Source: Ornithinimicrobium sp. F0845
Lineage (GTDB): Bacteria > Actinomycetota > Actinomycetes > Actinomycetales > Dermatophilaceae
NCBI RefSeq assembly: GCF_023015765.1
Contig: NZ_JALKAL010000016.1
Span: 1,965-65,964 of the forward strand
DNA length: 64,000 nt
Direction of reading: 5' to 3'
The notes beneath the pieces were generated by a model. It searched no databases. It had not been told where the DNA came from and was given only the letters and a program-made list of their open reading frames with translations. Shown here one piece after another: positions 1-64,000 of this stretch; position 1 is the stretch's first letter, and each line of letters starts with the position of its first letter. The translations under genes were made by a program, and so were the position numbers.

Positions 1-1336
<1,336 letters not shown>

Positions 1337-1462
1337 AACAAAGATGACACGCGTCCACTGTGTAGCTCCCGAGATACAAACGGGACACCACCCCACCCCA
1401 CACACCGGGGCCACGAGGGTGGACCCCACACCCACCACGGGTGTGGTTGATATCTCCATAAA

Positions 1463-1581
1463 GTTACGGCGGCCATAGCGAGAGGGAAACGCCCGGACAC
1501 ATACCGAACCCGGAAGCTAAGCCTCTCAGCGCCGATGGTACTGCACTGGAGACGGTGTGGGAGAGTAGGACACCGCCGGAC
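1463..1581 (+). rRNA. rrf: 5S ribosomal RNA
   Basis: A 119-nt 5S gene begins GTTACGGCGGCCATAGCG and ends GGACACCGCCGGAC, with the conserved CCCGGACACATACCGAACCC segment in between. It lies about 125 nt after the 23S end, as expected for an rrn operon, and is followed directly by the operon terminator. Confidence 0.95.
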
Positions 1582-1590
1582 AAACATTCA

Positions 1591-1627
1591 CAAAGGGCCC
1601 CTGACCACCACGGTCAGGGGCCCTTTG
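1591..1627 (+). terminator. rrn operon terminator
   Basis: A 16-bp perfect stem, CAAAGGGCCCCTGACC paired with GGTCAGGGGCCCTTTG, closes a 5-nt loop (ACCAC) ten bases after the 5S gene. The stem ends in a TTT stretch. This is a strong intrinsic terminator by stem strength. Confidence 0.93.
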
Positions 1628-1838
1628 GCATGCCCTGGGTCCGTTTGTCATGCCTCTGCCTCCAGCGCCAGGGCCACCGTGACGACCGGCCCCGCGACCG
1701 CTGGTCACCGCCGCTGTGGCCCTCGTGCCGCGCCCACCCCTCGTCTTCGAGCGCCCTCGTCATCTTCGGGCCGACGGCAACCGTCCTGAGGAACGCTTGG
1801 GGGCTCGAAGACGCCCACCCGCGCGGGCACGCACTCCC

Positions 1839-1935
1839 GCCAGGCGCGCCCCTCCTTGCCAGGCACCTCCCTCGCGCAAGCACGCGCCTCCGCCAGGCAC
1901 CTCCCTCACCCACGAAGCCTCCTGCCAGGCACGAT
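1839..1935 (+). repeat. degenerate tandem repeat between rrn and dnaE
   Basis: GCCAGGC recurs at 1839, 1858, 1892 and 1924. The two middle copies extend to GCCAGGCACCTCCCTC. Spacing is 19, 34 and 32 bp. The 1628-2003 interval holds this repeat and the dnaE promoter and no convincing gene. The spacing resembles the 31-32-bp tandem repeats found elsewhere in the window. Confidence 0.6.
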
Positions 1936-2003
1936 GCAGGCAACGAGGCGGTTGCCGGTGAGCCGGTGCCGGTCTGTCGGTGGGCCGACCTAGAATCATC
2001 GCG

Positions 2004-5000
2004 ATGTCCACCTCACCCAGCTCCGCCGGCAACTTCGTCCACCTGCACAACCACACCGAGTACTCCATGCTCGACGGTGCAGCGCGGATCACCGACATGT
2101 TCGAGCGTGCCGCCGAGCTGGGGATGCCCGCCATCGCGACCACGGACCACGGCTACATCTTCGGCGCCCACGAGTTCTGGAGCGCAGGGCAGAAGGCCGG
2201 CGTCAAGCCCATCATCGGTCTCGAGGCCTACGTCACGCCGGGCACGCACCGCACGGACCGCACGCGCGTCAAGTACGGCGACGGCGGCCGTGACGACGTC
2301 TCGGGCTCCGGTGCCTACACGCACATGACGATGTGGGCCCGCAACAACAACGGCCTGCACAACCTCTTCCGGATGGCGTCCCTGGCGTCGCTGGAGGGCT
2401 ACTACTTCAAGCCGCGAATGGATCGTGAGCTGCTCGAGACCTACGGCCAGGGGCTCATCGCCACCACCGGCTGCCCGTCCGGGGAGGTACAGACCAGGCT
2501 GCGGTTCGGCCAGTATGCCGAGGCGCGCCAGTATGCCGCGGACATGCAGGACATCTTCGGCAAGGACAACTACTTCTTGGAGCTGATGGACCACGGCATC
2601 GACATCGAGCGCCGAACGCGTCAGGACCTGCTCCGGCTGGCCAAGGAAGTCGGTCTGCCGCTCGTGGCGACCAACGACCTGCACTACACCCGCCGCGAGG
2701 ACGCCCAGAGCCACAGTGCGCTGCTGTGCATCCAGACGGCCGCCACGCTCAACGACCCGACCCGGTTCAAGTTCGACGGCGACGGCTACTACCTGAAGTC
2801 CGCCGAGGAGATGCGCGAGGTCTGGCGCGAGCTGCCCGAGGCGTGCGACAACACCCTGCTGATCGCCGAGCGGTGCGACGTGTCCTTCACCGAGGGGGAG
2901 GGGCGCTACATGCCGCGCTTCCCGGTGCCCGAGGGTGAGAGCGACGTCTCCTGGTTCATCAAGGAGGTGGAGGCCGGCCTGCACCGGCGGTTCCCCGAAG
3001 GGATCCCCGATGACCGGCGCAAGCAGGCTGAGTACGAAGCGGACATCATCGTCGGCAAGGGCTACGCCTCCTACTTCCTGGTCGTGGCCGACTTCATCAA
3101 CTGGGCCAAGAACCAGGGCATCCGGGTCGGTCCCGGGCGCGGGTCCGGTGCTGGGTCGATGTGCGCCTACGCGATGGGGATCACCGACCTCGACCCCATC
3201 CCGCACGGCCTGATCTTCGAGCGGTTCCTCAACCCCGAGCGCATGTCGATGCCCGACTTCGACGTCGACTTCGATGACCGTCGCCGCTCCGAGGTCATCC
3301 ACTACGTGACGGAGAAGTACGGCGACGACCGGGTCGCGATGATCGCGACCTACGGCACGCTGAAGGCCAAGGCGGCGCTCAAGGACGCGGCGCGGGTGAT
3401 GGGCTTCCCGTTCGCGATGGGGGAGCGGCTCACCAAGGCGATGCCCCCGGCCGTGATGGGCAAGGACATCCCGTTGTCGGGCATCCACGACCCCGAGCAC
3501 CCCCGCCACGGGGAGGCCGGCGAGTTCCGCGAGCTCCTCCAGAACGACCCCGAGGCAGCCCAGGTCTTCGAGACGGCGACCGGCCTCGAGGGTCTGAAGC
3601 GCCAGTGGGGCGTTCACGCCGCCGGCGTCATCATGTCGAGCGAGCCGTTGCTCGACGTCATCCCGATCATGCGCCGCGAGCAGGACGGTCAGGTCATCAC
3701 GCAGTTCGACTACCCGACCTGCGAGCAGCTCGGCCTGGTCAAGATGGACTTCCTGGGCCTGCGCAACCTGACGATCCTCGACGACGCCATCGCCAACGTG
3801 AAGCTCAACCGCGGTCAGGACATCGACCTGGACGCGCTGTCCAAGGACATGACCGACAAGAACGCCTACGAGCTGCTGGGACGCGGGGACACCCTCGGCG
3901 TCTTCCAGCTGGACGGTTCGGGCATGCGCCAGCTGCTGCGCCTGATGCAGCCGGACAACTTCGAGGACATCTCTGCGGCCCTGGCGCTCTACCGCCCCGG
4001 CCCGATGGGGGTCAACGCCCACACCAACTTCGCGCTGCGCAAGAACGGCAAGCAGGAGGTCGTCCCCCTCGACCCGCAGCTGAAGGGCAAGCTGCAGCCC
4101 GAGATGGTCGAGGCCCTCGAGCCGATCCTCGGCACGACACACGGGCTCTGTATTTACCAGGAGCAGGTCATGGAGATCGCCCAGAAGCTCGCGGGCTACA
4201 CGCTGGGCAACGCGGACCTGCTGCGCCGAGCGATGGGCAAGAAGAAGAAGGAGGTCCTCGACGCCGAGTACATCCCCTTCTCCGAGGGTATGAAGGCCAA
4301 CGGCTACAACGAGGCGTCCGTGGCGGCACTCTGGGGCGTGCTGGTGCCGTTCTCGGACTATGCGTTCAACAAGGCGCACACCGCGGCCTACGGCGTGATC
4401 TCCTACTGGACGGCCTACCTCAAGGCCAACTACCCCGCCGAGTACATGGCAGCCCTGCTGACCAGCGTGCGGGACGACAAGGACAAGACCGCGCTCTACC
4501 TCAACGAGTGCCGCCGGATGGGCATCGCGGTGCTGCCTCCGGACGTCAACGAGTCGATCGCCAACTTCGCCGCCGTCGGCAAGGACATCCGCTTCGGCCT
4601 GGCGGCCATCCGCAACGTCGGCGCCAACGTGGTCGACGCGATCGTGCGGACCCGTGACGAGAAGGGCAAGTTCACCTCCTTCGAGGACTTCCTGCGCAAG
4701 TGCCCGGCCGTGGTCTGCCAGAAGCGCACCATCGAGTCACTCATCAAGGGCGGGGCCTTCGACGACCTCAAGCACCCCCGACAGGGCCTGGCCACGGTGC
4801 ACGAGCGCTATGTCGACGCCCTCGCCGAGGAGAAGAAGCAGGAGGCGATCGGACAGGACAGTCTCTTCGGGGGCTTCGGCGGCGAGGAGGCCGACGTGCA
4901 GATCGTCACCCTCCCGCCGGTGCCGGACATTGAGTGGGAGAAGCACATCAAGCTCGCCTTCGAGCGGGAGTATCTCGGGCTCTATGTCTCAGACCACCCG

Positions 5001-5573
5001 CTCAACGGGATCGAGCACATCCTGACCGCCAACGCCTCGGCGACGATCGGGGCCATCGTCAGCGAGGACGGGCCGCAGGACGGGGAGTTCGTGACGGTCG
5101 CCGGCCTGATGACCTCGGTGCAGCTGAAGCGGACCAAGAACGGCGACCCGTATGCCCGCGTCATGCTCGAGGACCTGGTCGGGTCTATCGAGTGCGTGTT
5201 CTTCCCCAAGTCCTACATGACGGTCTCGACCATGCTCGCGCCGGACACGGTGGGCGTCATCCGCGGCAGGTTCAAGCGCAGCGAGGACACCACCGAGATC
5301 CTGGCTCAGGAGCTGACCCTGCCGGAGATCAAGGAGGGCCCGCGCGGTCCCGTGCTGCTGACCCTGCCCCTGACCCGGGCCACCGACGGGCTGGCGCAGA
5401 ACCTGCGCAGCGTGCTCGCCAACCACCCCGGGTCCACGGAGGTGCACGTCAAGCTCACCCAGCCGGGCCGCCAGGTGCTCCTGCGGCTCGACCCGACGCT
5501 GCGCGTGACGGCCTCGCCGGAGTTCTTCGGCGACATCAAGGCGCTGCTCGGGCCGGCTGCCGTCGGCAGCTGA
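2004..5573 (+). CDS. dnaE: DNA polymerase III alpha subunit (DnaE1)
   Basis: Replicative polymerase catalytic subunit, 1189 aa, the usual length for actinobacterial DnaE1. The PHP domain opens with HLHNHTEYSMLDG near residues 13-25. PGRGSGAGS lies near residue 375, and the catalytic aspartates lie in PDFDVDFDD near residue 417. HhH and OB-fold regions follow toward the C-terminus. The ATG at 2004 is chosen over an in-frame GTG at 1980 because TAGAAT at 1991-1996 looks like a -10 element ending 8 nt before it, giving a leaderless mRNA, and because the family starts close to the PHP motif. It stands alone downstream of the rRNA operon. Confidence 0.97.
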   Translation: MSTSPSSAGNFVHLHNHTEYSMLDGAARITDMFERAAELGMPAIATTDHGYIFGAHEFWSAGQKAGVKPIIGLEAYVTPGTHRTDRTRVKYGDGGRDDVSGSGAYTHMTMWARNNNGLHNLFRMASLASLEGYYFKPRMDRELLETYGQGLIATTGCPSGEVQTRLRFGQYAEARQYAADMQDIFGKDNYFLELMDHGIDIERRTRQDLLRLAKEVGLPLVATNDLHYTRREDAQSHSALLCIQTAATLNDPTRFKFDGDGYYLKSAEEMREVWRELPEACDNTLLIAERCDVSFTEGEGRYMPRFPVPEGESDVSWFIKEVEAGLHRRFPEGIPDDRRKQAEYEADIIVGKGYASYFLVVADFINWAKNQGIRVGPGRGSGAGSMCAYAMGITDLDPIPHGLIFERFLNPERMSMPDFDVDFDDRRRSEVIHYVTEKYGDDRVAMIATYGTLKAKAALKDAARVMGFPFAMGERLTKAMPPAVMGKDIPLSGIHDPEHPRHGEAGEFRELLQNDPEAAQVFETATGLEGLKRQWGVHAAGVIMSSEPLLDVIPIMRREQDGQVITQFDYPTCEQLGLVKMDFLGLRNLTILDDAIANVKLNRGQDIDLDALSKDMTDKNAYELLGRGDTLGVFQLDGSGMRQLLRLMQPDNFEDISAALALYRPGPMGVNAHTNFALRKNGKQEVVPLDPQLKGKLQPEMVEALEPILGTTHGLCIYQEQVMEIAQKLAGYTLGNADLLRRAMGKKKKEVLDAEYIPFSEGMKANGYNEASVAALWGVLVPFSDYAFNKAHTAAYGVISYWTAYLKANYPAEYMAALLTSVRDDKDKTALYLNECRRMGIAVLPPDVNESIANFAAVGKDIRFGLAAIRNVGANVVDAIVRTRDEKGKFTSFEDFLRKCPAVVCQKRTIESLIKGGAFDDLKHPRQGLATVHERYVDALAEEKKQEAIGQDSLFGGFGGEEADVQIVTLPPVPDIEWEKHIKLAFEREYLGLYVSDHPLNGIEHILTANASATIGAIVSEDGPQDGEFVTVAGLMTSVQLKRTKNGDPYARVMLEDLVGSIECVFFPKSYMTVSTMLAPDTVGVIRGRFKRSEDTTEILAQELTLPEIKEGPRGPVLLTLPLTRATDGLAQNLRSVLANHPGSTEVHVKLTQPGRQVLLRLDPTLRVTASPEFFGDIKALLGPAAVGS

Positions 5574-5623
5574 GGTATGCCGGGTGACCGGGTCGATCTG
5601 GCCGTCCGCCGGTGACCTCGGGG

Positions 5624-6376
5624 TCACGGGCGCACTTGTGGCGGCCTGTGGTGGGGTGAGCGGGCATCGGCAGTATGCAGTGCCTCGCGCAGGACCTCGG
5701 CGACCTGTTCGCCGTGGGTCACCGGCAGCAGGTGCGTGGCACGTGGCACGGTCACGATGTGCGACTCCTCGGCGGCCGCCGCGAAGCGGGCCACGTGGAC
5801 GCGCATCTGGTCGAGCTGCCCGTTGACCAGGTAGACCGGGCAGTCCACGTCGCCCAGCAGCTCGGCCCGGCACTCGTCGAAGACCACCTGCCACGCGGCG
5901 GGCAGCGCGGCGTAGGCCTCGGGCCCGGTCAGCACGGCCTCGTCGGCGCCGAGCCGACGCATCACCGCGTTGGAGGCCCTGGCCATCCGTTCCACGCCCA
6001 CGCGAGGGAGCAGGTCGGCGAAGCCGCGGTACACCGCGGCGAACGGACCGGTCGGCTCGGCGCTGGCCCCGATGAGGACCAGGGCGCCCAACGTCCCCGG
6101 GTGGCGCACGGCATACAGGACGGCAAGATAACCGCCCAGGCTGTGCCCGGCCAGGACCACCCGCTGGCCCGGCGCCCGGGCGTCCACGGCCTCCCGGATG
6201 GCGGCGACCGCACCGTCGGCCGTGAACTCCTCCTCGACCCGCTCGCCGTGCCCAGGGAGGTCCACCGCCACGACCTCGACCTCGGGCAGCAGCTCGGGGT
6301 AGGCCTGCCACTCGGCACGGTCCATCCGCGTGCCGTGCACGAGCACGAGACGCGGCCTGGGCGTGCTGGCGGACAT
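5624..6376 (-). CDS. alpha/beta hydrolase
   Basis: A 250-aa alpha/beta-hydrolase fold protein. LVHGTRMD near residues 12-19 is the oxyanion strand-loop, and GHSLGGY holds the nucleophile Ser79. An Asp in NGQLDQMR and a His in RATHLLP are the likely remaining triad members. No signal peptide or membrane segment is seen. It is convergent with dnaE and 140 bp from the divergent DUF808 gene. Substrate cannot be told from sequence; it resembles small esterase or pimeloyl-ester-hydrolase-like proteins. Confidence 0.85.
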   Translation of the reverse strand: MSASTPRPRLVLVHGTRMDRAEWQAYPELLPEVEVVAVDLPGHGERVEEEFTADGAVAAIREAVDARAPGQRVVLAGHSLGGYLAVLYAVRHPGTLGALVLIGASAEPTGPFAAVYRGFADLLPRVGVERMARASNAVMRRLGADEAVLTGPEAYAALPAAWQVVFDECRAELLGDVDCPVYLVNGQLDQMRVHVARFAAAAEESHIVTVPRATHLLPVTHGEQVAEVLREALHTADARSPHHRPPQVRP

Positions 6377-6516
6377 GTTCCCAGGCTAGGCGGCGGACAC
6401 ACGATCGGCAGGCGCACGCCCTGGGAGGGCGTTGTTGCCATTAACCTTGAGCCTGTGCCCACGACTGAGCCCGAGACCATGACCCTGCGCTCCGCCGACC
6501 TGGCGGGGGTGCGCTG

Positions 6517-7464
6517 ATGGCGGGCGGGCTGGTCGCCCTCCTGGACGACATCGCGGCGATCGCGCGCGTGGCCGCTGCGTCGGTCGACGACGTGGCCGCG
6601 GCGGCGAGCCGGGCAGGGGCCAAGTCCCTCGGCGTGGTGATCGACGACGCGGCCGTCACGCCGCGCTACGTCACCGGCGCCAAGGCCGCGCGCGAGCTGC
6701 CGATCATCAAGAAGATCGCGATCGGCTCGATCCGCAACAAGCTGCTGTTCATCCTCCCGGCCATTATGCTGCTCAGTCAGTTCGCCTCGTGGTCGCTGAC
6801 ACCCATCCTGATGCTCGGCGGCTCCTATCTGTGCTTCGAGGGCGCCGAGAAGGTCTATGAGCTGATCGCCGGACACCACAAGGAGAAGGCCGACGTCCCA
6901 GCCGTCGAGCAGGGGCCGGAGCAGGAGGACAAGATGGTGCGCGGCGCCATCACCACCGACTTCATCCTGTCCGCCGAGATCATGGTCATCGCGCTGAACG
7001 AGGTGGCCGACGAGCCGTTCGTGAGCCGCCTCATCATCCTGATCGTGGTCGCGCTGGGCATCACGGCCCTCGTCTACGGCGCGGTCGCGCTCATCATCAA
7101 GATGGACGACATCGGTCTGCGGCTGGCGCAGAACGAGAGCGAGTTCAGCACCAGGCTCGGGACGGGCCTGGTCAAGGCCATGCCGATCGTGCTCAGCGTG
7201 CTGTCGACCGTCGGCATCGTCGCCATGCTGTGGGTCGGTGGTCACATCATCCTGGTCGGCATGAACGACCTCGGGTTCTCCCCGATCTATGACTGGGTGC
7301 ACCACCTCGAGGTGGTCGTCGGCGGGTGGATCCCGGCGATCGGCGGTGCGCTGTCCTGGCTGACCAACACCTTCTTCTCAGCGGTCCTGGGCCTGCTGTG
7401 GGGTGCTGTCCTCGTCGCCGTGATGCACCTGCTGCCGTTCGGCCGGAAGGACCCCGTCCACTGA
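6517..7464 (+). CDS. DUF808 family inner-membrane protein (YedI-like)
   Basis: A 315-aa integral membrane protein matching the DUF808/YedI family. Typical features are the N-terminal GLVALLDDIAAIARVAAA, the KSLGVVIDDAAVTPRYV stretch, and several hydrophobic segments from about residue 75 onward. Family members have no established biochemical role. The ATG start follows GGGGGTGCGCTG, a modest ribosome site. Its stop is five bases from the stop of the convergent DUF1254 gene, leaving no room for a separate terminator. Confidence 0.88.
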   Translation: MAGGLVALLDDIAAIARVAAASVDDVAAAASRAGAKSLGVVIDDAAVTPRYVTGAKAARELPIIKKIAIGSIRNKLLFILPAIMLLSQFASWSLTPILMLGGSYLCFEGAEKVYELIAGHHKEKADVPAVEQGPEQEDKMVRGAITTDFILSAEIMVIALNEVADEPFVSRLIILIVVALGITALVYGAVALIIKMDDIGLRLAQNESEFSTRLGTGLVKAMPIVLSVLSTVGIVAMLWVGGHIILVGMNDLGFSPIYDWVHHLEVVVGGWIPAIGGALSWLTNTFFSAVLGLLWGAVLVAVMHLLPFGRKDPVH

Positions 7465-7468
7465 GTCC

Positions 7469-8851
7469 TCAGACCGGGCGGACGGCAGGCGGTGTCCACG
7501 TGCCCTCGAGGATGCTCTGGTCGGGCCAGTAGGCACGCAGGTAGACCGAGAACTCCTCAGGTGGGGCCGGGATCCAGTTCGAGTGCGCAGCCTCCGTGGT
7601 GGGTGCGTCACCGCCGACGGTGATGGTCAGTGACCCGTCATCGCCGTAGGTGAGGTTCTTGTTCTTGGTCCCCAACGAGTAGCGGTCGAGGTCGTTCGGG
7701 TGGAAGAAGTGGTGCCTGTTGTAGAGCGTCAACGACCAGAACCCCCGCACGGGCGGCAGCTGGTCGGCCGCAAAGTGCAGGGAGTAGGTCTTCGACCCGT
7801 CCAGCCGGTCACCGTTCATGTCGAGGTCCTGGTAGAAGTAGGTGGTCTCCTCCGGGGTGTTGACGAAGATGTTCGACTTCCCCACGGCCAGACGCATCAG
7901 GTAGTCGGTGCCGAACCGGGCACCGTTGCCCTGCGTCGTCCAGTTGTCAGATACGGGGAGACCGTAGTGGCGGAACTCGAACAGCTCCTTCGCGGTCACC
8001 TCGGCGTCCAGGGCTGCCTCCCGGCAGGCTGCGGCGATGGCGGGGTCCTCTGCTGCGGCAGCCATCAGGCCTCGGAACCAGTCATACATGGCCTCCTCGC
8101 CCGGCAACGGCGGCACCTCGTCGAGGATCTCCCCGAAGGAGTCGAAGAAGGTCTCCGGATCCACCCACTGGGTCTCCTCTTGCCCCGAGGCGGCGTCTTG
8201 CCCGGAGGTGGCGTCCTGCCCGGAGGCGGCGTCGGAGTCGCCAAAACTCGGGGCGTTGCTCCAGTCGATGATCTTCATCGTGCCGTCGTAGTCGGCCAAC
8301 GGGTACACGCTGATCTGGTTGACGATCGGCAGGATCGCCTCGCGGTCCTGCGCCGTGTCATCGAGGAACACCCGGGGGATCACCGTCCCGCACCGCGTGT
8401 CGTACCGGAACACCCCGGCGATGCCGTCCGGCACCTCGCCGTCCCACGACTCCGGCGCCAGAAGGTAGTGGCCCGGCGTCGTGCCGTACATCTTGCCGAG
8501 CTCGACGAAGGAGTCGGTGCGCTGGTTGACACACTGGTAGACCCAGAACCGGTCGCCGAAGTCGGGAACCTGCACCACCGCCGGGCCGCCAGCGGCGTCG
8601 AGCGGTCCGAAGCCGTACGCCACGTCCTGGTTGGGGCAGGCGACGATCCGCTCCTCCGGGCGGATGTAGTCATGCAGCATCCCGACGTGGTTCGGCGGCC
8701 CGGCCGGCACGATCCCCACCAGCAGACCTGGCCCCGGAAGCTGCTCCATGAACACCCGTCGGTTGTGGATGTTCATCAGCGGCCACCCCCACAGGTACGC
8801 CGTTCGTGCGACCTGCGCCGCATAGGCCGTCGTCATCCGCTGCTGAGCCAT
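7469..8851 (-). CDS. DUF1254/DUF1214 domain protein
   Basis: A 460-aa protein of the DUF1254-DUF1214 family. DUF1254 features are in the N-terminal part (YLWGWPLMNIHNRR near residues 18-31). The DUF1214 signature is in the C-terminal part (GFWSLTLYNRHHFFHPN, DQSILEGTWTPP). Many relatives are exported, but no signal peptide is visible here. An AAGGAGG sequence six bases before the ATG at 8851 fixes the start. A low-complexity insert, (D)AASGQ/ATSGQ repeated three times, interrupts the middle. Function is unknown for the family. Confidence 0.85.
   Translation of the reverse strand: MAQQRMTTAYAAQVARTAYLWGWPLMNIHNRRVFMEQLPGPGLLVGIVPAGPPNHVGMLHDYIRPEERIVACPNQDVAYGFGPLDAAGGPAVVQVPDFGDRFWVYQCVNQRTDSFVELGKMYGTTPGHYLLAPESWDGEVPDGIAGVFRYDTRCGTVIPRVFLDDTAQDREAILPIVNQISVYPLADYDGTMKIIDWSNAPSFGDSDAASGQDATSGQDAASGQEETQWVDPETFFDSFGEILDEVPPLPGEEAMYDWFRGLMAAAAEDPAIAAACREAALDAEVTAKELFEFRHYGLPVSDNWTTQGNGARFGTDYLMRLAVGKSNIFVNTPEETTYFYQDLDMNGDRLDGSKTYSLHFAADQLPPVRGFWSLTLYNRHHFFHPNDLDRYSLGTKNKNLTYGDDGSLTITVGGDAPTTEAAHSNWIPAPPEEFSVYLRAYWPDQSILEGTWTPPAVRPV
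8181..8234 (+). repeat. 18-bp coding repeat, three copies
   Basis: Three head-to-tail 18-bp units (8181-8198, 8199-8216, 8217-8234) differ at a few positions. Read on the minus strand they encode DAASGQ, DATSGQ, DAASGQ in the DUF1254 protein. An 18-bp unit preserves frame. It probably arose by recent slippage and forms a flexible linker between the two domains. Confidence 0.85.
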
Positions 8852-9022
8852 GCCGTCCTCCTTCGTCGTCACCAGAGTTCCTCCGCAGCCTAGGAACCGG
8901 GAACCTCCCGGACCCCGTCCGGAACGGGTGAATCTGCCGGGCACGGGCGGTGGCGCCGGGCTGGCCGGGGCGCCACGGAAACTGGTTGGGAGTGGGCGGT
9001 CGGGAGCAGATAGCCTCGTGCA

Positions 9023-11218
9023 GTGACCGAGAACCTCCGCACGCCCGCGTCCGGCGCGCCCGCAGCAGCCCCCGCCGAAGCACCCGCCGACACGTCCACG
9101 CCCGAGCACCCGAGCGCCCCGGTGGCCGCCAAGGTCGAGCACCTGCGCGTGCACCACGGTGACACCGTCAGCGACCCCTACGAGTGGCTGCGCGACAAGA
9201 CCAACCCGCAGGTCATCGCGCACCTGGAGGCCGAGAACGCCTACACCGAGGCGATGACCGGTCACCTGGCCGGGGTCACCGAGGCGGTCTTCACCGAGAT
9301 CAAGACCCGCACCCAGGAGACGGACCTGTCGGTGCCGGTGCGCCACGGCGCTTGGTGGTACTACACGCGCACCGTCGAGGGCCAGCAGTACGCCATCCAC
9401 GCCCGGATCGCCGTCAGCGACAGCCCCGAGCGGCCCGAGCTGGTTGCCGACGGTGCGCCTGCGCATGAGCAGATCCTGCTGGACGGCAACGCCGAGGCGG
9501 AGGGGGAGTCCTTCCTGGCGTTCGGTGCGTTCGAGATCAGCCAGGACGGCATGACGCTGGCCTACTCGGTGGACACCAGCGGCGACGAGCGGTTCACCGT
9601 CCGGGTCAAGGACCTGGCGACCGGCGAGGTCACCGAGCCGGGCATCACCGGCGTCGGCTACGGCCTGGCGTGGTCGGCCGACGCGAGCCACCTGTTCTAC
9701 ACCCGGGTCGACGACGCCTGGCGCCCCTTCCAGGTGTGGCGTCACGCGCTCACCGAGGGCGGTGGGCAGGACGCGCTGGTCTTCCAGGAGGACGACGAGC
9801 GGTTCTGGATGGGCCTGGACACCTCCCGTGACGAGAGCCACGTGCTCATCGGGCTGGGCACCAAGAACACCACCGAGTACCGCCTGCTCCCCACGGCGGA
9901 CCCGCTGGGGGAGTTCCGGGTCGTCGCCCCCCGCGAGGAGGGCGTGGAGTATGCCGTGGAGCTCGCCGGCGACACCCTCTGGATCGTGCACAACAAGCAC
10001 CACCGCGACTCCGAGCTCGCCCGCGCGCCGCTGGGCGCGAACTCCTCCCAGGAGTGGAGCACGGTCATCCCGGGCCAGGACGGCCAGCGCATCGTCGGGG
10101 TGGACGCCTTCGAGTCCCACCTGGCCGTCGCCCTGCGCAGCGAGGGGCTGACCCAGGTGCGGGTCCTGCCGCTGGAGGCGACGAGCGAGACCGGCGTGGG
10201 CGAGGGTTACCAGGTCCCGGTCGACGAGGTGGTCTACAGCATCGACAGCGGCAACAACCCGTCATACTCCACCAGGACCCTGCAGGTGGTGATCGAGTCC
10301 CTGGTGACCCCTCGCTCGGTCTACGACCTGGACCTCGCCTCCGGTGAGCTCACGCTGCTCAAGCGGCAGCCGGTGCTGGGCGGCTACGACCCCGACGACT
10401 ACGTGCAGCACCGCCTGTGGGCCACGGCCGCGGACGGCACGCGGGTGCCGATCTCCCTGGTCGTCCGCAAGGACGTCGTCGCGGACGGGACGGCGCCCGG
10501 GCTGCTCTACGGCTACGGCTCCTACGAGATCTCGATCGACCCGTACTTCTCGGTGCCGCGGCTGTCCTACCTGGACCGCGGCGTGGTCTACGCCATCGCA
10601 CACGTCCGCGGCGGCGGGGAGATGGGCCGCGGGTGGTACGAGGACGGCCGGATGGAGCACAAGAAGAACACCTTCACCGACTTCATCGCCTGCGCCGAGG
10701 AGCTGGTCAGCTCGGGATGGGTCGCGCCGGACCGGCTCGCGGCCGAGGGCGGCTCGGCCGGCGGGCTCCTGATGGGCGCCGTGCTCAACCTGGCCCCGGA
10801 GACGTTCCGCGTGGTGCACGCCGCCGTGCCGTTCGTCGACGCGCTGACCACGATCCTGGACCCCTCGCTGCCGTTGACGGTGGGGGAGTGGGAGGAGTGG
10901 GGCAACCCGTTGGAGGACCCCGAGGTCTACGCCTACATGCGGACCTACGCGCCCTACGAGAACATCCGCTCGGTGGACTACCCGGCGATCCTGGCGACCA
11001 CCGGTCTCAACGACACCCGCGTCTTCTACGTCGAGCCTGCCAAGTGGGTCGCCCGGCTGCGGGAGACGGTCACCAGTGACCCGGTGTCGCGGCCGATCCT
11101 GCTCAAGACCGAGATGGTCGCCGGTCACGGCGGCAAGACGGGGCGGTATGACGCGTGGCGGGAGACCGCCTTCGAGATCGCCTTCGTGGTGGACCAGCTG
11201 GGTGCGGCCAGGGGCTGA
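9023..11218 (+). CDS. ptrB: oligopeptidase B (prolyl oligopeptidase family, S9)
   Basis: A 731-aa S9A serine peptidase. The beta-propeller region begins after VEHLRVHHGDTVSDPYEWLRD, and the catalytic domain occupies roughly residues 440-731. Ser578 in EGGSAGGLLMG is the nucleophile. Asp in GLNDTRVFYVEP and His in VAGHGGKTGRYD complete the triad. The GTG start at 9023 lies 7 nt after TAGCCT (9011-9016), pointing to a leaderless mRNA. The first 35 residues are Ala/Pro-rich and variable in the family. It probably cleaves after basic residues in short cytoplasmic peptides. Confidence 0.95.
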   Translation: MTENLRTPASGAPAAAPAEAPADTSTPEHPSAPVAAKVEHLRVHHGDTVSDPYEWLRDKTNPQVIAHLEAENAYTEAMTGHLAGVTEAVFTEIKTRTQETDLSVPVRHGAWWYYTRTVEGQQYAIHARIAVSDSPERPELVADGAPAHEQILLDGNAEAEGESFLAFGAFEISQDGMTLAYSVDTSGDERFTVRVKDLATGEVTEPGITGVGYGLAWSADASHLFYTRVDDAWRPFQVWRHALTEGGGQDALVFQEDDERFWMGLDTSRDESHVLIGLGTKNTTEYRLLPTADPLGEFRVVAPREEGVEYAVELAGDTLWIVHNKHHRDSELARAPLGANSSQEWSTVIPGQDGQRIVGVDAFESHLAVALRSEGLTQVRVLPLEATSETGVGEGYQVPVDEVVYSIDSGNNPSYSTRTLQVVIESLVTPRSVYDLDLASGELTLLKRQPVLGGYDPDDYVQHRLWATAADGTRVPISLVVRKDVVADGTAPGLLYGYGSYEISIDPYFSVPRLSYLDRGVVYAIAHVRGGGEMGRGWYEDGRMEHKKNTFTDFIACAEELVSSGWVAPDRLAAEGGSAGGLLMGAVLNLAPETFRVVHAAVPFVDALTTILDPSLPLTVGEWEEWGNPLEDPEVYAYMRTYAPYENIRSVDYPAILATTGLNDTRVFYVEPAKWVARLRETVTSDPVSRPILLKTEMVAGHGGKTGRYDAWRETAFEIAFVVDQLGAARG

Positions 11219-11302
11219 GGATCTGGACGGTGCCCCCCAGCTGATCGCTGGGCGCCGGAGTTCCGCATACCCGCAACCGCCCGTTTCTGGGATGCTGGGC
11301 GG

Positions 11303-11734
11303 GTGCCGGAGCGTGCCTGCCAGTTCTGCGCGATCGTCCGCGGCGAGGAGCCCGCGGAGGTCGTGCTCGACAGCCCTGAGGTCCTCGCGTTCCTGGACCG
11401 GCGGCCCGTCTTCAAGGGCCACCTGCTGGTGGTGCCGCGCGAGCACCTCGAGACGCTGACGGACCTGCCCGACGAGCTGCTGGAGCCGGTGTTCGCCGCC
11501 GCCCGCCTGATGGCCGCGACGGTGCGGGTCGCGCTCGGGTGCACCGGGTCGTTCGTGGCGATGAACAACACGGTGAGCCAGTCGGTGCCCCACCTGCACG
11601 TGCACGTTGTCCCCCGCACCAAGGGCGACGGCCTGCGCGGGTTCTTCTGGCCGCGCAGCAGATATGCCGACGGCGAGATGAGCGAGTATGCCGACCGGTT
11701 GCGGGCCGCTCTCACCGCGGGAGGGGACTCGTGA
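11303..11734 (+). CDS. HIT family protein
   Basis: A 143-aa histidine-triad nucleotide-binding protein. The N-terminal CQFCAIVRGE contains a CxxC pair seen in zinc-containing HIT proteins, and the triad is PHLHVHVVPR. Family members hydrolyse nucleotide phosphoramidates or AP4A-like substrates. The GTG start is supported by GATGCT 7 nt upstream (leaderless type). Its stop overlaps the start of the next gene by four bases (GTGA), so the two are translationally coupled. Confidence 0.92.
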   Translation: MPERACQFCAIVRGEEPAEVVLDSPEVLAFLDRRPVFKGHLLVVPREHLETLTDLPDELLEPVFAAARLMAATVRVALGCTGSFVAMNNTVSQSVPHLHVHVVPRTKGDGLRGFFWPRSRYADGEMSEYADRLRAALTAGGDS

Positions 11735-12705
11735 GCGACATCCACCCGCCGTCGCCGATGCCGGACGCCGTCGCCGCCGACCTGGCTGGTCTGCGGGCCG
11801 CGCTGGATGCCCAGCTGGTGCCGCGGACCGAGGACAACCTGCTGATCGGCACGTGGAACATCCGCCACCTCGGCGGCTTCACCGACAAGTGGACCGCGGG
11901 CGACGACGACAGCCCGAAGCGGGACTGGCACTCGATGGCGGCGATCGCCGAGGTGATCCTGCGCTTCGACGTGACCGCGGTCCAGGAGACACGGCGTGAC
12001 ACGAGCGCACTGTTCGCGCTGCTGTCCCTGCTGGGGGAGGACTTCCGGGTGATCGCCTCGGACGTGACCGAGGGTGACAAGGGCAACGACGAGCGGCTCG
12101 CCTACATCTACGACGCGACCCGGGTGCAGCCCTCCGGACTGGTCGGGGAGATCGTGCTGCCACCGGAGGCCGAGGGGGACGTGAAGCAGTTCGCCCGCAC
12201 GCCCTACGCGGCAGGCTTCGTTCGCAACGGCGTGGAGTTCATCCTCACGACCGTGCACGTGCTGTGGGGCAAGCGGCCCGAGGACCGACTTCCGGAGCTG
12301 ACCGCCTTCGCGGAGTGGATGCGCACCTGGGCCGATCGACCCAAGGACTGGAACCGCAACCTGCTGGTGCTCGGCGACTTCAACATCGACCGCTACGAGG
12401 ACCCGCTGTGGCAGGCGTTCTTCGCCACCGGGCTCTATCCGCCAGCCGTCCTGCACGGCGTGCACCGCACGATCTTCGACAACGACGCCGACCGGCACTT
12501 CTACGACCAGATCTCCTGGTTCACCCCCACCCTGGCCGACGGCACGACGGTGTCCCGGCTGGAAGGCCTCGACTTCGACCAGGTCGGTGGCAACGTCGAC
12601 TTCGTCCCGCACGTGCTGACCGACTCCGGGCTGACCCGCCAGCAGATGTCCTGGCGGATCAGCGACCACTACCCGCTGTGGCTGGAGTTCCGCGTCACCG
12701 GCTGA
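11731..12705 (+). CDS. endonuclease/exonuclease/phosphatase family protein
   Basis: A 324-aa EEP-fold metal-dependent phosphoesterase. TWNIRHLG is the N-terminal metal motif, QETRRD carries the metal-binding Glu, GDFNIDRYED the catalytic Asp/Asn, and ISDHYPLW the C-terminal Asp-His. The GTG at 11731 overlaps the HIT stop by four bases and is preferred to upstream starts lying inside the HIT gene. Substrate (nucleic acid, phospholipid or other phosphodiester) cannot be assigned. Confidence 0.88.
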   Translation: MSDIHPPSPMPDAVAADLAGLRAALDAQLVPRTEDNLLIGTWNIRHLGGFTDKWTAGDDDSPKRDWHSMAAIAEVILRFDVTAVQETRRDTSALFALLSLLGEDFRVIASDVTEGDKGNDERLAYIYDATRVQPSGLVGEIVLPPEAEGDVKQFARTPYAAGFVRNGVEFILTTVHVLWGKRPEDRLPELTAFAEWMRTWADRPKDWNRNLLVLGDFNIDRYEDPLWQAFFATGLYPPAVLHGVHRTIFDNDADRHFYDQISWFTPTLADGTTVSRLEGLDFDQVGGNVDFVPHVLTDSGLTRQQMSWRISDHYPLWLEFRVTG

Positions 12706-12709
12706 AGAC

Positions 12710-12780
12710 GTACCGCCTCAGGGCGTACCGAATCTCCCCAAAAGTGCGCGAAAGGTGTACCGAACTTCCCCAAGAATTGG
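12710..12780 (-). repeat. 32-bp degenerate tandem repeat after the GNAT stop
   Basis: GTACCG occurs at 12710, 12725 and 12757. The last two begin extended copies (GTACCGAATCTCCCCAAAAG and GTACCGAACTTCCCCAAGAA) exactly 32 bp apart. Read in the GNAT direction the array starts CCAATTCTTGGGG immediately after the TGA. It fills the gap between two convergent genes. Confidence 0.7.
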
Positions 12781-13530
12781 TCAGGAGATGAACACCGTCG
12801 TCTGGGTCCCGACCAGCTCGTAGTCGAGCACCTGGGCCACGCGTTTGGAGGCCTCGTTGTCCCAGCGCGCCCGCCACTGGGGGACGAGACCCGCAGTGAG
12901 GGCGGCGTTGGTGCCGACGGCCGCGGCCAGGACGCCGTAGCCACGGCCGCGCGCGTGCGGGCTGGTGAGCACGCCCATATGCGCGAGACGGTCCGCCCAC
13001 ACGACGTAGCCGGCACCGGCGAGCGGTTCACCGCTCGCCGGATCTGCGCCCGACGGCTCCTTGCCTTCTGAAGGCTCCGCCTCCCCAGCGCGACGGTCGA
13101 GGATCACCCAGCGGTGCGACATACTGCCCAGGCTGACCTCGTCGACGTCCTCGCGCGAGCAGGCGGCCTCCAGGGCCGCGACGGCGTCCTCATCCTGGGT
13201 CGTGGGCAGGTCGGCGTGCTCGACGGGGGCATCGGTGTAGGACAGCTCGGCGGCCCCGAGCGGTCGGGCGTCGTGGTCGGAGGCCAGGCCCATGAGGACC
13301 GGGAGCAGCGCGAGCTCGTCGTCGGTGTGGTCGGCCGCGCGGTCCAGCGCCCACTGCGGTCCGCTGAGGACACCCTGGCCGAAGAGCCGCACGAACGAGA
13401 CGGTGTCGGCCGCCTCCTGCACCCGCACCAGCCGCTCGCCACCCTCAGCAAGCCCCTGCAGCGGGCTCCCCTCCGTGCCGAGCAGCTGTGCCCACGCGTG
13501 CCGGATGGTCTGCTCGGTGCTGGATCTCAC
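12781..13530 (-). CDS. GNAT family N-acetyltransferase
   Basis: A 249-aa protein with an acetyl-CoA-binding motif near residues 195-210 (TSPHARGRGYGVLAAAVG), typical of GNAT motif A. The C-terminal RWDNEASKRVAQVLDYELVG is motif-B-like. The N-terminal 120 residues are poorly conserved, and residues around 155-170 form a Glu/Ser/Pro-rich loop. Substrate is unknown. It is divergent from the PEBP gene (62 bp between starts) and convergent with the EEP gene. Confidence 0.82.
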   Translation of the reverse strand: MRSSTEQTIRHAWAQLLGTEGSPLQGLAEGGERLVRVQEAADTVSFVRLFGQGVLSGPQWALDRAADHTDDELALLPVLMGLASDHDARPLGAAELSYTDAPVEHADLPTTQDEDAVAALEAACSREDVDEVSLGSMSHRWVILDRRAGEAEPSEGKEPSGADPASGEPLAGAGYVVWADRLAHMGVLTSPHARGRGYGVLAAAVGTNAALTAGLVPQWRARWDNEASKRVAQVLDYELVGTQTTVFIS

Positions 13531-13592
13531 GGGAGTGAGGGTAACGTCCTCCCGCGTGGCCGGGGCAGCCGACTCTCGATAGCCTCGCAGGC

Positions 13593-14117
13593 ATGAGTCT
13601 TGATCGTCCCGTCACGCCCAACCCCTACGACCTGCTCCCTGTGGTGCCGGCATTCACGGTCACCAGCACCGACGTCACCGACGGCCAGCCGCTGAAGGAC
13701 GACCAGGTGGCCGCCCTGGGCAACAACACCTCACCACAGCTGAGCTGGTCCGACGTTCCCGAGGGCACCAAGTCCTTCGTCGTGACCTGCTTCGACCCGG
13801 ACGCGCCGACCCCATCGGGCTACTGGCACTGGGTGCTGGTCGACCTGCCGGCCGAGGTGACCTCGCTGGACACCGGGGCGGCGGCCGGCCAACTGCCGGG
13901 CAGCGCCTTCCACGTGCGCAACGACGGCGGTGACGCGGGCTTCGGGGGCGCCGCCCCGCCGGAGGGTGACCAGGTGCACCGCTACTACTTCGTGGTGCAC
14001 GCGGTCAGCGAGGAGTCCCTCGGCGTCACTCCGGACGTCTCGCCGGCGGTCGTCTCCTTCAACCTGGCCTTCAAGACCCTCGGCCGCGCGATCATCCACG
14101 GCACCTACCAGCACTGA
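13593..14117 (+). CDS. YbhB/YbcL-type PEBP family protein
   Basis: A 174-aa phosphatidylethanolamine-binding-protein homologue. Signatures are [20 protein letters not shown], the DPDAP metal/ligand motif, [12 protein letters not shown], and [10 protein letters not shown]. Bacterial members are Raf-kinase-inhibitor-like proteins of uncertain role. TAGCCT at 13580-13585 ends 8 nt before the ATG, suggesting a leaderless transcript. It is monocistronic and followed by a convergent TPR gene. Confidence 0.93.
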
Positions 14118-14177
14118 GCCGGGAGTCCGCCCGATCGGGCCGGTCAGGAGGTCGTATGACGTGGCGCCGGTCGGGCG

Positions 14178-14969
14178 TCAACCCTCCGGTCTGAGACGGG
14201 CAGCCTCGCGGTCGTGCCGGGCGGCGAGATCGGGCTCGCCCCGCTCGGCGTGGAGCAGGGCCAGCTCGTCGTGCACGTAGGGGTCCGGTCGGTCGGCCTC
14301 CTCGTTCTCGTGCGCGAGGGCCTGCTGGATCGCGAGTGCCTCGTCGGTCCGGCCCAGCAGCCGCAGGGTCCAGCCGACCATCCAGCGGGCGACCGCAGTC
14401 TCGGGCGCGTCCCCCTGGGCAGTGCGCACCCGCACCGCCTCCTCGAACGCCTCCAGCGCCGCGACCAGGTCGCCCGTGTCGTGCAGGGTCATCCCCAGGT
14501 TGTTGAGCAGGGGAGCGACCCAGCGCCTGACCTCCGGGTCGCTGCTGGCCCGGGCCAGGGCCAGTGCTTCCCGGGTGCGTCGCTCCTGCTCGGCCGGGTC
14601 GTCCGGGAGCAGCGCCAGCATGTGGAGCGCGTCGATGCCCAGCCCGTGGTGGCCGCCGGCCTCTGCTGACTCCTTGGCCCTGGTGAAGCAGTCGGCGGCA
14701 GCATCCGCCTGGCCCGTGTCGCGCAGCAGCCGCCCGCGCTCGAGGGCGACCCGCACTGCCACCTCGCCATCCGCGGGGGTGAGCTGGTCCAGCTCGGCGT
14801 GCGCCTCGACATACTGCCCCTGCAGACCCAGCGCCCTGGCGACCTGCGTGGTGAGCACCGCCGCCTTCTGCGGCTCGGCCGACGCGGCCCGTCGCTCGCG
14901 GAACCGGCGCTCGGACCCCGCGGGGTCGGAGAAGTCCCAGAGCGCGCGGAGGTCCGCGGGGTCGATCAC
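14178..14969 (-). CDS. tetratricopeptide repeat protein
   Basis: About 263 aa of helical TPR-like repeats: ARALGLQGQYVEAHAELDQL, ALERGRLLRDTGQADAAADC, NLGMTLHDTGDLVAALEAF and WTLRLLGRTDEALAIQQAL. No other domain or membrane segment is visible, so a scaffold or protein-binding role is inferred. The start is uncertain: GTG at 14969 (MIDPADLRALW) was chosen because conserved-looking sequence begins there; GTG at 14984 and 15056 are in frame alternatives. No clear ribosome site distinguishes them. Confidence 0.75.
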   Translation of the reverse strand: MIDPADLRALWDFSDPAGSERRFRERRAASAEPQKAAVLTTQVARALGLQGQYVEAHAELDQLTPADGEVAVRVALERGRLLRDTGQADAAADCFTRAKESAEAGGHHGLGIDALHMLALLPDDPAEQERRTREALALARASSDPEVRRWVAPLLNNLGMTLHDTGDLVAALEAFEEAVRVRTAQGDAPETAVARWMVGWTLRLLGRTDEALAIQQALAHENEEADRPDPYVHDELALLHAERGEPDLAARHDREAARLRPEG

Positions 14970-15110
14970 GGCACCAGTCAACACCCCGCCACCGGCCGGG
15001 ACCAGCGCGTTTGTCGGGCCTCTCGGCGGGGGTGGCCCTTGGGCGTGCGTGACCACGACGCCCGGGTTTGACTGGCCAGGCAAGTCATTTCCCCCACATG
15101 GAGGTATGCG

Positions 15111-15569
15111 AGGAGCCAGGTCACCGAGTCCGTCGACGTCAACGTCCCGATCAGGACGGCCTACGACCAGTGGACCCAGTTCGAGTCGTTCCCGCAGTTC
15201 ATGGAGGGCGTGGAGTCCGTGACGCAGCTGGGCGACACCCGCAACCACTGGAAGGTCGAGACCGGCGGCGTGAGCAGGGAGTTCGACACCGAGATCACCG
15301 AGCAGCACCCCGAGGAGCGCATCGCCTGGACGACCGTGGGCGGTGACGTCGAGCAGTCCGGCGTCGTGACCTTCCACAAGCTCGAGGACGCCATGACGCG
15401 GGTGACGATCCAGATGGACTGGGACCCGCAGGGCCTCGTGGAGAAGGCCGGAGCCGCGGTGGGCGTCGACGACCGGCGGGTCAAGGGCGACGCCCAGCGG
15501 TTCAAGGAGTTCATCGAGTCCCGCGGCATCGAGACAGGTTCCTGGCGCGGTGATGTCCCCCGCGACTAA
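15111..15569 (+). pseudogene. SRPBCC (polyketide cyclase/dehydrase-like) protein with lost start codon
   Basis: The frame reads RSQVTESVDVNVPIRTAYDQ and onward for about 152 codons, a complete START/SRPBCC-type small-ligand-binding fold ending in SRGIETGSWRGDVPRD. Relatives start MSQVTES. Here the position of that Met is AGG (15111-15113), six bases after a good GGAGG site (15100-15104). No in-frame ATG, GTG or TTG exists before the ATG at 15201, which would remove the first 30 residues. A single T-to-G change explains it; real mutation or sequence error cannot be separated here. The gene may still be made at low level from a non-standard start. Confidence 0.75.
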
Positions 15570-15580
15570 CCCGCGACTAA
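15559..15580 (+). repeat. 11-bp tandem duplication spanning the SRPBCC stop
   Basis: CCCGCGACTAA occurs twice without a gap at 15559-15569 and 15570-15580. The first copy encodes the last residues and TAA stop of the SRPBCC gene. The second copy supplies, on the other strand, the TAG stop of the convergent membrane-protein gene at 15577. Confidence 0.9.
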
Positions 15581-17091
15581 CCCTCGCGTTGTCTGGGCTG
15601 CTCGTCGATCCGTCGCGGGTCGACGAGCAGCCCGCGCTCGTCCCGGACCCACCACACGCGGTCGCGGCGTCGCTCGGCGCGGGTCGCGTAGCGGTAGCGG
15701 AACACCCTTGCCCGGACCCAGCGCGGCCGCTGCCCGTCGAACGGGTCGCGGTGCAGCAGGCGAAGGGTGGCCGGATCGGCCTCGAGGAGCCGCCGCAGGA
15801 AGCGCTCGAACCAGACGTGCTGGGCGGGGGAACCCAGCGCCAGGAACCACATGCCCCAGTCGAGCCGCAGGTGGTAGGGCGCCCACTGTCGCGGGCGCTG
15901 GTGCACGGGTCCGGGCTTGCCCTTGAACTCGTACTCCCGCCAGGCGTCCTCGTCTGCGGGGTCGTCGGCGAGAGTGCCCTCGACCACCACCTCGTCGCGG
16001 CGCCGCGTGATCGACCCGAACGCTCCGTAGGCGCCGACCAGGTGCCACCGGTTGAACGAGGCGTTCATCTGCTGGCTCCGCGACAGCAGGTTCCTGGCCG
16101 GGCGGTAGGACAGCGCGAGAACCACGGCCGCCATCGCGACGACGGCTGCCGCGAACCAGGCCGGACCGGTCGCCAGGTCCGCGGGCAGCTCGCCCGCCCC
16201 CACCTCGCCCGCAGCGGCACCGCCCGGCGACCAGGGCAGCACGGCGGCCAGGACGTCGTCCGAGACGGCCGCGCAGGCGAGCAGCAGGGTGAGCCAGTTG
16301 AGCCACGCGAAGTTCCCCGAGACGACCAGCCACAGCTGGGTGATCACGACCAGTGCCGCCGCCCAGGTGGCCACCGGCTGCGGCGCGAAGAGCAGGAACG
16401 GCACGCCCAGCTGGACCACGTGGTTGGCGCCCACCTCGACCCGGTGCAGCGGCTTGGGCAGGGCATGGAAGTAGGGGGAGAACGGCCCGGGCATCGGCTG
16501 CGTCTCGTGGTGGTAGTACAGACAGGTGAGGTCACGCCAGCACGGGTCGCCCCGCATCTTGATCAGTCCCGCACCGAACTCGACGCGGAACACCAGCCAG
16601 CAGAAGGCGAGCAGCACGAGCGTGGGCACCGGGACCCGGTCCGAGCCCAGGAAGGCCGCCAGAAAGCCGGCCTCGAGCAGCAGGGACTCCCAGCCGAAGC
16701 CGTAGAACACCTGCCCGACGTTCACGACCGACAGATAGAGCAGGTAGAGCACCGCGAACGCGAGCATCGGCACCCAGGCCGGCCCGCGCTGCGGCAGCCC
16801 CACCACCAGCGACAGCGCCACCAGCACGCCAACCCCGCCCACGACGACGAGCAGCGCGTCGGAGTAGTGCCAGCGGAAGAGGGTCGGGCCCGCCCGTGCG
16901 CCGGCGCGCTCCAGGGACCGCGGGACCGGCAGCAGTCCCCGCTCACCCAGCAACGGCCGGAACTGGCGCAGCACCGCGACGAACGCCACGACATACAGGG
17001 CAGCGATGCCGCGCTGCAGGACGACCCGGGACAGCTCGTGGTCGGTGGCCCAGAACCACCCCGCGCCCCACGTGACGACGGCGTCCATCAC
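15577..17091 (-). CDS. lipase maturation factor family membrane protein
   Basis: A 504-aa polytopic membrane protein of the LMF1/LMF2-like (DUF1222) family. About eight to ten hydrophobic segments lie between residues 20 and 330. The family core VEFGAGLIKMRGDPCWRDLT is near residues 170-190, followed by CLYYHHETQPMPGP. The soluble C-terminal part carries YEFKGKPG, PRQWAPYHLRLDWGMWF and RYRYATR. In animals the family acts in the ER on lipase folding; the bacterial role is unknown. Its last codons overlap a hairpin that probably terminates transcription from both sides. Confidence 0.88.
   Translation of the reverse strand: MMDAVVTWGAGWFWATDHELSRVVLQRGIAALYVVAFVAVLRQFRPLLGERGLLPVPRSLERAGARAGPTLFRWHYSDALLVVVGGVGVLVALSLVVGLPQRGPAWVPMLAFAVLYLLYLSVVNVGQVFYGFGWESLLLEAGFLAAFLGSDRVPVPTLVLLAFCWLVFRVEFGAGLIKMRGDPCWRDLTCLYYHHETQPMPGPFSPYFHALPKPLHRVEVGANHVVQLGVPFLLFAPQPVATWAAALVVITQLWLVVSGNFAWLNWLTLLLACAAVSDDVLAAVLPWSPGGAAAGEVGAGELPADLATGPAWFAAAVVAMAAVVLALSYRPARNLLSRSQQMNASFNRWHLVGAYGAFGSITRRRDEVVVEGTLADDPADEDAWREYEFKGKPGPVHQRPRQWAPYHLRLDWGMWFLALGSPAQHVWFERFLRRLLEADPATLRLLHRDPFDGQRPRWVRARVFRYRYATRAERRRDRVWWVRDERGLLVDPRRIDEQPRQREG
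15595..15633. terminator. bidirectional hairpin in the 3' coding end
   Basis: GGGCTGCTCGTCGA (15595-15608) pairs perfectly with TCGACGAGCAGCCC (15620-15633) around an 11-nt loop. It lies inside the last 20 codons of the lipase-maturation-like gene and 26 bp beyond the convergent SRPBCC stop, where a shared terminator would be expected. There is no T-run. Confidence 0.65.
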
Positions 17092-17123
17092 TCCATGGTC
17101 CCGCTTCCGAGGGTGGGGCGGGC

Positions 17124-17210
17124 GACAAAACCACTACGAAAAATGTGTGGGGACCGACAAGACCACTACGAAAATGTGTGGGGGACCGACAAAACCACTA
17201 CGAGAATTGG
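17124..17210 (-). repeat. 32-bp tandem repeat, 2.7 copies (CGTAGTGGTTTTG family)
   Basis: GACAAAACCACTACGA-like units start at 17124, 17156 and 17188, a regular 32-bp period. On the minus strand each unit reads TTTCGTAGTGGTTTTGTCGG, and the array starts CCCCAATTCTCG right after the TGA of the epimerase gene. The same core word recurs around 49.6 and 50.4 kb. Weak CCAC/GTGG hairpins followed by TTTT occur in the units, so a terminator-like activity is possible. Confidence 0.85.
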
Positions 17211-17212
17211 GG

Positions 17213-18241
17213 TCAGCTGGTCAGGTCGCGCAGCGCCCCGTCGAGGGTCGGGTGGGCGAACTCGAAGCCGGCCTCGGTCGTCAGGGCCGACGTCGCGTGG
17301 CGCCCGGTGAGTCCGAGCGCGGGGTCGGTGCGCAGGACGACGCTGCCGACGCGGACCAGCGGGGCCGGCGTGGGTGGTGCGGCCGGGCGGTGCAGGTGCT
17401 CCCGCAGCAGAGCCATCAGCTCACGGTTGCGCACGGGCTGGGGTGCCGCCGCGATCAGTATGCCGTCCGGCAGGTCCACCTGCGCCTCCAGTCCGAGCGT
17501 GGCCCGGACCAGGGCGAGCCAGTCGTCGATGTGGATCCAGCTGAACCACTGCTCGCCCGACCCGACGCGACCGCCGAGACCGGCCAGGGTGAGCTGGGTG
17601 AGCCGGTCGAAGGCGGGGGACCCAGTCTGCAGGACGATGCTGGTGCGTAGGACCGTCAGGTGCTCTGTGTTGGCGCCCTCGGCGGCCTCCTCCCAGGGCC
17701 GGGCCACACCGGTCATCTGGGGGAGGGCGTCCGCGCCGGTCGGCAGGGGAGAGTTCTCGGTGAGCCGGTCCTCCCCGGCGTCGGACCAGATCGCGGTCGT
17801 CGACCCCTGGACCCAGCGGGCGAGCGGGGTGGCCAGCTCCTGGCTCGCCGCGACCAGCGCGCGGGTGGGCCGCACCCGGGACTCGCGCAGGTCGGTGATG
17901 TTCGCCTCCGTCGGGCGGGCGTCCACCAGCCGGCCGGCGAGATTGATCACGGCGGTGCGGGCCGGGTCGGCGGCCAGCTCCTCGACCCACGGACCGGTCG
18001 TGGCGCCGTCCCAGGCGACCTGGCGGTGAGGCAGCTGCGGGTCGATGGACCGGGTGAGCAGCACGACCTCGTGACCCCGCGTGCTCAGGTCGGCGGCGAG
18101 GCTGCGACCCAGCGTGCCCGACCCACCGGCGATGACGACCTTGAGCAGGGCCGGGTCCGGCTCGGGGCGGAGCATCCGGTAGAGCCGGGTGATCGCCAGC
18201 GGCCAGTCCCTCACCAGGTCGCCGGCGACGCTCATCACCAC
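17213..18241 (-). CDS. TIGR01777-type epimerase, C-terminal part of a split SRPBCC-epimerase
   Basis: An NAD-binding sugar-epimerase-like domain (TIGR01777/DUF1731 type), 342 aa from the first possible start. VVIAGGSGTLGRSLAADL is the Rossmann motif, and VGSGEQWFSWIHIDDW plus the C-terminal EAGFEFAHPTLDGALRDL are family signatures. The first 30 residues continue an SRPBCC domain that begins upstream in the same frame and is cut by TAG at 18275-18277. GTG-GTG-ATG at 18241-18233 could allow internal restart, so the epimerase may still be produced alone. Catalytic role unknown; related to YfcH. Confidence 0.8.
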   Translation of the reverse strand: MVMSVAGDLVRDWPLAITRLYRMLRPEPDPALLKVVIAGGSGTLGRSLAADLSTRGHEVVLLTRSIDPQLPHRQVAWDGATTGPWVEELAADPARTAVINLAGRLVDARPTEANITDLRESRVRPTRALVAASQELATPLARWVQGSTTAIWSDAGEDRLTENSPLPTGADALPQMTGVARPWEEAAEGANTEHLTVLRTSIVLQTGSPAFDRLTQLTLAGLGGRVGSGEQWFSWIHIDDWLALVRATLGLEAQVDLPDGILIAAAPQPVRNRELMALLREHLHRPAAPPTPAPLVRVGSVVLRTDPALGLTGRHATSALTTEAGFEFAHPTLDGALRDLTS

Positions 18242-18274
18242 GGCTGCGGTGACCGGGCCGGAGACGGTGACCTG

Positions 18275-18676
18275 CTACTCCAGCGTGGTCCCGCCGTCCT
18301 CGTGCGGGGTCAGCTCCCACCTGACGCGGGTGGCGCTGCCACCGGGTGCGGGCTGCTCGAAGCCGAGTGAGCGACCGGGCACCACCTCGGTGATGTGGAG
18401 CGGGCCGGCGGTGCGGCCGTGCAGCGCGGCGGCCCACCCACGGCTGGGCAGGTAGTGGCCCTGCTGTCCGACCACCGCCGGGAGACCCTGGACCTGCACC
18501 TCTTGAGCGGTCCGGGAGACCTGCGGATCGGCATACTCGTGGGGGAGGGCCGGCTCCAGGGTGAACGAGCGGATCGCACCAGACCAGATCGGCCACCGCC
18601 TGGGGTCACCGACGATCTCCCACAGCTCGTCCGCAGGGACGGCGAGGTAGTGGCGGGAGGTGCGCTGCCAGGTCAT
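18275..18676 (-). pseudogene. SRPBCC domain truncated by in-frame TAG
   Basis: MTWQRTSRHYLAVPADELWE starts a 133-aa SRPBCC-like domain (DPRRWPIWSGAIRSF, RVRWELTPHEDGGTTLE) that stops at TAG (18277-18275). Without that stop the frame runs on uninterrupted (QVTVSGPVTAAVV) into the epimerase, giving a 487-codon fusion. GAG-TAG-CAG in place of GAG-TAC-CAG would be a single C-to-G change; Tyr fits the domain at that point. The piece lacks the C-terminal helix of the fold and is unlikely to be stable alone. Confidence 0.75.
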
Positions 18677-18752
18677 GGGGCCAGCCAACCACGCCGACCC
18701 GCCGTCGCCTATACCTGCCGGTCCGGAGTCCGTGACGTGGGAGGCTGGTGCC

Positions 18753-19016
18753 ATGACGTTCGACAACCGCCAGCAGCCCGGGCAGATCCCGCTGCCCCCG
18801 CCCGAGAAGAAGCCGACCGGCAACCGGCGCAACGGATGGCTCTACATCGGGCTCGGCGTCCTCTTCCTGATCCTCGGCGGCATCGGGCTGCTGGGTGACG
18901 ACGCCGACCTGCTCGACTGGGCCTTCCTGGTGCTCGGCATCGCCAACGCCTCCATGGGCATCGTGGCCCTCACCAAGGGCGACCCCAAGATCGACCCGTT
19001 CGCGACGAAGGACTGA
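18753..19016 (+). CDS. small two-helix membrane protein, copy 1
   Basis: An 87-aa protein with a Pro-rich basic N-terminus (LPLPPPEKKPTGNRRN-like) and two hydrophobic helices around residues 30-50 and 55-75 (WLYIGLGVLFLILGGIGLLG; LDWAFLVLGIANASMGIVAL). It shares the pattern WLYI-G-LG-GDD-LDW-N-G--AL with the next gene, so the two are tandem paralogues. I do not recognise a named family. It is divergent from the SRPBCC gene. Confidence 0.75.
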   Translation: MTFDNRQQPGQIPLPPPEKKPTGNRRNGWLYIGLGVLFLILGGIGLLGDDADLLDWAFLVLGIANASMGIVALTKGDPKIDPFATKD

Positions 19017-19020
19017 GGTC

Positions 19021-19281
19021 ATGACCGAAGAGCAACCCGAACCCCTCTCCGGCCGGGAGGGCGCGGCCCGCGCCCGGGCGACCAGGAACAACAAGCGGCA
19101 GGCGTGGCTCTACATCGTCATCGGCGTCGCGCTGGGCGTCCTGGCCGTGATCGGCCTGGTCGGCGACGACCGCGGCATCCTCGACTGGCTGCTCCTGGCG
19201 CTCGCCGTGATCAACCTGGTCGTCGGCGTCATGGCGCTGGTGCGGCCCGATCCCCGGCTGGACGACCCGACCGAGCCGTAG
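19021..19281 (+). CDS. small two-helix membrane protein, copy 2
   Basis: An 86-aa paralogue of the preceding gene, four bases downstream and surely in the same operon. The charged N-terminus (EEQPEPLSGREGAARARATR) leads into helices QAWLYIVIGVALGVLAVIGL and LDWLLLALAVINLVVGVMAL, with a short acidic tail. The ATG at 19021 follows GACTGAGGTC. The two proteins could form a hetero-oligomer; that is inference from pairing only. Confidence 0.75.
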   Translation: MTEEQPEPLSGREGAARARATRNNKRQAWLYIVIGVALGVLAVIGLVGDDRGILDWLLLALAVINLVVGVMALVRPDPRLDDPTEP

Positions 19282-19294
19282 TCCGTCTCACGCG

Positions 19295-19334
19295 CGCCGG
19301 TTCCCCGACGTGCGGCTCAGTCGCCGGTTCCCCG
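19295..19334 (-). repeat. 27-bp direct repeat after the metF-like stop
   Basis: CGCCGGTTCCCCG occurs at 19295 and 19322, 27 bp apart, in the gap between convergent genes. In the direction of the metF-like gene the array begins a few bases after its TGA, the same placement as the other post-stop repeats. Confidence 0.7.
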
Positions 19335-19341
19335 GCCACGA

Positions 19342-20286
19342 TCACCTGGCCAGCAGGTCGCGGATCTCCGCCGCGAGCCGCACAGACGCCTCGATCTCGA
19401 CCCGGCGGATCGACACGCTCTCGACGTTGAACCCGAACGGCACGTCCAGGTGCCGGCAGAACGCGGCGAGCTCCCGCGCCGTCCGCAGGCACTGGTCGTA
19501 GGACTCGGTGAGCGGGTCCTCCGCGTGGGCCAGCTGGTTCTGCAGCCACCGGGGCACGTGCACCCCGAGCCACTGGAGGAACTCCAGGGTCCTCAGCGAG
19601 CCGCACACGGACAGGGTGAACACGGTGTGCGCCGGCTCAACCCCGCGGTCCCGGCAGGCATAGGCGTAGTCCGAGACCATGTCCTTGGCCGCGGTAAGGT
19701 CGTAGATCACCTGGGTAACGAAGAAGGAACTCCCGACCTGCTGCTTGCGCAGGATCCGCTCGTGCTCGTCGGCGTGGACGGCGTGCCGCTCGGGGATCGC
19801 GACGCTGCCGAGCGGCAGCACCCCGCCGGCGTCCTGCCACAACGACTGGGCCTCGGAGAGCCGGGTGCGCACCGTCTTGGTGCTCGAGGAGGCGCCGACC
19901 AGCACCGTCGCCACGCGGGCCGGGTCCTGGTCGCTGAGCCACTCCTTGAGCACGGCGGGCTCGTACTTCCCGACGGAGCGGTAGATGATCACCGGGTGCT
20001 GCCAGGCGCGCAGGTGTCCGGCGTGGAAGACCGCAGGGTCCAGGCACCGGACGTAGGGGAAGGGTCGCTCGTCCGGGTTGCGGTCGGACTCGTCCTCGAT
20101 GTCGTAGAGCACCAGCGCGTCCAGGTCCAGACCGTGCAGCCGCTCGACGGTCACCTCCGCGATCCGGTCCAGGTCCTCGGCGGGCGTGGCCTCGCGCGGC
20201 GGTGTGAGACTGAACAGCCGGAGCGGGCGGGACCGGTCCGCCAGGCGTGCGGCGAGCCCGGCGGTCTCCGTGTCCGGTCTGGTCAT
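19342..20286 (-). CDS. methylenetetrahydrofolate reductase-like protein
   Basis: A 314-aa TIM-barrel protein related to MetF. RLFSLTPPREATPAEDLDRI resembles the family N-terminus, and QVGSSFFVTQVIYDLTAAKD and VPFGFNVESVSIRRVEI resemble flavin/folate-barrel segments. Similarity is distant, so substrate is not certain. An AAGGAGG eight bases before the ATG at 20286 fixes the start. It lies 20 bp after metB on the same strand behind the SAM-I riboswitch, which supports a role in making methyl-folate for methionine synthesis. Confidence 0.68.
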   Translation of the reverse strand: MTRPDTETAGLAARLADRSRPLRLFSLTPPREATPAEDLDRIAEVTVERLHGLDLDALVLYDIEDESDRNPDERPFPYVRCLDPAVFHAGHLRAWQHPVIIYRSVGKYEPAVLKEWLSDQDPARVATVLVGASSSTKTVRTRLSEAQSLWQDAGGVLPLGSVAIPERHAVHADEHERILRKQQVGSSFFVTQVIYDLTAAKDMVSDYAYACRDRGVEPAHTVFTLSVCGSLRTLEFLQWLGVHVPRWLQNQLAHAEDPLTESYDQCLRTARELAAFCRHLDVPFGFNVESVSIRRVEIEASVRLAAEIRDLLAR

Positions 20287-20306
20287 GAGGGCTCCTCCTT
20301 CGGGAC

Positions 20307-21548
20307 TCACGCTACTGCGCCGCGGGGGGTCGCCTCGACGGTGGGCGTCCGTGGCTCGGTTGCCTCGACGGTGGCCGTCGCGGTCGCGGCGGCCCGGTCC
20401 AGCGCGGCCAGTATGTCGTGGCGCAGGTCGTCGGCGGCCTCGATGCCGACCGAGATCCGCAGCAACCCGTCACGGATGCCGGCGACCTCCCTGGCCTCGG
20501 CGGTCATGGACGCGTGGGTCATCGTGGCCGGGTGGGCGATCAGGCTCTCGGTGCCACCCAGGGACTCGGCCAGGCTGAAACATCGAAGCCCGTCGACGAA
20601 GGCCCGGACGGCGTCCTCGCCGCCGCGCAGCTCGACCGACAGCATCGCGCCGAAGCCGTCCTGCTGGCGGGCGGCGATCTCGTGCCCGGGGTGGTCCGGC
20701 AGGCCCGGGTAGTTGACCCGCTCGACCGCCGGGTGGCCGACCAGAGCCTCGACGAGGGCCTCGGCGTTCTCCTGGTGGGCGCGCAGCCGGGTGTGCAGGG
20801 TCCGTAGTCCCCGGAGCGTGAGGTAGGAGTCGAACGGGCTGCCCGTGATGCCCAGCACGTTGGCCCAGTAGGTGAACTCGTCGTGCAGGTCCGCTGTCCC
20901 GGCGATCACCGCACCGCCCACGACGTCGCTGTGCCCGTTGATGAACTTGGTGGTGGAGTGGACGACGGCGTCGACGCCGAACTCGAAGGGCCGCTGCAGG
21001 ACGGGGGAGAGGAAGGTGTTGTCGGCCACGACCAGGGCGCCGACCGCGTGGGCGGCCCGGGTCACGCCCTCCAGGTCGGTGATCCGCAGCAGCGGGTTGG
21101 ACGGTGTCTCCAACCAGACCACCCGGGGAGGGGTCGGCCCGGTGAGTGCCGCGTCGAGGGCCTCGGCGTCGGAGTAGTCGATGCACCGGTAGTCGAAATG
21201 ACCACGGGCGGCCAGGGAGTCGAAGAGCCGCCACGTGCCGCCATAGCAGTCGTGCGGGATCAGGATCGTGTCCCCGGGCCGCAGCAGCGTCGAGACGCAC
21301 AGGGTGATGGCCGCCATGCCCGTGGCGGTGATCGTGCCGCCGTGACCTCCCTCCAGCGTCGTCAGCGCCTCAGCGAGCAGGTCGCGTGTCGGGTTGCCGC
21401 TGCGGGTGTAGTCGTAGGTCCTCTTCTCGCCGAACCCGGCGAAGCTGAAGTTGCTCGACAGGTACAGCGGCGGCACGACCGCACCCTGTGCGGGGTCGGT
21501 GTCGATGCCGGTGCGCAGGCCGCGGGTGAGGGCGGAGATCTCGGTCAT
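20307..21548 (-). CDS. metB: cystathionine gamma-synthase / trans-sulfuration PLP enzyme
   Basis: A 413-aa Cys/Met-metabolism PLP enzyme. TYDYTRSGNPTRDLLAEAL binds the cofactor phosphate region, VVADNTFLSPVLQRP carries the PLP Asp, and VVHSTTKFINGHSDVVGG carries the Schiff-base lysine (STTK). SLGGTESLIAHPATMTHAS is the C-terminal signature. The ATG at 21548 follows GGGAAAGG. The 30-residue C-terminal tail (ATATATVEATEPRTPTVEAT) is low-complexity and unusual. Gamma-synthase versus gamma-lyase cannot be resolved by motif alone; the SAM riboswitch and metF-like neighbour favour biosynthesis. Confidence 0.9.
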   Translation of the reverse strand: MTEISALTRGLRTGIDTDPAQGAVVPPLYLSSNFSFAGFGEKRTYDYTRSGNPTRDLLAEALTTLEGGHGGTITATGMAAITLCVSTLLRPGDTILIPHDCYGGTWRLFDSLAARGHFDYRCIDYSDAEALDAALTGPTPPRVVWLETPSNPLLRITDLEGVTRAAHAVGALVVADNTFLSPVLQRPFEFGVDAVVHSTTKFINGHSDVVGGAVIAGTADLHDEFTYWANVLGITGSPFDSYLTLRGLRTLHTRLRAHQENAEALVEALVGHPAVERVNYPGLPDHPGHEIAARQQDGFGAMLSVELRGGEDAVRAFVDGLRCFSLAESLGGTESLIAHPATMTHASMTAEAREVAGIRDGLLRISVGIEAADDLRHDILAALDRAAATATATVEATEPRTPTVEATPRGAVA

Positions 21549-21632
21549 GAGGTGCCTTTCCCAGGTGTCTGGCCGCCAGACCTGCGGCTGACCGGGAACG
21601 GCTGCAACTCCTGGGCGAGCCTCGTCCACGAG

Positions 21633-21750
21633 TTCCATCTTCCGGTCCTCCCGGGGGGAGTCCGCAGGATTTGGCACCTTTTCCGCAGATTGCTCCACGG
21701 AAGGCTGCCCCGGCTTCATCGGGCCTGTCCCTCTGCCGGTCGTGATGGAA
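21633..21750 (-). promoter_or_regulatory. SAM-I riboswitch (S-box) upstream of metB
   Basis: On the minus strand P1 is TTCCATC (21750-21744) paired with GATGGAA (21639-21633). Between them lie AGAGGGACAGGCCCGATGAA, AGCCGGGGCAGCC and GGTGCCAAATCCTGCGG, the diagnostic S-box core in the right order. The remaining 85 nt to the metB ATG would be the expression platform. By known behaviour of the class, S-adenosylmethionine binding would turn off the metB-metF-like operon. Confidence 0.93.
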
Positions 21751-21761
21751 ATTCGTTCGCC

Positions 21762-21790
21762 AACCTACCTCACTCGGCGAAGAACGCCAA
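21762..21790 (-). promoter_or_regulatory. promoter of the riboswitch-metB transcript
   Basis: TTGGCG (21790-21785) and TAGGTT (21767-21762) are separated by 17 bp on the minus strand, close to a housekeeping sigma promoter. Transcription would start near 21755, a few bases before riboswitch stem P1, which is the expected arrangement. Confidence 0.7.
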
Positions 21791-21922
21791 GGGCTGGCCC
21801 CCGGAAGCGTGTCGAAATCTGCAGGATCTGCGGCGCGGCGTTCTCTGCCCTGGACCGGGCGGGCTGTGCGAGTACCCCGTCCGCGTGCTCGCCGAGCGCC
21901 CGGGCTGTGACACGGGCCGACC

Positions 21923-22060
21923 GTGTGGGGAACGTGCCACCGTGTGGAGAATGTGCCACTGTGTGGGATCTGACCCCTCTGGAGGGTCAAAAGCCACACG
22001 CGGGAACATATGCCACACAGCGGAACGTGCCACGCGGGAACGCGCGACACGGGAGAGGCC
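21923..22060 (-). repeat. 19-20-bp degenerate repeats (GTGGCACGTTCC family) with a central hairpin
   Basis: Units of the form GGGAACGTGCCAC recur about every 19-20 bp: GGGGAACGTGCCACC, GGAGAATGTGCCACT, GGGAACATATGCCACAC, GGAACGTGCCACGC, GGGAACGCGCGACAC. A hairpin TGACCCCTCTGGAGGGTCA followed by AAAA sits in the middle (21971-21989). The array lies after the stop of the 22095 gene in that gene's direction. Together with the riboswitch and promoter it accounts for the 546-bp gap 21549-22094. Confidence 0.8.
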
Positions 22061-22094
22061 GGGGGTCTCCTCGCACCGGGCGGACGGTCCGGTG

Positions 22095-22784
22095 TTAGAA
22101 CCAAGTGCTGGCGACCGGGTGGCGCCGGGCGAAGTCCACGATCTCCTCGTGGGTCGGCTCGGGCACCCGCACCGACAGCAGGTCGAAGCGCTGCCGTGAC
22201 TCGGTGACCGCCCTGATCCGCTCCTGCTCGTCCCACGAGGCGACCACGATGACGGTCGGCCCCAGCGCGGTCTTGATCTGCGGGGTGATCGCGCTCGCGG
22301 TGGGACTGATGACAGCCAGCAGGTGCCCCCGCCGCGACAGCGGGACGCCCCACGCCCAGGACGGCATCGACCGCGCGGCGTAGGCGTCCAGCGTCCCCGG
22401 GGTGCTGAAGCGCTCCCGGGCCAGCGGAGTCAGAGCACGGCGGCGCTCACGGGCGCGGAGCACGTTGCGGGCACGGTCGTAGGCCTCGTGGACCGCCACC
22501 TCCCGGGCCGTCGCGCGCGCGATCGCCGCGTGGGCCGCGTCAGGTCGGGCCACGACGAGGCGTGGGTCCGGGACGGCGTCGACCGGGGTTGGCTCGTCGG
22601 GGAAGGACTCCTCGGCGTGGGACTCTCCGGCCGGGGGCTCTCCGGCAGGGGGCTCTCCGGCGGGGGACTCGCCTGCAGGGGACTCCTCGGCGGGGGACTC
22701 TCCGGCGGGGGACAGGGGCACAGGTGCACTGTGCCAGACCGCACCGACACTCCTGCACGACCGACACTCCTGCACGACCGACAC
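22095..22784 (-). CDS. hypothetical protein with SPAGE pentapeptide repeats
   Basis: Up to 229 aa. Residues 25-60 are a run of SPAGE/PPAGE/SPAEE pentapeptides (15-bp DNA repeats). The remaining 150 residues look like a folded soluble domain (ARATAREVAVHEAYDRARNV, AVISPTASAITPQIK, VIVVASWDEQERIRAVTESR). I do not recognise the family. The start is uncertain because the listed GTG falls inside a 17-bp repeat array; GTG at 22721 is another candidate. It follows the PoxB-like gene on the same strand. Confidence 0.6.
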   Translation of the reverse strand: MSVVQECRSCRSVGAVWHSAPVPLSPAGESPAEESPAGESPAGEPPAGEPPAGESHAEESFPDEPTPVDAVPDPRLVVARPDAAHAAIARATAREVAVHEAYDRARNVLRARERRRALTPLARERFSTPGTLDAYAARSMPSWAWGVPLSRRGHLLAVISPTASAITPQIKTALGPTVIVVASWDEQERIRAVTESRQRFDLLSVRVPEPTHEEIVDFARRHPVASTWF

Positions 22785-22794
22785 TCCTGCATGA
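22744..22794 (-). repeat. 17-bp tandem repeat, three copies
   Basis: Units 22744-22760, 22761-22777 and 22778-22794 are near-identical (minus strand TCGTGCAGGAGTGTCGG). Each contains AGGAG followed 8 nt later by the next unit's GTG, so the array mimics three ribosome-site/start pairs in different frames (17 is not a multiple of 3). It is 56 bp after the stop of the PoxB-like gene and overlaps the possible start of the 22095 gene. Confidence 0.88.
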
Positions 22795-22849
22795 CCGGTC
22801 CTGCTGCACCATCGGCAGCAGGCGTTGCGCGTCGACGAGACCGCCGACC

Positions 22850-24574
22850 TCAGAACAGCTGACGGAAGTTGGCGCGCGCCAGGTCGAGCAGCTCGTCGCC
22901 GCGGCCGGAGAACACTGTCTTGACGGCATACAGGGTGAAGCCCTTGACCTGCTCGGCCTTGATCGACGGCGGGATGGTGAGCTCCTCGCGCTCGGTCACG
23001 ACGTCGAGAAGGGCCGGGCCGTCGTGTGCCAGGATCTCGCGCACGGCCTCCGGCAGGTCCTTCGACCGCTCGACCCGGACGCCCTTGATGCCCAGGGCGT
23101 TGGCCACCCCGGCCAGGTCCGGGTTCTCCAGGTCGGTGGCGTAGTTGACGAACCCGGCGGCCTTCATCTCCAGCTCGACGAAGTTGAGGGAGGAGTTGTT
23201 CAGCACGACGATCTTCACCGGCAGGTTGTTCTGGGTGAGCGTGAGCAGCTCCCCGAGCATCATGGTGAGGCCACCGTCCCCGGAGAGGGTGACGACCTGC
23301 CTGTCCGGGTATGCCGACTGGGCGCCGACCGCGTGGGGCACGGCGTTGGCCATGCTGCCGTGGATGAAGGAGCCGATGATCCGGCGACCACCGCCGCTGG
23401 TCAGGTACCGCGCGGCATAGACCACCGGCGACCCGACATCGGGGATGAACACTGCGTCCGGTGAGGCGTACTCGTCCACCAGCCTCGCGACATACTGCGG
23501 GTGGATGGGGCGCCCCCGTCGGCTGGGGGTCGCCAGGTCGTCCAGCTTCTCGCGGGTCTTGCGGTAGTGCTTGAGCGAGTCCTGCAGGTGACGGCGCTTC
23601 TTCTTGCGCTGCACCATCGGCGCCAGCGCGCGGACAGTGTCGCCCACGTCGCCCACCAGGCCGAGGTCGAGGGGCACCCGGCGGCCAAGCTGCTCGCCCC
23701 GCAGGTCGACCTGCACGATCTTGGCCTGCCGGGGAAAGAACTGCTGGTAGGGGAAGTCGGTGCCCAGCATCAGCAGCACGTCGCTGTCCATCATCGCCCG
23801 GTAGCCGGAGGCGAAGCCGAGCAGGCCGGTCATGCCGACGTCGAAGGGATTGTCGTGCTCGATGAACTGCTTGCCGCGCAGGGCGTGGACGATCGGCGCA
23901 CCGAGCAGGTCGGCCAGCTCGACCACCTCGTCGTGCGCCCCCTCGACGCCGGCGCCGGCCAGGATGGTGACGCGGTCGCCGCCGTTGAGCAGCTCTGCCG
24001 CGGCCCGGAGCTCGTCGTCGGCCGGCACCACCGTCGGCCTGGCCCGGGGGATGACGGTGACCCTGTCGTCCTCGAGCTGCTGCAGCGCGACGTCACCGGG
24101 GATCACGACGACCGCGACGCCACGCTTCTCGATGGCGTTGCGCATCGCGATCTCCATCACCCGCGGCATCTGCGAGGGGTGGGCGACCAGTTCGGCATAG
24201 ACGCTGCACTCGGAGAAGAGGTGCTGGGGGTGGGTCTCCTGGAAGTAGCCGCTGCCGATCTCGTTGCTGGGGATCTGTGCGGCGATCGCGAGCACCGGCA
24301 CCCGGTTGCGGTTGGCGTCGAAGAGACCGTTGATCAGGTGCAGGTTGCCCGGCCCGCAGCTGCCCACGCAGACGGCGAGATCTCCCGTGAGCTCGGCGTC
24401 CGCGGCTGCGGCGAAGGCGGCACCCTCCTCGTGGCGGACGTGGACCCAACGCATCGTGCCGTCGGCTCGCATGGCGTCGGTGAACCCGTTGAGCGAGTCT
24501 CCGGAGATGCCGTAGACGCGACGAACGCCGTTGGCGACGAGCTGGGCGACCATGTTCTCGGCGATGGTGGGCAC
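22850..24574 (-). CDS. poxB: pyruvate dehydrogenase (quinone)-like TPP enzyme
   Basis: A 574-aa thiamine-diphosphate enzyme of the pyruvate oxidase/PoxB group. The N-terminal Pyr domain contains HVRHEEGAAFAAAADAELTG with the conserved Glu, and CVGSCGPGNLHLINGLFDA. The middle domain includes AGAGVEGAHDEV. The TPP motif GDGGLTMMLGELLTLTQNNL is near residues 435-455. The C-terminal 30 residues (GFTLYAVKTVFSGRGDELLD) resemble the membrane-binding tail region of PoxB. Start GTG at 24574 follows CGGAGG. It would convert pyruvate to acetate and CO2 with electrons to quinone; acetolactate synthase is the less likely alternative. Confidence 0.85.
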   Translation of the reverse strand: MPTIAENMVAQLVANGVRRVYGISGDSLNGFTDAMRADGTMRWVHVRHEEGAAFAAAADAELTGDLAVCVGSCGPGNLHLINGLFDANRNRVPVLAIAAQIPSNEIGSGYFQETHPQHLFSECSVYAELVAHPSQMPRVMEIAMRNAIEKRGVAVVVIPGDVALQQLEDDRVTVIPRARPTVVPADDELRAAAELLNGGDRVTILAGAGVEGAHDEVVELADLLGAPIVHALRGKQFIEHDNPFDVGMTGLLGFASGYRAMMDSDVLLMLGTDFPYQQFFPRQAKIVQVDLRGEQLGRRVPLDLGLVGDVGDTVRALAPMVQRKKKRRHLQDSLKHYRKTREKLDDLATPSRRGRPIHPQYVARLVDEYASPDAVFIPDVGSPVVYAARYLTSGGGRRIIGSFIHGSMANAVPHAVGAQSAYPDRQVVTLSGDGGLTMMLGELLTLTQNNLPVKIVVLNNSSLNFVELEMKAAGFVNYATDLENPDLAGVANALGIKGVRVERSKDLPEAVREILAHDGPALLDVVTEREELTIPPSIKAEQVKGFTLYAVKTVFSGRGDELLDLARANFRQLF

Positions 24575-24705
24575 TGCGACCTCCGGGGGACTAGGGGCTG
24601 CCTCCCCCGACGCTAGCCCCTGGCGTGACTTCCTGCAGCCGGCTGACGTGGTCCCGGTCGCGGCGCCCCCTGCGGGCTGCGGCGACGCCCTGACGCCTCG
24701 CCGGC

Positions 24706-24751
24706 ACAACACGAGGGCCGGAGTGCATCGCGCACTCCGGTCCTCGCGTTG
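24706..24751 (-). terminator. glnA terminator
   Basis: CGAGGGCCGGAGTGC pairs with GCACTCCGGTCCTCG around ATCGC, with flanking CAACA/GTTG extending the stem with one mismatch. It lies 9 bp beyond the glnA stop codon. The rest of the 185-bp gap to the PoxB-like start holds that gene's ribosome site and nothing else obvious. Confidence 0.85.
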
Positions 24752-24759
24752 TCTGCCGA

Positions 24760-26184
<1,425 letters not shown>

Positions 26185-26246
26185 CCATCCTCCTGGTAGC
26201 CGCGCGGGGTCCGGTGCCCGCTTGCGGCCGAGGATATGGGGGGCCC

Positions 26247-26284
26247 GTTTCCTGACCGTGACCCACATGTTTCGCCCGTGTTTC
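26247..26284. promoter_or_regulatory. GlnR binding site (four half-sites)
   Basis: On the minus strand the sequence is GAAAC-n6-GAAAC-n6-GTCAC-n6-GAAAC, four 5-mers with exact 6-bp spacers. This is the known actinobacterial GlnR consensus gTnAC-n6-GaAAC repeated twice. It is 63 bp upstream of the glnA start and overlaps the expected -35 position of the divergent RDD gene, so both genes may respond to nitrogen status. Confidence 0.88.
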
Positions 26285-26302
26285 GCGGGTTACCCTGCTG
26301 GG

Positions 26303-26737
26303 GTGACCGACACAGCCTATCCGGGTGCCGCCCTGGGCCTCACGGAGCGCGGGCCGGGTTCCGCGGCCACCTTCCCGCGCCGCCTTGTCGCGATCCTCAT
26401 CGACTGGCTCGCCTGCACCTTCATCGCCCTGGCCATCCTCGGGGTGCCCTGGGGTGGACTCTCCGGCACCGCCTCCCTGCTCCCGCTGGGCCTGTTCGCC
26501 CTGGAGAACCTGTTGCTGGTCGGGACCGGCGGCTACACCCTGGGCCACGGCATCCTGGGTCTGCGGGTGCATCACCTTGGTGCGCTCCAGGCAGGCCGAC
26601 CGAGTATGCCGGGACCCAAGGCGGCCCTGATCCGCACCGTCCTCCTGTGTCTGGTGATCCCCGCCTTCATCATCGACCGGCACGGCCGTGGGCTCCACGA
26701 CCGTGCCGCCGGCACCGTCATCCTGCGCAGCAGGTAG
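26303..26737 (+). CDS. RDD family membrane protein
   Basis: A 144-aa membrane protein. FPRRLVAILIDWLACTFIAL begins the RDD domain with its Arg/Asp pair at the first helix. A second hydrophobic stretch lies at residues 48-75 and a third near 112-130, ending in the typical GRGLHDRAAGTVIL. GTG at 26303 lies 7 nt after TACCCT (26291-26296), a leaderless arrangement. Some RDD proteins act in ion transport, but this is not established here. It is divergent from glnA. Confidence 0.88.
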   Translation: MTDTAYPGAALGLTERGPGSAATFPRRLVAILIDWLACTFIALAILGVPWGGLSGTASLLPLGLFALENLLLVGTGGYTLGHGILGLRVHHLGALQAGRPSMPGPKAALIRTVLLCLVIPAFIIDRHGRGLHDRAAGTVILRSR

Positions 26738-26746
26738 CAGCCAGGC

Positions 26747-27514
26747 CTATCCCGCGGCCCCAGCCGGGACCGGTTCCGACAGAGGCACGTCGGCCTCGGC
26801 CGCCGTCATCCAGTGCGCGAGCGAGGAGCGCAGCACCGCCAGAGCCAGGGCGCCGAAGACCACGGCATACAGGACACCGGAGGCGTAGCCCGCCCACTCC
26901 GACAGGCCGCTGCCGACGAATTCGAGGACCACCCAGAAGATCATGGCGGGGCCGACCCAGCGCGGGCCCAGGCCGCCGCGCCACACCGCCACGCCGAGCA
27001 GGATGAAACCGAGCACGGTGCCCAGCAGGCCGGCGGCCATGAACGGGATCGCCAGGCCCTGTTCGGTCCGCTCGAGGACGGCGACGTGCGTGTCGATGGC
27101 TCCCAGGTCCTGGGCCATCAGCAGCATCACGACGTTCACGCCGCCGTAGACGGCGTGCCCGAAGGCGCCGAGCAGCGCCAGGGTGCCGCCCAGCACGGCC
27201 AGGACCGGGACCCGGTTCCGCAGCAGGTGGGCCAGCCCGACCAGGCCGACCGCCATGAAGAGCTGAGAGGACGCGAAGCCCAGGGCCGAGATCGTGGCCG
27301 TGCTTCCGGCGGCGGCGATGGCCTGCAGCGACTCGGCGAGGCCTCCTGAGAAGTCGGGCATGAGCAGAATGCTGACCACGGTGAGGGCGGTGCCCACGAC
27401 CAGCGAGGCCGCTACCGTGGCACGGGCGAACCGGGCCGGTCGGGTGCGGCGGGAAGCGGCGGTTGTCCCAGGTGCTGGGGTTCGTGTGTCTGCGGTCTGG
27501 GGCGAGGTCTGCAT
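26747..27514 (-). CDS. hypothetical polytopic membrane protein
   Basis: A 255-aa protein with about seven hydrophobic segments after a Thr/Ala/Pro-rich 28-residue N-terminus (ATVAASLVVGTALTVVSILL, MAVGLVGLAHLL, VLAVLGGTLALLGAFGHAVY, MAAGLLGTVLGFILLGVAVW). The pattern resembles DUF4386-like proteins, but I cannot assign it. AAGGAGAC before the ATG at 27514 supports the start. It is divergent from the two-component system and may be its target (inference). Confidence 0.75.
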   Translation of the reverse strand: MQTSPQTADTRTPAPGTTAASRRTRPARFARATVAASLVVGTALTVVSILLMPDFSGGLAESLQAIAAAGSTATISALGFASSQLFMAVGLVGLAHLLRNRVPVLAVLGGTLALLGAFGHAVYGGVNVVMLLMAQDLGAIDTHVAVLERTEQGLAIPFMAAGLLGTVLGFILLGVAVWRGGLGPRWVGPAMIFWVVLEFVGSGLSEWAGYASGVLYAVVFGALALAVLRSSLAHWMTAAEADVPLSEPVPAGAAG

Positions 27515-27738
27515 GGTGTCTCCTTGGGTCCGGGTCGACCCTGCTGGTCGGCCTCGACCCGAACGTAGGAGTGCCTCTGGTCGCACCGGATCCGCCTCCG
27601 GGTGCGAGTGCGGTCACCTCCGGACCGACGAGCAGGAGACGTCGACGCGACCCCGGGGGAACGACCTACTCCCGGGGTTGTCCGAAGATCAACCTCAGGG
27701 TGACGACAGCGGTGCGTCGCCGGCCCTAGATTGTGATC

Positions 27739-28899
27739 GTGCAGCGGCTCAGCAGAGGACAGTGGGCGGTCGACATCACGGTCGCCGTGCTGCTCGCCGG
27801 CGTCGCGCTCGCGGAGATCTGGGTGCCCTTCGAGTCTGTCCAGGGCGACGGGTCCAACCTGGTCAGCAGCGTCGGTGTCGTGCTCTTCGCCGCTGCGATC
27901 GCGCTGCGCCGTGCGCGTCCCTGGTGGGCGCTGGCCGGACTCCTCGTCTGGCCGGTCCTGGGCACCGTCAACGGCGCCGACCACATGCACCTGCTGTTCT
28001 TCGGGCAGCTCGTGCCGCTGCTCATCCTCGGGTTCACGATCGCCCGGCACGGCACCGGGCGCTACCTGTGGGTCGGCACCATCGCGGTCGTGGTCTTCCT
28101 CACGGTCGCGGACCTCTTCGTGCCCCTCCTGCAGGAGCCCAGCGAGATCCTGTTCCACTGGGCGTTCGTCGCCCTGGTCTGGCTCACCGGGCGCGGCCTG
28201 CGGGTCTCCTCGGACCGCGCCGCCGCCGAGGCGGTCCGGGCGCACCAGGCCGAGACCGAGGCGCGCACCCAGGCGCTGACCGCCGTCGCCGAGGAGCGGG
28301 CCCGCATCGCGCGCGAGCTGCACGACGTCGTCGCGCACTCCGTCGGAGTCATCGTGGTGCAGGCTGGTGCCGCTGAGCAGCTGGTCGAGGACGACCCCGA
28401 CTTCGTCCGGCAGGCGCTGGGCACCATCCGGCGGACGGGCTCGGACGCGCTGGTCGAGATGCGCCGCGTGGTGGCGATGCTGCGTGAGCCCGAGTCGGGC
28501 GGGGAGCTCGCCCCGCAACCGGGCACGCACTCGCTGCCCGAGCTGGTGGACGCCGCCCGGGCCGCAGGCCTGGAGGTCGACCTCCGGGTGACCGGGGAGC
28601 GAGCGCAGCTGCCGGCGGGGCTCGACCTCACGGCCTACCGGATCGTGCAGGAGGCGCTGACCAACGTGCGCCGCCACTCCCGGGCCACCCGTGCGGACGT
28701 CGCGATGCTCTACGGGTCCGACGCGCTGGAGATCACGGTCCGCGACGAGGGGCCGGAGCGCGAGGAGAGGTCCGCCGGCGCCGGGCACGGCCTGGTCGGC
28801 ATGCGCGAGCGGGCAGCCCTGTTCGGCGGGCACGTCGAGACGACCACGGGCGAGCCGGGGTTCACCGTCCGCGCGGTGCTGCCGCTGGAGCCAGTATGA
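27739..28899 (+). CDS. NarL-type sensor histidine kinase
   Basis: A 386-aa membrane histidine kinase. Residues 10-145 hold four to five hydrophobic helices with little extracytoplasmic loop, as in DesK-like sensors. The HisKA_3 dimerisation helix is EERARIARELHDVVAHSVGV with His195 as phosphoacceptor. The ATPase domain has the N-box-like AYRIVQEALTNVRRHSRATR and the G-box GAGHGLVGMRERAALFGG. GTG at 27739 was chosen because TAGATT (27727-27732) ends 7 nt upstream. It overlaps the response regulator by four bases. Confidence 0.92.
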   Translation: MQRLSRGQWAVDITVAVLLAGVALAEIWVPFESVQGDGSNLVSSVGVVLFAAAIALRRARPWWALAGLLVWPVLGTVNGADHMHLLFFGQLVPLLILGFTIARHGTGRYLWVGTIAVVVFLTVADLFVPLLQEPSEILFHWAFVALVWLTGRGLRVSSDRAAAEAVRAHQAETEARTQALTAVAEERARIARELHDVVAHSVGVIVVQAGAAEQLVEDDPDFVRQALGTIRRTGSDALVEMRRVVAMLREPESGGELAPQPGTHSLPELVDAARAAGLEVDLRVTGERAQLPAGLDLTAYRIVQEALTNVRRHSRATRADVAMLYGSDALEITVRDEGPEREERSAGAGHGLVGMRERAALFGGHVETTTGEPGFTVRAVLPLEPV

Positions 28900-29579
28900 C
28901 GTCGCGCACCGACGGCGGTCAGGTCACTTCGGTCGTCGTCGTGGACGACCAGGAACTGGTGCGGATGGGGTTCCGGCTGATCCTTGAGCGTGCCGGGCTG
29001 GACGTGGTGGGGGAGGCCGGGGACGGGCTCGAGGCCGTCGAGGTGGTCCGGGACCTGCGGCCGGACGTCGTGCTGATGGACATCCGGATGCCCCGGCTCG
29101 ACGGGGTGGAGGCGACCCGGCGGATCATGGAGCTGGTGGGCTCCAGGCCGCGGGTGCTGGTGCTGACCACCTTCGACCTCGACGAGTACGTCTACCAGGC
29201 CGTTCGTGCCGGCGCCTCCGGCTTCCTGCTCAAGGACGTCACCCCGGAGGACCTGGTGCACGCCGTGCGGGTCGTCGCCCGGGGCGAGTCGATGCTGGCG
29301 CCCGCGCTGATCGCCCGGCTGCTCGAGCAGTTCACGACCAGGCCGCGGGCGGGGGAGCTGCCGCCCGAGCTGGCCCAGCTGTCCGAGCGCGAGACCGAGG
29401 TGGCTCGGCTGGTCGCCCAGGGGCTGTCCAACGCCGAGATCGGGCAGCGGCTGTTCCTCAGCGAGGCCACGGTGAAGACCTACGTGTCGCGGCTGCTCAC
29501 CAAGTTGCAGCTGCGGGACCGGGTGCAGGTCGCGGTGCTGGCCTTCCGGACCGGCCTGGTGCAGGTGGGCGAGGACTGA
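28896..29579 (+). CDS. NarL/LuxR-type response regulator
   Basis: A 227-aa two-component regulator. In the receiver domain, the acidic pair is in VVVVDDQ, Asp62 in VVLMDIRMPRLDG is the phosphorylation site, and Lys is in GFLLKDVTPE. The C-terminal LuxR helix-turn-helix reads LSERETEVARLVAQGLSNAE with EATVKTYVSRLLTKL. ATGA overlap with the kinase gene shows coupling. The phosphorylated protein presumably binds promoters nearby, such as that of the divergent membrane protein. Confidence 0.94.
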   Translation: MTSRTDGGQVTSVVVVDDQELVRMGFRLILERAGLDVVGEAGDGLEAVEVVRDLRPDVVLMDIRMPRLDGVEATRRIMELVGSRPRVLVLTTFDLDEYVYQAVRAGASGFLLKDVTPEDLVHAVRVVARGESMLAPALIARLLEQFTTRPRAGELPPELAQLSERETEVARLVAQGLSNAEIGQRLFLSEATVKTYVSRLLTKLQLRDRVQVAVLAFRTGLVQVGED

Positions 29580-29650
29580 CGGCCGGGGTGTCGGCGGCGG
29601 TCGGTGAAGGCCCCGGTCCAGCAGCGGGTGGAGCAAGCGCCTGGTGGGGA

Positions 29651-29772
29651 CGTGACACTGGTGCGCCCTGTGCACCAGGCTGGGGGATGGTGCGTGTCTG
29701 ACACCAATCACAGGTGACGGTGCGTGTCGTGCACCAGCCTAAGGATGGTGCGTGTCCGACACCGATGTCACG
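29651..29772 (+). repeat. 28-30-bp repeat array bounded by an inverted repeat
   Basis: GGTGCG starts units at 29660, 29689, 29719 and 29747 (periods 29, 30, 28). Copies 2-4 begin GGTGCGTGTC. Units contain short palindromes such as GGTGCGTGTCGTGCACC and GTGTCCGACAC. CGTGACA (29651-29657) and TGTCACG (29766-29772) bracket the array as an inverted repeat. It occupies the 260-bp gap between two convergent genes, which holds no gene. Confidence 0.82.
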
Positions 29773-29839
29773 TCTACGAGCAAGCCTCCAGCGCTCGAGG
29801 CGGACCTGGGTCCCGCAGGTGTGTGGATCAGGTCGCGGC

Positions 29840-30625
29840 TCAGCGGCCGCGCAGGGCGCGCCGGTCCATCCGGGCCTTGCGCGGGTCGACGCCCGCGGGC
29901 AGCGGCGGCTTGGCGGTCGCGCCGATCGCCTTGAGGCGCTTGTGCACGACGAGCGCCTCCTCCTTGGTGATGTTCTTGTCCAGCTTCTTCATGGACTTGA
30001 CCACCTTGGAGAGGGGGATTTCGCCCTCCTCGCGCCCGATCCGCAGGATGTGCACGGGCACCTCGTCGCCGACGACGCGGCCAACCTTGCGGCGCTCGTT
30101 CTCGACCAGCCGCTTGGCCCCGGCCTTGGGGCCCTCGGAGAGCAGCACGACACCGGGACGGCCGACGGCGCGGAACACCATGGCCGCGTTGTGCAGGTCG
30201 CGCATGCCGCGCACCTTGCCGCTCGCCTCCGCCGCGACCGGCTCCTGGTCGTAGAACCACCCGCGGCGCAGCGTGCCCATCACGGCGGAGGTCGCGCCCG
30301 GCTGGCCCTCGATCTGGCTGAAGGCTGCCTGTTCGGCCTTGCGGGCCAGGACGACCATCGCCGCCAGCAGCGCCAGCGGGAGGCCGATGATCAGGCAGTA
30401 GATCACCATGTTGAGCCACAGGCCGACCAGCAGGGCGAGCAGCAGCACGGCCAGCCCGGCCAGCAGCATCCACCAGATGGCAGTTGGGTCCTGCTTGCGG
30501 GTCATCTTCCAGACCTGCTTGAACTGCTGCCACCTCCCGGGGTTGTTCGGGTCCCTGGGCTTCTTGCTCTTGCGCCCGAACCGCCGCTTGCGCGTGGGCT
30601 CGGTCGAGTCGTTCGTGGTGGCCAT
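29840..30625 (-). CDS. DUF4191 family membrane protein
   Basis: A 261-aa actinobacterial DUF4191 protein. A basic N-terminus (KRRFGRKSKKPRDPNNPGRW) precedes two adjacent transmembrane helices near residues 48-68 and 72-95, followed by a cytoplasmic domain with RRGWFYDQEPVAAEA and VVLLSEGPKAGAKRLVENER. The function is unknown, but the gene is a standard neighbour of lipA in this phylum. Its start is 5 bp after the lipA stop, so they form an operon. Confidence 0.9.
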   Translation of the reverse strand: MATTNDSTEPTRKRRFGRKSKKPRDPNNPGRWQQFKQVWKMTRKQDPTAIWWMLLAGLAVLLLALLVGLWLNMVIYCLIIGLPLALLAAMVVLARKAEQAAFSQIEGQPGATSAVMGTLRRGWFYDQEPVAAEASGKVRGMRDLHNAAMVFRAVGRPGVVLLSEGPKAGAKRLVENERRKVGRVVGDEVPVHILRIGREEGEIPLSKVVKSMKKLDKNITKEEALVVHKRLKAIGATAKPPLPAGVDPRKARMDRRALRGR

Positions 30626-30630
30626 AGGTA

Positions 30631-31656
30631 TCAGGATACGTTGGCGGTGACCCTGGACAGCAGCGAGGAAGCCTCCTGCCGTGCCGGGTCGTTGGCGGCC
30701 TCTTCCAGCTGTGACAGGTGCTCGGGGATCGGACGACCCCACTTGGTCATGGCCTGCACCCACAGGCGCCCCGCGCGGTAGGAACTGCGCACCAGCGGTC
30801 CGGCCATGACGCCCTTGAAACCGATCTCCTCGGCAAGGTCCGACCAGTGCACGAACTCCTCGGGCTTGACCCACCGGTCGATGGGGTGGTGCAGCTTGGA
30901 GGGGCGCAGATACTGCGTGATCGTCAGGATGTCGCACCCGGCGTCGTGCAGGTCCCGGATCGCGGACTCGATCTCGTGGTCCTCCTCGCCCATGCCCAGG
31001 ATCAGGTTGGACTTGGTGACCAGGTCGGCCTCGCGCGCCATGGTCAGCACCCGCAGCGACTTCTCGTAGGTGAAGGCGGGGCGGATCCGCTTGAAGATGC
31101 GCGGGACGGTCTCCAGGTTGTGCGCGAACACCTCGGGCCGGGCGTCGAAGACCTGGCTGACCAGCTCGGGGACGGCACCGAAGTCGGGCGGCAGGATCTC
31201 CACGCCCGTGTTGGGGTTGAGCAGGTGGATCTGACGGATCGTCTCGGCATACAGGCTGGCGGCGCCGTCGGGCTGGTCGTCGCGGGCCACACCGGTCACG
31301 GTGGAGTAGCGCAGGCCCATCTGGCGCACCGACTCGGCCACGCGGCGCGGCTCGTCCAGGTCCATGGCCCGCGGCTTGCCGGTGGCGATATCGCAGAAGT
31401 CGCAGCGCCGGGTGCAGATGTCGCCGCCGATGAGGAAGGTCGCCTCGCGGTCCTCCCAGCACTCGAAGATGTTGGGGCAGCCGGCCTCCTGGCACACCGT
31501 GTGCAGGCCCCCGGACTTCACCATGCTGTGGAGCTCCTGGTACTCCGGCCCCATCTTGGCGGTCGTGCGGATCCACTCGGGCTTGCGCTCGATGGGGGTC
31601 TCCGCGTTGCGGGCCTCGACTCGCAGCAGGCGACGACCCTCGGGTGCGACAGTCAC
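30631..31656 (-). CDS. lipA: lipoyl synthase
   Basis: A 341-aa radical-SAM enzyme that inserts two sulfurs into protein-bound octanoate. The auxiliary cluster cysteines are in [12 protein letters not shown], and the radical-SAM cluster is [26 protein letters not shown] and [12 protein letters not shown] are family signatures, and the C-terminal SSYRAG provides the conserved serine ligand. GTG start at 31656 follows AAGGAAGTGG. Targets in this window are the two lipoyl domains of the E2 protein. Confidence 0.97.
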
Positions 31657-31757
31657 ATTCCACTTCCTTGCAGATGGCGGCGGTCCCCGTCAGCCTAACC
31701 GCGCACCCGTCGCAGAGCAGGGTCGACCCCACTTTCGGGCCCCTGGCGGAAGGGCAC

Positions 31758-31786
31758 TTGTTATAGAGCAACTATAACTATATGAT
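31758..31786 (+). promoter_or_regulatory. GntR-family promoter with overlapping operator
   Basis: -35 TTGTTA (31758-31763) and -10 TATGAT (31781-31786) are 17 bp apart. The -10 ends 7 nt before the GTG at 31793. GTTATAG-agcaa-CTATAAC (31760-31778), a perfect inverted repeat, fills the -35 and spacer, as expected for autorepression by the YtrA-like regulator encoded directly downstream. Confidence 0.85.
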
Positions 31787-31792
31787 CGGGTT

Positions 31793-32146
31793 GTGCTGAT
31801 CCGGATCGACCCTCGAGCGAGCGAGCCGATCTATGCCCAGATCGAGCGGGAGGTCCGGCGCGCGATCGCCTCCGGTGAGGTCACCGCGGGCGACCGGCTT
31901 CCCGCCGCGCGCGACCTGGCCGCCTCGCTGGACGTCAACATGCACACCGTGCTGCGGGCCTACACGGAACTGCGTGAGGCGGGCGTGATCGACGTCCGGC
32001 GCGGTCGTGGCGCGGTCGTCCTGCCCCAGCAACCGGCCGCGCCCGAGGTTGGCCAGGCCGTGGCGGACCTGCTCGACGCAGCCCGGAAGCACGGCATACC
32101 ACTGTCCCAACTGCACCAGGCACTTGACGAAGGAGCCCACCAATGA
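31793..32146 (+). CDS. GntR family regulator, YtrA subfamily
   Basis: A 117-aa short GntR regulator. The winged helix includes PIYAQIEREVRRAIASGEVT, RLPAARDLAASLDVNMHTVL, and YTELREAGVIDVRRGRGAVV, with only a 45-residue C-terminal dimerisation extension, typical of YtrA types that control ABC or membrane genes. A leaderless GTG start fits the promoter. It overlaps the DUF1648 gene by four bases (ATGA). Confidence 0.93.
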   Translation: MLIRIDPRASEPIYAQIEREVRRAIASGEVTAGDRLPAARDLAASLDVNMHTVLRAYTELREAGVIDVRRGRGAVVLPQQPAAPEVGQAVADLLDAARKHGIPLSQLHQALDEGAHQ

Positions 32147-33147
32147 CCCCAGGAACGAGCCCGAGGATGACCCAAGCCATGGCCGACCCGGCCGCCGTGC
32201 GGCGCGTGCGTCGTGCCCATCTCACCGCGACCGTCCTGGTGGCCGCCGTCAGCGCGGCCGCCCTCCTGCTGGTCTTCCTCCTCTACGCTGGCGACCTGCC
32301 GGACCGGATCGCCACGCACTTCGACCTCTCAGGGCAACCCAACGACGACATGGCCCGGGGAGGTGCGCTGGCCCTGTTCGGCCTCGTCGGGATCGGGGTG
32401 CCCGCCGTTCTCATCGCGGTGTTCGGGGCAGCCCAGTGGTGGCGCGGGGAGTGGGCCCGTGCGTTCGCGGGATTCCTCGCCGGCTTCTCGGTGTGGCTCA
32501 GCGCGCTCTTCTGCGGGCTCGTCGTCGCCAACCGGGGCGCTGCCGTTCCCGAGGAGGTCACGCTGGACCCGTGGCTGATGCTGGGCGGCCTGGTCCTGGG
32601 GCTGGTCGTCGGGATCATCGTGGCGCTCGTGGTGCCCCGCGGCATCCCGCACGATGCACCGGAGGCGGTCACCCCGGTGGCCCTCGCGCCGACCGAGCGG
32701 GCCTCCTGGTTCGGCCGGGCGCAGCTGGGCCGGCTCCCGGTGCTCGCGCTGGCCGCCAGCGTGCTGGTGCTCGTGATCGCGACGGTCGCCAGCGGCATCT
32801 GGTGGCTGTGGCTCATTGCGGCACTGGTGGCGCTGCTGGTCGTGGCGGTGACCAGCTTCGTGGTGACGGTCGATGCCTCCGGCGTGACCTGGCGCTCGGC
32901 GATCGGCCTCCCGCGCGGCCACATCCCGCTGTCAGAGGTCACCGACGCCGCGGTCGTCGAGATGTCGCCGTCCGACTTCGGCGGCTTCGGTCTGCGGATG
33001 ACGCCCGGCGGCCTCGGCCTCATCACGCGACGGGGCACCGCACTGCAGGTCACGCACGGCAAGCGCCGCTTCGTGGCCACCGTCGACGACGCGGCCACCG
33101 GCGCCGGTCTCCTGTTGGGCTACCTGGAGGCCGGCCACCGCCGCTGA
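32143..33147 (+). CDS. DUF1648 domain membrane protein
   Basis: A 334-aa membrane protein. The first helix precedes the DUF1648 signature LPDRIATHFDLSGQPND (near residues 52-68). Further helices are near 80-95, 110-130, 145-165, 205-225 and 230-250. The C-terminal 85 residues are a soluble PH-like domain (VVTVDASGVTWRSAIGLPRG, VTHGKRRFVATVDD). DUF1648 is often paired with YtrA-type regulators in proposed cell-envelope stress systems (known association, unknown mechanism). Its stop codon lies in a 16-bp tandem repeat. Confidence 0.87.
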   Translation: MTPGTSPRMTQAMADPAAVRRVRRAHLTATVLVAAVSAAALLLVFLLYAGDLPDRIATHFDLSGQPNDDMARGGALALFGLVGIGVPAVLIAVFGAAQWWRGEWARAFAGFLAGFSVWLSALFCGLVVANRGAAVPEEVTLDPWLMLGGLVLGLVVGIIVALVVPRGIPHDAPEAVTPVALAPTERASWFGRAQLGRLPVLALAASVLVLVIATVASGIWWLWLIAALVALLVVAVTSFVVTVDASGVTWRSAIGLPRGHIPLSEVTDAAVVEMSPSDFGGFGLRMTPGGLGLITRRGTALQVTHGKRRFVATVDDAATGAGLLLGYLEAGHRR

Positions 33148-33174
33148 CCTGCACCGCCGCTGACCTGCACCGGC
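33136..33174 (+). repeat. 16-bp tandem repeat spanning the DUF1648 stop
   Basis: CACCGCCGCTGACCTG occurs at 33136-33151 and again at 33152-33167, with a third partial start CACCGGC at 33168. The TGA in the first copy (33145-33147) is the stop codon, and the second copy carries another TGA in a different frame. Confidence 0.92.
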
Positions 33175-33259
33175 GCGGCCGGGGGAACAGTCCTCCGGTC
33201 GGGCTGGTTGCCCGGAGGAACGGAGCTCGCAGCTCACCACCGACAGATGGAGGTCAGTC

Positions 33260-33919
33260 ATGCCCAGGATCGCGATCATCGGAGGACACGGAAAGGTGGC
33301 GCTGCACCTGGCGCGCCAGCTCACGGGCCGGGGGGACGAGGTCACCTCGATCTTCCGCAACCCCGAGCACGAGGCCGACGTGGCCGGGACCGGTGCCGCA
33401 CCCCTGGTGCTCGACGTCGAGTCCGCGGACACCGAGGCGCTCGCGGCCGCGTTGGCCGGGCACGACGCTGTGGTGTGGTCGGCCGGGGCCGGCGGCGGCA
33501 ACCCCGCACGGACCAACGCCGTGGACCGGGACGCCGCGATCGCCTCGATGGAGGCGGCGGCGCAGGCCGGCGCCTACCGCTACGTGATGGTCTCCTATCG
33601 CGGCGCGGGCCGGGACGAGATCCCCGCGGACAACCCCTTCAGCACGTATGCCGAGGCGAAGGCCGTCGCCGACGCCCACCTGCGCGCGACCGGGCTGCAG
33701 TGGACGATCGTGGCGCCGGGCGGGCTCGACCTCGAACCGGGCTCGGGCACCATCCACCTCGACGCGGACTACGACCGATCGCTGGACGGCACGAGCGTGT
33801 CCCGCGAGGACGTGGCGGCCGTGATCGCGGCGGTGCTGGCCGACGACACCACCATCGGCCGGGCCCTTGAGTTCGTCGGCGGCAGCCAGCCGATCGCGGA
33901 GGCGCTCGCCACGGCCTGA
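33260..33919 (+). CDS. NAD(P)H-binding atypical SDR protein
   Basis: A 219-aa Rossmann-fold protein. IAIIGGHGKVALHLARQLTG is the dinucleotide loop, and VVWSAGAGGGNPARTNAVDR, YAEAKAVADAHLRATGLQWT (YxxxK-like) and TIVAPGGL follow the YtbQ/YwnB-type atypical SDR pattern. The substrate is unknown. GGAGG precedes the ATG at 33260 (ATGGAGGTCAGTCATG). It lies 112 bp after the DUF1648 gene, probably a separate unit. Confidence 0.87.
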   Translation: MPRIAIIGGHGKVALHLARQLTGRGDEVTSIFRNPEHEADVAGTGAAPLVLDVESADTEALAAALAGHDAVVWSAGAGGGNPARTNAVDRDAAIASMEAAAQAGAYRYVMVSYRGAGRDEIPADNPFSTYAEAKAVADAHLRATGLQWTIVAPGGLDLEPGSGTIHLDADYDRSLDGTSVSREDVAAVIAAVLADDTTIGRALEFVGGSQPIAEALATA

Positions 33920-33985
33920 CGGGCCCTGCGTCCGGGGGGCCGGCTCGGCACGACGACGGGTCGGTGCCCGCCTAGCCTGGGAAGG

Positions 33986-34171
33986 GTGAGGCGCCCCCTG
34001 GTTCATCGAGGCCTGCCTGAGCAACGCGCTGCGCATGGAGCAGTACTGCGCCGACGCCGAGCGCGACGGCGACCAGGAGCTCGTCGACCTCTTCACCAAG
34101 GCGCAGGCTGATAGCCGCAAGGGCGCCGAGCTGGGCAAGAAGCTGCTCGGTCAGCGCCCGGCGCCAACTGA
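33986..34171 (+). pseudogene. small helical protein gene with apparent frameshift
   Basis: TAGCCT (33973-33978) ends 8 nt before a GTG at 33986, a normal leaderless start. However, the protein-like frame (APWFIEACLSNALRMEQYCA, ADSRKGAELGKKLLG) is shifted by one base from it and is preceded directly by TGA. One C fewer in the CCCCC run at 33994-33998 would join GTG to the frame. The frame then runs on past the expected end into the downstream hairpin, while a TGA at 34169 lies in the GTG frame. The predicted product is a short helix-rich protein that I cannot name. Mutation or homopolymer error are both possible. Confidence 0.5.
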
Positions 34172-34185
34172 TCACGAGCCCGACC

Positions 34186-34224
34186 CGTGCACCACGACGT
34201 CGCTGGTCGACGTCGTGGTGCACG
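34186..34224. terminator. 17-bp stem terminator between convergent genes
   Basis: CGTGCACCACGACGTCG (34186-34202) pairs perfectly with 34208-34224 around a CTGGT loop. It lies 29 bp from the stop of the ABC permease and just beyond the small broken gene, so it probably serves both directions. Confidence 0.85.
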
Positions 34225-34252
34225 AGGTCCGGGGTGCTGGAAGGGGCGACAC

Positions 34253-35257
34253 TCAGTCGACGTCGCGCCGCCGGAACACCACCCAGGAGAGCAGGATCAC
34301 GGCCACGCCCACCAGGCCGATCACGGCGGCCCCGTGCTCCAGCGAGATGCGCGTGACGACCTCACGACACTCGCCGTCGAACCCGTCGTCGCACACCCAG
34401 TTGTAGATCTGGTGGCCGTCGTTGACCCACGCGATGAGGTTCTCGCTCAGCAGATACCTCGCCCGCTCCGGGAACAGGCCGCGCACCATGTTCTCCACAA
34501 CGAGCAGATAGCCGACGGCGATCCCGAGCACGGCTCCGGTGTGCTTCAGCAGGAGCCCGGCGGCCGCGCCGACCATGCCGAGGAAGACCGCCAGCGCCAC
34601 GATCCGGCCACTCGTCCACGCCAGATCGGTCCACTGCGTCGCCGTCATCGCGTCGTCCACGCCCCGGATCCGATAGAGCAGCGGGACCCCCAGCAGGATG
34701 ATGGCCAGGAACACCGCAGTGATCGGGATCGCCACCAGGCCGGACGCGAGCACCTTGCTGGCGAAGACCCGGTCCCGCCGTGGCTCGAAGGTCAGCCAGG
34801 TGCCCAGTGTCCGGTGGGCGATCTCGGCGGCGGTGGCCGTCGAGCCGCCCAGCAGCACCAGGAAGAACACCAGGGTCCCGGTCTGTTGCAGCTGGCTGGT
34901 CGCGAGGTCGGCCATCGGCGGCGGGGCGTAGCCGGCGAGCATCTCATCCAGCGTCGGCTCGGGCCACTCACAGCCGAAGTCGATCGTCTGGTCACCGATC
35001 CGCTCGCGCTCGGCCTCCTGCTCCTCCAGGCACTGCTCGATGAACTCCTCGTCCCGGAACTCCTGCTCCTGCTCCCACTGCTCGTGGACCTGCTCGAAGT
35101 CCTGCCGCGCCTGCTCCTCGAACGCCGACTGCGGCTGCACGCTCTGCCACAGGCCCCAGAAGGTCAGGAGCGCGACGGCCAGGATGGCCAGCACGGACAG
35201 GTGGACGATCTTGCGGGAGAAGATGCGCCGCAGCTCGACGCGGGTCAGCTGGGTCAT
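34253..35257 (-). CDS. ABC-2 type transporter permease
   Basis: A 334-aa permease. One helix lies near residues 18-36, then a long charged extracytoplasmic segment (residues 40-125, Glu/Gln-rich with two Cys), then five helices from 130 to 325, a topology typical of ABC-2/DUF3533-like exporters. FFLVLLGGSTATAAEIAHRT and FEPRRDRVFASKVLASGLVA match the family pattern. It overlaps the ATPase gene by four bases. The cargo is unknown. Confidence 0.87.
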   Translation of the reverse strand: MTQLTRVELRRIFSRKIVHLSVLAILAVALLTFWGLWQSVQPQSAFEEQARQDFEQVHEQWEQEQEFRDEEFIEQCLEEQEAERERIGDQTIDFGCEWPEPTLDEMLAGYAPPPMADLATSQLQQTGTLVFFLVLLGGSTATAAEIAHRTLGTWLTFEPRRDRVFASKVLASGLVAIPITAVFLAIILLGVPLLYRIRGVDDAMTATQWTDLAWTSGRIVALAVFLGMVGAAAGLLLKHTGAVLGIAVGYLLVVENMVRGLFPERARYLLSENLIAWVNDGHQIYNWVCDDGFDGECREVVTRISLEHGAAVIGLVGVAVILLSWVVFRRRDVD

Positions 35258-36303
35258 CGGCCGGCCTCCTCGTCGGCGTCGGCAGTATGCCGTGAGCCGG
35301 GTGAGCCCGGTCCCGCGCCACCCGGGGCGCTCGGTGGGGTGGGGGTGCCCTCGGGTGGGGGTGGAGTGGCGCCGAGCTGGTCGGCCTGGGTCAGCTGGAG
35401 GAAGACCGACTCCAGGTCGAGGTGCACGGGCAGGAGACGGTCGACGTACAGCCCCTGCGCGGCCAGGGCCCGGGTGATGTCGGCGGGCCGGTCGACACCG
35501 GTGACCCGCAGGCCGCCCGGGGCCAGGTCCGCGGTCATCCCGGCCCGGCGGAGGACCGCGACCGCGGCCTCCGGGTTGTCGACGCCGACGTCCACCCCTC
35601 CGGTCTCGGCCTCGTTGATCAGGCTGGCGACCGACCCCTGTGCCACCACCTGACCGCGTCCGATGATGGAGACGGTGTCGGCGATCTGCTCGATCTCGGA
35701 CAGGATGTGGCTGCTCACCAGCACGGTGCGGCCCTGCGTGCCCAGGTTGCGCATGGTCTCGCGGATCTCCCGGATGCCAGCGGGGTCCAGGCCGTTGGTG
35801 GGCTCGTCAAAGATCAGCAGGTCGGGCGACTTGAGCAGGGTCGCCGCAATGGCCAGGCGCTGCTTCATCCCGAGGGAGTAGCCGGCGAAGCGGTCGTCCC
35901 CGCGGTCGGCCAGACCCACCTCCTCGAGCACCTCGCCGACCCGGCGCTGGTCGGTGCCGATCGCCTGGGCCAGCAGGCTCAGGCTCCTGCGGCCGGTGAA
36001 GGTGGGATAGAACTTCGGGCTCTCCACGATGGCGCCGACCCGGGCGATGACGTGCGGCAGCCGCTGCGGCACCGGCTGGCCGAAGATGTGCATCGTCCCG
36101 CTGTCCGCGCGCAGCAGCCCCAGCAGCATCCGGATCGTCGTGGTCTTGCCCGAGCCGTTCGGCCCCAGGAACCCGTGGACACCCCCGGCGGGCACGTCCA
36201 GGTCGAGACCGTGGATCGCGACGCGACGCCCCCTGATCCCCCGGAAGGTCTTGCGCAACCCACGCGTCGCGACGGCGAGGCCGTCATCGGCAACCAGTTC
36301 CAC
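35254..36303 (-). CDS. ABC transporter ATP-binding protein
   Basis: A 349-aa ATPase. Walker A is GPNGSGKTTT (near residue 49-58), the signature is GYSLGMKQRL, Walker B is LLIFDEPTNGLDP, and the H-loop is VLVSSHIL. The C-terminal 40 residues (PPPPEGTPTPPSAPGGAGP) are Pro/Gly-rich and atypical. It pairs with the ABC-2 permease as an exporter and sits in the block that separates lipB from lipA. The nearby YtrA-type regulator may control it, although it is on the other strand (inference). Confidence 0.93.
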   Translation of the reverse strand: MELVADDGLAVATRGLRKTFRGIRGRRVAIHGLDLDVPAGGVHGFLGPNGSGKTTTIRMLLGLLRADSGTMHIFGQPVPQRLPHVIARVGAIVESPKFYPTFTGRRSLSLLAQAIGTDQRRVGEVLEEVGLADRGDDRFAGYSLGMKQRLAIAATLLKSPDLLIFDEPTNGLDPAGIREIRETMRNLGTQGRTVLVSSHILSEIEQIADTVSIIGRGQVVAQGSVASLINEAETGGVDVGVDNPEAAVAVLRRAGMTADLAPGGLRVTGVDRPADITRALAAQGLYVDRLLPVHLDLESVFLQLTQADQLGATPPPPEGTPTPPSAPGGAGPGSPGSRHTADADEEAGR

Positions 36304-36349
36304 GGCATACTCCCATCGGCACCCGGCCGCACGGGAAGGTGCCGGGCGG

Positions 36350-37003
36350 TCAGGCCATTGTGGCTGCCGGCGTGCCCGCGGCGATCCGCGACACGCGGGC
36401 CTCGACCAGCGGGAGGATCTCGGCGACGGTGACGTGCCGGCCCAGCTCGGCGGTCAGGGTGGTGACACCCGCGTCGGCGATGCCGCACGGGATGATCGCG
36501 TCCGCCCAGGACAGGTCGCAGTCGGCGTTGAAGGAGAAGCCGTGCATCGTCACGTCGTGGCTGACCCGGATGCCGATCGCGCCGATCTTGCGGTCCGGGC
36601 CGCGGTCGTCGGCCAGCACCCAGACGCCGCTGCGGCCCTCGACCCGGGTCGTGGCCAGGCCCAGCTCCGCGCAGACGTCGATGAGCAGGTCCTCCAGGCG
36701 CCGGACGTGCGCGACGACGTCGACGGGGGAGGGCAGCCGCACGATGGGGTAGCCGACCAGCTGTCCCGGCCCGTGCCAGGTGATCTTGCCGCCGCGGTCG
36801 ACGTCGATGACCGGCGTGCCGTCGGTGGGGCGCTCGTGGTCCTCGGTGCGCTTGCCGGCGGTGTAGACGGCGGCGTGCTCCAGCAGCAGGATCGAGTCGG
36901 GCAGCTCACCGGCGACGACCTGGGCGTGCACGGCGCGCTGGTGGTCCCAGGCCTGCTGGTAGTCGACGAGGTCCGGGGCGAAGCCGACGTGCTCGATGCG
37001 CAT
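36350..37003 (-). CDS. lipB: lipoyl(octanoyl) transferase
   Basis: A 217-aa enzyme moving octanoyl groups from acyl carrier protein to lipoyl domains. RTEDHERP with [20 protein letters not shown] is the family core. [10 protein letters not shown] provides the catalytic Lys and IIPCGI the catalytic Cys. The ATG at 37003 is used. In Mycobacterium lipB directly precedes lipA; here 4.7 kb of other genes separate them. It is divergent from the protein kinase gene (74 bp between starts). Confidence 0.96.
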
Positions 37004-37077
37004 GGCCGCCACTGTACGCCGGGCGGGTTGTGGACAACTTCTGCGGGCACGGGGCGACCTGGTGCAGGGTGCGGGGC

Positions 37078-38727
37078 ATGGATGTCCCACGGATCCCCGG
37101 ATATGACGTGCTCGGCCGCATCGGTGCCGGGTCGAGCGCGCAGGTGTGGCGGGCCCGGCGGGTGGCCGACGACCTCGACGTGGCGCTCAAGGTCGTCCCG
37201 ACGCGCGCCGAGGACGTCTCCGCCGCGCTGCGGGAGGCCGGCGTGCTCGCCCGGGTGCGGCACGAGCACGTCATCCACCTGTATGACGTGCTGCCGGTCC
37301 CCGGGGCCGGTGGCCGTCCCGGTGGGGTCGCCCTGGCGATGGAGCTGGCGGCAGGCGGGTCCCTCGCCGAGGTGCTGGGCGCGCGTGGCCACCTGACGCC
37401 GGGGGAGGTGGTCACCGTCGGGTCGCCGCTGGCCGGCGCCCTGGCCGAGCTGCACCGGGCCGGTGTGGTGCACGGCGACATCGCACCGGGCAACGTGCTG
37501 TTCCGGGAGGACGGGATGCCGCTGCTGGCCGACCTCGGCGTGTCCCGCATCGCGGGGGAGCAACGGACGGACACCTACGGCACCGACGGCATGGTCGCAC
37601 CCGAGGTGCTGGAGGGGTTCGCGCCGACGGCCGAGTCCGACGTCTACGGCCTGGGCGCCCTCGCCTGGCTCTGCCTGGTCGGTGAAACGCCCGGCTGGGC
37701 CGGCACGCGGACCGCGCTCGCGGACCTGCGGCCGGAGCTGCCCGAGCCACTCGTGGCCCTGGTGACCTCGTGCCTGGCCTCCGAGCCGGCCGAGCGGCCC
37801 GACGCCGAGGAGCTCGCGGTGGCGCTGCTCGCGGCGGCGCGGCCCGAGCCGGTGGTGCTGGCCCCCGGCGCCGATCCGGCGGCCGGCCTCACCCAGCGGA
37901 TCCGCTCCGAGCGCCCGGACCCCGACCCGGAGGAGCAGCCGGTCCGGAGCGCGCACCCCCGGGCGCTGCACCGGGCCGAGGGGCGCGTGGCTGTCCGCTC
38001 CGGACGCCCTTCGGTGCGGTGGCTGGTGGCCGGTGCCGGTGCGGCGGTGGTCCTGGTGCTCGCGGTGGCCGGTGCCGTCGGGGCGCTGCTCGGTCCGGAC
38101 GAGCCTGCCGGGGACACGGCGCTTTCCCAGACCGGCGCGGTGGCCGAGGCCGTGAGCCTGGTCGACCCCGGTGACAACGCAGCCACCACGGTCGAGCCCT
38201 CTGAGGCCGGGCGAGAAACCACAGAGACCTCCGTGGCCGAGCCCACGGATCCCGGGCGAGGCCCGGCACGAACCTCCGTGGCTGACGCCACGGAGCCCCG
38301 GTCCAGCACGGCAGAAACCCCCACGGCCGGGACCCCCGCGGCCGGTGCCGTGCTGGATCCGGTGGATGAGCCCCAGGTCGCGGTGCAGCGGTTGCTCGAC
38401 GCGCGGGCTGCCGCGTGGCGGTCCGGTGACGCTGGCGACCTGGCGGAGGCCCTGGCGCCCGGCTCACCGGCTCACGAGCAGGAGCAGGAGTCCCTGTCGG
38501 ACGCGCAGGACCTCAAGGTGAGCTATCGCGAGCTGGTGTTCACGGTCACCGACGCCTCGGTGCTCGCGTCCGGGCCGGATCGTGCGGTGCTCGGTGTGGA
38601 CGTCGAGCGATCTAAATACCTCGAGGTGGGACCGGCGGGCACCCTCCAGCACGAGGCGCGGGCCGACACGGTCGAGGTGGAGCTGCGCCGCGCGGAGGAC
38701 GGGTGGCGGATCTGGGGGTGGGGCTGA
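37078..38727 (+). CDS. membrane-anchored serine/threonine protein kinase
   Basis: A 549-aa Pkn-type kinase. [14 protein letters not shown] is the glycine loop, and Lys38 in VALKVV and the Mg-loop LLADLGVSR (DLG, not DFG) are present. The catalytic loop is [11 protein letters not shown] with Asp134; Gly replaces the Arg of HRD, so activation-loop control is probably atypical. APEVLEG follows. One transmembrane helix lies at about 315-340. A Thr/Glu/Ala/Pro-rich linker and an outer domain of about 120 residues ([20 protein letters not shown] onward, NTF2-like in appearance) follow. Ligand unknown. Confidence 0.9.
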
Positions 38728-38734
38728 GGGTTCC

Positions 38735-39742
38735 CTACATGGCCCGGACGGGTCGTCGCCACGGGCGCGGCATCCGCATCGTCAGGACGCGTCCGGTGGG
38801 CTTGGCGACCTCGGGGCTGGTCAGCGGGTCGCTCCCGTCCTCGTTCGGCGGGGCCACCGGGAAGGCCGGCAACGCCGCCACCAGCTGGAAGGTGCGCTCC
38901 CAGCCCGAGGGAGAGAGCGGGTCGGCGTCCGTGAGGTCGTAGGCGATGAACCACTCGCCGACGATCTCGGCGTCGCGGGGTTGGCGCGAGTGCGTCAGCA
39001 GCGTGGTCACTCGCTCGGAGAAGAGGGAGGCCGCCCACCGCTCGGTGCCGGCGGTGGCCCGGACGAGCTGGCGGTCCGAGACAGGCGGCTCCTGGGTCTC
39101 GGTGTCGAAGGCGGTGAACTCCGCGAAGGGCAGGGGGACCTGCCCGATGCGAACGGCCAGGTAGCGGCAGCTTCCCTCGTCCAGTGGTGTGCCGCCTCCG
39201 CGCGGCTCGCCCGAGCTCCAGCACTCGGTGGCGACGTGACACTGGCGGCCGCCCTGCACCCACGCGACGACGTCCAGCCGCACCCGGTGCTCGTCCAGAC
39301 CGCGACCGAAGATCCGGCCGGGCAGGTCAGCCGGCGTGGCCACCGGCACGGCGTGGAAGCCGTTGTCCCTCGCAAACGACATCAGGCGATAGGGGTCGCG
39401 CCAGCCCTCGGCCAGCTGCCTCACCCGGCGCTGAAGGACCACCCAGCTCAGCCCGAGAGCGAGGGTCGCCAGGAGCGCCGCGGCGGAGAGGCCACCGGTG
39501 TTGCCCCGGTCGGTCAGCTCGAGGATCCCGGCAGCCACGCTGAGGGCCCCGCAGACCAATGTCAGTGCCGCCACGACGCCGACCCAGGTCGACGCTCTCA
39601 GCGCCGGACCCCTGGCCTCGGAGCCATGGGTGTTCTCACCCCGGTCGTCGTGCGCGGTCTCGCGCAGCACGCTCTCGCGCCAGGCTGCGACCTTGCGGGG
39701 CGAGGCCTTCGCCCGCAGCGCGGAATACCTGATCGGGCCCAT
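38735..39742 (-). CDS. hypothetical membrane protein with large cytoplasmic domain
   Basis: A 335-aa protein. Residues 50-105 hold two hydrophobic helices (STWVGVVAALTLVCGALSVA; LSAAALLATLALGLSWVVLQ). The remainder is soluble, with RRVRQLAEGWRDPYRLMSFA and CHVATECWSSGEPRGGGT. I do not recognise a family. Its stop is 7 bp from the kinase stop (convergent). The 39743-39981 gap upstream contains its likely promoter and no further gene; short stretches there resemble nothing known to me. Confidence 0.7.
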   Translation of the reverse strand: MGPIRYSALRAKASPRKVAAWRESVLRETAHDDRGENTHGSEARGPALRASTWVGVVAALTLVCGALSVAAGILELTDRGNTGGLSAAALLATLALGLSWVVLQRRVRQLAEGWRDPYRLMSFARDNGFHAVPVATPADLPGRIFGRGLDEHRVRLDVVAWVQGGRQCHVATECWSSGEPRGGGTPLDEGSCRYLAVRIGQVPLPFAEFTAFDTETQEPPVSDRQLVRATAGTERWAASLFSERVTTLLTHSRQPRDAEIVGEWFIAYDLTDADPLSPSGWERTFQLVAALPAFPVAPPNEDGSDPLTSPEVAKPTGRVLTMRMPRPWRRPVRAM

Positions 39743-39981
39743 GACGCGCTCACACCACCCGTCGACCGAACTGGCCGGGTGGGGCCGGGCGCTGGCCGAC
39801 CGCGGTAGCCGGCCCTACCACTCCTGACACGGGGGTGAGTCCCCGAGACGTACCCATGACCGTACGTTAGCCCCATCAGTCACATGAATCACGCACGCCA
39901 CGCGTGTCACACCGGAGGTCGCCTGCCCCGGCACGACTCCACGACGAGAGGCCGGGCTGCTCGTCCGGCCGCGCGGGTTGC

Positions 39982-41481
39982 TCAGTCCAGGTGGGCGAAC
40001 CGGGGCCACAGGAGGTCCCAGGACTCGCGCGGGCCGTGACAGATCCGCACCGCGACGCCCTGCTCCTCGTTGTCGACCCCGACACCATTGTCGAGCTCGG
40101 CTGCGACGGCACAGTCCTGGAACAGGGTGGCGAGGCGGTCCTGCCCGATCATCACCACCGTGGCGACGTCCGCGTCCGGCCCACCGAGGGAGTGCAGGTG
40201 GTTGTGGCCGCTCACCGGCGCGGGCAGGCCGTGCTCCGGGCCGTAGCGGGCGACGGCCCCGGCCTCGCCGTAGTTGGCGGTGATGACGGCGACCGGCTCG
40301 CCATACTCCTGCACCGCCCGGTCGTAGGTGGAGGCGACCGTGGCCACATGGGCGGACCAACCGACCTGGTCGGCGGCGAGTGGACTGATGGCCGGCAGCG
40401 GGGTGCTGCCCAGGACCGCGAGCGGGATCAGCGGCAGGCCGATGAGCGCGCAGAGCGCGGTGTTGAGGCCGAACGGCACGGCACGCTCCCGGTAGCTCTC
40501 GGTCCGTGCCCCGAGTCGCACGCACCCCGCGGCGAACACCGCCGCCAGCGGCGTCATGAAGTAGTGCGGCTGGGTGCCGCCGATGAACGTGAAGGCGAGC
40601 AGCACCCCGAGGCAGACCAGGAGGAACCGGGCGTGCCGCACCGCCGGGTCGGTCCACAGGTAGCGGACGCCGGCGAGGCACGTGGGCACGAGCGCGGGCC
40701 CGAGGAGGAGGAACAGCAGGGGCCACATCAGCAGGCGCACCTCGCCGGCGTTGCTCTCGCTTAGCGCCGCGCCCATCGCCAGCTGGGGCCAGTCGTTGGC
40801 CGCCTGGTGGAGCAGGTTTGGGCCGGCGACTGCCAAGGACGCCACGACGCCGCCCCAGGCCCACGGGGAGCTCCACACCTGGCGCGGACCCAGCAGCAGG
40901 ACCCCGACGGCGATGGCCAGCGCCAGGACGACCACCAGCCACCGGTTCCAGGTGGTGAGGCCGACGAGGGCGCCCGCCACCAGCCACCAGCGCGGGTCGC
41001 GCAGCGCCGCCCTCGTGGCAGTCACCAGCACGCCCAGCCACAGCGCCAGGTCCAGGGTCGCCGGCAGGAGCACGTGGCCGAACATCAGGACGGAGGCCGT
41101 GCCGGCATAGCCCCACGCCGCGATGACCTGAGCACGCCGACCGCCGCCGAGCTCCCGGGTGAGCAGGGCCAGCAGCACCACGGCCGCACCGGCCGCCAGG
41201 GTCGCCGGGATCCGCAGCGTCCAGACCTCATCGGCGACCACCGCAGCGAACGTGCGCGCCAGCCACGGCGTCAGGAAAGGTTGGTCGGTGTAACCGACCT
41301 CCGCCGGGAGCATCCGGAAGTACAGCTCGTCGCGGTGGTAGCCGTACAGGCCCGAGAACGCCGTGAGGGCGACCATCGCCGCCCCGGCTGCGGCGAGGAC
41401 CGGGACCCAGGCGAACCGCCTGAGCGGTGGTGGCACGACAGCGGCAGGTGGTCGGACGCGGCGTTCCTCGGTCTCAGGCAT
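39982..41481 (-). CDS. glycosyltransferase family 39-like membrane protein
   Basis: A 499-aa polytopic enzyme with about ten to eleven helices. YGYHRDELYFRMLP carries the catalytic DE pair in the first loop, and YTDQPFLTPWLARTF resembles the ArnT/PMT substrate segment, so a lipid-linked sugar donor is expected. The C-terminal 120 residues form an outer domain with two Cys. The ATG at 41481 overlaps the upstream epimerase stop by eight bases (GATGCCTGA), indicating coupled translation. Acceptor unknown. Confidence 0.88.
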   Translation of the reverse strand: MPETEERRVRPPAAVVPPPLRRFAWVPVLAAAGAAMVALTAFSGLYGYHRDELYFRMLPAEVGYTDQPFLTPWLARTFAAVVADEVWTLRIPATLAAGAAVVLLALLTRELGGGRRAQVIAAWGYAGTASVLMFGHVLLPATLDLALWLGVLVTATRAALRDPRWWLVAGALVGLTTWNRWLVVVLALAIAVGVLLLGPRQVWSSPWAWGGVVASLAVAGPNLLHQAANDWPQLAMGAALSESNAGEVRLLMWPLLFLLLGPALVPTCLAGVRYLWTDPAVRHARFLLVCLGVLLAFTFIGGTQPHYFMTPLAAVFAAGCVRLGARTESYRERAVPFGLNTALCALIGLPLIPLAVLGSTPLPAISPLAADQVGWSAHVATVASTYDRAVQEYGEPVAVITANYGEAGAVARYGPEHGLPAPVSGHNHLHSLGGPDADVATVVMIGQDRLATLFQDCAVAAELDNGVGVDNEEQGVAVRICHGPRESWDLLWPRFAHLD

Positions 41482-42412
41482 CGTCTCCCGTGACCCAGGA
41501 CACGGCGTCGGCGAGCCGGGGGTGAGCAAACGCGAAGCCGCTCTCGAGGAGCACCGTCGGCAGCACGCGCATACTGCCCAGCACCTCGCTGGCCATCTCC
41601 CCGAGCGCCAGGCGCAGGGCGATCGTGGGCGCGGGGACCACGGCGGGCCGGTGCAGGTCGGCGGCGAGCGCCCGGACCACCTCGTGCTGCGGCGCCGGCT
41701 CCGGCCCGGTGAGGTTGACGGGGCCGGTGATCTCCGGGTGGTCGATCAGCCACAGGACAGCGGCGACGTGGTCGGGCAGCGAGATCCACGACCAGTACTG
41801 CTCGCCGCTGCCCAACCGACCGCCCAGGCCGGCCTTGAGCACCGGCAGCAGCCGGGCGAGGGCACCGCCGGAGCGGCTCAGCACGATCCCGGTGCGGAGG
41901 TGCGCGACCCGGAGGCCGGCCTCCTGCGCGCTCCAGGTCGCCTGCTCCCAGTCGTGGGCCAGCTCGGCGACGAAGCCGGTGCCGGGCGGGCTCGCCTCGG
42001 TGAGCGTCGAGTCGCCACGTGAGCCATAGATGCCGATCGCGGAGCCGGAGAGCAGGCGCGGCCGGTGCGGGAGCCTGGCCAGGGTGCTGCTCAGCACCCG
42101 GGTGTTGCCGACCCGCGACCGGACCAGCTCGCTCTTGTAGCGCGCGGTCCAGCGACGACTGCCCAGATTGGCGCCGGCGAGGTTGACGACTGCGGTGACC
42201 TCGTCGAGGGCGTGCGGGTCGCGCAGCCCTGTGTCCGTGTCCCAGCGGGCCTCCGTCACCCCGGTCGGCAGGTCGCCGGCCGGGTCGCGTCTGACCAGGT
42301 GCACCACCCCGTCGCCGCGGGCCCGGAGTGCGGCGGACAGCGCGGAGCCGAGCATCCCGCTCGAGCCGGTGATGGCTACCAGGTGCTGCGGGGTGCTCGG
42401 CTCCGACGACAC
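41474..42412 (-). CDS. TIGR01777 family epimerase
   Basis: A 312-aa NAD-dependent epimerase-like protein. LVAITGSSGMLGSALSAAL is the cofactor loop. NLAGANLGSRRWT, SGSAIGIYGSRGD, GLGGRLGSGEQYWSWISLPD and the C-terminal DUF1731 (VLPTVLLESGFAFAHPRLAD) define the family. It is the second member in the window and, unlike the 17-18 kb copy, is intact and free-standing. In Mycobacterium a homologue (Rv2216) sits between sucB/dlaT and lipB, as here. Confidence 0.93.
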   Translation of the reverse strand: MSSEPSTPQHLVAITGSSGMLGSALSAALRARGDGVVHLVRRDPAGDLPTGVTEARWDTDTGLRDPHALDEVTAVVNLAGANLGSRRWTARYKSELVRSRVGNTRVLSSTLARLPHRPRLLSGSAIGIYGSRGDSTLTEASPPGTGFVAELAHDWEQATWSAQEAGLRVAHLRTGIVLSRSGGALARLLPVLKAGLGGRLGSGEQYWSWISLPDHVAAVLWLIDHPEITGPVNLTGPEPAPQHEVVRALAADLHRPAVVPAPTIALRLALGEMASEVLGSMRVLPTVLLESGFAFAHPRLADAVSWVTGDDA

Positions 42413-42460
42413 GGTGTGTCCGCCTCTCGCTGAGGGACCTGACGAGAGGCCCGGGGTGGG

Positions 42461-44383
42461 TCAGACCTCGAAGGATCCTTCCTCGAGGCGCTCCTTGATG
42501 GTCCCGAGGAACCGGGCCGCGTCGGCCCCGTCCACGATGCGGTGGTCGTAGGTCAGCGCCAGGTAGACCATCGAGCGGATGGCGATGGTCTCGCCGCCGT
42601 CCTCGTCCACCACGACGACCGGCCGCTTGACGACCGAGCCGGTGCCGAGGATCGCCACCTGCGGCTGGTTGATGATCGGGGTGTCGAACAGCGCGCCGCG
42701 ACTGCCGGTGTTGGTGATGGTGAAGGTGCCGCCACCCAACTCGTCCGGCATCACCTTGTTGGTGCGGGTGCGCTCGGCCAGGTCCGCGACCTTGCGGGAG
42801 ATCCCCGCGATGTTCAGGTCGCCGGCGTCCTTGATGACCGGGACGATCAGGCCCTTCTCTGTGTCCACCGCGATGCCGACGTTCTCGGTCGGGTGATAGA
42901 TGATCTCCTCGCCCTCGAGGCTGGCATTGACGTTGGGGTGCACCTTCAGCGCCTCGACCGCGGCCAGCACGAAGAACGGCATGAACGAGAGCTTGACGCC
43001 CTCGCGTGCCAGGAAGTCGTCCTTGGTCTTGTTGCGCAGCCGGGCGACCTTGGTGAGATCGACCTCGACGACCGTCGTCAGCTGGGCACTGACCTGCAGG
43101 GACTCGACCATGCGGGTCGCGATGACCTTGCGCAGTCGCGACATCTTCTCCGTGGTGCCGCGCTTCGGCGAGGCCGCGACCTGCGGCCCCGGAGCCGACG
43201 CCGCGGGGGCGGATGGCGCCGCGGGTGCGGACGGCGCGGCGGCGGGCGCGGCCGGTGCAGCCTTCGCGGCTTCCTCCGCCTGGCGTGCCGCATCGAGCAC
43301 GTCCTGCTTGCGGATGCGACCACCGACGCCGGTGCCGGTCAGGCTGTTGAGGTCGACCTTGTGCTGGGCCGCGAGCTTGCGGACCAGCGGGGTCACGTAG
43401 GCGCTGACGTCGTCGCCGGACTTCGCCGCGGGCGCTGCCTCGTCCTTGGGGGCCTCTGCCTTCGGTGCCTCTGCCTTCGGTGCCTCCGGCTCCTGCGCGG
43501 GCGGTGCCTCCTGAGCCGGGGCGGCCTCCGCCTCGCTCTGGTCCGCCGACTGCTTGGCGGCCTCCTCGTGCAGCTTGTCGTCCTCGGCGAGGTCCGGGGT
43601 CTCCTCGGCCGGCGCCTGCTCCTCGGCCTGCTCCTCGGACGGCTCGGACTCTGCCGCCGGCTCTTCAGCGGCCGGAGTGGACCCGCCGCCCCCGCCGGAG
43701 CCGCCGACCACGGCCAGCGGGCCGCCGACCTCGACCGTCTCGTCCTCCTGGGCCAGGATCTTGGTCAGGGTCCCCGCGACGGGGGAGGGGATCTCGGTGT
43801 CGACCTTGTCGGTGGAGACCTCCAGGAGGGGCTCGTCCACCTCGACGGTGTCACCCTCGGCCTTCAGCCACCGCGTCACGGTGCCCTCGGTGACGGACTC
43901 ACCGAGCGCCGGCATGGTGACCGTCTCACCCTCGCCGTCGCCCTCGCCGCCCGCGCTGTCCCCGCTGCCGTCGCTCTCCGCTGCGGCCGGCTCCTCGGCC
44001 TGCTCCGGCTCCTCCGCCGGGGCCTCGTCCGCCGGCTCGTCCTCCGCCGATGCCTCCTCAGCGGGTGCTTCGTCGGTGGGAGCCTCCTCGGCCTCGCTGC
44101 CGGAGGACGCCTCGTCGCTGTCGTCGCCGGAGCCACCGCCCTCGGAGCCGTCGCCGATCACGGCCAGGTCACCGCCGACCTCGACGGTGTCGTCCTCCTC
44201 GGCAAGGATCTCCTGGAGCACGCCGGCGATCGGTGACGGGATCTCGGTGTCGACCTTGTCGGTGGAGACTTCCAGCAGGGGCTCGTCGACCTCAACGGTG
44301 TCACCCACGTTCTTCAGCCAGCGGGTCACGGTGCCCTCGGTGACGGACTCACCCAGGGCCGGCATGGTCACGCGTTCAGACAT
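42461..44383 (-). CDS. sucB: dihydrolipoamide acyltransferase E2 of 2-oxoacid dehydrogenase
   Basis: A 640-aa E2 protein with two lipoyl domains (lipoyl Lys43 and Lys193, both in [12 protein letters not shown]), each followed by long Glu/Ala/Pro linkers. The E3-binding domain is near residues 325-370 ([32 protein letters not shown]). The catalytic domain starts near 410 and contains His614 in [15 protein letters not shown]. In actinobacteria this protein (DlaT/SucB) serves pyruvate and possibly 2-oxoglutarate complexes, so the substrate is not settled by sequence. lpd lies directly upstream and lipB downstream. Confidence 0.94.
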
Positions 44384-44460
44384 TCGACGTCTCCTCGTCC
44401 GGGGCCTTGCAGTCTACGGATACTCCTGCCGTCTGGCAGGACGGGTGTGGTGGTGTTGCC

Positions 44461-45849
44461 TCAGGCATGGGCGTGCAGCGGCTTGCCCGCCAGCGCCAGG
44501 TGGGCCTCGCCCAGTGCCTCGTTCTGGGTGGGGTGTGCGTGGATGAGCTGCGCCACATCGTCCGGCAGTGCCTCCCAGTTGTAGATGAGTTGGGCCTCGC
44601 CCACCTGCTCGCCCATCCTGGCACCCACCATGTGCACGCCGACCACGGCCCCGCCCTCGGCGCGGACCAGCTTGACGAAGCCGGCGGTGCCTAGGATCTG
44701 GGACTTGCCGTTGCCACCCAGGTTGTACTCGTAGGTGGTCACCTCGCCGTGCTTGTCCCGGGCCTGGGCCTCGGTGAGGCCGACGGAGGCGATCTCGGGG
44801 TCGCAGTAGGTCACGCGCGGGATGCCCGCCTCGTCGATCGGGGTCGGCTCGAGACCGGCGATCTCCTCGGCCACGAAGATGCCCTGCGCGAAGCCGCGGT
44901 GCGCCAGCTGGAGCCCGGGGACGATGTCTCCCACGGCATACAGCCCGTCGACACCGGTCCGGCAGCGCTCGTCGGTGGTGACGAAGCCGCGGTCCAGGGT
45001 GACCCCGGCCTCCTCGTAGCCCAGGCCGTCGGTGACCGGGCCGCGCCCCACCGCGACCAGCAGCAGGTCGGCCTCGATCGGCTCGCCCGACTCCAGCGAG
45101 ACCTGCACGCCGCCATCGTCCTGCGTCGCGCCGGTGAACTTCACGCCGGTCCGGACCGTGATCTTGCGCTTCTTGAACGCCCGCTCGAGCGTCTTGGAGA
45201 CCGCCTCGTCCTCGGCGGCGACCAGCCGCGGGAGAGCCTCCACCACGGTGACCTCGGCGCCGAAGGAGGCGAACACCGAGGCGAACTCGACGCCGATGAC
45301 ACCGCCGCCGAGGACGACCACGCGCTGCGGCAGCTCGGCCAGGGTCATCGCCTGGTCGCTGGTGATGATGCGACCGCCGATCTCCAGGCCGGGGATGGTG
45401 CGGGCGTAGGAGCCCGTCGCCAGCACGACGTTCTTGCCGGTGAGGGTGCGGTCCCCGACCTGCACGATGGTGGGGGAGGTCAGCTGACCCAGCCCCTCGA
45501 CATACTCGATGGTCGCGGAGCTGACCAGACCCTGCAGGCCCTTGTGCAGCCGGCCGACCACCCCGTCCTTGTAGGTATGCACCGTGGCGAGGTCGATGGA
45601 GTCGAGCGTGGTGTTGACGCCGAACTTCGCGCTCTCGCGGGCGGAGTCGGCGACCTCGGCCGCGTGCAGGAGCGCCTTGGTGGGGATGCAGCCGCGGTGC
45701 AGGCAGGTGCCACCGAGCTTGTCCTTCTCGACGAGGGCGACCTTCAGGCCCAGCTGGGCGGCGCGCAGGGCGCACGAGTAGCCGCCGCTGCCACCACCCA
45801 GGATCACGACATCGAAGGTGTGGTCAGCATCAGGGGGGGTCTCTGCCAT
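44461..45849 (-). CDS. lpdA: dihydrolipoyl dehydrogenase (E3)
   Basis: A 462-aa flavoprotein disulfide oxidoreductase. FAD motif ILGGGSGGYSCALRAA, redox disulfide Cys49-Cys54 in GGTCLHRGCIPTK, NAD motif VVVLGGGVIGVEFASVF, and the C-terminal His-Glu pair in HAHPTQNEALGEA. It reoxidises the lipoyl arms of the E2 encoded 77 bp downstream. A small hairpin CCTGCC/GGCAGG (44425-44440) and a TAGACT-like -10 (44416-44411) in the gap suggest sucB also has its own promoter. Start ATG at 45849. Confidence 0.96.
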   Translation of the reverse strand: MAETPPDADHTFDVVILGGGSGGYSCALRAAQLGLKVALVEKDKLGGTCLHRGCIPTKALLHAAEVADSARESAKFGVNTTLDSIDLATVHTYKDGVVGRLHKGLQGLVSSATIEYVEGLGQLTSPTIVQVGDRTLTGKNVVLATGSYARTIPGLEIGGRIITSDQAMTLAELPQRVVVLGGGVIGVEFASVFASFGAEVTVVEALPRLVAAEDEAVSKTLERAFKKRKITVRTGVKFTGATQDDGGVQVSLESGEPIEADLLLVAVGRGPVTDGLGYEEAGVTLDRGFVTTDERCRTGVDGLYAVGDIVPGLQLAHRGFAQGIFVAEEIAGLEPTPIDEAGIPRVTYCDPEIASVGLTEAQARDKHGEVTTYEYNLGGNGKSQILGTAGFVKLVRAEGGAVVGVHMVGARMGEQVGEAQLIYNWEALPDDVAQLIHAHPTQNEALGEAHLALAGKPLHAHA

Positions 45850-45904
45850 GTGAGCATCTTGTCAAACACTGGGCCAGCCGACCACCGAGGGTAATCTCGC
45901 CCCT

Positions 45905-46258
45905 ATGGCGTGGTGGAGACGACGGAAGAACCAGGCGACGAGCGGGGGCGGCGCGGAGGCCGGTGGCCGCAAGGACGGGCCCTCGATGGCGATCGATCAC
46001 AAGGCCGTGCGCGCCTACACGGAGGGGTGGGTGGCCAGCCACAAGGGCGTCGAGGCGTATGTCGAGCCGGCCACCAACGTGAGCACCACGACGCTGATCC
46101 TCATCGCGACCGACGGCGAGTGGACGCGCCGGGCGGTCGGCACGCCCAAGGCGGGGTTCGAGCTCGGCCGCCTGCTCGGCATCCCGGTGTATGACGTGAA
46201 CCAGACCGGCTACCCGGCCCGGATGCGGGAGTGGAACCGGCGCCACAAGCAGCGCTGA
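45905..46258 (+). CDS. conserved actinobacterial hypothetical protein
   Basis: A 117-aa protein. A basic, Gly-rich N-terminus (WWRRRKNQATSGGG) precedes a compact domain: HKAVRAYTEGWVASHKGVEA, STTTLILIATDGEWTRRAVG, GRLLGIPVYDVNQTGYP. Homologues near lpd are sometimes labelled oxidoreductase, but no cofactor motif is visible and I assign none. TAATCT (45892-45897) ends 8 nt before the ATG, so the transcript is probably leaderless. It is divergent from lpd. Confidence 0.75.
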   Translation: MAWWRRRKNQATSGGGAEAGGRKDGPSMAIDHKAVRAYTEGWVASHKGVEAYVEPATNVSTTTLILIATDGEWTRRAVGTPKAGFELGRLLGIPVYDVNQTGYPARMREWNRRHKQR

Positions 46259-46340
46259 GCCGCCCTGGCGGATAAGGGGTCGTGCCGACGCCCGGTCCGT
46301 GACAGGCTGACCGCAACGGACGACTACCTGGAGGTGGCCC

Positions 46341-46550
46341 ATGACGCAGGACAAGCCGACGGACCAGAGCAGCGGCAGCGCGCACGTCGAGGACGACGTC
46401 AAGCGCAAGTTCCGCGAGGCGCTGGAGAAGAAGCAGGGCCACGGGGGCAAGGACGTCTCGGACCACTCCGAGCACGGCAAGGTGGATCACGCGGCCCGCG
46501 CCAAGACCTCCGGTGCCCAGCAGATGTTCCGGCGCAAGAGCGGCGGCTGA
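46341..46550 (+). CDS. DUF5302 family protein
   Basis: A 69-aa hydrophilic protein with the family pattern VKRKFREALEKK, GKVDHAARAKTSGAQQMFRR and KSGG at the end. The charge pattern suggests a disordered or small helical protein; function unknown. A GGAGG eight bases before the ATG gives a clear start. It lies 82 bp after the previous gene and is followed by a strong terminator. Confidence 0.85.
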   Translation: MTQDKPTDQSSGSAHVEDDVKRKFREALEKKQGHGGKDVSDHSEHGKVDHAARAKTSGAQQMFRRKSGG

Positions 46551-46610
46551 GCCGCACGAGGGTGCCGTCGGGCGTGGGCGCCCCACGGGACGCTCAGCCC
46601 CTTCGCGACG

Positions 46611-46643
46611 GGTGCCCCGGGTCCTGATCGGACCCGGGGCACC
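46611..46643 (+). terminator. 14-bp stem terminator
   Basis: GGTGCCCCGGGTCC pairs with GGACCCGGGGCACC around TGATC, 60 bp beyond the DUF5302 stop. There is no T-run, as is common in high-GC actinobacteria. The 46551-46896 gap holds this terminator and two repeat arrays but no gene. Confidence 0.85.
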
Positions 46644-46662
46644 GGTGTGTCGAGCTCCCATG

Positions 46663-46718
46663 TGTTGCCGGAACGCCCCCTCTGTGGCCCGAACGTTCCC
46701 TCCGTTGCCGAAAACGGC
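46663..46718 (+). repeat. 20-bp tandem repeat (GTGGC-ACGTTCC family)
   Basis: Three units begin at 46663, 46683 and 46703 (TGTTGCCGGAACGCCCCCTC, TGTGGCCCGAACGTTCCCTC, then CGTTGCCGAAAACGGC). The period is exactly 20 bp. The word GTGGC...ACGTTCC also builds the array at 21.9-22.1 kb, so the two loci appear related. Confidence 0.75.
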
Positions 46719-46817
46719 TGTGCGAGATCGGCGCCCCAGCGCTGAATCGGCACGAGACGGGGTGCCGGCGAGGCTGGGCCGCGCGCGGGCCGAGCCTCGG
46801 ATGGGGACTGGCTGAGC

Positions 46818-46899
46818 GTCAGACGGAGGACGACGCCGTCAGGGACGGGACGGCGCGGTCAGGGGCGGACAACGCCGTCAGGGGCGGACGGGGCCGTCA
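46818..46899 (-). repeat. 19-20-bp tandem repeat spanning the pepA stop
   Basis: On the minus strand, units start with the TGA stop of pepA and repeat: TGACGGCCCCGTCCGCCCC, TGACGGCGTTGTCCGCCCC, then TGACCGCGCCG and TGACGGCGTCG units, ending TGACGC. The spacing of TGA is 19, 19, 20 and 20 bp, which places stops in all three frames. Confidence 0.9.
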
Positions 46900-48393
46900 G
46901 GCGTAGGACTGGGCCAACTCGATCAGCGCTCGGACGCCCGAGCCCGTGCCACCGGTGGGGGTGTAGCCCCAGGCGGACTTCTCGTTGAAGGCCGGGCCGG
47001 CGATGTCGATGTGTGACCACTTGATGGTCTCGCCGGCGTCGTTCTTGCCCACGAACTCCTCGAGGAACTTCGCGGCGACCATCATCCCGCCGGCGCGGTC
47101 GCCGGTGTGCTTGAGGTCGGCGACGGGGGAGTCCATCGAGCCGCGGATCTCCTCCGGCAGCGGCATGCCCCAGGCGGCCTCGCCGACGAGGCTCGCGGCG
47201 CCGGTGACCCGCTCGCGCAGCTCGTCGTCGTTGGCCATGACACCCATCGTGCGGTTGCCCAGCGCGATCACGCAGGCACCGGTGAGGGTGGCGATGTCGA
47301 CGATGGCGTCCGGCTTGTGCTCGGAGGCCAGGGCGATGCCGTCGGCCATCACCAGGCGGCCCTCGGCGTCGGTGTTGATGATCTCGACGGTGCGGCCGCC
47401 GCGCATGGTGACGATGTCACCAGGACGCTGGGCCAGGTCGCCGGTCATGTTCTCGGCCAGGCAGAGGTAGCCGGTCACCGCGACCGGCACCTTGAGCTCG
47501 GCCAGCGCCAGGACGGCCGCGGCCACCGCGGCGGCCCCGGCCATGTCGCACTTCATCGTGACCATGCCGGTGCCGGGCTTGATGCACAGACCCCCGGAGT
47601 CGAAGGTGATGCCCTTGCCGACGAAGGCCAGGTGAGCCTTGGCGCCGCGCGGCTTGTAGGTCATCGTCACCAGGCGGGGCGGGCGACCGGAGCCCTGGCC
47701 GACCCCGAGGATCCCGCCGCAGCCCTCGGCCTGCAACTTGTCGGCGTCCCACACCTCGAGCTTGACCTTGCTGCCCGCGGCGCGCTTGCTCACCGAGGTC
47801 GCGAAGCTCTCCGGGAAGAGCACGTTGGGCGGGGTGTTGACCAGGTCGCGGGCGTAGCGGACGGCGTCGGCCACGACACTGGCCTGACCGGCGACGTCCT
47901 CCTTGTGACGGCCCTTGACGTGCACCTGCGCAGCCTCCAGCGGAGCCTTCGCGCTGGACGACTTCCCCTCACCGAGGAAGGTCTGGAAGGCGTAGGCGCC
48001 CAGGAGCACCCCCTCGGCCACCGCCCGCGCGTGCTCGGCACCGCCGAGGGCGAACAGCGCGGACTTCTTGCCCGCCAGTGCGCGCGCCCCGGCGCCCGCG
48101 GCACGGCGGTAGCGCTCGGCGGCGTCCGGCACCGCGGCGTCGGCCTTGCCCGTGCCCACGACGAGCACCAGGCCTGCCGAGACGCCCGGGACGCCGGCGA
48201 AGGTGGCGACCTCGTCGGCCTTGCCGGTGGCCCCGGTGGCGGTCAGGTTGCTGGTCAGGTGAGTCCTGGCGTTCTTGGGCAGGTCGGTGCCCTCGGCGAG
48301 CACCGCGCCGTCCGTTCCCGCGGTCGAGGCCACCACAAGGGCGTCGACCTTTGCACTCGCGATCTTGCCGTCGGTGAGTGTCAGAGTGGTCAT
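46897..48393 (-). CDS. pepA: leucyl aminopeptidase (M17)
   Basis: A 498-aa cytosol aminopeptidase. Metal and active-site residues lie in [31 protein letters not shown] and the M17 signature [31 protein letters not shown] and [14 protein letters not shown] complete the catalytic domain. The first 170 residues form the usual variable N-terminal domain. It hydrolyses N-terminal amino acids from peptides. ATG at 48393 gives the typical MTTLTLT start. It is divergent from gcvT, as in Mycobacterium (pepB/gcvT). Confidence 0.95.
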
Positions 48394-48434
48394 CGTCGTC
48401 CATTCAGTTCGTCGGTCAGGGCGTTGGGGCCGCA

Positions 48435-48463
48435 TTGAGCCTAACGGTCGACGCGGATAGGTT
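48435..48463 (+). promoter_or_regulatory. gcvT promoter
   Basis: TTGAGC (48435-48440) and TAGGTT (48458-48463) are separated by 17 bp. The -10 ends 8 nt before the gcvT ATG, so the mRNA would start at or next to the initiation codon. No glycine riboswitch fits in the 77-bp divergent gap. Confidence 0.8.
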
Positions 48464-48470
48464 GAGCCAC

Positions 48471-49571
48471 ATGTCCCCTGAGCAGCAGAACATCTCGCCC
48501 GTCCACGATCGCCACATCGCCCTCGGGGCGAAGATGGCCGACTTCAGCGGGTGGCAGATGCCGATCGAGTATGCCGGGGTGAAGGCCGAGCACACGGCCG
48601 TCCGTGAGCGGGTGGGCATCTTCGATGTCAGTCACCTGGGCAAGGCGCTGGTGCGCGGCCCCGGCGCCAAGGACTTCGTGAACAGCTGCTTCACCAACGA
48701 CCTCAACCGGATCGAGCCGGGCCGGGCGCAGTACACCATGTGCTGCAACGAGCGGGGTGGCGTCGTGGACGACCTCATCGCCTATCTGAAGTCCGACGAC
48801 GAGGTCTTCCTCATCCCCAACGCGGCGAACAACGCCGAGGTGGTGCGCCTGCTCACCGAGGCCGCGCCCGACGGGATCGAGGTGATCAACCAGCACACGA
48901 CATACGGCGTCATCGCGGTGCAGGGCACCAAGAGCGACGAGGTGCTGACCGCGCTGGGCCTGCCGGTCGGGCACGACTACATGACCTATGTCGAGACCGA
49001 CTGGGAGGGGCAGCCGGTCATCGTCTGCCGCACCGGCTACACGGGGGAGCGCGGCTATGAGCTGCTGCCCGCATGGGCCGCGACCGGCGAGCTGTGGGAC
49101 GCCCTGGTGATGGCGATGAAGCCGCACGACGGTGCCCCGGCCGGGCTCGGCGCGCGGGACACGCTGCGCACCGAGATGGGGTATGCCCTGCACGGCAACG
49201 AGCTCTCCACCGAGATCACCCCGGTGATGGCCCGGGCCGGGTGGGCGGTCGGCTGGAAGAAGGACACGTTCTGGGGCAAGGAGGCCCTGGAGGCCGAGCG
49301 GGAGGCCAAGAGCACCCGGATCTCCTGGGGCCTGGACGTCACCGGGCGCGGCATCCCGCGGGCCGGGTGCGAGGTCAAGGACGCCGGGGGTGCCGTGATC
49401 GGCACGGTCACCTCCGGCACCTTCTCGCCCACCCTCGGCAAGGGCGTCGCGCTCGCCCTGCTGGACCGCAGCGCGGCCGAGGGCGACGACGTGGTCATCG
49501 ACGTGCGTGGCCGGGACGTCACCGCGCAGGTGAAGAAGCCCCCGTTCGTCGAGGTCGGCGTCCGCGAGTAG
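48471..49571 (+). CDS. gcvT: glycine cleavage system T protein (aminomethyltransferase)
   Basis: A 366-aa folate enzyme. [70 protein letters not shown] and the C-terminal [16 protein letters not shown] are GcvT signatures. It transfers the aminomethyl carbon of glycine to tetrahydrofolate. No gcvP or gcvH is in the window, although the lipoyl machinery needed by GcvH is nearby. It is monocistronic, with a leaderless start. Confidence 0.95.
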
Positions 49572-49587
49572 CCCCCAATTTGATAGG

Positions 49588-50385
49588 GGTTTTGCTGCCG
49601 GATCCGCAATTTTGATAGTGGTTTTGCTGGTGGCCTACGCATCTCCCAGGGTCGGGCTGCCTTCGGCGGTTGCGGCGCCTCGCTGGTCCGTTAGTCCTGA
49701 CGAGCGGCTGCCTTCGCCTGCACCAGTTCCTCGACCGCCTCGGGCATCGTGGTCTCGAAGTCGAGCAGCTTGACCCAGGTGGGCGTGACCCGGATGACCA
49801 CCATCTGGTCGTAGAGGCCCTTCACTCCGGCCTCCCACCCGGGGTACTGGTCCTCGGCCATCGAGCGGCGCCCGGCCTTGAGGTAGCCGGGGGGTGGGCC
49901 GTCGACGGTCTCGAGCTCAGCGGTGCCCCGGACCAGCAACACCTTGGGCGGGAACGCGTTGGTGTCGATGGTGATGGCCACCTTCGGCCTGGTCCGCAGC
50001 GCTGCCACCTTCCGCGCTTTCGGTGCCGTCGCCATCGCGATCTGCTCGCCCTCGGTCCAGAAGCCGATCGGGATCACGCGTGGGTCGCCGTCGAGGCCGT
50101 CGTAGGCGAGGCGGAGCGGGCCTGTCCCGTTCAGCAGCTGCTGAGCGTAGGGCGTGGCGAGGATGTCGCTGATCTGGTGCTGATTCACGGTTCTTTGCCT
50201 TCCGTTGTCGGTCGCTCTCACTGGGAGGACGGAGCTGCCTCAGAGTTCTCGACATCCGACCGCTCCGGTGGACGGTGCGGCCCCCTGCGAGGTGGAGCTG
50301 GAAGCACACGACACCACGAGCGAGAACCCGTCGGCGCGGCGGCCTGCAAAACCACTATCAAAATTGCGGATCCGGCAGCAAAACC
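49588..50385. repeat. 40-bp perfect inverted repeat flanking the PPOX gene
   Basis: The arm 49588-49627 (GGTTTTGCTGCCGGATCC at its start, GATAGTGGTTTTGC at its end) is the exact reverse complement of 50346-50385. Each arm starts close to a stop codon: 17 bp after that of gcvT on the left, 2 bp after that of the dehydrogenase on the right. Each arm and its flank contain two or three copies of a TTGATAGTGGTTTTG-like core (31-bp period) related to the 17.1-kb array. No transposase or recombinase lies between the arms. Confidence 0.92.
49691..50188 (-). CDS. pyridoxamine 5'-phosphate oxidase (PPOX) family protein
   Basis: A 165-aa split-barrel flavin-type protein. LRLAYDGLDGDPRVIPIGFW, KVAALRTRPKVAITIDTNAF and KVLLVRGTAELETVDG follow the PPOX/F420-binding fold. 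The cofactor (FMN or F420) is not determinable. GTG at 50188 follows GGAAGG and gives the expected N-terminus; an upstream in-frame ATG at 50221 is possible. It is the only gene between the arms of the 40-bp inverted repeat and might form an invertible or mobile unit with them (inference). Confidence 0.85.
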   Translation of the reverse strand: MNQHQISDILATPYAQQLLNGTGPLRLAYDGLDGDPRVIPIGFWTEGEQIAMATAPKARKVAALRTRPKVAITIDTNAFPPKVLLVRGTAELETVDGPPPGYLKAGRRSMAEDQYPGWEAGVKGLYDQMVVIRVTPTWVKLLDFETTMPEAVEELVQAKAAARQD

Positions 50386-50386
50386 A

Positions 50387-51460
50387 CTACAAGAATGCGT
50401 GGAGGACGGCGTCGGCCACCTGCGTCGTCGTGGCGGTGCCGTCGAGGTCCGGGGTCTTGATCCCGGCGGTGAGCGAGGCCTCCATCGCCGCGACCAGCTC
50501 GGCGGCTGCCTGCGGGTGCCCGAGGTGGTCAAGCATCATCGAGGCGGTCCAGATCATCCCGAGCGGGTTGGCGATGCCCCGCCCGGCGATGTCGGGCGCG
50601 GACCCGTGCACCGGCTCGAACATCGAGGGGTGCTCGCCCTCGGGGTTCAGGTTGCCCGACGGCGCGATGCCGATGCTGCCGATGATCGCCGCGCCGAGGT
50701 CGGTCAGGATGTCGCCGAACAGGTTGGAGGCGACGACCACGTCGAAACGACCCGGGTCCAGCACGAACTGCGCGGCCAGGGCATCGATGTGGTAGTCGCG
50801 GACCTCGACGTCCGGGTAGGCCTCCGCGGTCGCGTGCACCACCTCGTCCCAGAACGGCATCGTGTGGATGATGCCGTTGGACTTGGTGGCCGACGCCAGC
50901 CCGCCCCCGCGCCCCCGGGCCAGCTCGAGGGCGAACCGCGCCGCGCGCTCGACACCGCGCCGGGTGAAGACCGCCTCCTGGATGGCCACCTCGTGCTCGG
51001 TGCCGCGATAGAGCCGGCCGCCCGCCTCGGAGTACTCACCCTCGTTGTTCTCCCGGACGACCAGGAAGTCGATGTCGGTGCCCTCGCGGACCTTCAGCGG
51101 GGACTCGATGCCGGGGAGCAGCTTGATGGGGCGGAGGTTGATGTACTGCTGGAAGGCGCGGCGGATCGGGATGAGCAGCCCCCACAGGGACACCTGGTCG
51201 GGCACCCCGGGGAAGCCCACGGCGCCCAGCAGGATCTGGTCGGCCTGGGCCAGCTGCTCGATGCCGTCCTCGGGCATCATCGAGCCGGTGCGCGCGTAGT
51301 GCTCACAGCTCCAGTCGTGGTGCTGCCAGGCGAAGTCGATGCCGTGGCGTCCGCCCACCGCCTCGAGGATCCTCAGGGTCGGCTCCATGACCTCGGTGCC
51401 GATCCCGTCGCCGGGGATGACGGCGACCTTGACAGTATGAGGTGCCTCAGGTGATGACAT
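50387..51460 (-). CDS. D-malate / tartrate dehydrogenase (decarboxylating)
   Basis: A 357-aa member of the isocitrate/isopropylmalate dehydrogenase superfamily. VAVIPGDGIGTEVMEPTLRI, the substrate loop SLWGLLIPIRRAFQQYINLR, and NLFGDILTDLGAAIIGSIGI, FEPVHGSAPDIAGRGIANPL are clear. The WGLL-PIRR-FQQYINLRP-KLLPGI pattern matches tartrate/D-malate dehydrogenases (TtuC/DmlA) rather than LeuB. It uses NAD and a divalent metal to oxidise and decarboxylate a 2-hydroxyacid. The last codons and TAG stop are the first copy of a 31-bp repeat. Confidence 0.88.
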   Translation of the reverse strand: MSSPEAPHTVKVAVIPGDGIGTEVMEPTLRILEAVGGRHGIDFAWQHHDWSCEHYARTGSMMPEDGIEQLAQADQILLGAVGFPGVPDQVSLWGLLIPIRRAFQQYINLRPIKLLPGIESPLKVREGTDIDFLVVRENNEGEYSEAGGRLYRGTEHEVAIQEAVFTRRGVERAARFALELARGRGGGLASATKSNGIIHTMPFWDEVVHATAEAYPDVEVRDYHIDALAAQFVLDPGRFDVVVASNLFGDILTDLGAAIIGSIGIAPSGNLNPEGEHPSMFEPVHGSAPDIAGRGIANPLGMIWTASMMLDHLGHPQAAAELVAAMEASLTAGIKTPDLDGTATTTQVADAVLHAFL

Positions 51461-51523
51461 GGGGGGTGGCCTCCAGCGGTGGTCGGGTTCTGCCCCAGCG
51501 TAGGGGAGGGCCGGCGGGCTGGT

Positions 51524-52417
51524 TCAGCGGGTCAGCCGCGCCGCGTCGCCCGCCGCGCGGGCCAGCTTCTCCGGGTTGCGCACCAGGTAGAGCGCGGTCA
51601 CCAGGCCGCCCTCGACGCGCATCGTCGCCACCACGTCCAGCACGCCGTCGGCGTAGACGCGCATCGCGGGCTGGCCGTTGACCTGCGCCGTGTCGAAGGC
51701 GATCTCGCCGGTGTACTGCCCGAGGACGCCCACCAGGAAGCGCATCGACTTCTCCGCGCCGTGGATCGGTCGCAGCGCCGCCTGCCGCAGGCCGCCGCCG
51801 TCGGTGAAGAGCACCACGTCGGGTGCCAGCAGCTCCATGAGCGGCTGCAGGTCGCCGCCGGCGGCCGCCTCGAGGAACCGCTGCAGCACCGCGTCCAGCT
51901 CCGCCGTCGGCGCGGGCTCGGGGCGCTGGCTGCGGACCGCCCGACCGGCCCGGCTGGCCACCTGGCGCACCGCCGCCGGTGACTTGTCGACCGCCGCCGC
52001 GATCTCGGCATACTCGAAACCGAAGACCTCCCGGAGGACGAAGACGGCCCGCTCAGTGGGGGAGAGGGTCTCCAGGACCATGAGCATCGCGGTGGAGACC
52101 GAGTCGGCGAGCTCCACGTCCTCGGCGACGTCCGGTGCGGTGAGCAGCGGCTCGGGCAGCCACGGCCCGACGTAGGTCTCGCGGCGGCGCTGCAGGGTGC
52201 GGATCCGGTTCAGCGCCTGGCGGGTGACGATGCGCACCAGGTAGGCGCGCGGGTCGCGGACCGCCGACTGGTCCACGTCGGCCCAGCGCAGCCAGGTCTC
52301 CTGCACCACGTCCTCGGCGTCGGCGGCGGAGGAGAGCATCTCGTAGGCCACCGTGAAGAGCAGGTTGCGGTGCTGCAGGAAGGGGTCGCTCCCTCCATCG
52401 TTCACGCCATCGCTCAC
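51524..52417 (-). CDS. ECF41-family RNA polymerase sigma factor
   Basis: A 297-aa extracytoplasmic-function sigma factor. Region 2 is FTVAYEMLSSAADAEDVVQE, and region 4 is LSPTERAVFVLREVFGFEYA with DKSPAAVRQVASRA. All three ECF41 marks are present: WLPEPL in the linker, DGGG in the SnoaL-like C-terminal domain, and NPEKL near the end. In this group the C-terminal domain tunes activity in place of a membrane anti-sigma factor. GTG at 52417 overlaps the upstream CMD gene by four bases. Confidence 0.93.
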   Translation of the reverse strand: MSDGVNDGGSDPFLQHRNLLFTVAYEMLSSAADAEDVVQETWLRWADVDQSAVRDPRAYLVRIVTRQALNRIRTLQRRRETYVGPWLPEPLLTAPDVAEDVELADSVSTAMLMVLETLSPTERAVFVLREVFGFEYAEIAAAVDKSPAAVRQVASRAGRAVRSQRPEPAPTAELDAVLQRFLEAAAGGDLQPLMELLAPDVVLFTDGGGLRQAALRPIHGAEKSMRFLVGVLGQYTGEIAFDTAQVNGQPAMRVYADGVLDVVATMRVEGGLVTALYLVRNPEKLARAAGDAARLTR

Positions 52418-52980
52418 CGGGCCAACGGTGCCAGGTCGCAGGAGTCGGCGAAACCCTGGGAGGCCAGCCCCATGGCCGCGTTGGTGCGCGAGCGGAGGTT
52501 CTCCACCGAGATCATCTCGGTCAGCTCCACCAGCGCGGCGCTGCCGAGCTGCTCGTGCAGTCCGGCCACCATCTCGTCGGTCACCTCCAGCGGGGTGACG
52601 CTCATCGCCTCGGCGTAGGCCATCACGTCGCGCTCGAGCGGGGTGAAGACGTCGCTGTCGCGCCACACCGGGACCTGGCGCACCTTCGCCTCGTCCAGCC
52701 CCTCGGTGTGCGCCAGGTAGTAGCCGAAGTCCATGCACCAGGTGCACCCGATCGTGGCAGCGGTGGCCATCGTGGCGTAGGCCTTCAGGTGCGGGTCGCA
52801 CGCCGAGAGCCGGCTCATCCTGCGCTCGAAGGCGAAGACCGCTCGGGTCAGGGGGCGGTGGTGCAGGAAGACGTAGGCCACGTCGGGGACCTCGCCGTAG
52901 GTGCGACGCGCGTAGATGCTCATGGCCCGGCCAAACCATCCGCTCAGGTCGGCCTTGGGGATCCGGAACGTGCTGGGCAT
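52414..52980 (-). CDS. carboxymuconolactone decarboxylase / AhpD-like protein (ECF41 partner)
   Basis: A 188-aa AhpD-fold protein. GCTWCMDFGYYLAHTEGLDE carries the CxxC redox pair and the proton-relay His. LERDVMAYAEAMSVTPLEVT is the usual second helix segment. Carboxymuconolactone decarboxylases are one of the standard ECF41 partner types and typical targets of the linked sigma factor. ATG at 52980 follows GGAGCACC. An ECF41-type promoter lies 50-76 bp upstream. Confidence 0.9.
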   Translation of the reverse strand: MPSTFRIPKADLSGWFGRAMSIYARRTYGEVPDVAYVFLHHRPLTRAVFAFERRMSRLSACDPHLKAYATMATAATIGCTWCMDFGYYLAHTEGLDEAKVRQVPVWRDSDVFTPLERDVMAYAEAMSVTPLEVTDEMVAGLHEQLGSAALVELTEMISVENLRSRTNAAMGLASQGFADSCDLAPLAR

Positions 52981-53029
52981 CTGGTGCTCCACTCCTATTG
53001 GTGGCCCCTGGTGGGCCGGCTGACCATGA

Positions 53030-53056
53030 GACACCGCGGGTGCCGGATCTGTGACA
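53030..53056 (-). promoter_or_regulatory. ECF41-type promoter
   Basis: On the minus strand TGTCACA (53056-53050), 16 bp, then TGTC (53033-53030). The published consensus for this sigma group is TGTCACA-n16-CGTC, so only one base of the -10 differs. Placement upstream of the decarboxylase-sigma operon fits autoregulation. Confidence 0.8.
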
Positions 53057-53122
53057 GCGGGGGGGTATGCCGGAGCTCACCGGGTCCGTGACATCGGCGC
53101 GAGTATGCCGCAGGTCACCGGG
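53047..53122 (-). repeat. 38-bp direct repeat spanning the cobU stop
   Basis: TCACCGGGTC at 53077 and 53115 marks two copies, 38 bp apart. Shared flanks are GTATGCCGGAGC/GTATGCCGCAGG and TGACAGCG/TGACATCG, plus a shorter third match near 53047. The cobU end ACCCGGTGA is reproduced in the downstream copy. The copies carry TGTCACA or TGTCACG, so the ECF41 -35 element lies inside the repeat. Confidence 0.82.
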
Positions 53123-53705
53123 TCTGGCTGCTGACCTCCCCCGACCGGCTGGCCGAGAGCGGGGAGGGGGCGTTGCTCAGGTCGAGCACCCGACCGCCGA
53201 CGAGCAGGTGGACGCGCTGGCTGACGGCGCTGAACCGGTTGTTCACGTGGGCCAGCACCTCGCGGTAGGTCCCCTCCCGGGCGTTGGTGGGCTCCCGACC
53301 CCACCCGACCTCGTCGGAGATCGCCACGACGTCGTGGGACAGGGATCGGTAGACGACGAGCAGCTCGTCGAGGATCGGCTCGAGTGTCTCGATGGCGCGG
53401 GTCGCGGACCGCCACTGGTCGTGCTCGTCGAGGGTCCGCCAGACCCAGTGCGACAGGGTGTCGATGAGCACCGGCCGGCGGGAGAGGAGCAGGGCGCGGG
53501 ACAGCGCGGTGGTCTCGACCGTCTCCCAGGAGGCGGGACGCTTGGCCCGCAGCTCCAGGACCTGGTCGGCCCACGCCTGGTCCGGGGCGTCGTGAAGTTT
53601 TGGCCCGGTCGCGACGTAGGTCACGACGGGGTGGTGCGCCAGGAGTGCTTCGGCGTAGTCGGATTTGCCGTTGCGGGCGGCACCGAGGACGAGGGTGGTA
53701 GCCAT
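53115..53705 (-). CDS. cobU: adenosylcobinamide kinase / adenosylcobinamide-phosphate guanylyltransferase
   Basis: A 196-aa bifunctional cobalamin nucleotide-loop enzyme. TLVLGAARNGKSDYAEALL is the P-loop (GxxxxGKS), VTYVATGPK and RRPVLIDTLSHWVWR carry conserved segments, and VVAISDEVGWGREPTNAREG the guanylyl-transfer region. The usual central His-containing HR motif is replaced by ELRAKRPASWETVE, typical of actinobacterial CobU. Other cobalamin genes are absent here except a possible link to the SCO2322-like neighbour. Confidence 0.92.
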   Translation of the reverse strand: MATTLVLGAARNGKSDYAEALLAHHPVVTYVATGPKLHDAPDQAWADQVLELRAKRPASWETVETTALSRALLLSRRPVLIDTLSHWVWRTLDEHDQWRSATRAIETLEPILDELLVVYRSLSHDVVAISDEVGWGREPTNAREGTYREVLAHVNNRFSAVSQRVHLLVGGRVLDLSNAPSPLSASRSGEVSSQTR

Positions 53706-53783
53706 GATTCACGAGACCTCAGGAGACGGGGGTGGCTCCAGAGTAGTGGACGATGGCCGCCGGAACGTCCTGACCCTGGCGCG

Positions 53784-54794
53784 TCAGCGACCGGGCGGTC
53801 CTCCGGGGCCCGGGTCGCCGTCAGGACCCTGCGGGCCGTCCGGGTCCTTGGCGTCCTGGTCGTCCGGTGCCCAGTCGCGCTCGGCGTCCTCCAGCCGCCG
53901 GTTGCGGGCCGCCCCGGCCGCCCAGGCGAGCAGCCCCAGCAGCACCACCGCCCCGGCGATCCACACCCACGGGGGGACGCCTCCGGAGGATCCGTCGGAG
54001 TCCTCGTCGGTCGCCTCGTCCGCCCCCTCGTCCGGGGTGGCCTCGGCGGTGTCCTCCTCGGTCGCCTCCTCGGTCGCTTCCTCGGTCGTCTCCTCGTCGG
54101 TGGCCTCGTCGGTGGCCTCCTCCGTCGTGGCGTCCTCGGTCGACTCGTCGGTCGCGGTGGCGTCGTCGGTGGCCGTGGGCTCGTCCGTGGCCTCGCCATC
54201 CTGGTCAGCCGCGGCGATGATCGGCTGACCGGCGGGCACCACCGGGATCGCGATCTCCTCGTCTTCGGCCAGCTGCTCCGGGGTCGGCTCGGCGACCTCG
54301 TCACCGCAACCGCCCTCGGCCGGGAAGCCCCCGATGCCGCACAGGAACGCGTCGACGACGCGGACCTCGCCGGCCGCCTGGTCGACGACCTCCTGGGAGG
54401 TGGCGCCGGGGTCGGCGACGACGCACTGCGCGCCGGGGGTGAAGAGCGTCTCGCCCTGGGGTGCGTCGACGTCACGACCCGGGTCGACGACGAGGCCGAC
54501 ACGCTTCATGCCGTCCTCGGCCGGGGTGTCGGCACAGATCTCCTCGAAGGTCAGGACGGCGCGCGGCACCCGCACGTCCTCACCGGAGGAGACCGCGAAA
54601 CGGAACCCCTCGACGGTCCCGTCCTCGGGGACCACCGTGGCGGGACCCTCGGTGGCAAAACTCCACTCGCCGTCGTCCGAGAGCTGGTAGAACCCCCAGA
54701 ACTGATAGCCCACGGCGTGGGCCGCCGCGGGGGCCAGGAGCGCGGCGAGGACGGAGAGAGCCAGGACCGCTGCGAAGCGGGGGAGTCGGGTCAT
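53784..54794 (-). CDS. SCO2322-like exported membrane-anchored protein
   Basis: A 336-aa protein with a cleavable-type signal (residues 1-27, ending AAAHAVG). GYQFWGFYQLSDDGEWSFAT starts a domain of about 130 residues with a few Cys. A long Thr/Glu/Ala/Asp repeat region (residues 190-260) leads to one transmembrane helix near 268-290 and a Pro/Asp/Gly tail. The layout matches SCO2322-family proteins, which in Streptomyces sit beside an ECF-type transporter. Its position next to cobU hints at cobalt or cobamide uptake (inference). Confidence 0.82.
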   Translation of the reverse strand: MTRLPRFAAVLALSVLAALLAPAAAHAVGYQFWGFYQLSDDGEWSFATEGPATVVPEDGTVEGFRFAVSSGEDVRVPRAVLTFEEICADTPAEDGMKRVGLVVDPGRDVDAPQGETLFTPGAQCVVADPGATSQEVVDQAAGEVRVVDAFLCGIGGFPAEGGCGDEVAEPTPEQLAEDEEIAIPVVPAGQPIIAAADQDGEATDEPTATDDATATDESTEDATTEEATDEATDEETTEEATEEATEEDTAEATPDEGADEATDEDSDGSSGGVPPWVWIAGAVVLLGLLAWAAGAARNRRLEDAERDWAPDDQDAKDPDGPQGPDGDPGPGGPPGR

Positions 54795-54831
54795 GGGCCC
54801 ACTCTAGGGACCGATGACGCGACCACGCCAC

Positions 54832-55428
54832 CTACCGCTTGCCGCCGCCGAGCAGACCGCCGAGGAGGTCGTCGAGCCCGCCCATGCCGCCGCCCTGGCC
54901 GCCAGCCTGACCGCCGAGGGCTCCGCCGAGCAGGTCGCCGAGGAGGTCACCCACGCCGCCGCCGGCCGGGGCGGCACCCGGGGAAGGTGCGCCACCGCCA
55001 CCGCCGAGGGCGTCGGTCAGGGCGCCACCGAGACCTCCGCCGCCGCCCATCTTCTTGGCCAGGAAGCTGAGCACGATCGGGGCGAGGATCGGCAGGAGCT
55101 TCTGGATCAGGCCACCGCCCCCACCACCGAGCCCGCCCAGCTGGTTGACGACCGCCTCACGCTGGTCGCCGAAGATGTGGCCGACGATCTTCTGGCCGTC
55201 GTCGATGTTGACGTTGGCCAGGTCGCCGAAGTTGGTGTCGGCGTGGTCGCCGAGAGCGTTGGTGAGTGAGGCAGCCCCCTCGGGCTGCTGGGCGTTGGCG
55301 CTCAGGCCACCCACCAGCGCGGGAAGGACCTGCTGCACGGCCTGGGAGACCTCGGCCTCGTCGGCACCCACCTGCTGGGCGAGCTGAGACACCGGGATCG
55401 CGGACAGCAACTCGTCATACTGACCCAT
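54832..55428 (-). CDS. DUF937 domain protein
   Basis: A 198-aa protein. The DUF937 part (MGQYDELLSAIPVSQLAQQV; VLPALVGGLSANAQQPEGAA; VGHIFGDQREAVVNQLGG) is followed by a strongly Gly-rich region with LIQKLLPILAPIVLSFLAKK and repeated GLGGALGG/DLLGGLLGG. Function is unknown. The Gly-rich tail is low-complexity and could mediate assembly. Confidence 0.88.
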   Translation of the reverse strand: MGQYDELLSAIPVSQLAQQVGADEAEVSQAVQQVLPALVGGLSANAQQPEGAASLTNALGDHADTNFGDLANVNIDDGQKIVGHIFGDQREAVVNQLGGLGGGGGGLIQKLLPILAPIVLSFLAKKMGGGGGLGGALTDALGGGGGAPSPGAAPAGGGVGDLLGDLLGGALGGQAGGQGGGMGGLDDLLGGLLGGGKR

Positions 55429-55519
55429 GTTTCACACCCTCTTTCGTGCGGCGGCCCCTGCTGGACCGGCCTGTGGGTCGACCCTAGGGCACCCCACCGA
55501 CTTTGCGTAGGGTAAGGGC

Positions 55520-55741
55520 ATGAGTGATGTGTTCACCTGGCGATACTGCGACGACACCGGGGCGGCGATCCCCGACCTCGGACTGGCCGGCACGGCCTTC
55601 CCGACGCAGGCCGACGCGGAGGCCTGGCTGTCCGACGAGTGGCACATGCTCGCCGACGCGGGCGTGAAGTCGGTGACGCTGCTCAACGGCGACCAGGAGG
55701 TCTACGGCCCGATGAGCCTGAGCCCCGCCGACCCGGGGTGA
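55520..55741 (+). CDS. small conserved hypothetical protein
   Basis: A 73-aa protein beginning MSDVFTWRYCDDTGAAIPDL, containing FPTQADAEAWLSDEWHMLAD and ending SLSPADPG. It looks like a compact alpha/beta domain; I recognise the type as common in actinobacteria but not its function. TAGGGT (55508-55513) ends 7 nt before the ATG, indicating a leaderless transcript. It is convergent with the DUF3043 gene. Confidence 0.75.
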   Translation: MSDVFTWRYCDDTGAAIPDLGLAGTAFPTQADAEAWLSDEWHMLADAGVKSVTLLNGDQEVYGPMSLSPADPG

Positions 55742-55770
55742 GCGCCCAGCAGTGAGCTGAGTCGAGGAGC

Positions 55771-56355
55771 TCAGCGGCGGCGCACGACGGGCTCGCCGCG
55801 CTTGATCTGCGGGCGCGGCACGCGGGACATCCGCATCTGCATCGACCGAAGCGCGACATACCACCCGGTGCCGCGGGGTGCGTCGGTGCCGAACTCCTCC
55901 TCGACCCGGCGCTTGGCGCGGCGGGTCAGGAACCACGCGTCGAGGATGCCGATGAGCATCACGCCGTAGACCATGGGCAGGATCAGGATCTGCGCGCGCG
56001 GGTCCTGCCCACCCAGGAGCATCACCGCGAGCACCACGAGCATCAGGGGCAGCAGGAACTCGCCGATGTTCCACCGGGTGTCGACGATGTCCCGCAGCAT
56101 CCGCTTGACCGGCCCCCGGTCGCGCGGCGCGAGGTACTTCTCCTCGCCGCGCAGCATGCCCTGGCGGGCCGCCTCGCGCTCGGCCCGCTGCCGGGCCTTC
56201 ACGTCGGCTGAGGCCGCCTTGGAGTTGCCGACCAGCGGTCGCCGGTTGGCGGCCTCCTGGTCCTTGCGCTTGGGGGTGGGACGGTTCTTTGCGCCGGGCC
56301 GCTCCTGGATCATCGGGGTCGGCTCTGGCTCGGCGGCGGTCTTCTTGCGGAACAC
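55771..56355 (-). CDS. DUF3043 family membrane protein
   Basis: A 194-aa protein. A basic cytoplasmic N-terminus (GAKNRPTPKRKDQEAANRRP, ARQRAEREAARQGMLRGEE) precedes two transmembrane helices near residues 95-115 and 122-142, then a basic tail (RRAKRRVEEEFG, RMSRVPRPQIKRGEPVVRRR). This is the DUF3043 layout. GTG at 56355 follows GGAGG. It is divergent from the peptidase gene with 39 bp between starts. Confidence 0.88.
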   Translation of the reverse strand: MFRKKTAAEPEPTPMIQERPGAKNRPTPKRKDQEAANRRPLVGNSKAASADVKARQRAEREAARQGMLRGEEKYLAPRDRGPVKRMLRDIVDTRWNIGEFLLPLMLVVLAVMLLGGQDPRAQILILPMVYGVMLIGILDAWFLTRRAKRRVEEEFGTDAPRGTGWYVALRSMQMRMSRVPRPQIKRGEPVVRRR

Positions 56356-56394
56356 CCCTCCACTGTATGTCGTGTGGCGGCTATCGTCGGCCAC

Positions 56395-57831
56395 GTGACT
56401 TCCCAGAACCCCACCTCCCCAAACCCGACCTCCCAGGACACGACGTCCGAGGACGCGACGTTGCAGGACCCGAGCTCCCCGGCCGGTGCCAACGAGCGCA
56501 CCGCCGAGCTGGCGACGCGGGTGCGCGAGCTGATGCCGGGGGTGCGCGCCGACCTGGAGGCGCTGACCCGGATCCCGTCGGTGTCCCTGGACTCCTTCGA
56601 CCAGAAGCACGTCGAGGACTCGGCCCGCGCCGTGGCGGACCTGCTGGCGGCCGAGGGGATGGACGTGCGGATCGTGCGCGAGGGTGGCCGCCCGGCCGTC
56701 ATCGGGCACCTGCCCGGCCCGGAAGGGGCGCCGACGGTGCTGCTCTACGCCCACCACGACGTGCAGCCCCCCGGTGACGAGGCCGACTGGGACACCCCGA
56801 TGTTCGAGCCGACCGAGGTCGCCGGACGGCTCTACGCCCGCGGGGTCGCCGACGACAAGGCCGGGGTCCTGGCCCACGTCGCGGCGCTGCGTGCCCACGG
56901 TGGCCGCCCGCCGGTCGGTGTGACGGTCTTCGTCGAGGGCGAGGAGGAGATCGCCTCCGAGTCGTTGCCGGAGATCCTGGCCAGGCACGGCGACAGCCTG
57001 AAGGCGGACGCGATCGTGCTGGCCGACAGCCAGAACTGGAAGATCGGGGTCCCGGCGCTGACGACCACGCTGCGCGGACTGGTCCGGGTGGTGGTCGAGG
57101 TCAAGGCGCTCGACCACGGTGTGCACTCCGGCATGTTCGGCGGGGCCGTGCCCGACGGCCTGACCGCGCTCGCCCGGCTGCTGGCGACGCTGCACGACGA
57201 CGAGGGCAACGTGGCCGTCGCCGGGCTGAAGACCTCCGAGGCCGCGGACCTGGACTACCCCGAGGAGGTGCTGCGCGCCGAGTCCGGCCTCGCCGAGGGT
57301 GTGCAGCCGATCGGCTCCGGCTCGTTCCTGTCCCGGATGTGGACGAGGCCGTCGATGACCGTGATCGGCATCGACGCCCCCAGCGTCGCCAAGGCCGCCA
57401 ACCTGCTCACACCGGTCGGCCGCGCCAAGCTGTCCATGCGCATCCACCCCGCCGAGGTGCCGAGCACGGCATACGAGCTGTTGAAGAAGCACCTCGAGGA
57501 CAACGCGCCCTGGGGCTGCCAGGTCACCATCACCCTCGATGACGAGGGGCCCGGCTTCGCGGCCGACGCGCAGGGACCCGTCTACGACGCCGCCCGCAGC
57601 GCCTTCCGCGACGCCTGGGACGGCACGGAGCCGGTCGACATCGGCGTGGGCGGCTCCATCCCGTTCGTCGCCTCCTTCGCCGAGAGGTTCCCCGAGGCCG
57701 CGATCCTGGTGACCGGCGTCGAGGACCCGGACACCCGGGCGCATGCCGCCAACGAGAGCCTGCACCTGGCTGAGTTCGAACGCGTCTGTCTCGCCGAGGC
57801 ACTGCTTCTGGAAAGGTTGGGTCATGGCTGA
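56395..57831 (+). CDS. M20 family dipeptidase
   Basis: A 478-aa zinc peptidase. LLYAHHDVQPPGDEADWDT gives the first metal His/Asp, GRLYARGVADDKAG the second, EGEEEIASESLP the catalytic and metal Glu, and ADSQNW follows. A dimerisation insert (GLVRVVVEVKALDHGVHSGM) and the C-terminal His complete the fold. The first 30 residues are Ser/Thr/Pro-rich. GTG at 56395 lies 8 nt after TATCGT. It overlaps the next gene by eight bases. Confidence 0.92.
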   Translation: MTSQNPTSPNPTSQDTTSEDATLQDPSSPAGANERTAELATRVRELMPGVRADLEALTRIPSVSLDSFDQKHVEDSARAVADLLAAEGMDVRIVREGGRPAVIGHLPGPEGAPTVLLYAHHDVQPPGDEADWDTPMFEPTEVAGRLYARGVADDKAGVLAHVAALRAHGGRPPVGVTVFVEGEEEIASESLPEILARHGDSLKADAIVLADSQNWKIGVPALTTTLRGLVRVVVEVKALDHGVHSGMFGGAVPDGLTALARLLATLHDDEGNVAVAGLKTSEAADLDYPEEVLRAESGLAEGVQPIGSGSFLSRMWTRPSMTVIGIDAPSVAKAANLLTPVGRAKLSMRIHPAEVPSTAYELLKKHLEDNAPWGCQVTITLDDEGPGFAADAQGPVYDAARSAFRDAWDGTEPVDIGVGGSIPFVASFAERFPEAAILVTGVEDPDTRAHAANESLHLAEFERVCLAEALLLERLGHG

Positions 57832-58735
57832 CAAGGGCACCTATGTCGAGGACTCCTACGAGCGGGACACGCGCTACATCCCGACGCGGATCACCGCCGA
57901 CGGGCGTGACGGCTTCGCGGTGGAGCCGGGGCGCTACCGCCTGGTCGTGAGCCGGGCCTGCCCGTGGGCGCACCGCACGATCCTGACCCGCCAGCTGCTG
58001 GGCCTGGAGGACGTGCTGTCGATGGGGGTCTGCGGGCCGACCCACGACTCCGACAGCTGGACCTTCGACCTCGACGCCGGGGGAGTGGACCCGGTGCTGG
58101 GGATCCCGCGGCTCAAGGATGCCTATGAGGCACGCCCGGACGGCTACAAGCCCGGCGTCACGGTGCCCGCGATTGTCGACACGACCACGGGGCAGGTGGT
58201 CACCAACGACTTCGACCAGATCGTGCGCGACCTGGTCACCGAGTGGACCGAGTTCCAGCGTCCGGACGCCCCGGACCTGTGGCCGGACGCGTTGCGCGAG
58301 GAGATCGAGGAGGTCTCGGGCCTGGTCTACGAGGACGTCAACAACGGCGTCTATCGCTGCGGGTTCGCGGGGAGGCAGGAGTCCTACGACCGGGCCTATG
58401 ACCAGCTCTTTGCCCGGCTGGACTGGCTGGAGGAGCGGCTGAGCGACGCGGACTACCTGGTCGGGGACCAGCTGACCCTGGCCGACATCCGACTGTGGCC
58501 GACCCTGGTGCGCTTCGACGCGGCCTACCACGGCCACTTCAAGTGCAACCGCAACAAGCTGACCGAGATGCCGGCCCTCTGGGCCTATGCGCGACGGTTG
58601 TGGCACGACCACGACTTCGGGTCCACCGTCAACTTCGAGCACATCAAGTCGCACTACTACGGGGTGCACACCGACATCAACCCGACCGGCATCGTGCCGA
58701 AAGGGCCGGATCTGTCCGGGTGGGAGGTGCGGTGA
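57824..58735 (+). CDS. glutathionyl-hydroquinone reductase / xi-class GST-like protein
   Basis: A 303-aa protein. SRACPWAHRTILTRQLLG holds the catalytic Cys in the CPWAHR motif that defines the xi class. PTHDSDSWTFD, KPGVTVPAIVDTTTGQVVTN and the C-terminal helical domain (DYLVGDQLTLADIRLWPTLV) match YqjG-type enzymes. Actinobacteria use mycothiol rather than glutathione, so the natural thiol may be mycothiol (inference). ATG at 57824 overlaps the peptidase stop. It forms an operon with both neighbours. Confidence 0.92.
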   Translation: MADKGTYVEDSYERDTRYIPTRITADGRDGFAVEPGRYRLVVSRACPWAHRTILTRQLLGLEDVLSMGVCGPTHDSDSWTFDLDAGGVDPVLGIPRLKDAYEARPDGYKPGVTVPAIVDTTTGQVVTNDFDQIVRDLVTEWTEFQRPDAPDLWPDALREEIEEVSGLVYEDVNNGVYRCGFAGRQESYDRAYDQLFARLDWLEERLSDADYLVGDQLTLADIRLWPTLVRFDAAYHGHFKCNRNKLTEMPALWAYARRLWHDHDFGSTVNFEHIKSHYYGVHTDINPTGIVPKGPDLSGWEVR

Positions 58736-59688
58736 CCGCCACCCGGTCTGCCTCGAGTCAGCGTGACCTGACCTGGGTCGTCGCCCTCGCGGCGTGCTTC
58801 TGGGGCACCTCAGCGCTGCTGCGCGAGCCCCTCGCGCAGGTCCTGGACGCGGCGACGATCGTGATGTACGAGCACCTCGTGCTCGTCCTGCTGCTCCTGC
58901 CCTGGCTGGTGCCAGCGTTGAGGCGCTGGTCCGAGGCGCCACCGCGGGTGCGGGTCGGTGCCGTGGTCATCGGCGCGGGCTCGTCGGCGCTGGCGACGAC
59001 GCTGTTCACCGCGGCCTTCCGGCTGGGTGACCCGATCACCCCTCAGATCCTGCAGAAGCTGCAGCCGCTCATCGCGATCTTGCTTGCCGCCGTGATCCTG
59101 GGGGAGCGGCTGCGGCCGCGGTTCTGGTGGTTCGCCGTGCCGGCGCTCGCGGGCGCGTGGCTGATGACCTTCCCAGAACCGTTCTCGGTCCGCGTGGGTG
59201 ATGCCACGGCAGCGCTGTTGGCCATCGGTGCAGCCACCCTGTGGGGTGCCGGGACCGTGCTCGGACGGCTCGTGGACGGGCACCTCGGGCCGCGGGACAC
59301 CCTGGCGCTGCGCTTCGGCTTCGGTCTGCCTGCGGCCGCCGTGATCGTGGCGGTCTCGGATGCCGGTTGGACCATGCCCATGGACCGGGTACCCCAGCTC
59401 GTGCTGCTGGCGCTGATCCCCGGCGCTCTGGCCCTGGGGCTCTACTACATCGGGCTGCGGCGCACTGCGGCCTCGCGGGCGACGCTGGCTGAGCTGATGT
59501 TCCCGGTGACCTCGGTGCTGGTCGGCGTCACGCTGATGGACACGACGCTGACCTGGAGCCGGTGGCTGGGCGTCCTGATCGTGGTGGCCGCGGTGACCGG
59601 GCTGGCCCTCCACGAGGCCCGCGCCGCCCGGACCGGCGTGGTGGAGGCCGACCTGTACCGGAACCCGGAGCCCTCGCCGCGCGTCTGA
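58732..59688 (+). CDS. EamA/DMT family transporter
   Basis: A 318-aa membrane protein with ten predicted helices in two EamA repeats. TWVVALAACFWGTSALLREP begins repeat 1, and ALLAIGAATLWGAGTVLGRL begins repeat 2. LQKLQPLIAILLAAVILGER and LAELMFPVTSVLVGVTLMD are the matching fourth-helix segments. It is likely a drug/metabolite exporter; the substrate is unknown. GTG overlaps the previous stop by four bases, completing a three-gene operon. Confidence 0.92.
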   Translation: MTATRSASSQRDLTWVVALAACFWGTSALLREPLAQVLDAATIVMYEHLVLVLLLLPWLVPALRRWSEAPPRVRVGAVVIGAGSSALATTLFTAAFRLGDPITPQILQKLQPLIAILLAAVILGERLRPRFWWFAVPALAGAWLMTFPEPFSVRVGDATAALLAIGAATLWGAGTVLGRLVDGHLGPRDTLALRFGFGLPAAAVIVAVSDAGWTMPMDRVPQLVLLALIPGALALGLYYIGLRRTAASRATLAELMFPVTSVLVGVTLMDTTLTWSRWLGVLIVVAAVTGLALHEARAARTGVVEADLYRNPEPSPRV

Positions 59689-59740
59689 CACGCACGGGTG
59701 CGTCGGCACCCGGCCGGCCCACGACACAGTGAGGTGCACG

Positions 59741-60679
59741 ATGAGATGGTTCCCCGTGGTGGTCGTCGGCGCGGTGGCCCTGGCGCTGGCGTCCTGCGGC
59801 ACGCAGACCGATCCGAGCGGTGATGGCTCCTCGACCGCGGCATCGCCAGACGACGCCGCCGGGTCGGAGCCGGCCTCCTCGAGCCAGGTCGTCGATCCGG
59901 ACGGAGAACTGGTGGCGCACGGCATACTCATGCAGTCCGAGCCGGAGGGCGAGGTGGAGATCTGCATCGGGGGAGTGGCTGCGTCGTTGCCGCCGCAGTG
60001 CGGCGGCCCGGTCCTGGAGGGCGACTTCTCCTGGGACCAGGTGGAGGCGCGCACGGCGAGCGGCGTGACGTGGACGGACGAGAGCTATTACGCCGTGGGG
60101 CACTACACAGCGGGGGAGTCGTTCGAGGGCACGATCACGCTGACCCGGCCGGTGAGCGCGGACCCGCCCGAGGGTTTCACGATGCCCACGGTTGACGACG
60201 TGACCTTCCCGCAGCTGTGTGACGACCCGACCGCAGACGTGCCGGACGTGGACCAGGCGGCGCGCACGGAGGGTCCCGACGGGTTCGCGCAGGAGCAGGC
60301 GCTGATGGAGCGGCTGCAGAGCCTGGACGGCTATGTGACGTCCTGGGTCACCGACGGCGGGCCACTGGTGAAGGTCGTGGTCAGCGGCGATCCGGGCGAG
60401 GCGCGGACGGCGCTGCGCGAGGTCTATCAGGGGCCGCTCTGCGTGGTGCAACGTGACCTGCCGACGCAGCACGACATCCAGTCGGCGCAGGAGGCGCTGT
60501 CGGCCCAGCACGGGGAGGTGCGTCTGCTGAGCAGTGGGAGCGGCGGGACGAGCGGACTCCTGGAGGTGGGCGTCGTGCTCGCCGACCGGGCGACCGTCCA
60601 GCGGATCCAGGAGATCGTGTCGCCGTGGCTGACGCCTGAGCAGGTGGTGATCACCGGCGCCCTGCAGCCGCTGGGGTGA
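59741..60679 (+). CDS. hypothetical lipoprotein
   Basis: A 312-aa protein. Residues 1-19 form a lipoprotein signal ending LALASCG, with Cys19 the probable lipidation site. A Ser/Asp-rich linker follows, then a domain with four further Cys (EICIGGVAASLPPQCGG; FPQLCDDP; GPLCVVQRDL), suggesting disulfides outside the membrane. I do not recognise the family. AGTGAGGTGC precedes the ATG. It may be monocistronic, 52 bp after the EamA gene. Confidence 0.82.
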   Translation: MRWFPVVVVGAVALALASCGTQTDPSGDGSSTAASPDDAAGSEPASSSQVVDPDGELVAHGILMQSEPEGEVEICIGGVAASLPPQCGGPVLEGDFSWDQVEARTASGVTWTDESYYAVGHYTAGESFEGTITLTRPVSADPPEGFTMPTVDDVTFPQLCDDPTADVPDVDQAARTEGPDGFAQEQALMERLQSLDGYVTSWVTDGGPLVKVVVSGDPGEARTALREVYQGPLCVVQRDLPTQHDIQSAQEALSAQHGEVRLLSSGSGGTSGLLEVGVVLADRATVQRIQEIVSPWLTPEQVVITGALQPLG

Positions 60680-60727
60680 CGCCGATGAGGATGCGGGCAA
60701 TTGCTCGCCGCATCGCACACCGGACAT

Positions 60728-60763
60728 ACGAAAGGGCGCTTCCCGAGGGAAGTGCCCTTTCGT
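60728..60763. terminator. bidirectional intrinsic terminator
   Basis: ACGAAAGGGCGCTTCCC pairs with GGGAAGTGCCCTTTCGT (one G-T pair) around a minimal loop. The A-rich and T-rich ends make it terminator-like in both directions. It separates the lipoprotein gene from the convergent Tat-exported protein. Confidence 0.9.
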
Positions 60764-60779
60764 GAACCAGTGGTGCCGG

Positions 60780-61466
60780 TCAGCCCTGGGGGCTGGCGGT
60801 GGTCTCCTCGGTGTCGGCGGTTGCCGGCTCCTCGACCGTGGTGTCGGTGGCCGGGGCGTCGACCGTGGTCTTCGCGGCGGGCTCCTCAACGGTGGTCGTT
60901 GCGGCCGGCTCCTCGACAGACGTGCTCAACTTCTGCATCTCGGGGCCGGGGAGGCCACCGGAGTCACAGTCCGGGCAGGGAGGGAGGTCGTTCTGCTGGC
61001 CCGTACCGGCGGTCCCGGACACCGGGACTACCTGGTCGTTCTCATCGATGTACGTGTAGTTGTAGTCGAACTCGAGTTTCCCATTTGCACTGCTGCCGGT
61101 GTCGTTCGCAAGCGTGTAGAAGCAGAAGGGGGCACCAGTCGCGGGAACGCTGACCTGCGCCGGGATACCCGGCTTGGCCTGGCCGTTGACGCGAATCTCT
61201 GTGATGTTAACCAGGATCGCTGCCTCGGTGTTGTTGGTCATGCAGAACTGCGCCCGGTAGGCGTGCTTCCACGTGTCACAACTGCCGCCGGGGAACTTGC
61301 AGGCCGATCCGGGCGTAAACGTCGGCGGCACCACAGGTACGGATGCCCCGATTGCTCGCGCCGGGGCAGCGATTGCGATCGCTGGCACGGCCCAGGCGGC
61401 GCCCTTCACGATGGTGCGGCGCGCCGGCCGCAGGCGCTCGCTATTGGTGCTGTCGGTGCTGGTCAT
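60780..61466 (-). CDS. Tat-exported surface protein with TTVEEPA repeats
   Basis: A 228-aa protein. RRTIVKGAAWAVPAIAIAAP is a twin-arginine signal (RR at residues 16-17), cleaved after about residue 34. The mature part has six Cys (ACKFPGGSCDTWKHA, QFCMTN, FCFYTL, PCPDCD) and a beta-rich domain. The last 50 residues repeat VEEPAATTTVEEPAAKTTVD-like units. The middle of the gene is visibly less GC-rich than its neighbours, possibly a sign of transfer. ATG at 61466 follows GAGGGG. Function unknown. Confidence 0.83.
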   Translation of the reverse strand: MTSTDSTNSERLRPARRTIVKGAAWAVPAIAIAAPARAIGASVPVVPPTFTPGSACKFPGGSCDTWKHAYRAQFCMTNNTEAAILVNITEIRVNGQAKPGIPAQVSVPATGAPFCFYTLANDTGSSANGKLEFDYNYTYIDENDQVVPVSGTAGTGQQNDLPPCPDCDSGGLPGPEMQKLSTSVEEPAATTTVEEPAAKTTVDAPATDTTVEEPATADTEETTASPQG

Positions 61467-61516
61467 CGGTTGGTCCCCTCGGACTGAGTGCAGGCGCGGT
61501 CGCATTCCCAAGGGCC

Positions 61517-61560
61517 AGACTACTCAATCTGGGAGGTTGGTCAAGAACGGGTCAAGTTCG
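61517..61560 (-). promoter_or_regulatory. promoter of the Tat protein with an 11-bp direct repeat
   Basis: TTGACC (61544-61539) and TAGTCT (61522-61517) are 16 bp apart on the minus strand. GGTCAAGAACG and GGTCAAGTTCG (61539-61549 and 61550-61560) are tandem 11-mers covering and preceding the -35 element, a likely binding site for an activator or repressor. Confidence 0.7.
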
Positions 61561-61650
61561 TGTCCCCGTGTCGTTGGTCACACGATGCCATACTCGTTGG
61601 TAGAAAGCACGCGTCAGGCCCAGCCCCGAGAACCGGCTAGACTCCACCCC

Positions 61651-61695
61651 ATGACCGTGCGCACCACCTGGTGGCCGTCCACGCGACGGCCCTGA
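61651..61695 (+). CDS. trpL: tryptophan leader peptide
   Basis: A 14-codon frame encodes MTVRTTWWPSTRRP with consecutive Trp codons at positions 7-8 (61669-61674). TAGACT (61638-61643) ends 8 nt before the ATG, a leaderless start. The frame lies 87 bp before trpS and overlaps the first of three pairing segments, the standard layout of a ribosome-mediated attenuator. Confidence 0.85.
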   Translation: MTVRTTWWPSTRRP

Positions 61696-61740
61696 CAGCG
61701 CACCCTCCAACACACCAAGGCCGTCCGATGGGCGGCCTTG
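61673..61740 (+). promoter_or_regulatory. trpS attenuator
   Basis: Segment 1 GGCCGTC (61673-61679) pairs with segment 2 GACGGCC (61685-61691). Segment 2 can pair instead with segment 3 GGCCGTC (61719-61725). Segment 3 also lies in an 11-bp hairpin (61716-61740, CAAGGCCGTCC with GGGCGGCCTTG). A ribosome stalled at the Trp codons would cover segment 1, favour 2:3 and prevent the last hairpin. No T-run follows, so termination strength is uncertain. Confidence 0.8.
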
Positions 61741-61781
61741 ACCTGTGTCCGGGCGACCTCCCGGGCGGCGGAAAGGCAACG

Positions 61782-62927
61782 ATGACCACCCAGACCGACC
61801 CCACGGCATACGAACCGAGTGCCGAGGACGACGGCGTCGGTGACGCCCTCGCCGCCTCGACGACCGACGCCTCGCTGGCCCGCACGATCGCCCGCAGCCA
61901 GGAGATCGAGCGGGAGATCGACCAGGACCCGGGCAAATTCCGCGTCCTCACCGGTGACCGCCCGACCGGCAACCTGCACCTCGGCCACTACTTCGGCACG
62001 CTGCGCAACCGCGTCCTGCTCCAGCAGCGCGGGGTGGAGACCTTCATCCTGATCGCCGACTACCAGGTGATCGCAGACCGGGACGGCGTCGGGCCGATCC
62101 GCGAGCGCGTCTACTCGCTCCTGGCCGACTACCTCGCCGCTGGCCTGGACCCGGAGAAGACGACGATCTTCACCCACTCCAGCGTGCCGGCGCTCAACCA
62201 GCTGATGCTGCCGTTCCTGTCCCTGGTCACCGACTCCGAGCTGCGCCGCAACCCGACGGTCAAGGCCGAGTTCGAGGCGACGGGCGGCCGGCCGATGTCG
62301 GGGCTGCTGCTCACCTACCCGGTGCACCAGGCCGCCGACATCCTGTTCTGCAAGGCCAACCTGGTGCCCGTCGGCAAGGACCAGGTGCCGCACCTGGAGC
62401 AGGCCCGGGTCATCGCCCGCCGCTTCGACGAGCGCTACGGCCGCGCCGACGCGAGCACGCCGGTGTTCCCGGCGCCCGAGCCGCTGCTGTCCGAGGCGAC
62501 CAACCTGCTGGGCACCGACGGCACCAAGATGTCCAAGTCCAAGGGCAACACCATCGAGCTGGGGATGGACGCCGACACCACCGCCAAGGTGCTCAAGAAG
62601 GCCGTCACCGACGCGGACCGCAACATCACCTACGACCCCGCCAACCGGCCCGAGGTCTCCAACCTGGTGCTGCTGGCGGCGCTGGCCTCCGACCGCGACC
62701 CGCACGAGATCGCGGCCGAGATCGGCGACGGTGGGGGCGGCACGCTCAAGAAGGTCGTAACCGAGGCGATCAACGAGCACTTCGCCCCGATCCGCGCGCG
62801 CCGCGCCGAGCTCAGCTCCGACCCGGCCTACCTTGAGCAGATCCTGGCCAGGGGCAACGCGCGGGCCAACGAGATCGCCAACGCCACCCTGGACGAGGTG
62901 CGCACGGCGATGCAGATGACCTACTGA
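61782..62927 (+). CDS. trpS: tryptophanyl-tRNA synthetase
   Basis: A 381-aa class I synthetase. HLGH (residues 66-69, the HIGH motif) lies in PTGNLHLGHYFG, and Lys249-Met-Ser-Lys-Ser is the KMSKS loop. YPVHQAADILFCKANLVPVG and KDQVPHLEQAR are typical TrpRS segments. A 50-residue acidic N-terminal extension is present. ATG at 61782 follows GGAAAGG. It charges tRNA-Trp; expression probably responds to charged tRNA-Trp through the upstream leader. Confidence 0.96.
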   Translation: MTTQTDPTAYEPSAEDDGVGDALAASTTDASLARTIARSQEIEREIDQDPGKFRVLTGDRPTGNLHLGHYFGTLRNRVLLQQRGVETFILIADYQVIADRDGVGPIRERVYSLLADYLAAGLDPEKTTIFTHSSVPALNQLMLPFLSLVTDSELRRNPTVKAEFEATGGRPMSGLLLTYPVHQAADILFCKANLVPVGKDQVPHLEQARVIARRFDERYGRADASTPVFPAPEPLLSEATNLLGTDGTKMSKSKGNTIELGMDADTTAKVLKKAVTDADRNITYDPANRPEVSNLVLLAALASDRDPHEIAAEIGDGGGGTLKKVVTEAINEHFAPIRARRAELSSDPAYLEQILARGNARANEIANATLDEVRTAMQMTY

Positions 62928-62928
62928 G

Positions 62929-64000
62929 GTGCGGGTCCTCCTCGCCACCGGGCAGTATGCCGGCGCGCCCGGCCCGCTGGCCGCTGCGGTCTCCCTGGCG
63001 GAGGGTTGGCGACGCCACGCGCCGGGGCACCAGGTCGTCGTGGCGCCGGTCTCCGACGGTGGGTCCGGGTTCATCGAGGTGCTCGCGCACGCACTCGACG
63101 CCCAGCCGACCCCGGTGGTGGTGACCGGTCCGACCGGTGAGGAGGTGCCCGCCCAGCTGCTGCTCCACGACGGGACGGCGTATGTCGAGGCCGGGCAGGC
63201 CGCCGGGCGGCACCTTGCGGAGGAGGTGCTGGACGGGGTGGCCGGACCCCTGGCCGACCCCGGCGAGGCCGCCGACCGGGTCGGCGCCATGCTGCGGCTG
63301 ACGAGCCGCGGGATCGGCGAACTGATCGCGGCCGCCCTGGACGCCGGGGCGACCCGCATCGTGGTCGGCTGCGGCGACCTGGCCAGCCACGACGGCGGCA
63401 CGGGGATGCTGCAGGCCCTCGGTGCGGGCGAAGACCTGACCGACCTTCCGGCCGTCCGCGACCGGCTGCGCGACACCACGCTCGTGCTGGCGCACGCGAC
63501 CGGGCTGCCGCTGACCGGCTTCCACGGCGCGAGCGCGGCGCTCGGGACCGAGCACGGCGTGCCGCCGCCGGTGACCCAGCGGCTCGAGGAGCAGCTGGGG
63601 CTGCTCACCGAGCGGGTCAACCGGATCCTGCCTCCCCGCAAGGACCTGCTGACCGGCAAGGCACTCCGCCCGGAGCGCACCGACGGCGCCGGCGTCGGCG
63701 GGGGAGTGGGCTACGCCGCGCTGCTGCTCGGTGCACAACCGGTGGTCGGTGCCACCTTCGTGATCGAGGAGATCGGACTGGGGGACGTGCTGCCCGGGAC
63801 GCTCGTGGTGACTGGCGGCACGGCATACGACTGGCACACCGTCCACGACGGGGTGATCGCCGAGGTCGCCCGGGCCGCGCTGGAGGTCGGTTCTCCCAGC
63901 ATCGTGCTGGCCGAGCAGGTCCTCGTCGGCCGGCGCGAGGGGATGTCGTTGGGGATCTCCGGCGCCTACGAGCCGCGCGACGGTGAGGACCTCGCGGACC
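62929..64000 (+). CDS. glycerate kinase family protein, 3' end outside the window
   Basis: An open frame of 357 codons starts with GTG at 62929, one base after the trpS stop, and runs off the end without a stop. VAPVSDGGSGFIEVL, SRGIGELIAAALDAGATRIV, GCGDLASHDGGTGMLQALGA and GAGVGGGVGYAALLLGA match the GlxK-type glycerate 2-kinase family (DGG and GGSATNDGG-like motif, here ASHDGGTG). It would phosphorylate glycerate. Tight spacing implies co-transcription with trpS. Confidence 0.88.
   Translation, partial: MRVLLATGQYAGAPGPLAAAVSLAEGWRRHAPGHQVVVAPVSDGGSGFIEVLAHALDAQPTPVVVTGPTGEEVPAQLLLHDGTAYVEAGQAAGRHLAEEVLDGVAGPLADPGEAADRVGAMLRLTSRGIGELIAAALDAGATRIVVGCGDLASHDGGTGMLQALGAGEDLTDLPAVRDRLRDTTLVLAHATGLPLTGFHGASAALGTEHGVPPPVTQRLEEQLGLLTERVNRILPPRKDLLTGKALRPERTDGAGVGGGVGYAALLLGAQPVVGATFVIEEIGLGDVLPGTLVVTGGTAYDWHTVHDGVIAEVARAALEVGSPSIVLAEQVLVGRREGMSLGISGAYEPRDGEDLAD

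Follow-up and report, generated by a model that had tools for sequence, protein, structure and literature searches.

In the window, the whole stretch of 64,000 nucleotides of Ornithinimicrobium sp. F0845 DNA that was analysed, tandem arrays lie at the ends of five genes, and the question is whether one process or several placed repeats across their stop codons. All five arrays are real and each crosses a stop codon, as found by TRF for four of them and by inspection of the sequence for all (Table 1). The array of the dehydrogenase gene (50346-50400) is absent from the TRF list and was established by the sequence and the motif search; its period is 32 bp and not 31 bp as described at first. At pepA the successive TGAs, counted on the sequence, lie at 0, 19, 38, 58 and 78, and TGA does occur in all three frames. 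The element to which it belongs supplies the last codons and the stop of this gene, which in G008 ends differently after residue 354. Since a gene terminates at its first stop, any array that runs across a gene end necessarily carries further stops behind it. The initial annotation held that the units differ between loci and that no single element is involved; the former is correct for four arrays, but the dehydrogenase array is a member of a dispersed family whose repeat recurs genome-wide, so that the latter was wrong at this locus.

Table 1. Stop-spanning arrays, elements of the 32-bp family and adjoining genes in the window
Feature	Position	Strand	Basis
11 bp x2.3 array, locus-specific, across TAA of SRPBCC gene	15559-15583	+	TRF + sequence
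Polyketide_cyc/SRPBCC gene	15201-15569	+	Pfam
16 bp x2.6 array, locus-specific, across TGA of DUF1648 gene	33136-33176	+	TRF + sequence
DUF1648 gene	32167-33147	+	Pfam
19/39 bp array, locus-specific, across TGA of pepA	46828-46901	-	TRF + sequence
Peptidase_M17 (pepA) gene	46897-48393	-	Pfam
38 bp x2.2 array, locus-specific, across TGA of cobU	53043-53124	-	TRF + sequence
CobU gene	53115-53705	-	Pfam
TTGGGGA sub-family element at TGA of GNAT gene (12781-13530)	12725..12782	-	profile, E 8e-7; C8:14690-14745
3-unit element immediately 3' of TGA of NAD-epimerase/DUF1731 gene (17213-18241)	17123..17212	-	TRF, motif, profile
2-unit element immediately 3' of TAG of GCV_T gene	49572..49629	+	motif + profile
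GCV_T-type gene, element behind	48471..49571	+	PF01571, PF08669
2-unit element supplying last codons and TAG stop (50387-50389) of Iso_dh gene	50344..50401	-	sequence, motif
Isocitrate/isopropylmalate dehydrogenase-like gene (Iso_dh), ended by element	50387..51460	-	PF00180
Motif positions	17127/17159/17191 (+); 49576/49608 (-); 50348/50380 (+)		motif search

The association of arrays with stops was measured over 0.99 Mb with 200 shuffles, in which the placements were either matched for coding and non-coding DNA or unmatched. All 459 arrays together overlapped 34 stops, against 26.7±4.2 in matched placements, where 16 of 200 shuffles reached 34, and 20.2±4.2 in unmatched ones, where 0 of 200 did, and among the strong arrays outside the 32-bp family 24 of 179 lay at stops, against 15.9±3.5 (3 of 200) and 11.5±3.4 (0 of 200), respectively. 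Overlaps with starts were depleted (12 vs 29.8 in matched placements). The excess of tandem repeats near stops is real but modest in size, and it can be explained by toleration, since a duplication that contains the stop would leave the protein unchanged. As for the proposed duplication process acting at gene ends, an effect at 3' ends does exist, but it comprises two distinct phenomena and not one process.

Four of the five arrays look like plain tandem duplications of local origin, which would be tolerated since the protein is spared when the repeat contains the stop. They had 0, 1, 1 and 1 weak matches. Of 34 stop-spanning arrays with a period of at least 10, a single one, L098 of the 32-bp family, had many dispersed relatives (76 matches); the others had 0-4. 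These four fit the description of VNTRs, i.e., locus-specific tandem repeats, whereas members of the 32-bp family are scattered over the genome and mostly have two repeats each. The DUF1648 16-mer is present in two full copies in this genome and in one in the sister genome G023, and the pepA array was not seen by eye at the pepA ends of five other genomes that carry the 32-bp family (the G023 pepA lay outside this set); this comparison between genomes fits plain local duplication.

The fifth array belongs to an element of about 58 bp, in which a head, CCCC(AATTTT), precedes two similar units with centres 32 bp apart, or about three helical turns; some elements have three or four units. The two units of an element share a sub-type, and the spacer is more variable than the motif. 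Both of the first two units passed in 74 of 75 elements when scored with a profile that itself spans two units, and a third unit passed in 9-40% of each class. The motif gave 7 matches in the window, where 0.01 are expected in shuffles, and 74 matches genome-wide at up to two mismatches, compared with 0 for the reversed pattern. The profile search of this genome returned 126 matches, of which 104 reached E<5e-6 and some of the weaker ones are additional units of elements already counted; reversed sequence gave 0 matches at E<0.1 and 5 at E<1. An all-against-all search of 551 intergenic regions, most of them picked for the motif sites nearby, joined 90 into one large component. High copy numbers are limited to a single clade of Ornithinimicrobium: a profile derived from this genome found the element in abundance in 7 of 31 genomes of the genus and nearly absent from the other 24, and did not find it in 27 genomes of other genera. 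The pepA identity is 85-90% for the five other carriers found and at most 71% for 15 other congeners in the same search. The carrier G008 is O. cavernae KCTC 49018, to judge by 2001 bases that match at 100%.

The nearest boundary was a same-sense stop for 99 elements, and the head lay at -16 to +8 nt of it in 90 and at -3 to +3 in 57, with gene ends taken from our own gene caller and orthologous loci that are not independent; same-sense random placements kept outside genes fell at 0-8 in 5%. The DNA left in the gap besides the element was shorter than 50 bp in 3 of 42 co-directional pairs with a sense element and in 13 of 28 with an antisense one (Fisher p 2.6e-4). Convergent gaps held 23 of 59 elements with 22% of the gap bases, and divergent gaps held 7 of 59 with 26%. 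We infer that the dispersed element may be a functional, polar 3' boundary of the transcription unit, termination-like and spread by copying within the genome, a reading to which we give nearly an even chance. The head is set against the stop of the preceding gene, or the element provides the stop itself, and transcription would end there without a hairpin, most likely through a protein specific for the pair of phased DNA units or through a T-rich non-template strand that pauses RNA polymerase. The conservation of orthologous copies, the weaker hairpins beyond the element and the frequent TAA at adjacent stops, all given below, count in favour of this reading as well. Of 178 elements, however, 28 are reversed in a co-directional pair, 12 lie in divergent gaps, 32 fall within called genes and 12 are unplaced, and a simple terminator does not explain these.

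The two remaining hypotheses of the initial annotation, fail-safe stops and RNA 3'-end structure, are not supported for the dispersed family. The 32-bp spacing does rotate TAG between frames, but a major sub-family, with the TTGGGGAGG core, has no TAG. There were 0 consensus pairs over 75 element sequences, and of five single folds (z -1.90, -0.07, -0.10, +1.03 and -0.22) four were no better than shuffles. A hairpin of CCxC with GxGG was noticed by eye; mutual information found no run of complementary columns in the element alignment. Four of the strongest column links connect like letters at a distance of exactly 32 positions, and two links, 45-58 (complementary in 91% of rows) and 13-58 (88%), have no pairing in the neighbouring columns, so that no stem is formed. 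A stable stem followed by a U run, as in intrinsic terminators, was not found in the element by the pair count and the five folds. Hairpins beyond the element are weaker than those after control stops (median -19.0 vs -21.6 kcal/mol, p 0.004), with no significant difference at cut-offs of ≤-20 (p 0.08), ≤-25 (p 0.28) and ≤-30 (p 0.06). An unlikely but specific form of the boundary reading is that a clade-specific protein or RNA polymerase reads the two phased 32-bp units at the stop in an orientation-dependent manner, so that about a hundred gene ends would share one copied, hairpin-free terminator that arose once in the Ornithinimicrobium clade and partly replaced hairpin terminators.

The element might instead act as RNA on translation termination. 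TAA, which both release factors read, is over-represented among the stops next to an element (26 of 67, compared with 46 of 846 genes of the G000 sample). REPs, however, act through a stem-loop, and the lack of a conserved pair, with the fifth fold reaching z -1.90 at best, together with antisense copies near starts that would go unexplained, makes this reading improbable. On this reading the sequence just behind the stop would slow or stall ribosomes, an effect reported for REPs of E. coli that lie no more than 15 nt from it, and the distance rule is the same as that in the accessible text of PMC12306157, which gives 260 of 496 REPs within 15 nt of the stop in an earlier study and 446 of 4,072 in its own. 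Slightly less probable still is that a DNA-binding protein specific to the clade, either a regulator or a nucleoid protein, uses the elements as operators, their position at stops being a by-product. A pair of direct repeats spaced by about three helical turns, the more variable spacer and a consensus that differs between species would suit such a protein, but operators are expected upstream of genes and here 3' ends are favoured, and the genes adjoining the window elements are of unrelated types by Pfam.

A selfish, non-autonomous element of the MITE or REPIN kind, without host function, which survives best or inserts preferentially just after stops and whose inverted pairs are the complete form and single arms the remnants, is a more serious possibility, though a doubtful one. 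Among 104 listed elements there were 19 close neighbour pairs (<3 kb), where a uniform distribution would give 7.4. Of the 19, 15 were inverted with heads outward, as were 10 of the 11 pairs below 1 kb; in three inverted pairs the tails almost meet, with 4-15 bp between them. Two of the four window elements stand as near-identical inverted copies on both sides of the PNPOx gene (49584-49635 vs 50338-50389, 92% complementary over 52 nt). A composite transposon around this gene was rejected, the genes inside and flanking being ordinary by Pfam. Presence also varies among orthologous stops: this genome had no same-sense element at 11 of 29 in the sample, two of the 11 rows being one and the same stop, L086, where the element is reversed; and inspection of the gcvT stop by eye showed variants of the element in two genomes (G008, G010) and none in three others (G006, G015, G019). 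On the other side, the majority of copies are single arms, and anchoring at stops alone would yield heads-outward pairs. Y1_Tnp (PF01797) was found in 0 of 29 genomes, including the carriers G000, G006, G008, G010 and G015 (the carriers G019 and G023 were outside the set; the control was found in 5 of 14), and none of ten proteins inside or beside inverted pairs matched a transposase family, five matching no family at all. Orthologous copies are conserved whereas the flanking non-coding DNA is not: over 16 pairs with G023 the identity was 0.80 in the element, 0.62 in the DNA beyond and 0.60 at random, although this similarity could come partly from homogenisation, since both units share a sub-type. 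Eleven G023/G000 alignments gave no empty site with both flanks alignable up to the element; two of the sites were known to be shared, and some of the rest proved on inspection to be shared or degenerate or to have been misplaced.

The stop-proximal dispersed repeats known so far are chiefly REPs, which are palindromic and come with a transposase. The 32-bp element resembles the REP, BIME and REPIN families, as far as the accessible text of PMC12306157 and PMC2817692 describes them, in being short, scattered between genes in roughly one hundred copies or more, restricted to a clade, often near the stop and sometimes in inverted pairs, but its unit is not palindromic, consisting of two direct repeats 32 bp apart, and it comes without a Y1 transposase in the five carriers searched. 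The TAACTGA direct repeats of marine Beggiatoaceae are likewise intergenic, occur in many sets without a predicted RNA fold and lie over some stop codons, whereas these 7-bp units are mostly beside start codons in the accessible text of PMC4679880 and those of Ornithinimicrobium are 32 bp and anchored at stops. Bacterial MITEs are also dispersed and non-coding, with some heads-outward inverted pairs, but only a minority of the 32-bp elements form such pairs, most being single arms, and no transposase was found. No description of the family was among the open-access literature matches listed. Carriers and non-carriers stand side by side in one genus, so that the question is directly testable. 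If the boundary reading is true, a direct-repeat, hairpin-free element would be another way of marking gene ends in several species, within a few bases of the stop and conserved while its surroundings drift, and it may point to a novel terminator or DNA-binding factor in GC-rich actinobacteria.

All five tandem arrays named in the initial annotation (at the SRPBCC, DUF1648, pepA, dehydrogenase (Iso_dh) and cobU genes, named from Pfam) were found in the window, each across a stop codon, by TRF, sequence inspection and motif search. TRF listed four of them; the dehydrogenase array was absent from its list, is evident in the sequence and by motif search, and has a period of 32 bp rather than the proposed 31. 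Because a gene ends at its first stop by definition, an array crossing a gene end always carries this stop in its first copy, and the downstream copies therefore add no surprise. The DUF1648 16-mer has two full copies here and one in the sister genome G023, and the pepA array was not seen, by eye, at the pepA ends found in five other genomes rich in the elements described below (G023 is outside this set). In cobU of G019, another Ornithinimicrobium genome, a 32-bp-type element was seen by eye in place of the 38-bp array (stretch L200), and its TAA ends cobU.

The initial annotation looked to enrichment of tandem repeats at stops genome-wide. In 994,136 bases of this genome (the window and 47 stretches; 929 stops, genes from our own codon-bias caller), 34 of 459 non-overlapping TRF arrays overlapped a stop, compared with 26.7±4.2 in placements matched for coding and non-coding sequence (16 of 200 shuffles as high) and 20.2±4.2 in unmatched placements (0 of 200), while starts were overlapped 12 times against 29.8±5.0 in matched placements. 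After removal of the 32-bp family, excluded because the sample was picked largely around motif sites, 24 of the 179 arrays with period ≥10 and score ≥60 lay at stops, against 15.9±3.5 matched (3 of 200) and 11.5±3.4 unmatched (0 of 200). The excess of tandem arrays at stop codons is real but modest. Of the 34 stop-spanning arrays of period ≥10, a single one, a member of the 32-bp family, has many dispersed relatives (76 matches), and the others have 0-4. The view that units differ between loci and are not one element holds for four of the five window arrays and fails for the dehydrogenase array, whose motif recurs genome-wide.

The dehydrogenase array belongs to a dispersed family of ~58-bp elements (the 32-bp family), composed of a head and two similar units spaced 32 bp, with four members in the window. 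Its motif has 74 matches at ≤2 mismatches in this genome, often paired or tripled at 32-bp spacing, and none in the reversed control. A profile built from 46 two-unit stretches and then iterated gave 107 matches at E<0.1 in the sample, forming 75 clusters, although single units may be under-counted because the profile covers two; reversed sequence gave 0 at E<0.1 and 5 at E<1. The first two units both passed unit-by-unit scoring in 74 of 75 elements, the exception being the window copy near 50401, which is out of register in the profile and was hand-corrected for alignment; the pass rate for a third unit was 29% among stop-anchored elements, 40% among start-facing ones, 36% among others and 9% among those left unplaced. 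The head has the consensus CCCCAATTTT and the common core is GTAGTGGTTTTG, with TTGGGGAGG in one sub-family. RNAalifold predicted no conserved pairs over the 75 elements, and five single-element folds gave z of -1.90, -0.07, -0.10, +1.03 and -0.22. Four of the strongest column links connect like letters exactly 32 positions apart and therefore reflect a sub-type common to both units of an element; links 45-58 and 13-58 seem complementary (91% and 88% of rows), yet are isolated.

Coordinates of motif copies and of other features noticed in the window and sampled stretches
Feature	Location	Strand	Remarks
Dehydrogenase-array motif	window 17127-17208		motif search
Dehydrogenase-array motif	window 49576-49625		motif search
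Dehydrogenase-array motif	window 50348-50397		motif search
SAM riboswitch RF00162	window 21632-21751	-	79 bits; upstream of called gene 20307-21548
17-bp unit ACCGACACTCCTGCACG	window 22743-22797		3.2 copies at 97%; just upstream of called gene 22095-22721 (-)
28-30-bp repeat	window 29685-29763		~2.7 copies; GGTGCGTGTC...GACACC half-palindromes; between two convergent called genes
Palindromic element pair	L095:3854-3969, and L134		fills entire convergent gap; same place in this genome and G006, tails similar
206-bp tandem duplication	L061:7268-7683 (this genome, C1)		near-exact (99%), N at joint; seemingly includes a tRNA gene (by eye); may be an assembly artefact

The heads are set closely against the stop of the gene that the element follows (same-sense). 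Such a stop was the nearest boundary for 40 heads in this genome, of which 28 lay at -7 to +8, nine at -12 or -15 with the stop inside the element, and three at 15, 53 and 65. The corresponding counts were 15 of 16 at -12 to +3 in G006 and 16 of 17 at -15 to +6 in G015 (the remaining head at -26 in each), and 22 of 25 at -15 to +8 in G023; the single O. cavernae head lay at 55. Pooled, 90 of 99 heads fell at -16 to +8 and 57 at -3 to +3, and same-sense random placements confined to outside genes put 5% at 0-8. A further 41 elements outside genes face the start of an opposite gene, at offsets scattered widely from -35 to 305. Called genes contain another 32 of the 178, some of them probably because gene starts were miscalled. 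The dehydrogenase element supplies the last codons and the TAG, and the G008 ortholog ends differently; the gcvT stop shifts by at most a codon or two with the element (this genome; by eye G008, G010) or without it (G006, G015, G019). By eye, ~4 (G010, L162) and at least 3 (G008, L159) 32-bp-type units with a GGTCTCG core stand at the orthologous gcvT stop. TAA was used at 26 of 67 element-adjoining stops (offset -7 or more), and over all genes at 46 of 846 stops here, 7 of 135 in G015 and 14 of 144 in G006. That the family exists and is anchored at stops seems to us almost certain.

At E≤0.1 a sequence-only model gave at least 126 matches in this genome (150 of 972 candidates scored). E was below 5e-6 for 104, and some of the weaker ones are extra units of elements already counted. 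Many elements occur in seven of 31 Ornithinimicrobium genomes (this one; G006 90, G008 47, G010 94, G015 75, G019 43, G023 98) and one each in G013 and G024; the other 22, and 27 genomes of other genera, gave no matches with filters that can lose weak ones. A strict pattern scan of 84,980 species genomes, a collection from which records near this genome may be excluded and several carriers are seemingly missing, matched only O. cavernae and one MAG. The O. cavernae locus is identical to G008, of the same genus, over 2001 bases (100%), and the MAG appears to be G023, since match positions agree. In pepA, five other carriers found were nearest to this genome (85-90% identity, against ≤71% in 15 other congeners searched); G023 shares roughly 83-93% DNA identity in alignments. 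Support is good for the dispersed family, for its restriction to one clade and for its anchoring at stop codons.

Selfish spread of the element is the main rival to a 3'-end function, and both may hold. Fifteen of 19 neighbour pairs <3 kb apart are inverted with heads outward; among ten proteins within or beside inverted pairs none matched a transposase family, five matched no family and one carries sigma-70 region 4, and a search of 29 genomes detected no Y1 transposase. The first-unit consensus varies by species (TTTTG in 50 of 75 here; TTTCG in 19 of 29 in G006 and 11 of 14 in G010), as judged on elements found with a profile based on this genome. Of the 29 orthologous stops sampled, 11 lack a same-sense element in this genome, two of these rows (one stop) having a reversed element. 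In 16 orthologous pairs with G023, identity was 0.80 in the element, 0.83 in the 58 bp ahead of the head, 0.62 beyond and 0.60 at random, and 18 orthologous elements at stops were more alike than non-orthologs (0.70-0.77 vs 0.63-0.65). Two reports describe a stop-codon habit of known REPs (PMC12306157, PMC2817692), which the 32-bp family shares, but it differs in showing neither the palindrome nor the transposase of REPs. We therefore file it as a variant of dispersed intergenic repeats.

With 16 of the 75 elements of this genome omitted because their placement was unclear, 59 remained. Convergent gaps, which make up 22% of gap bases, contain 23 of these, and divergent gaps (26%) contain 7. 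In co-directional pairs from four species and the single O. cavernae element, a remaining gap <50 bp was left by 3 of 42 sense and 13 of 28 antisense elements (p 2.6e-4), and <80 bp by 11 and 15 (p 0.025); the copy numbers themselves (42, 28) did not differ significantly (p 0.12). By position, sense copies are located where the next gene would retain space for its own promoter. Hairpins downstream of sense copies (29 genes) were weaker than after 310 control stops (p 0.004), and hairpin counts below cut-offs did not differ significantly. The orientation and hairpin data are consistent with, short of proof, an element that would end transcription in one orientation, and a polar 3'-boundary (termination-like) mechanism is given slightly less than an even chance. 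Conservation together with the orientation rule favours the reading that the element has a function at the 3' ends of genes.
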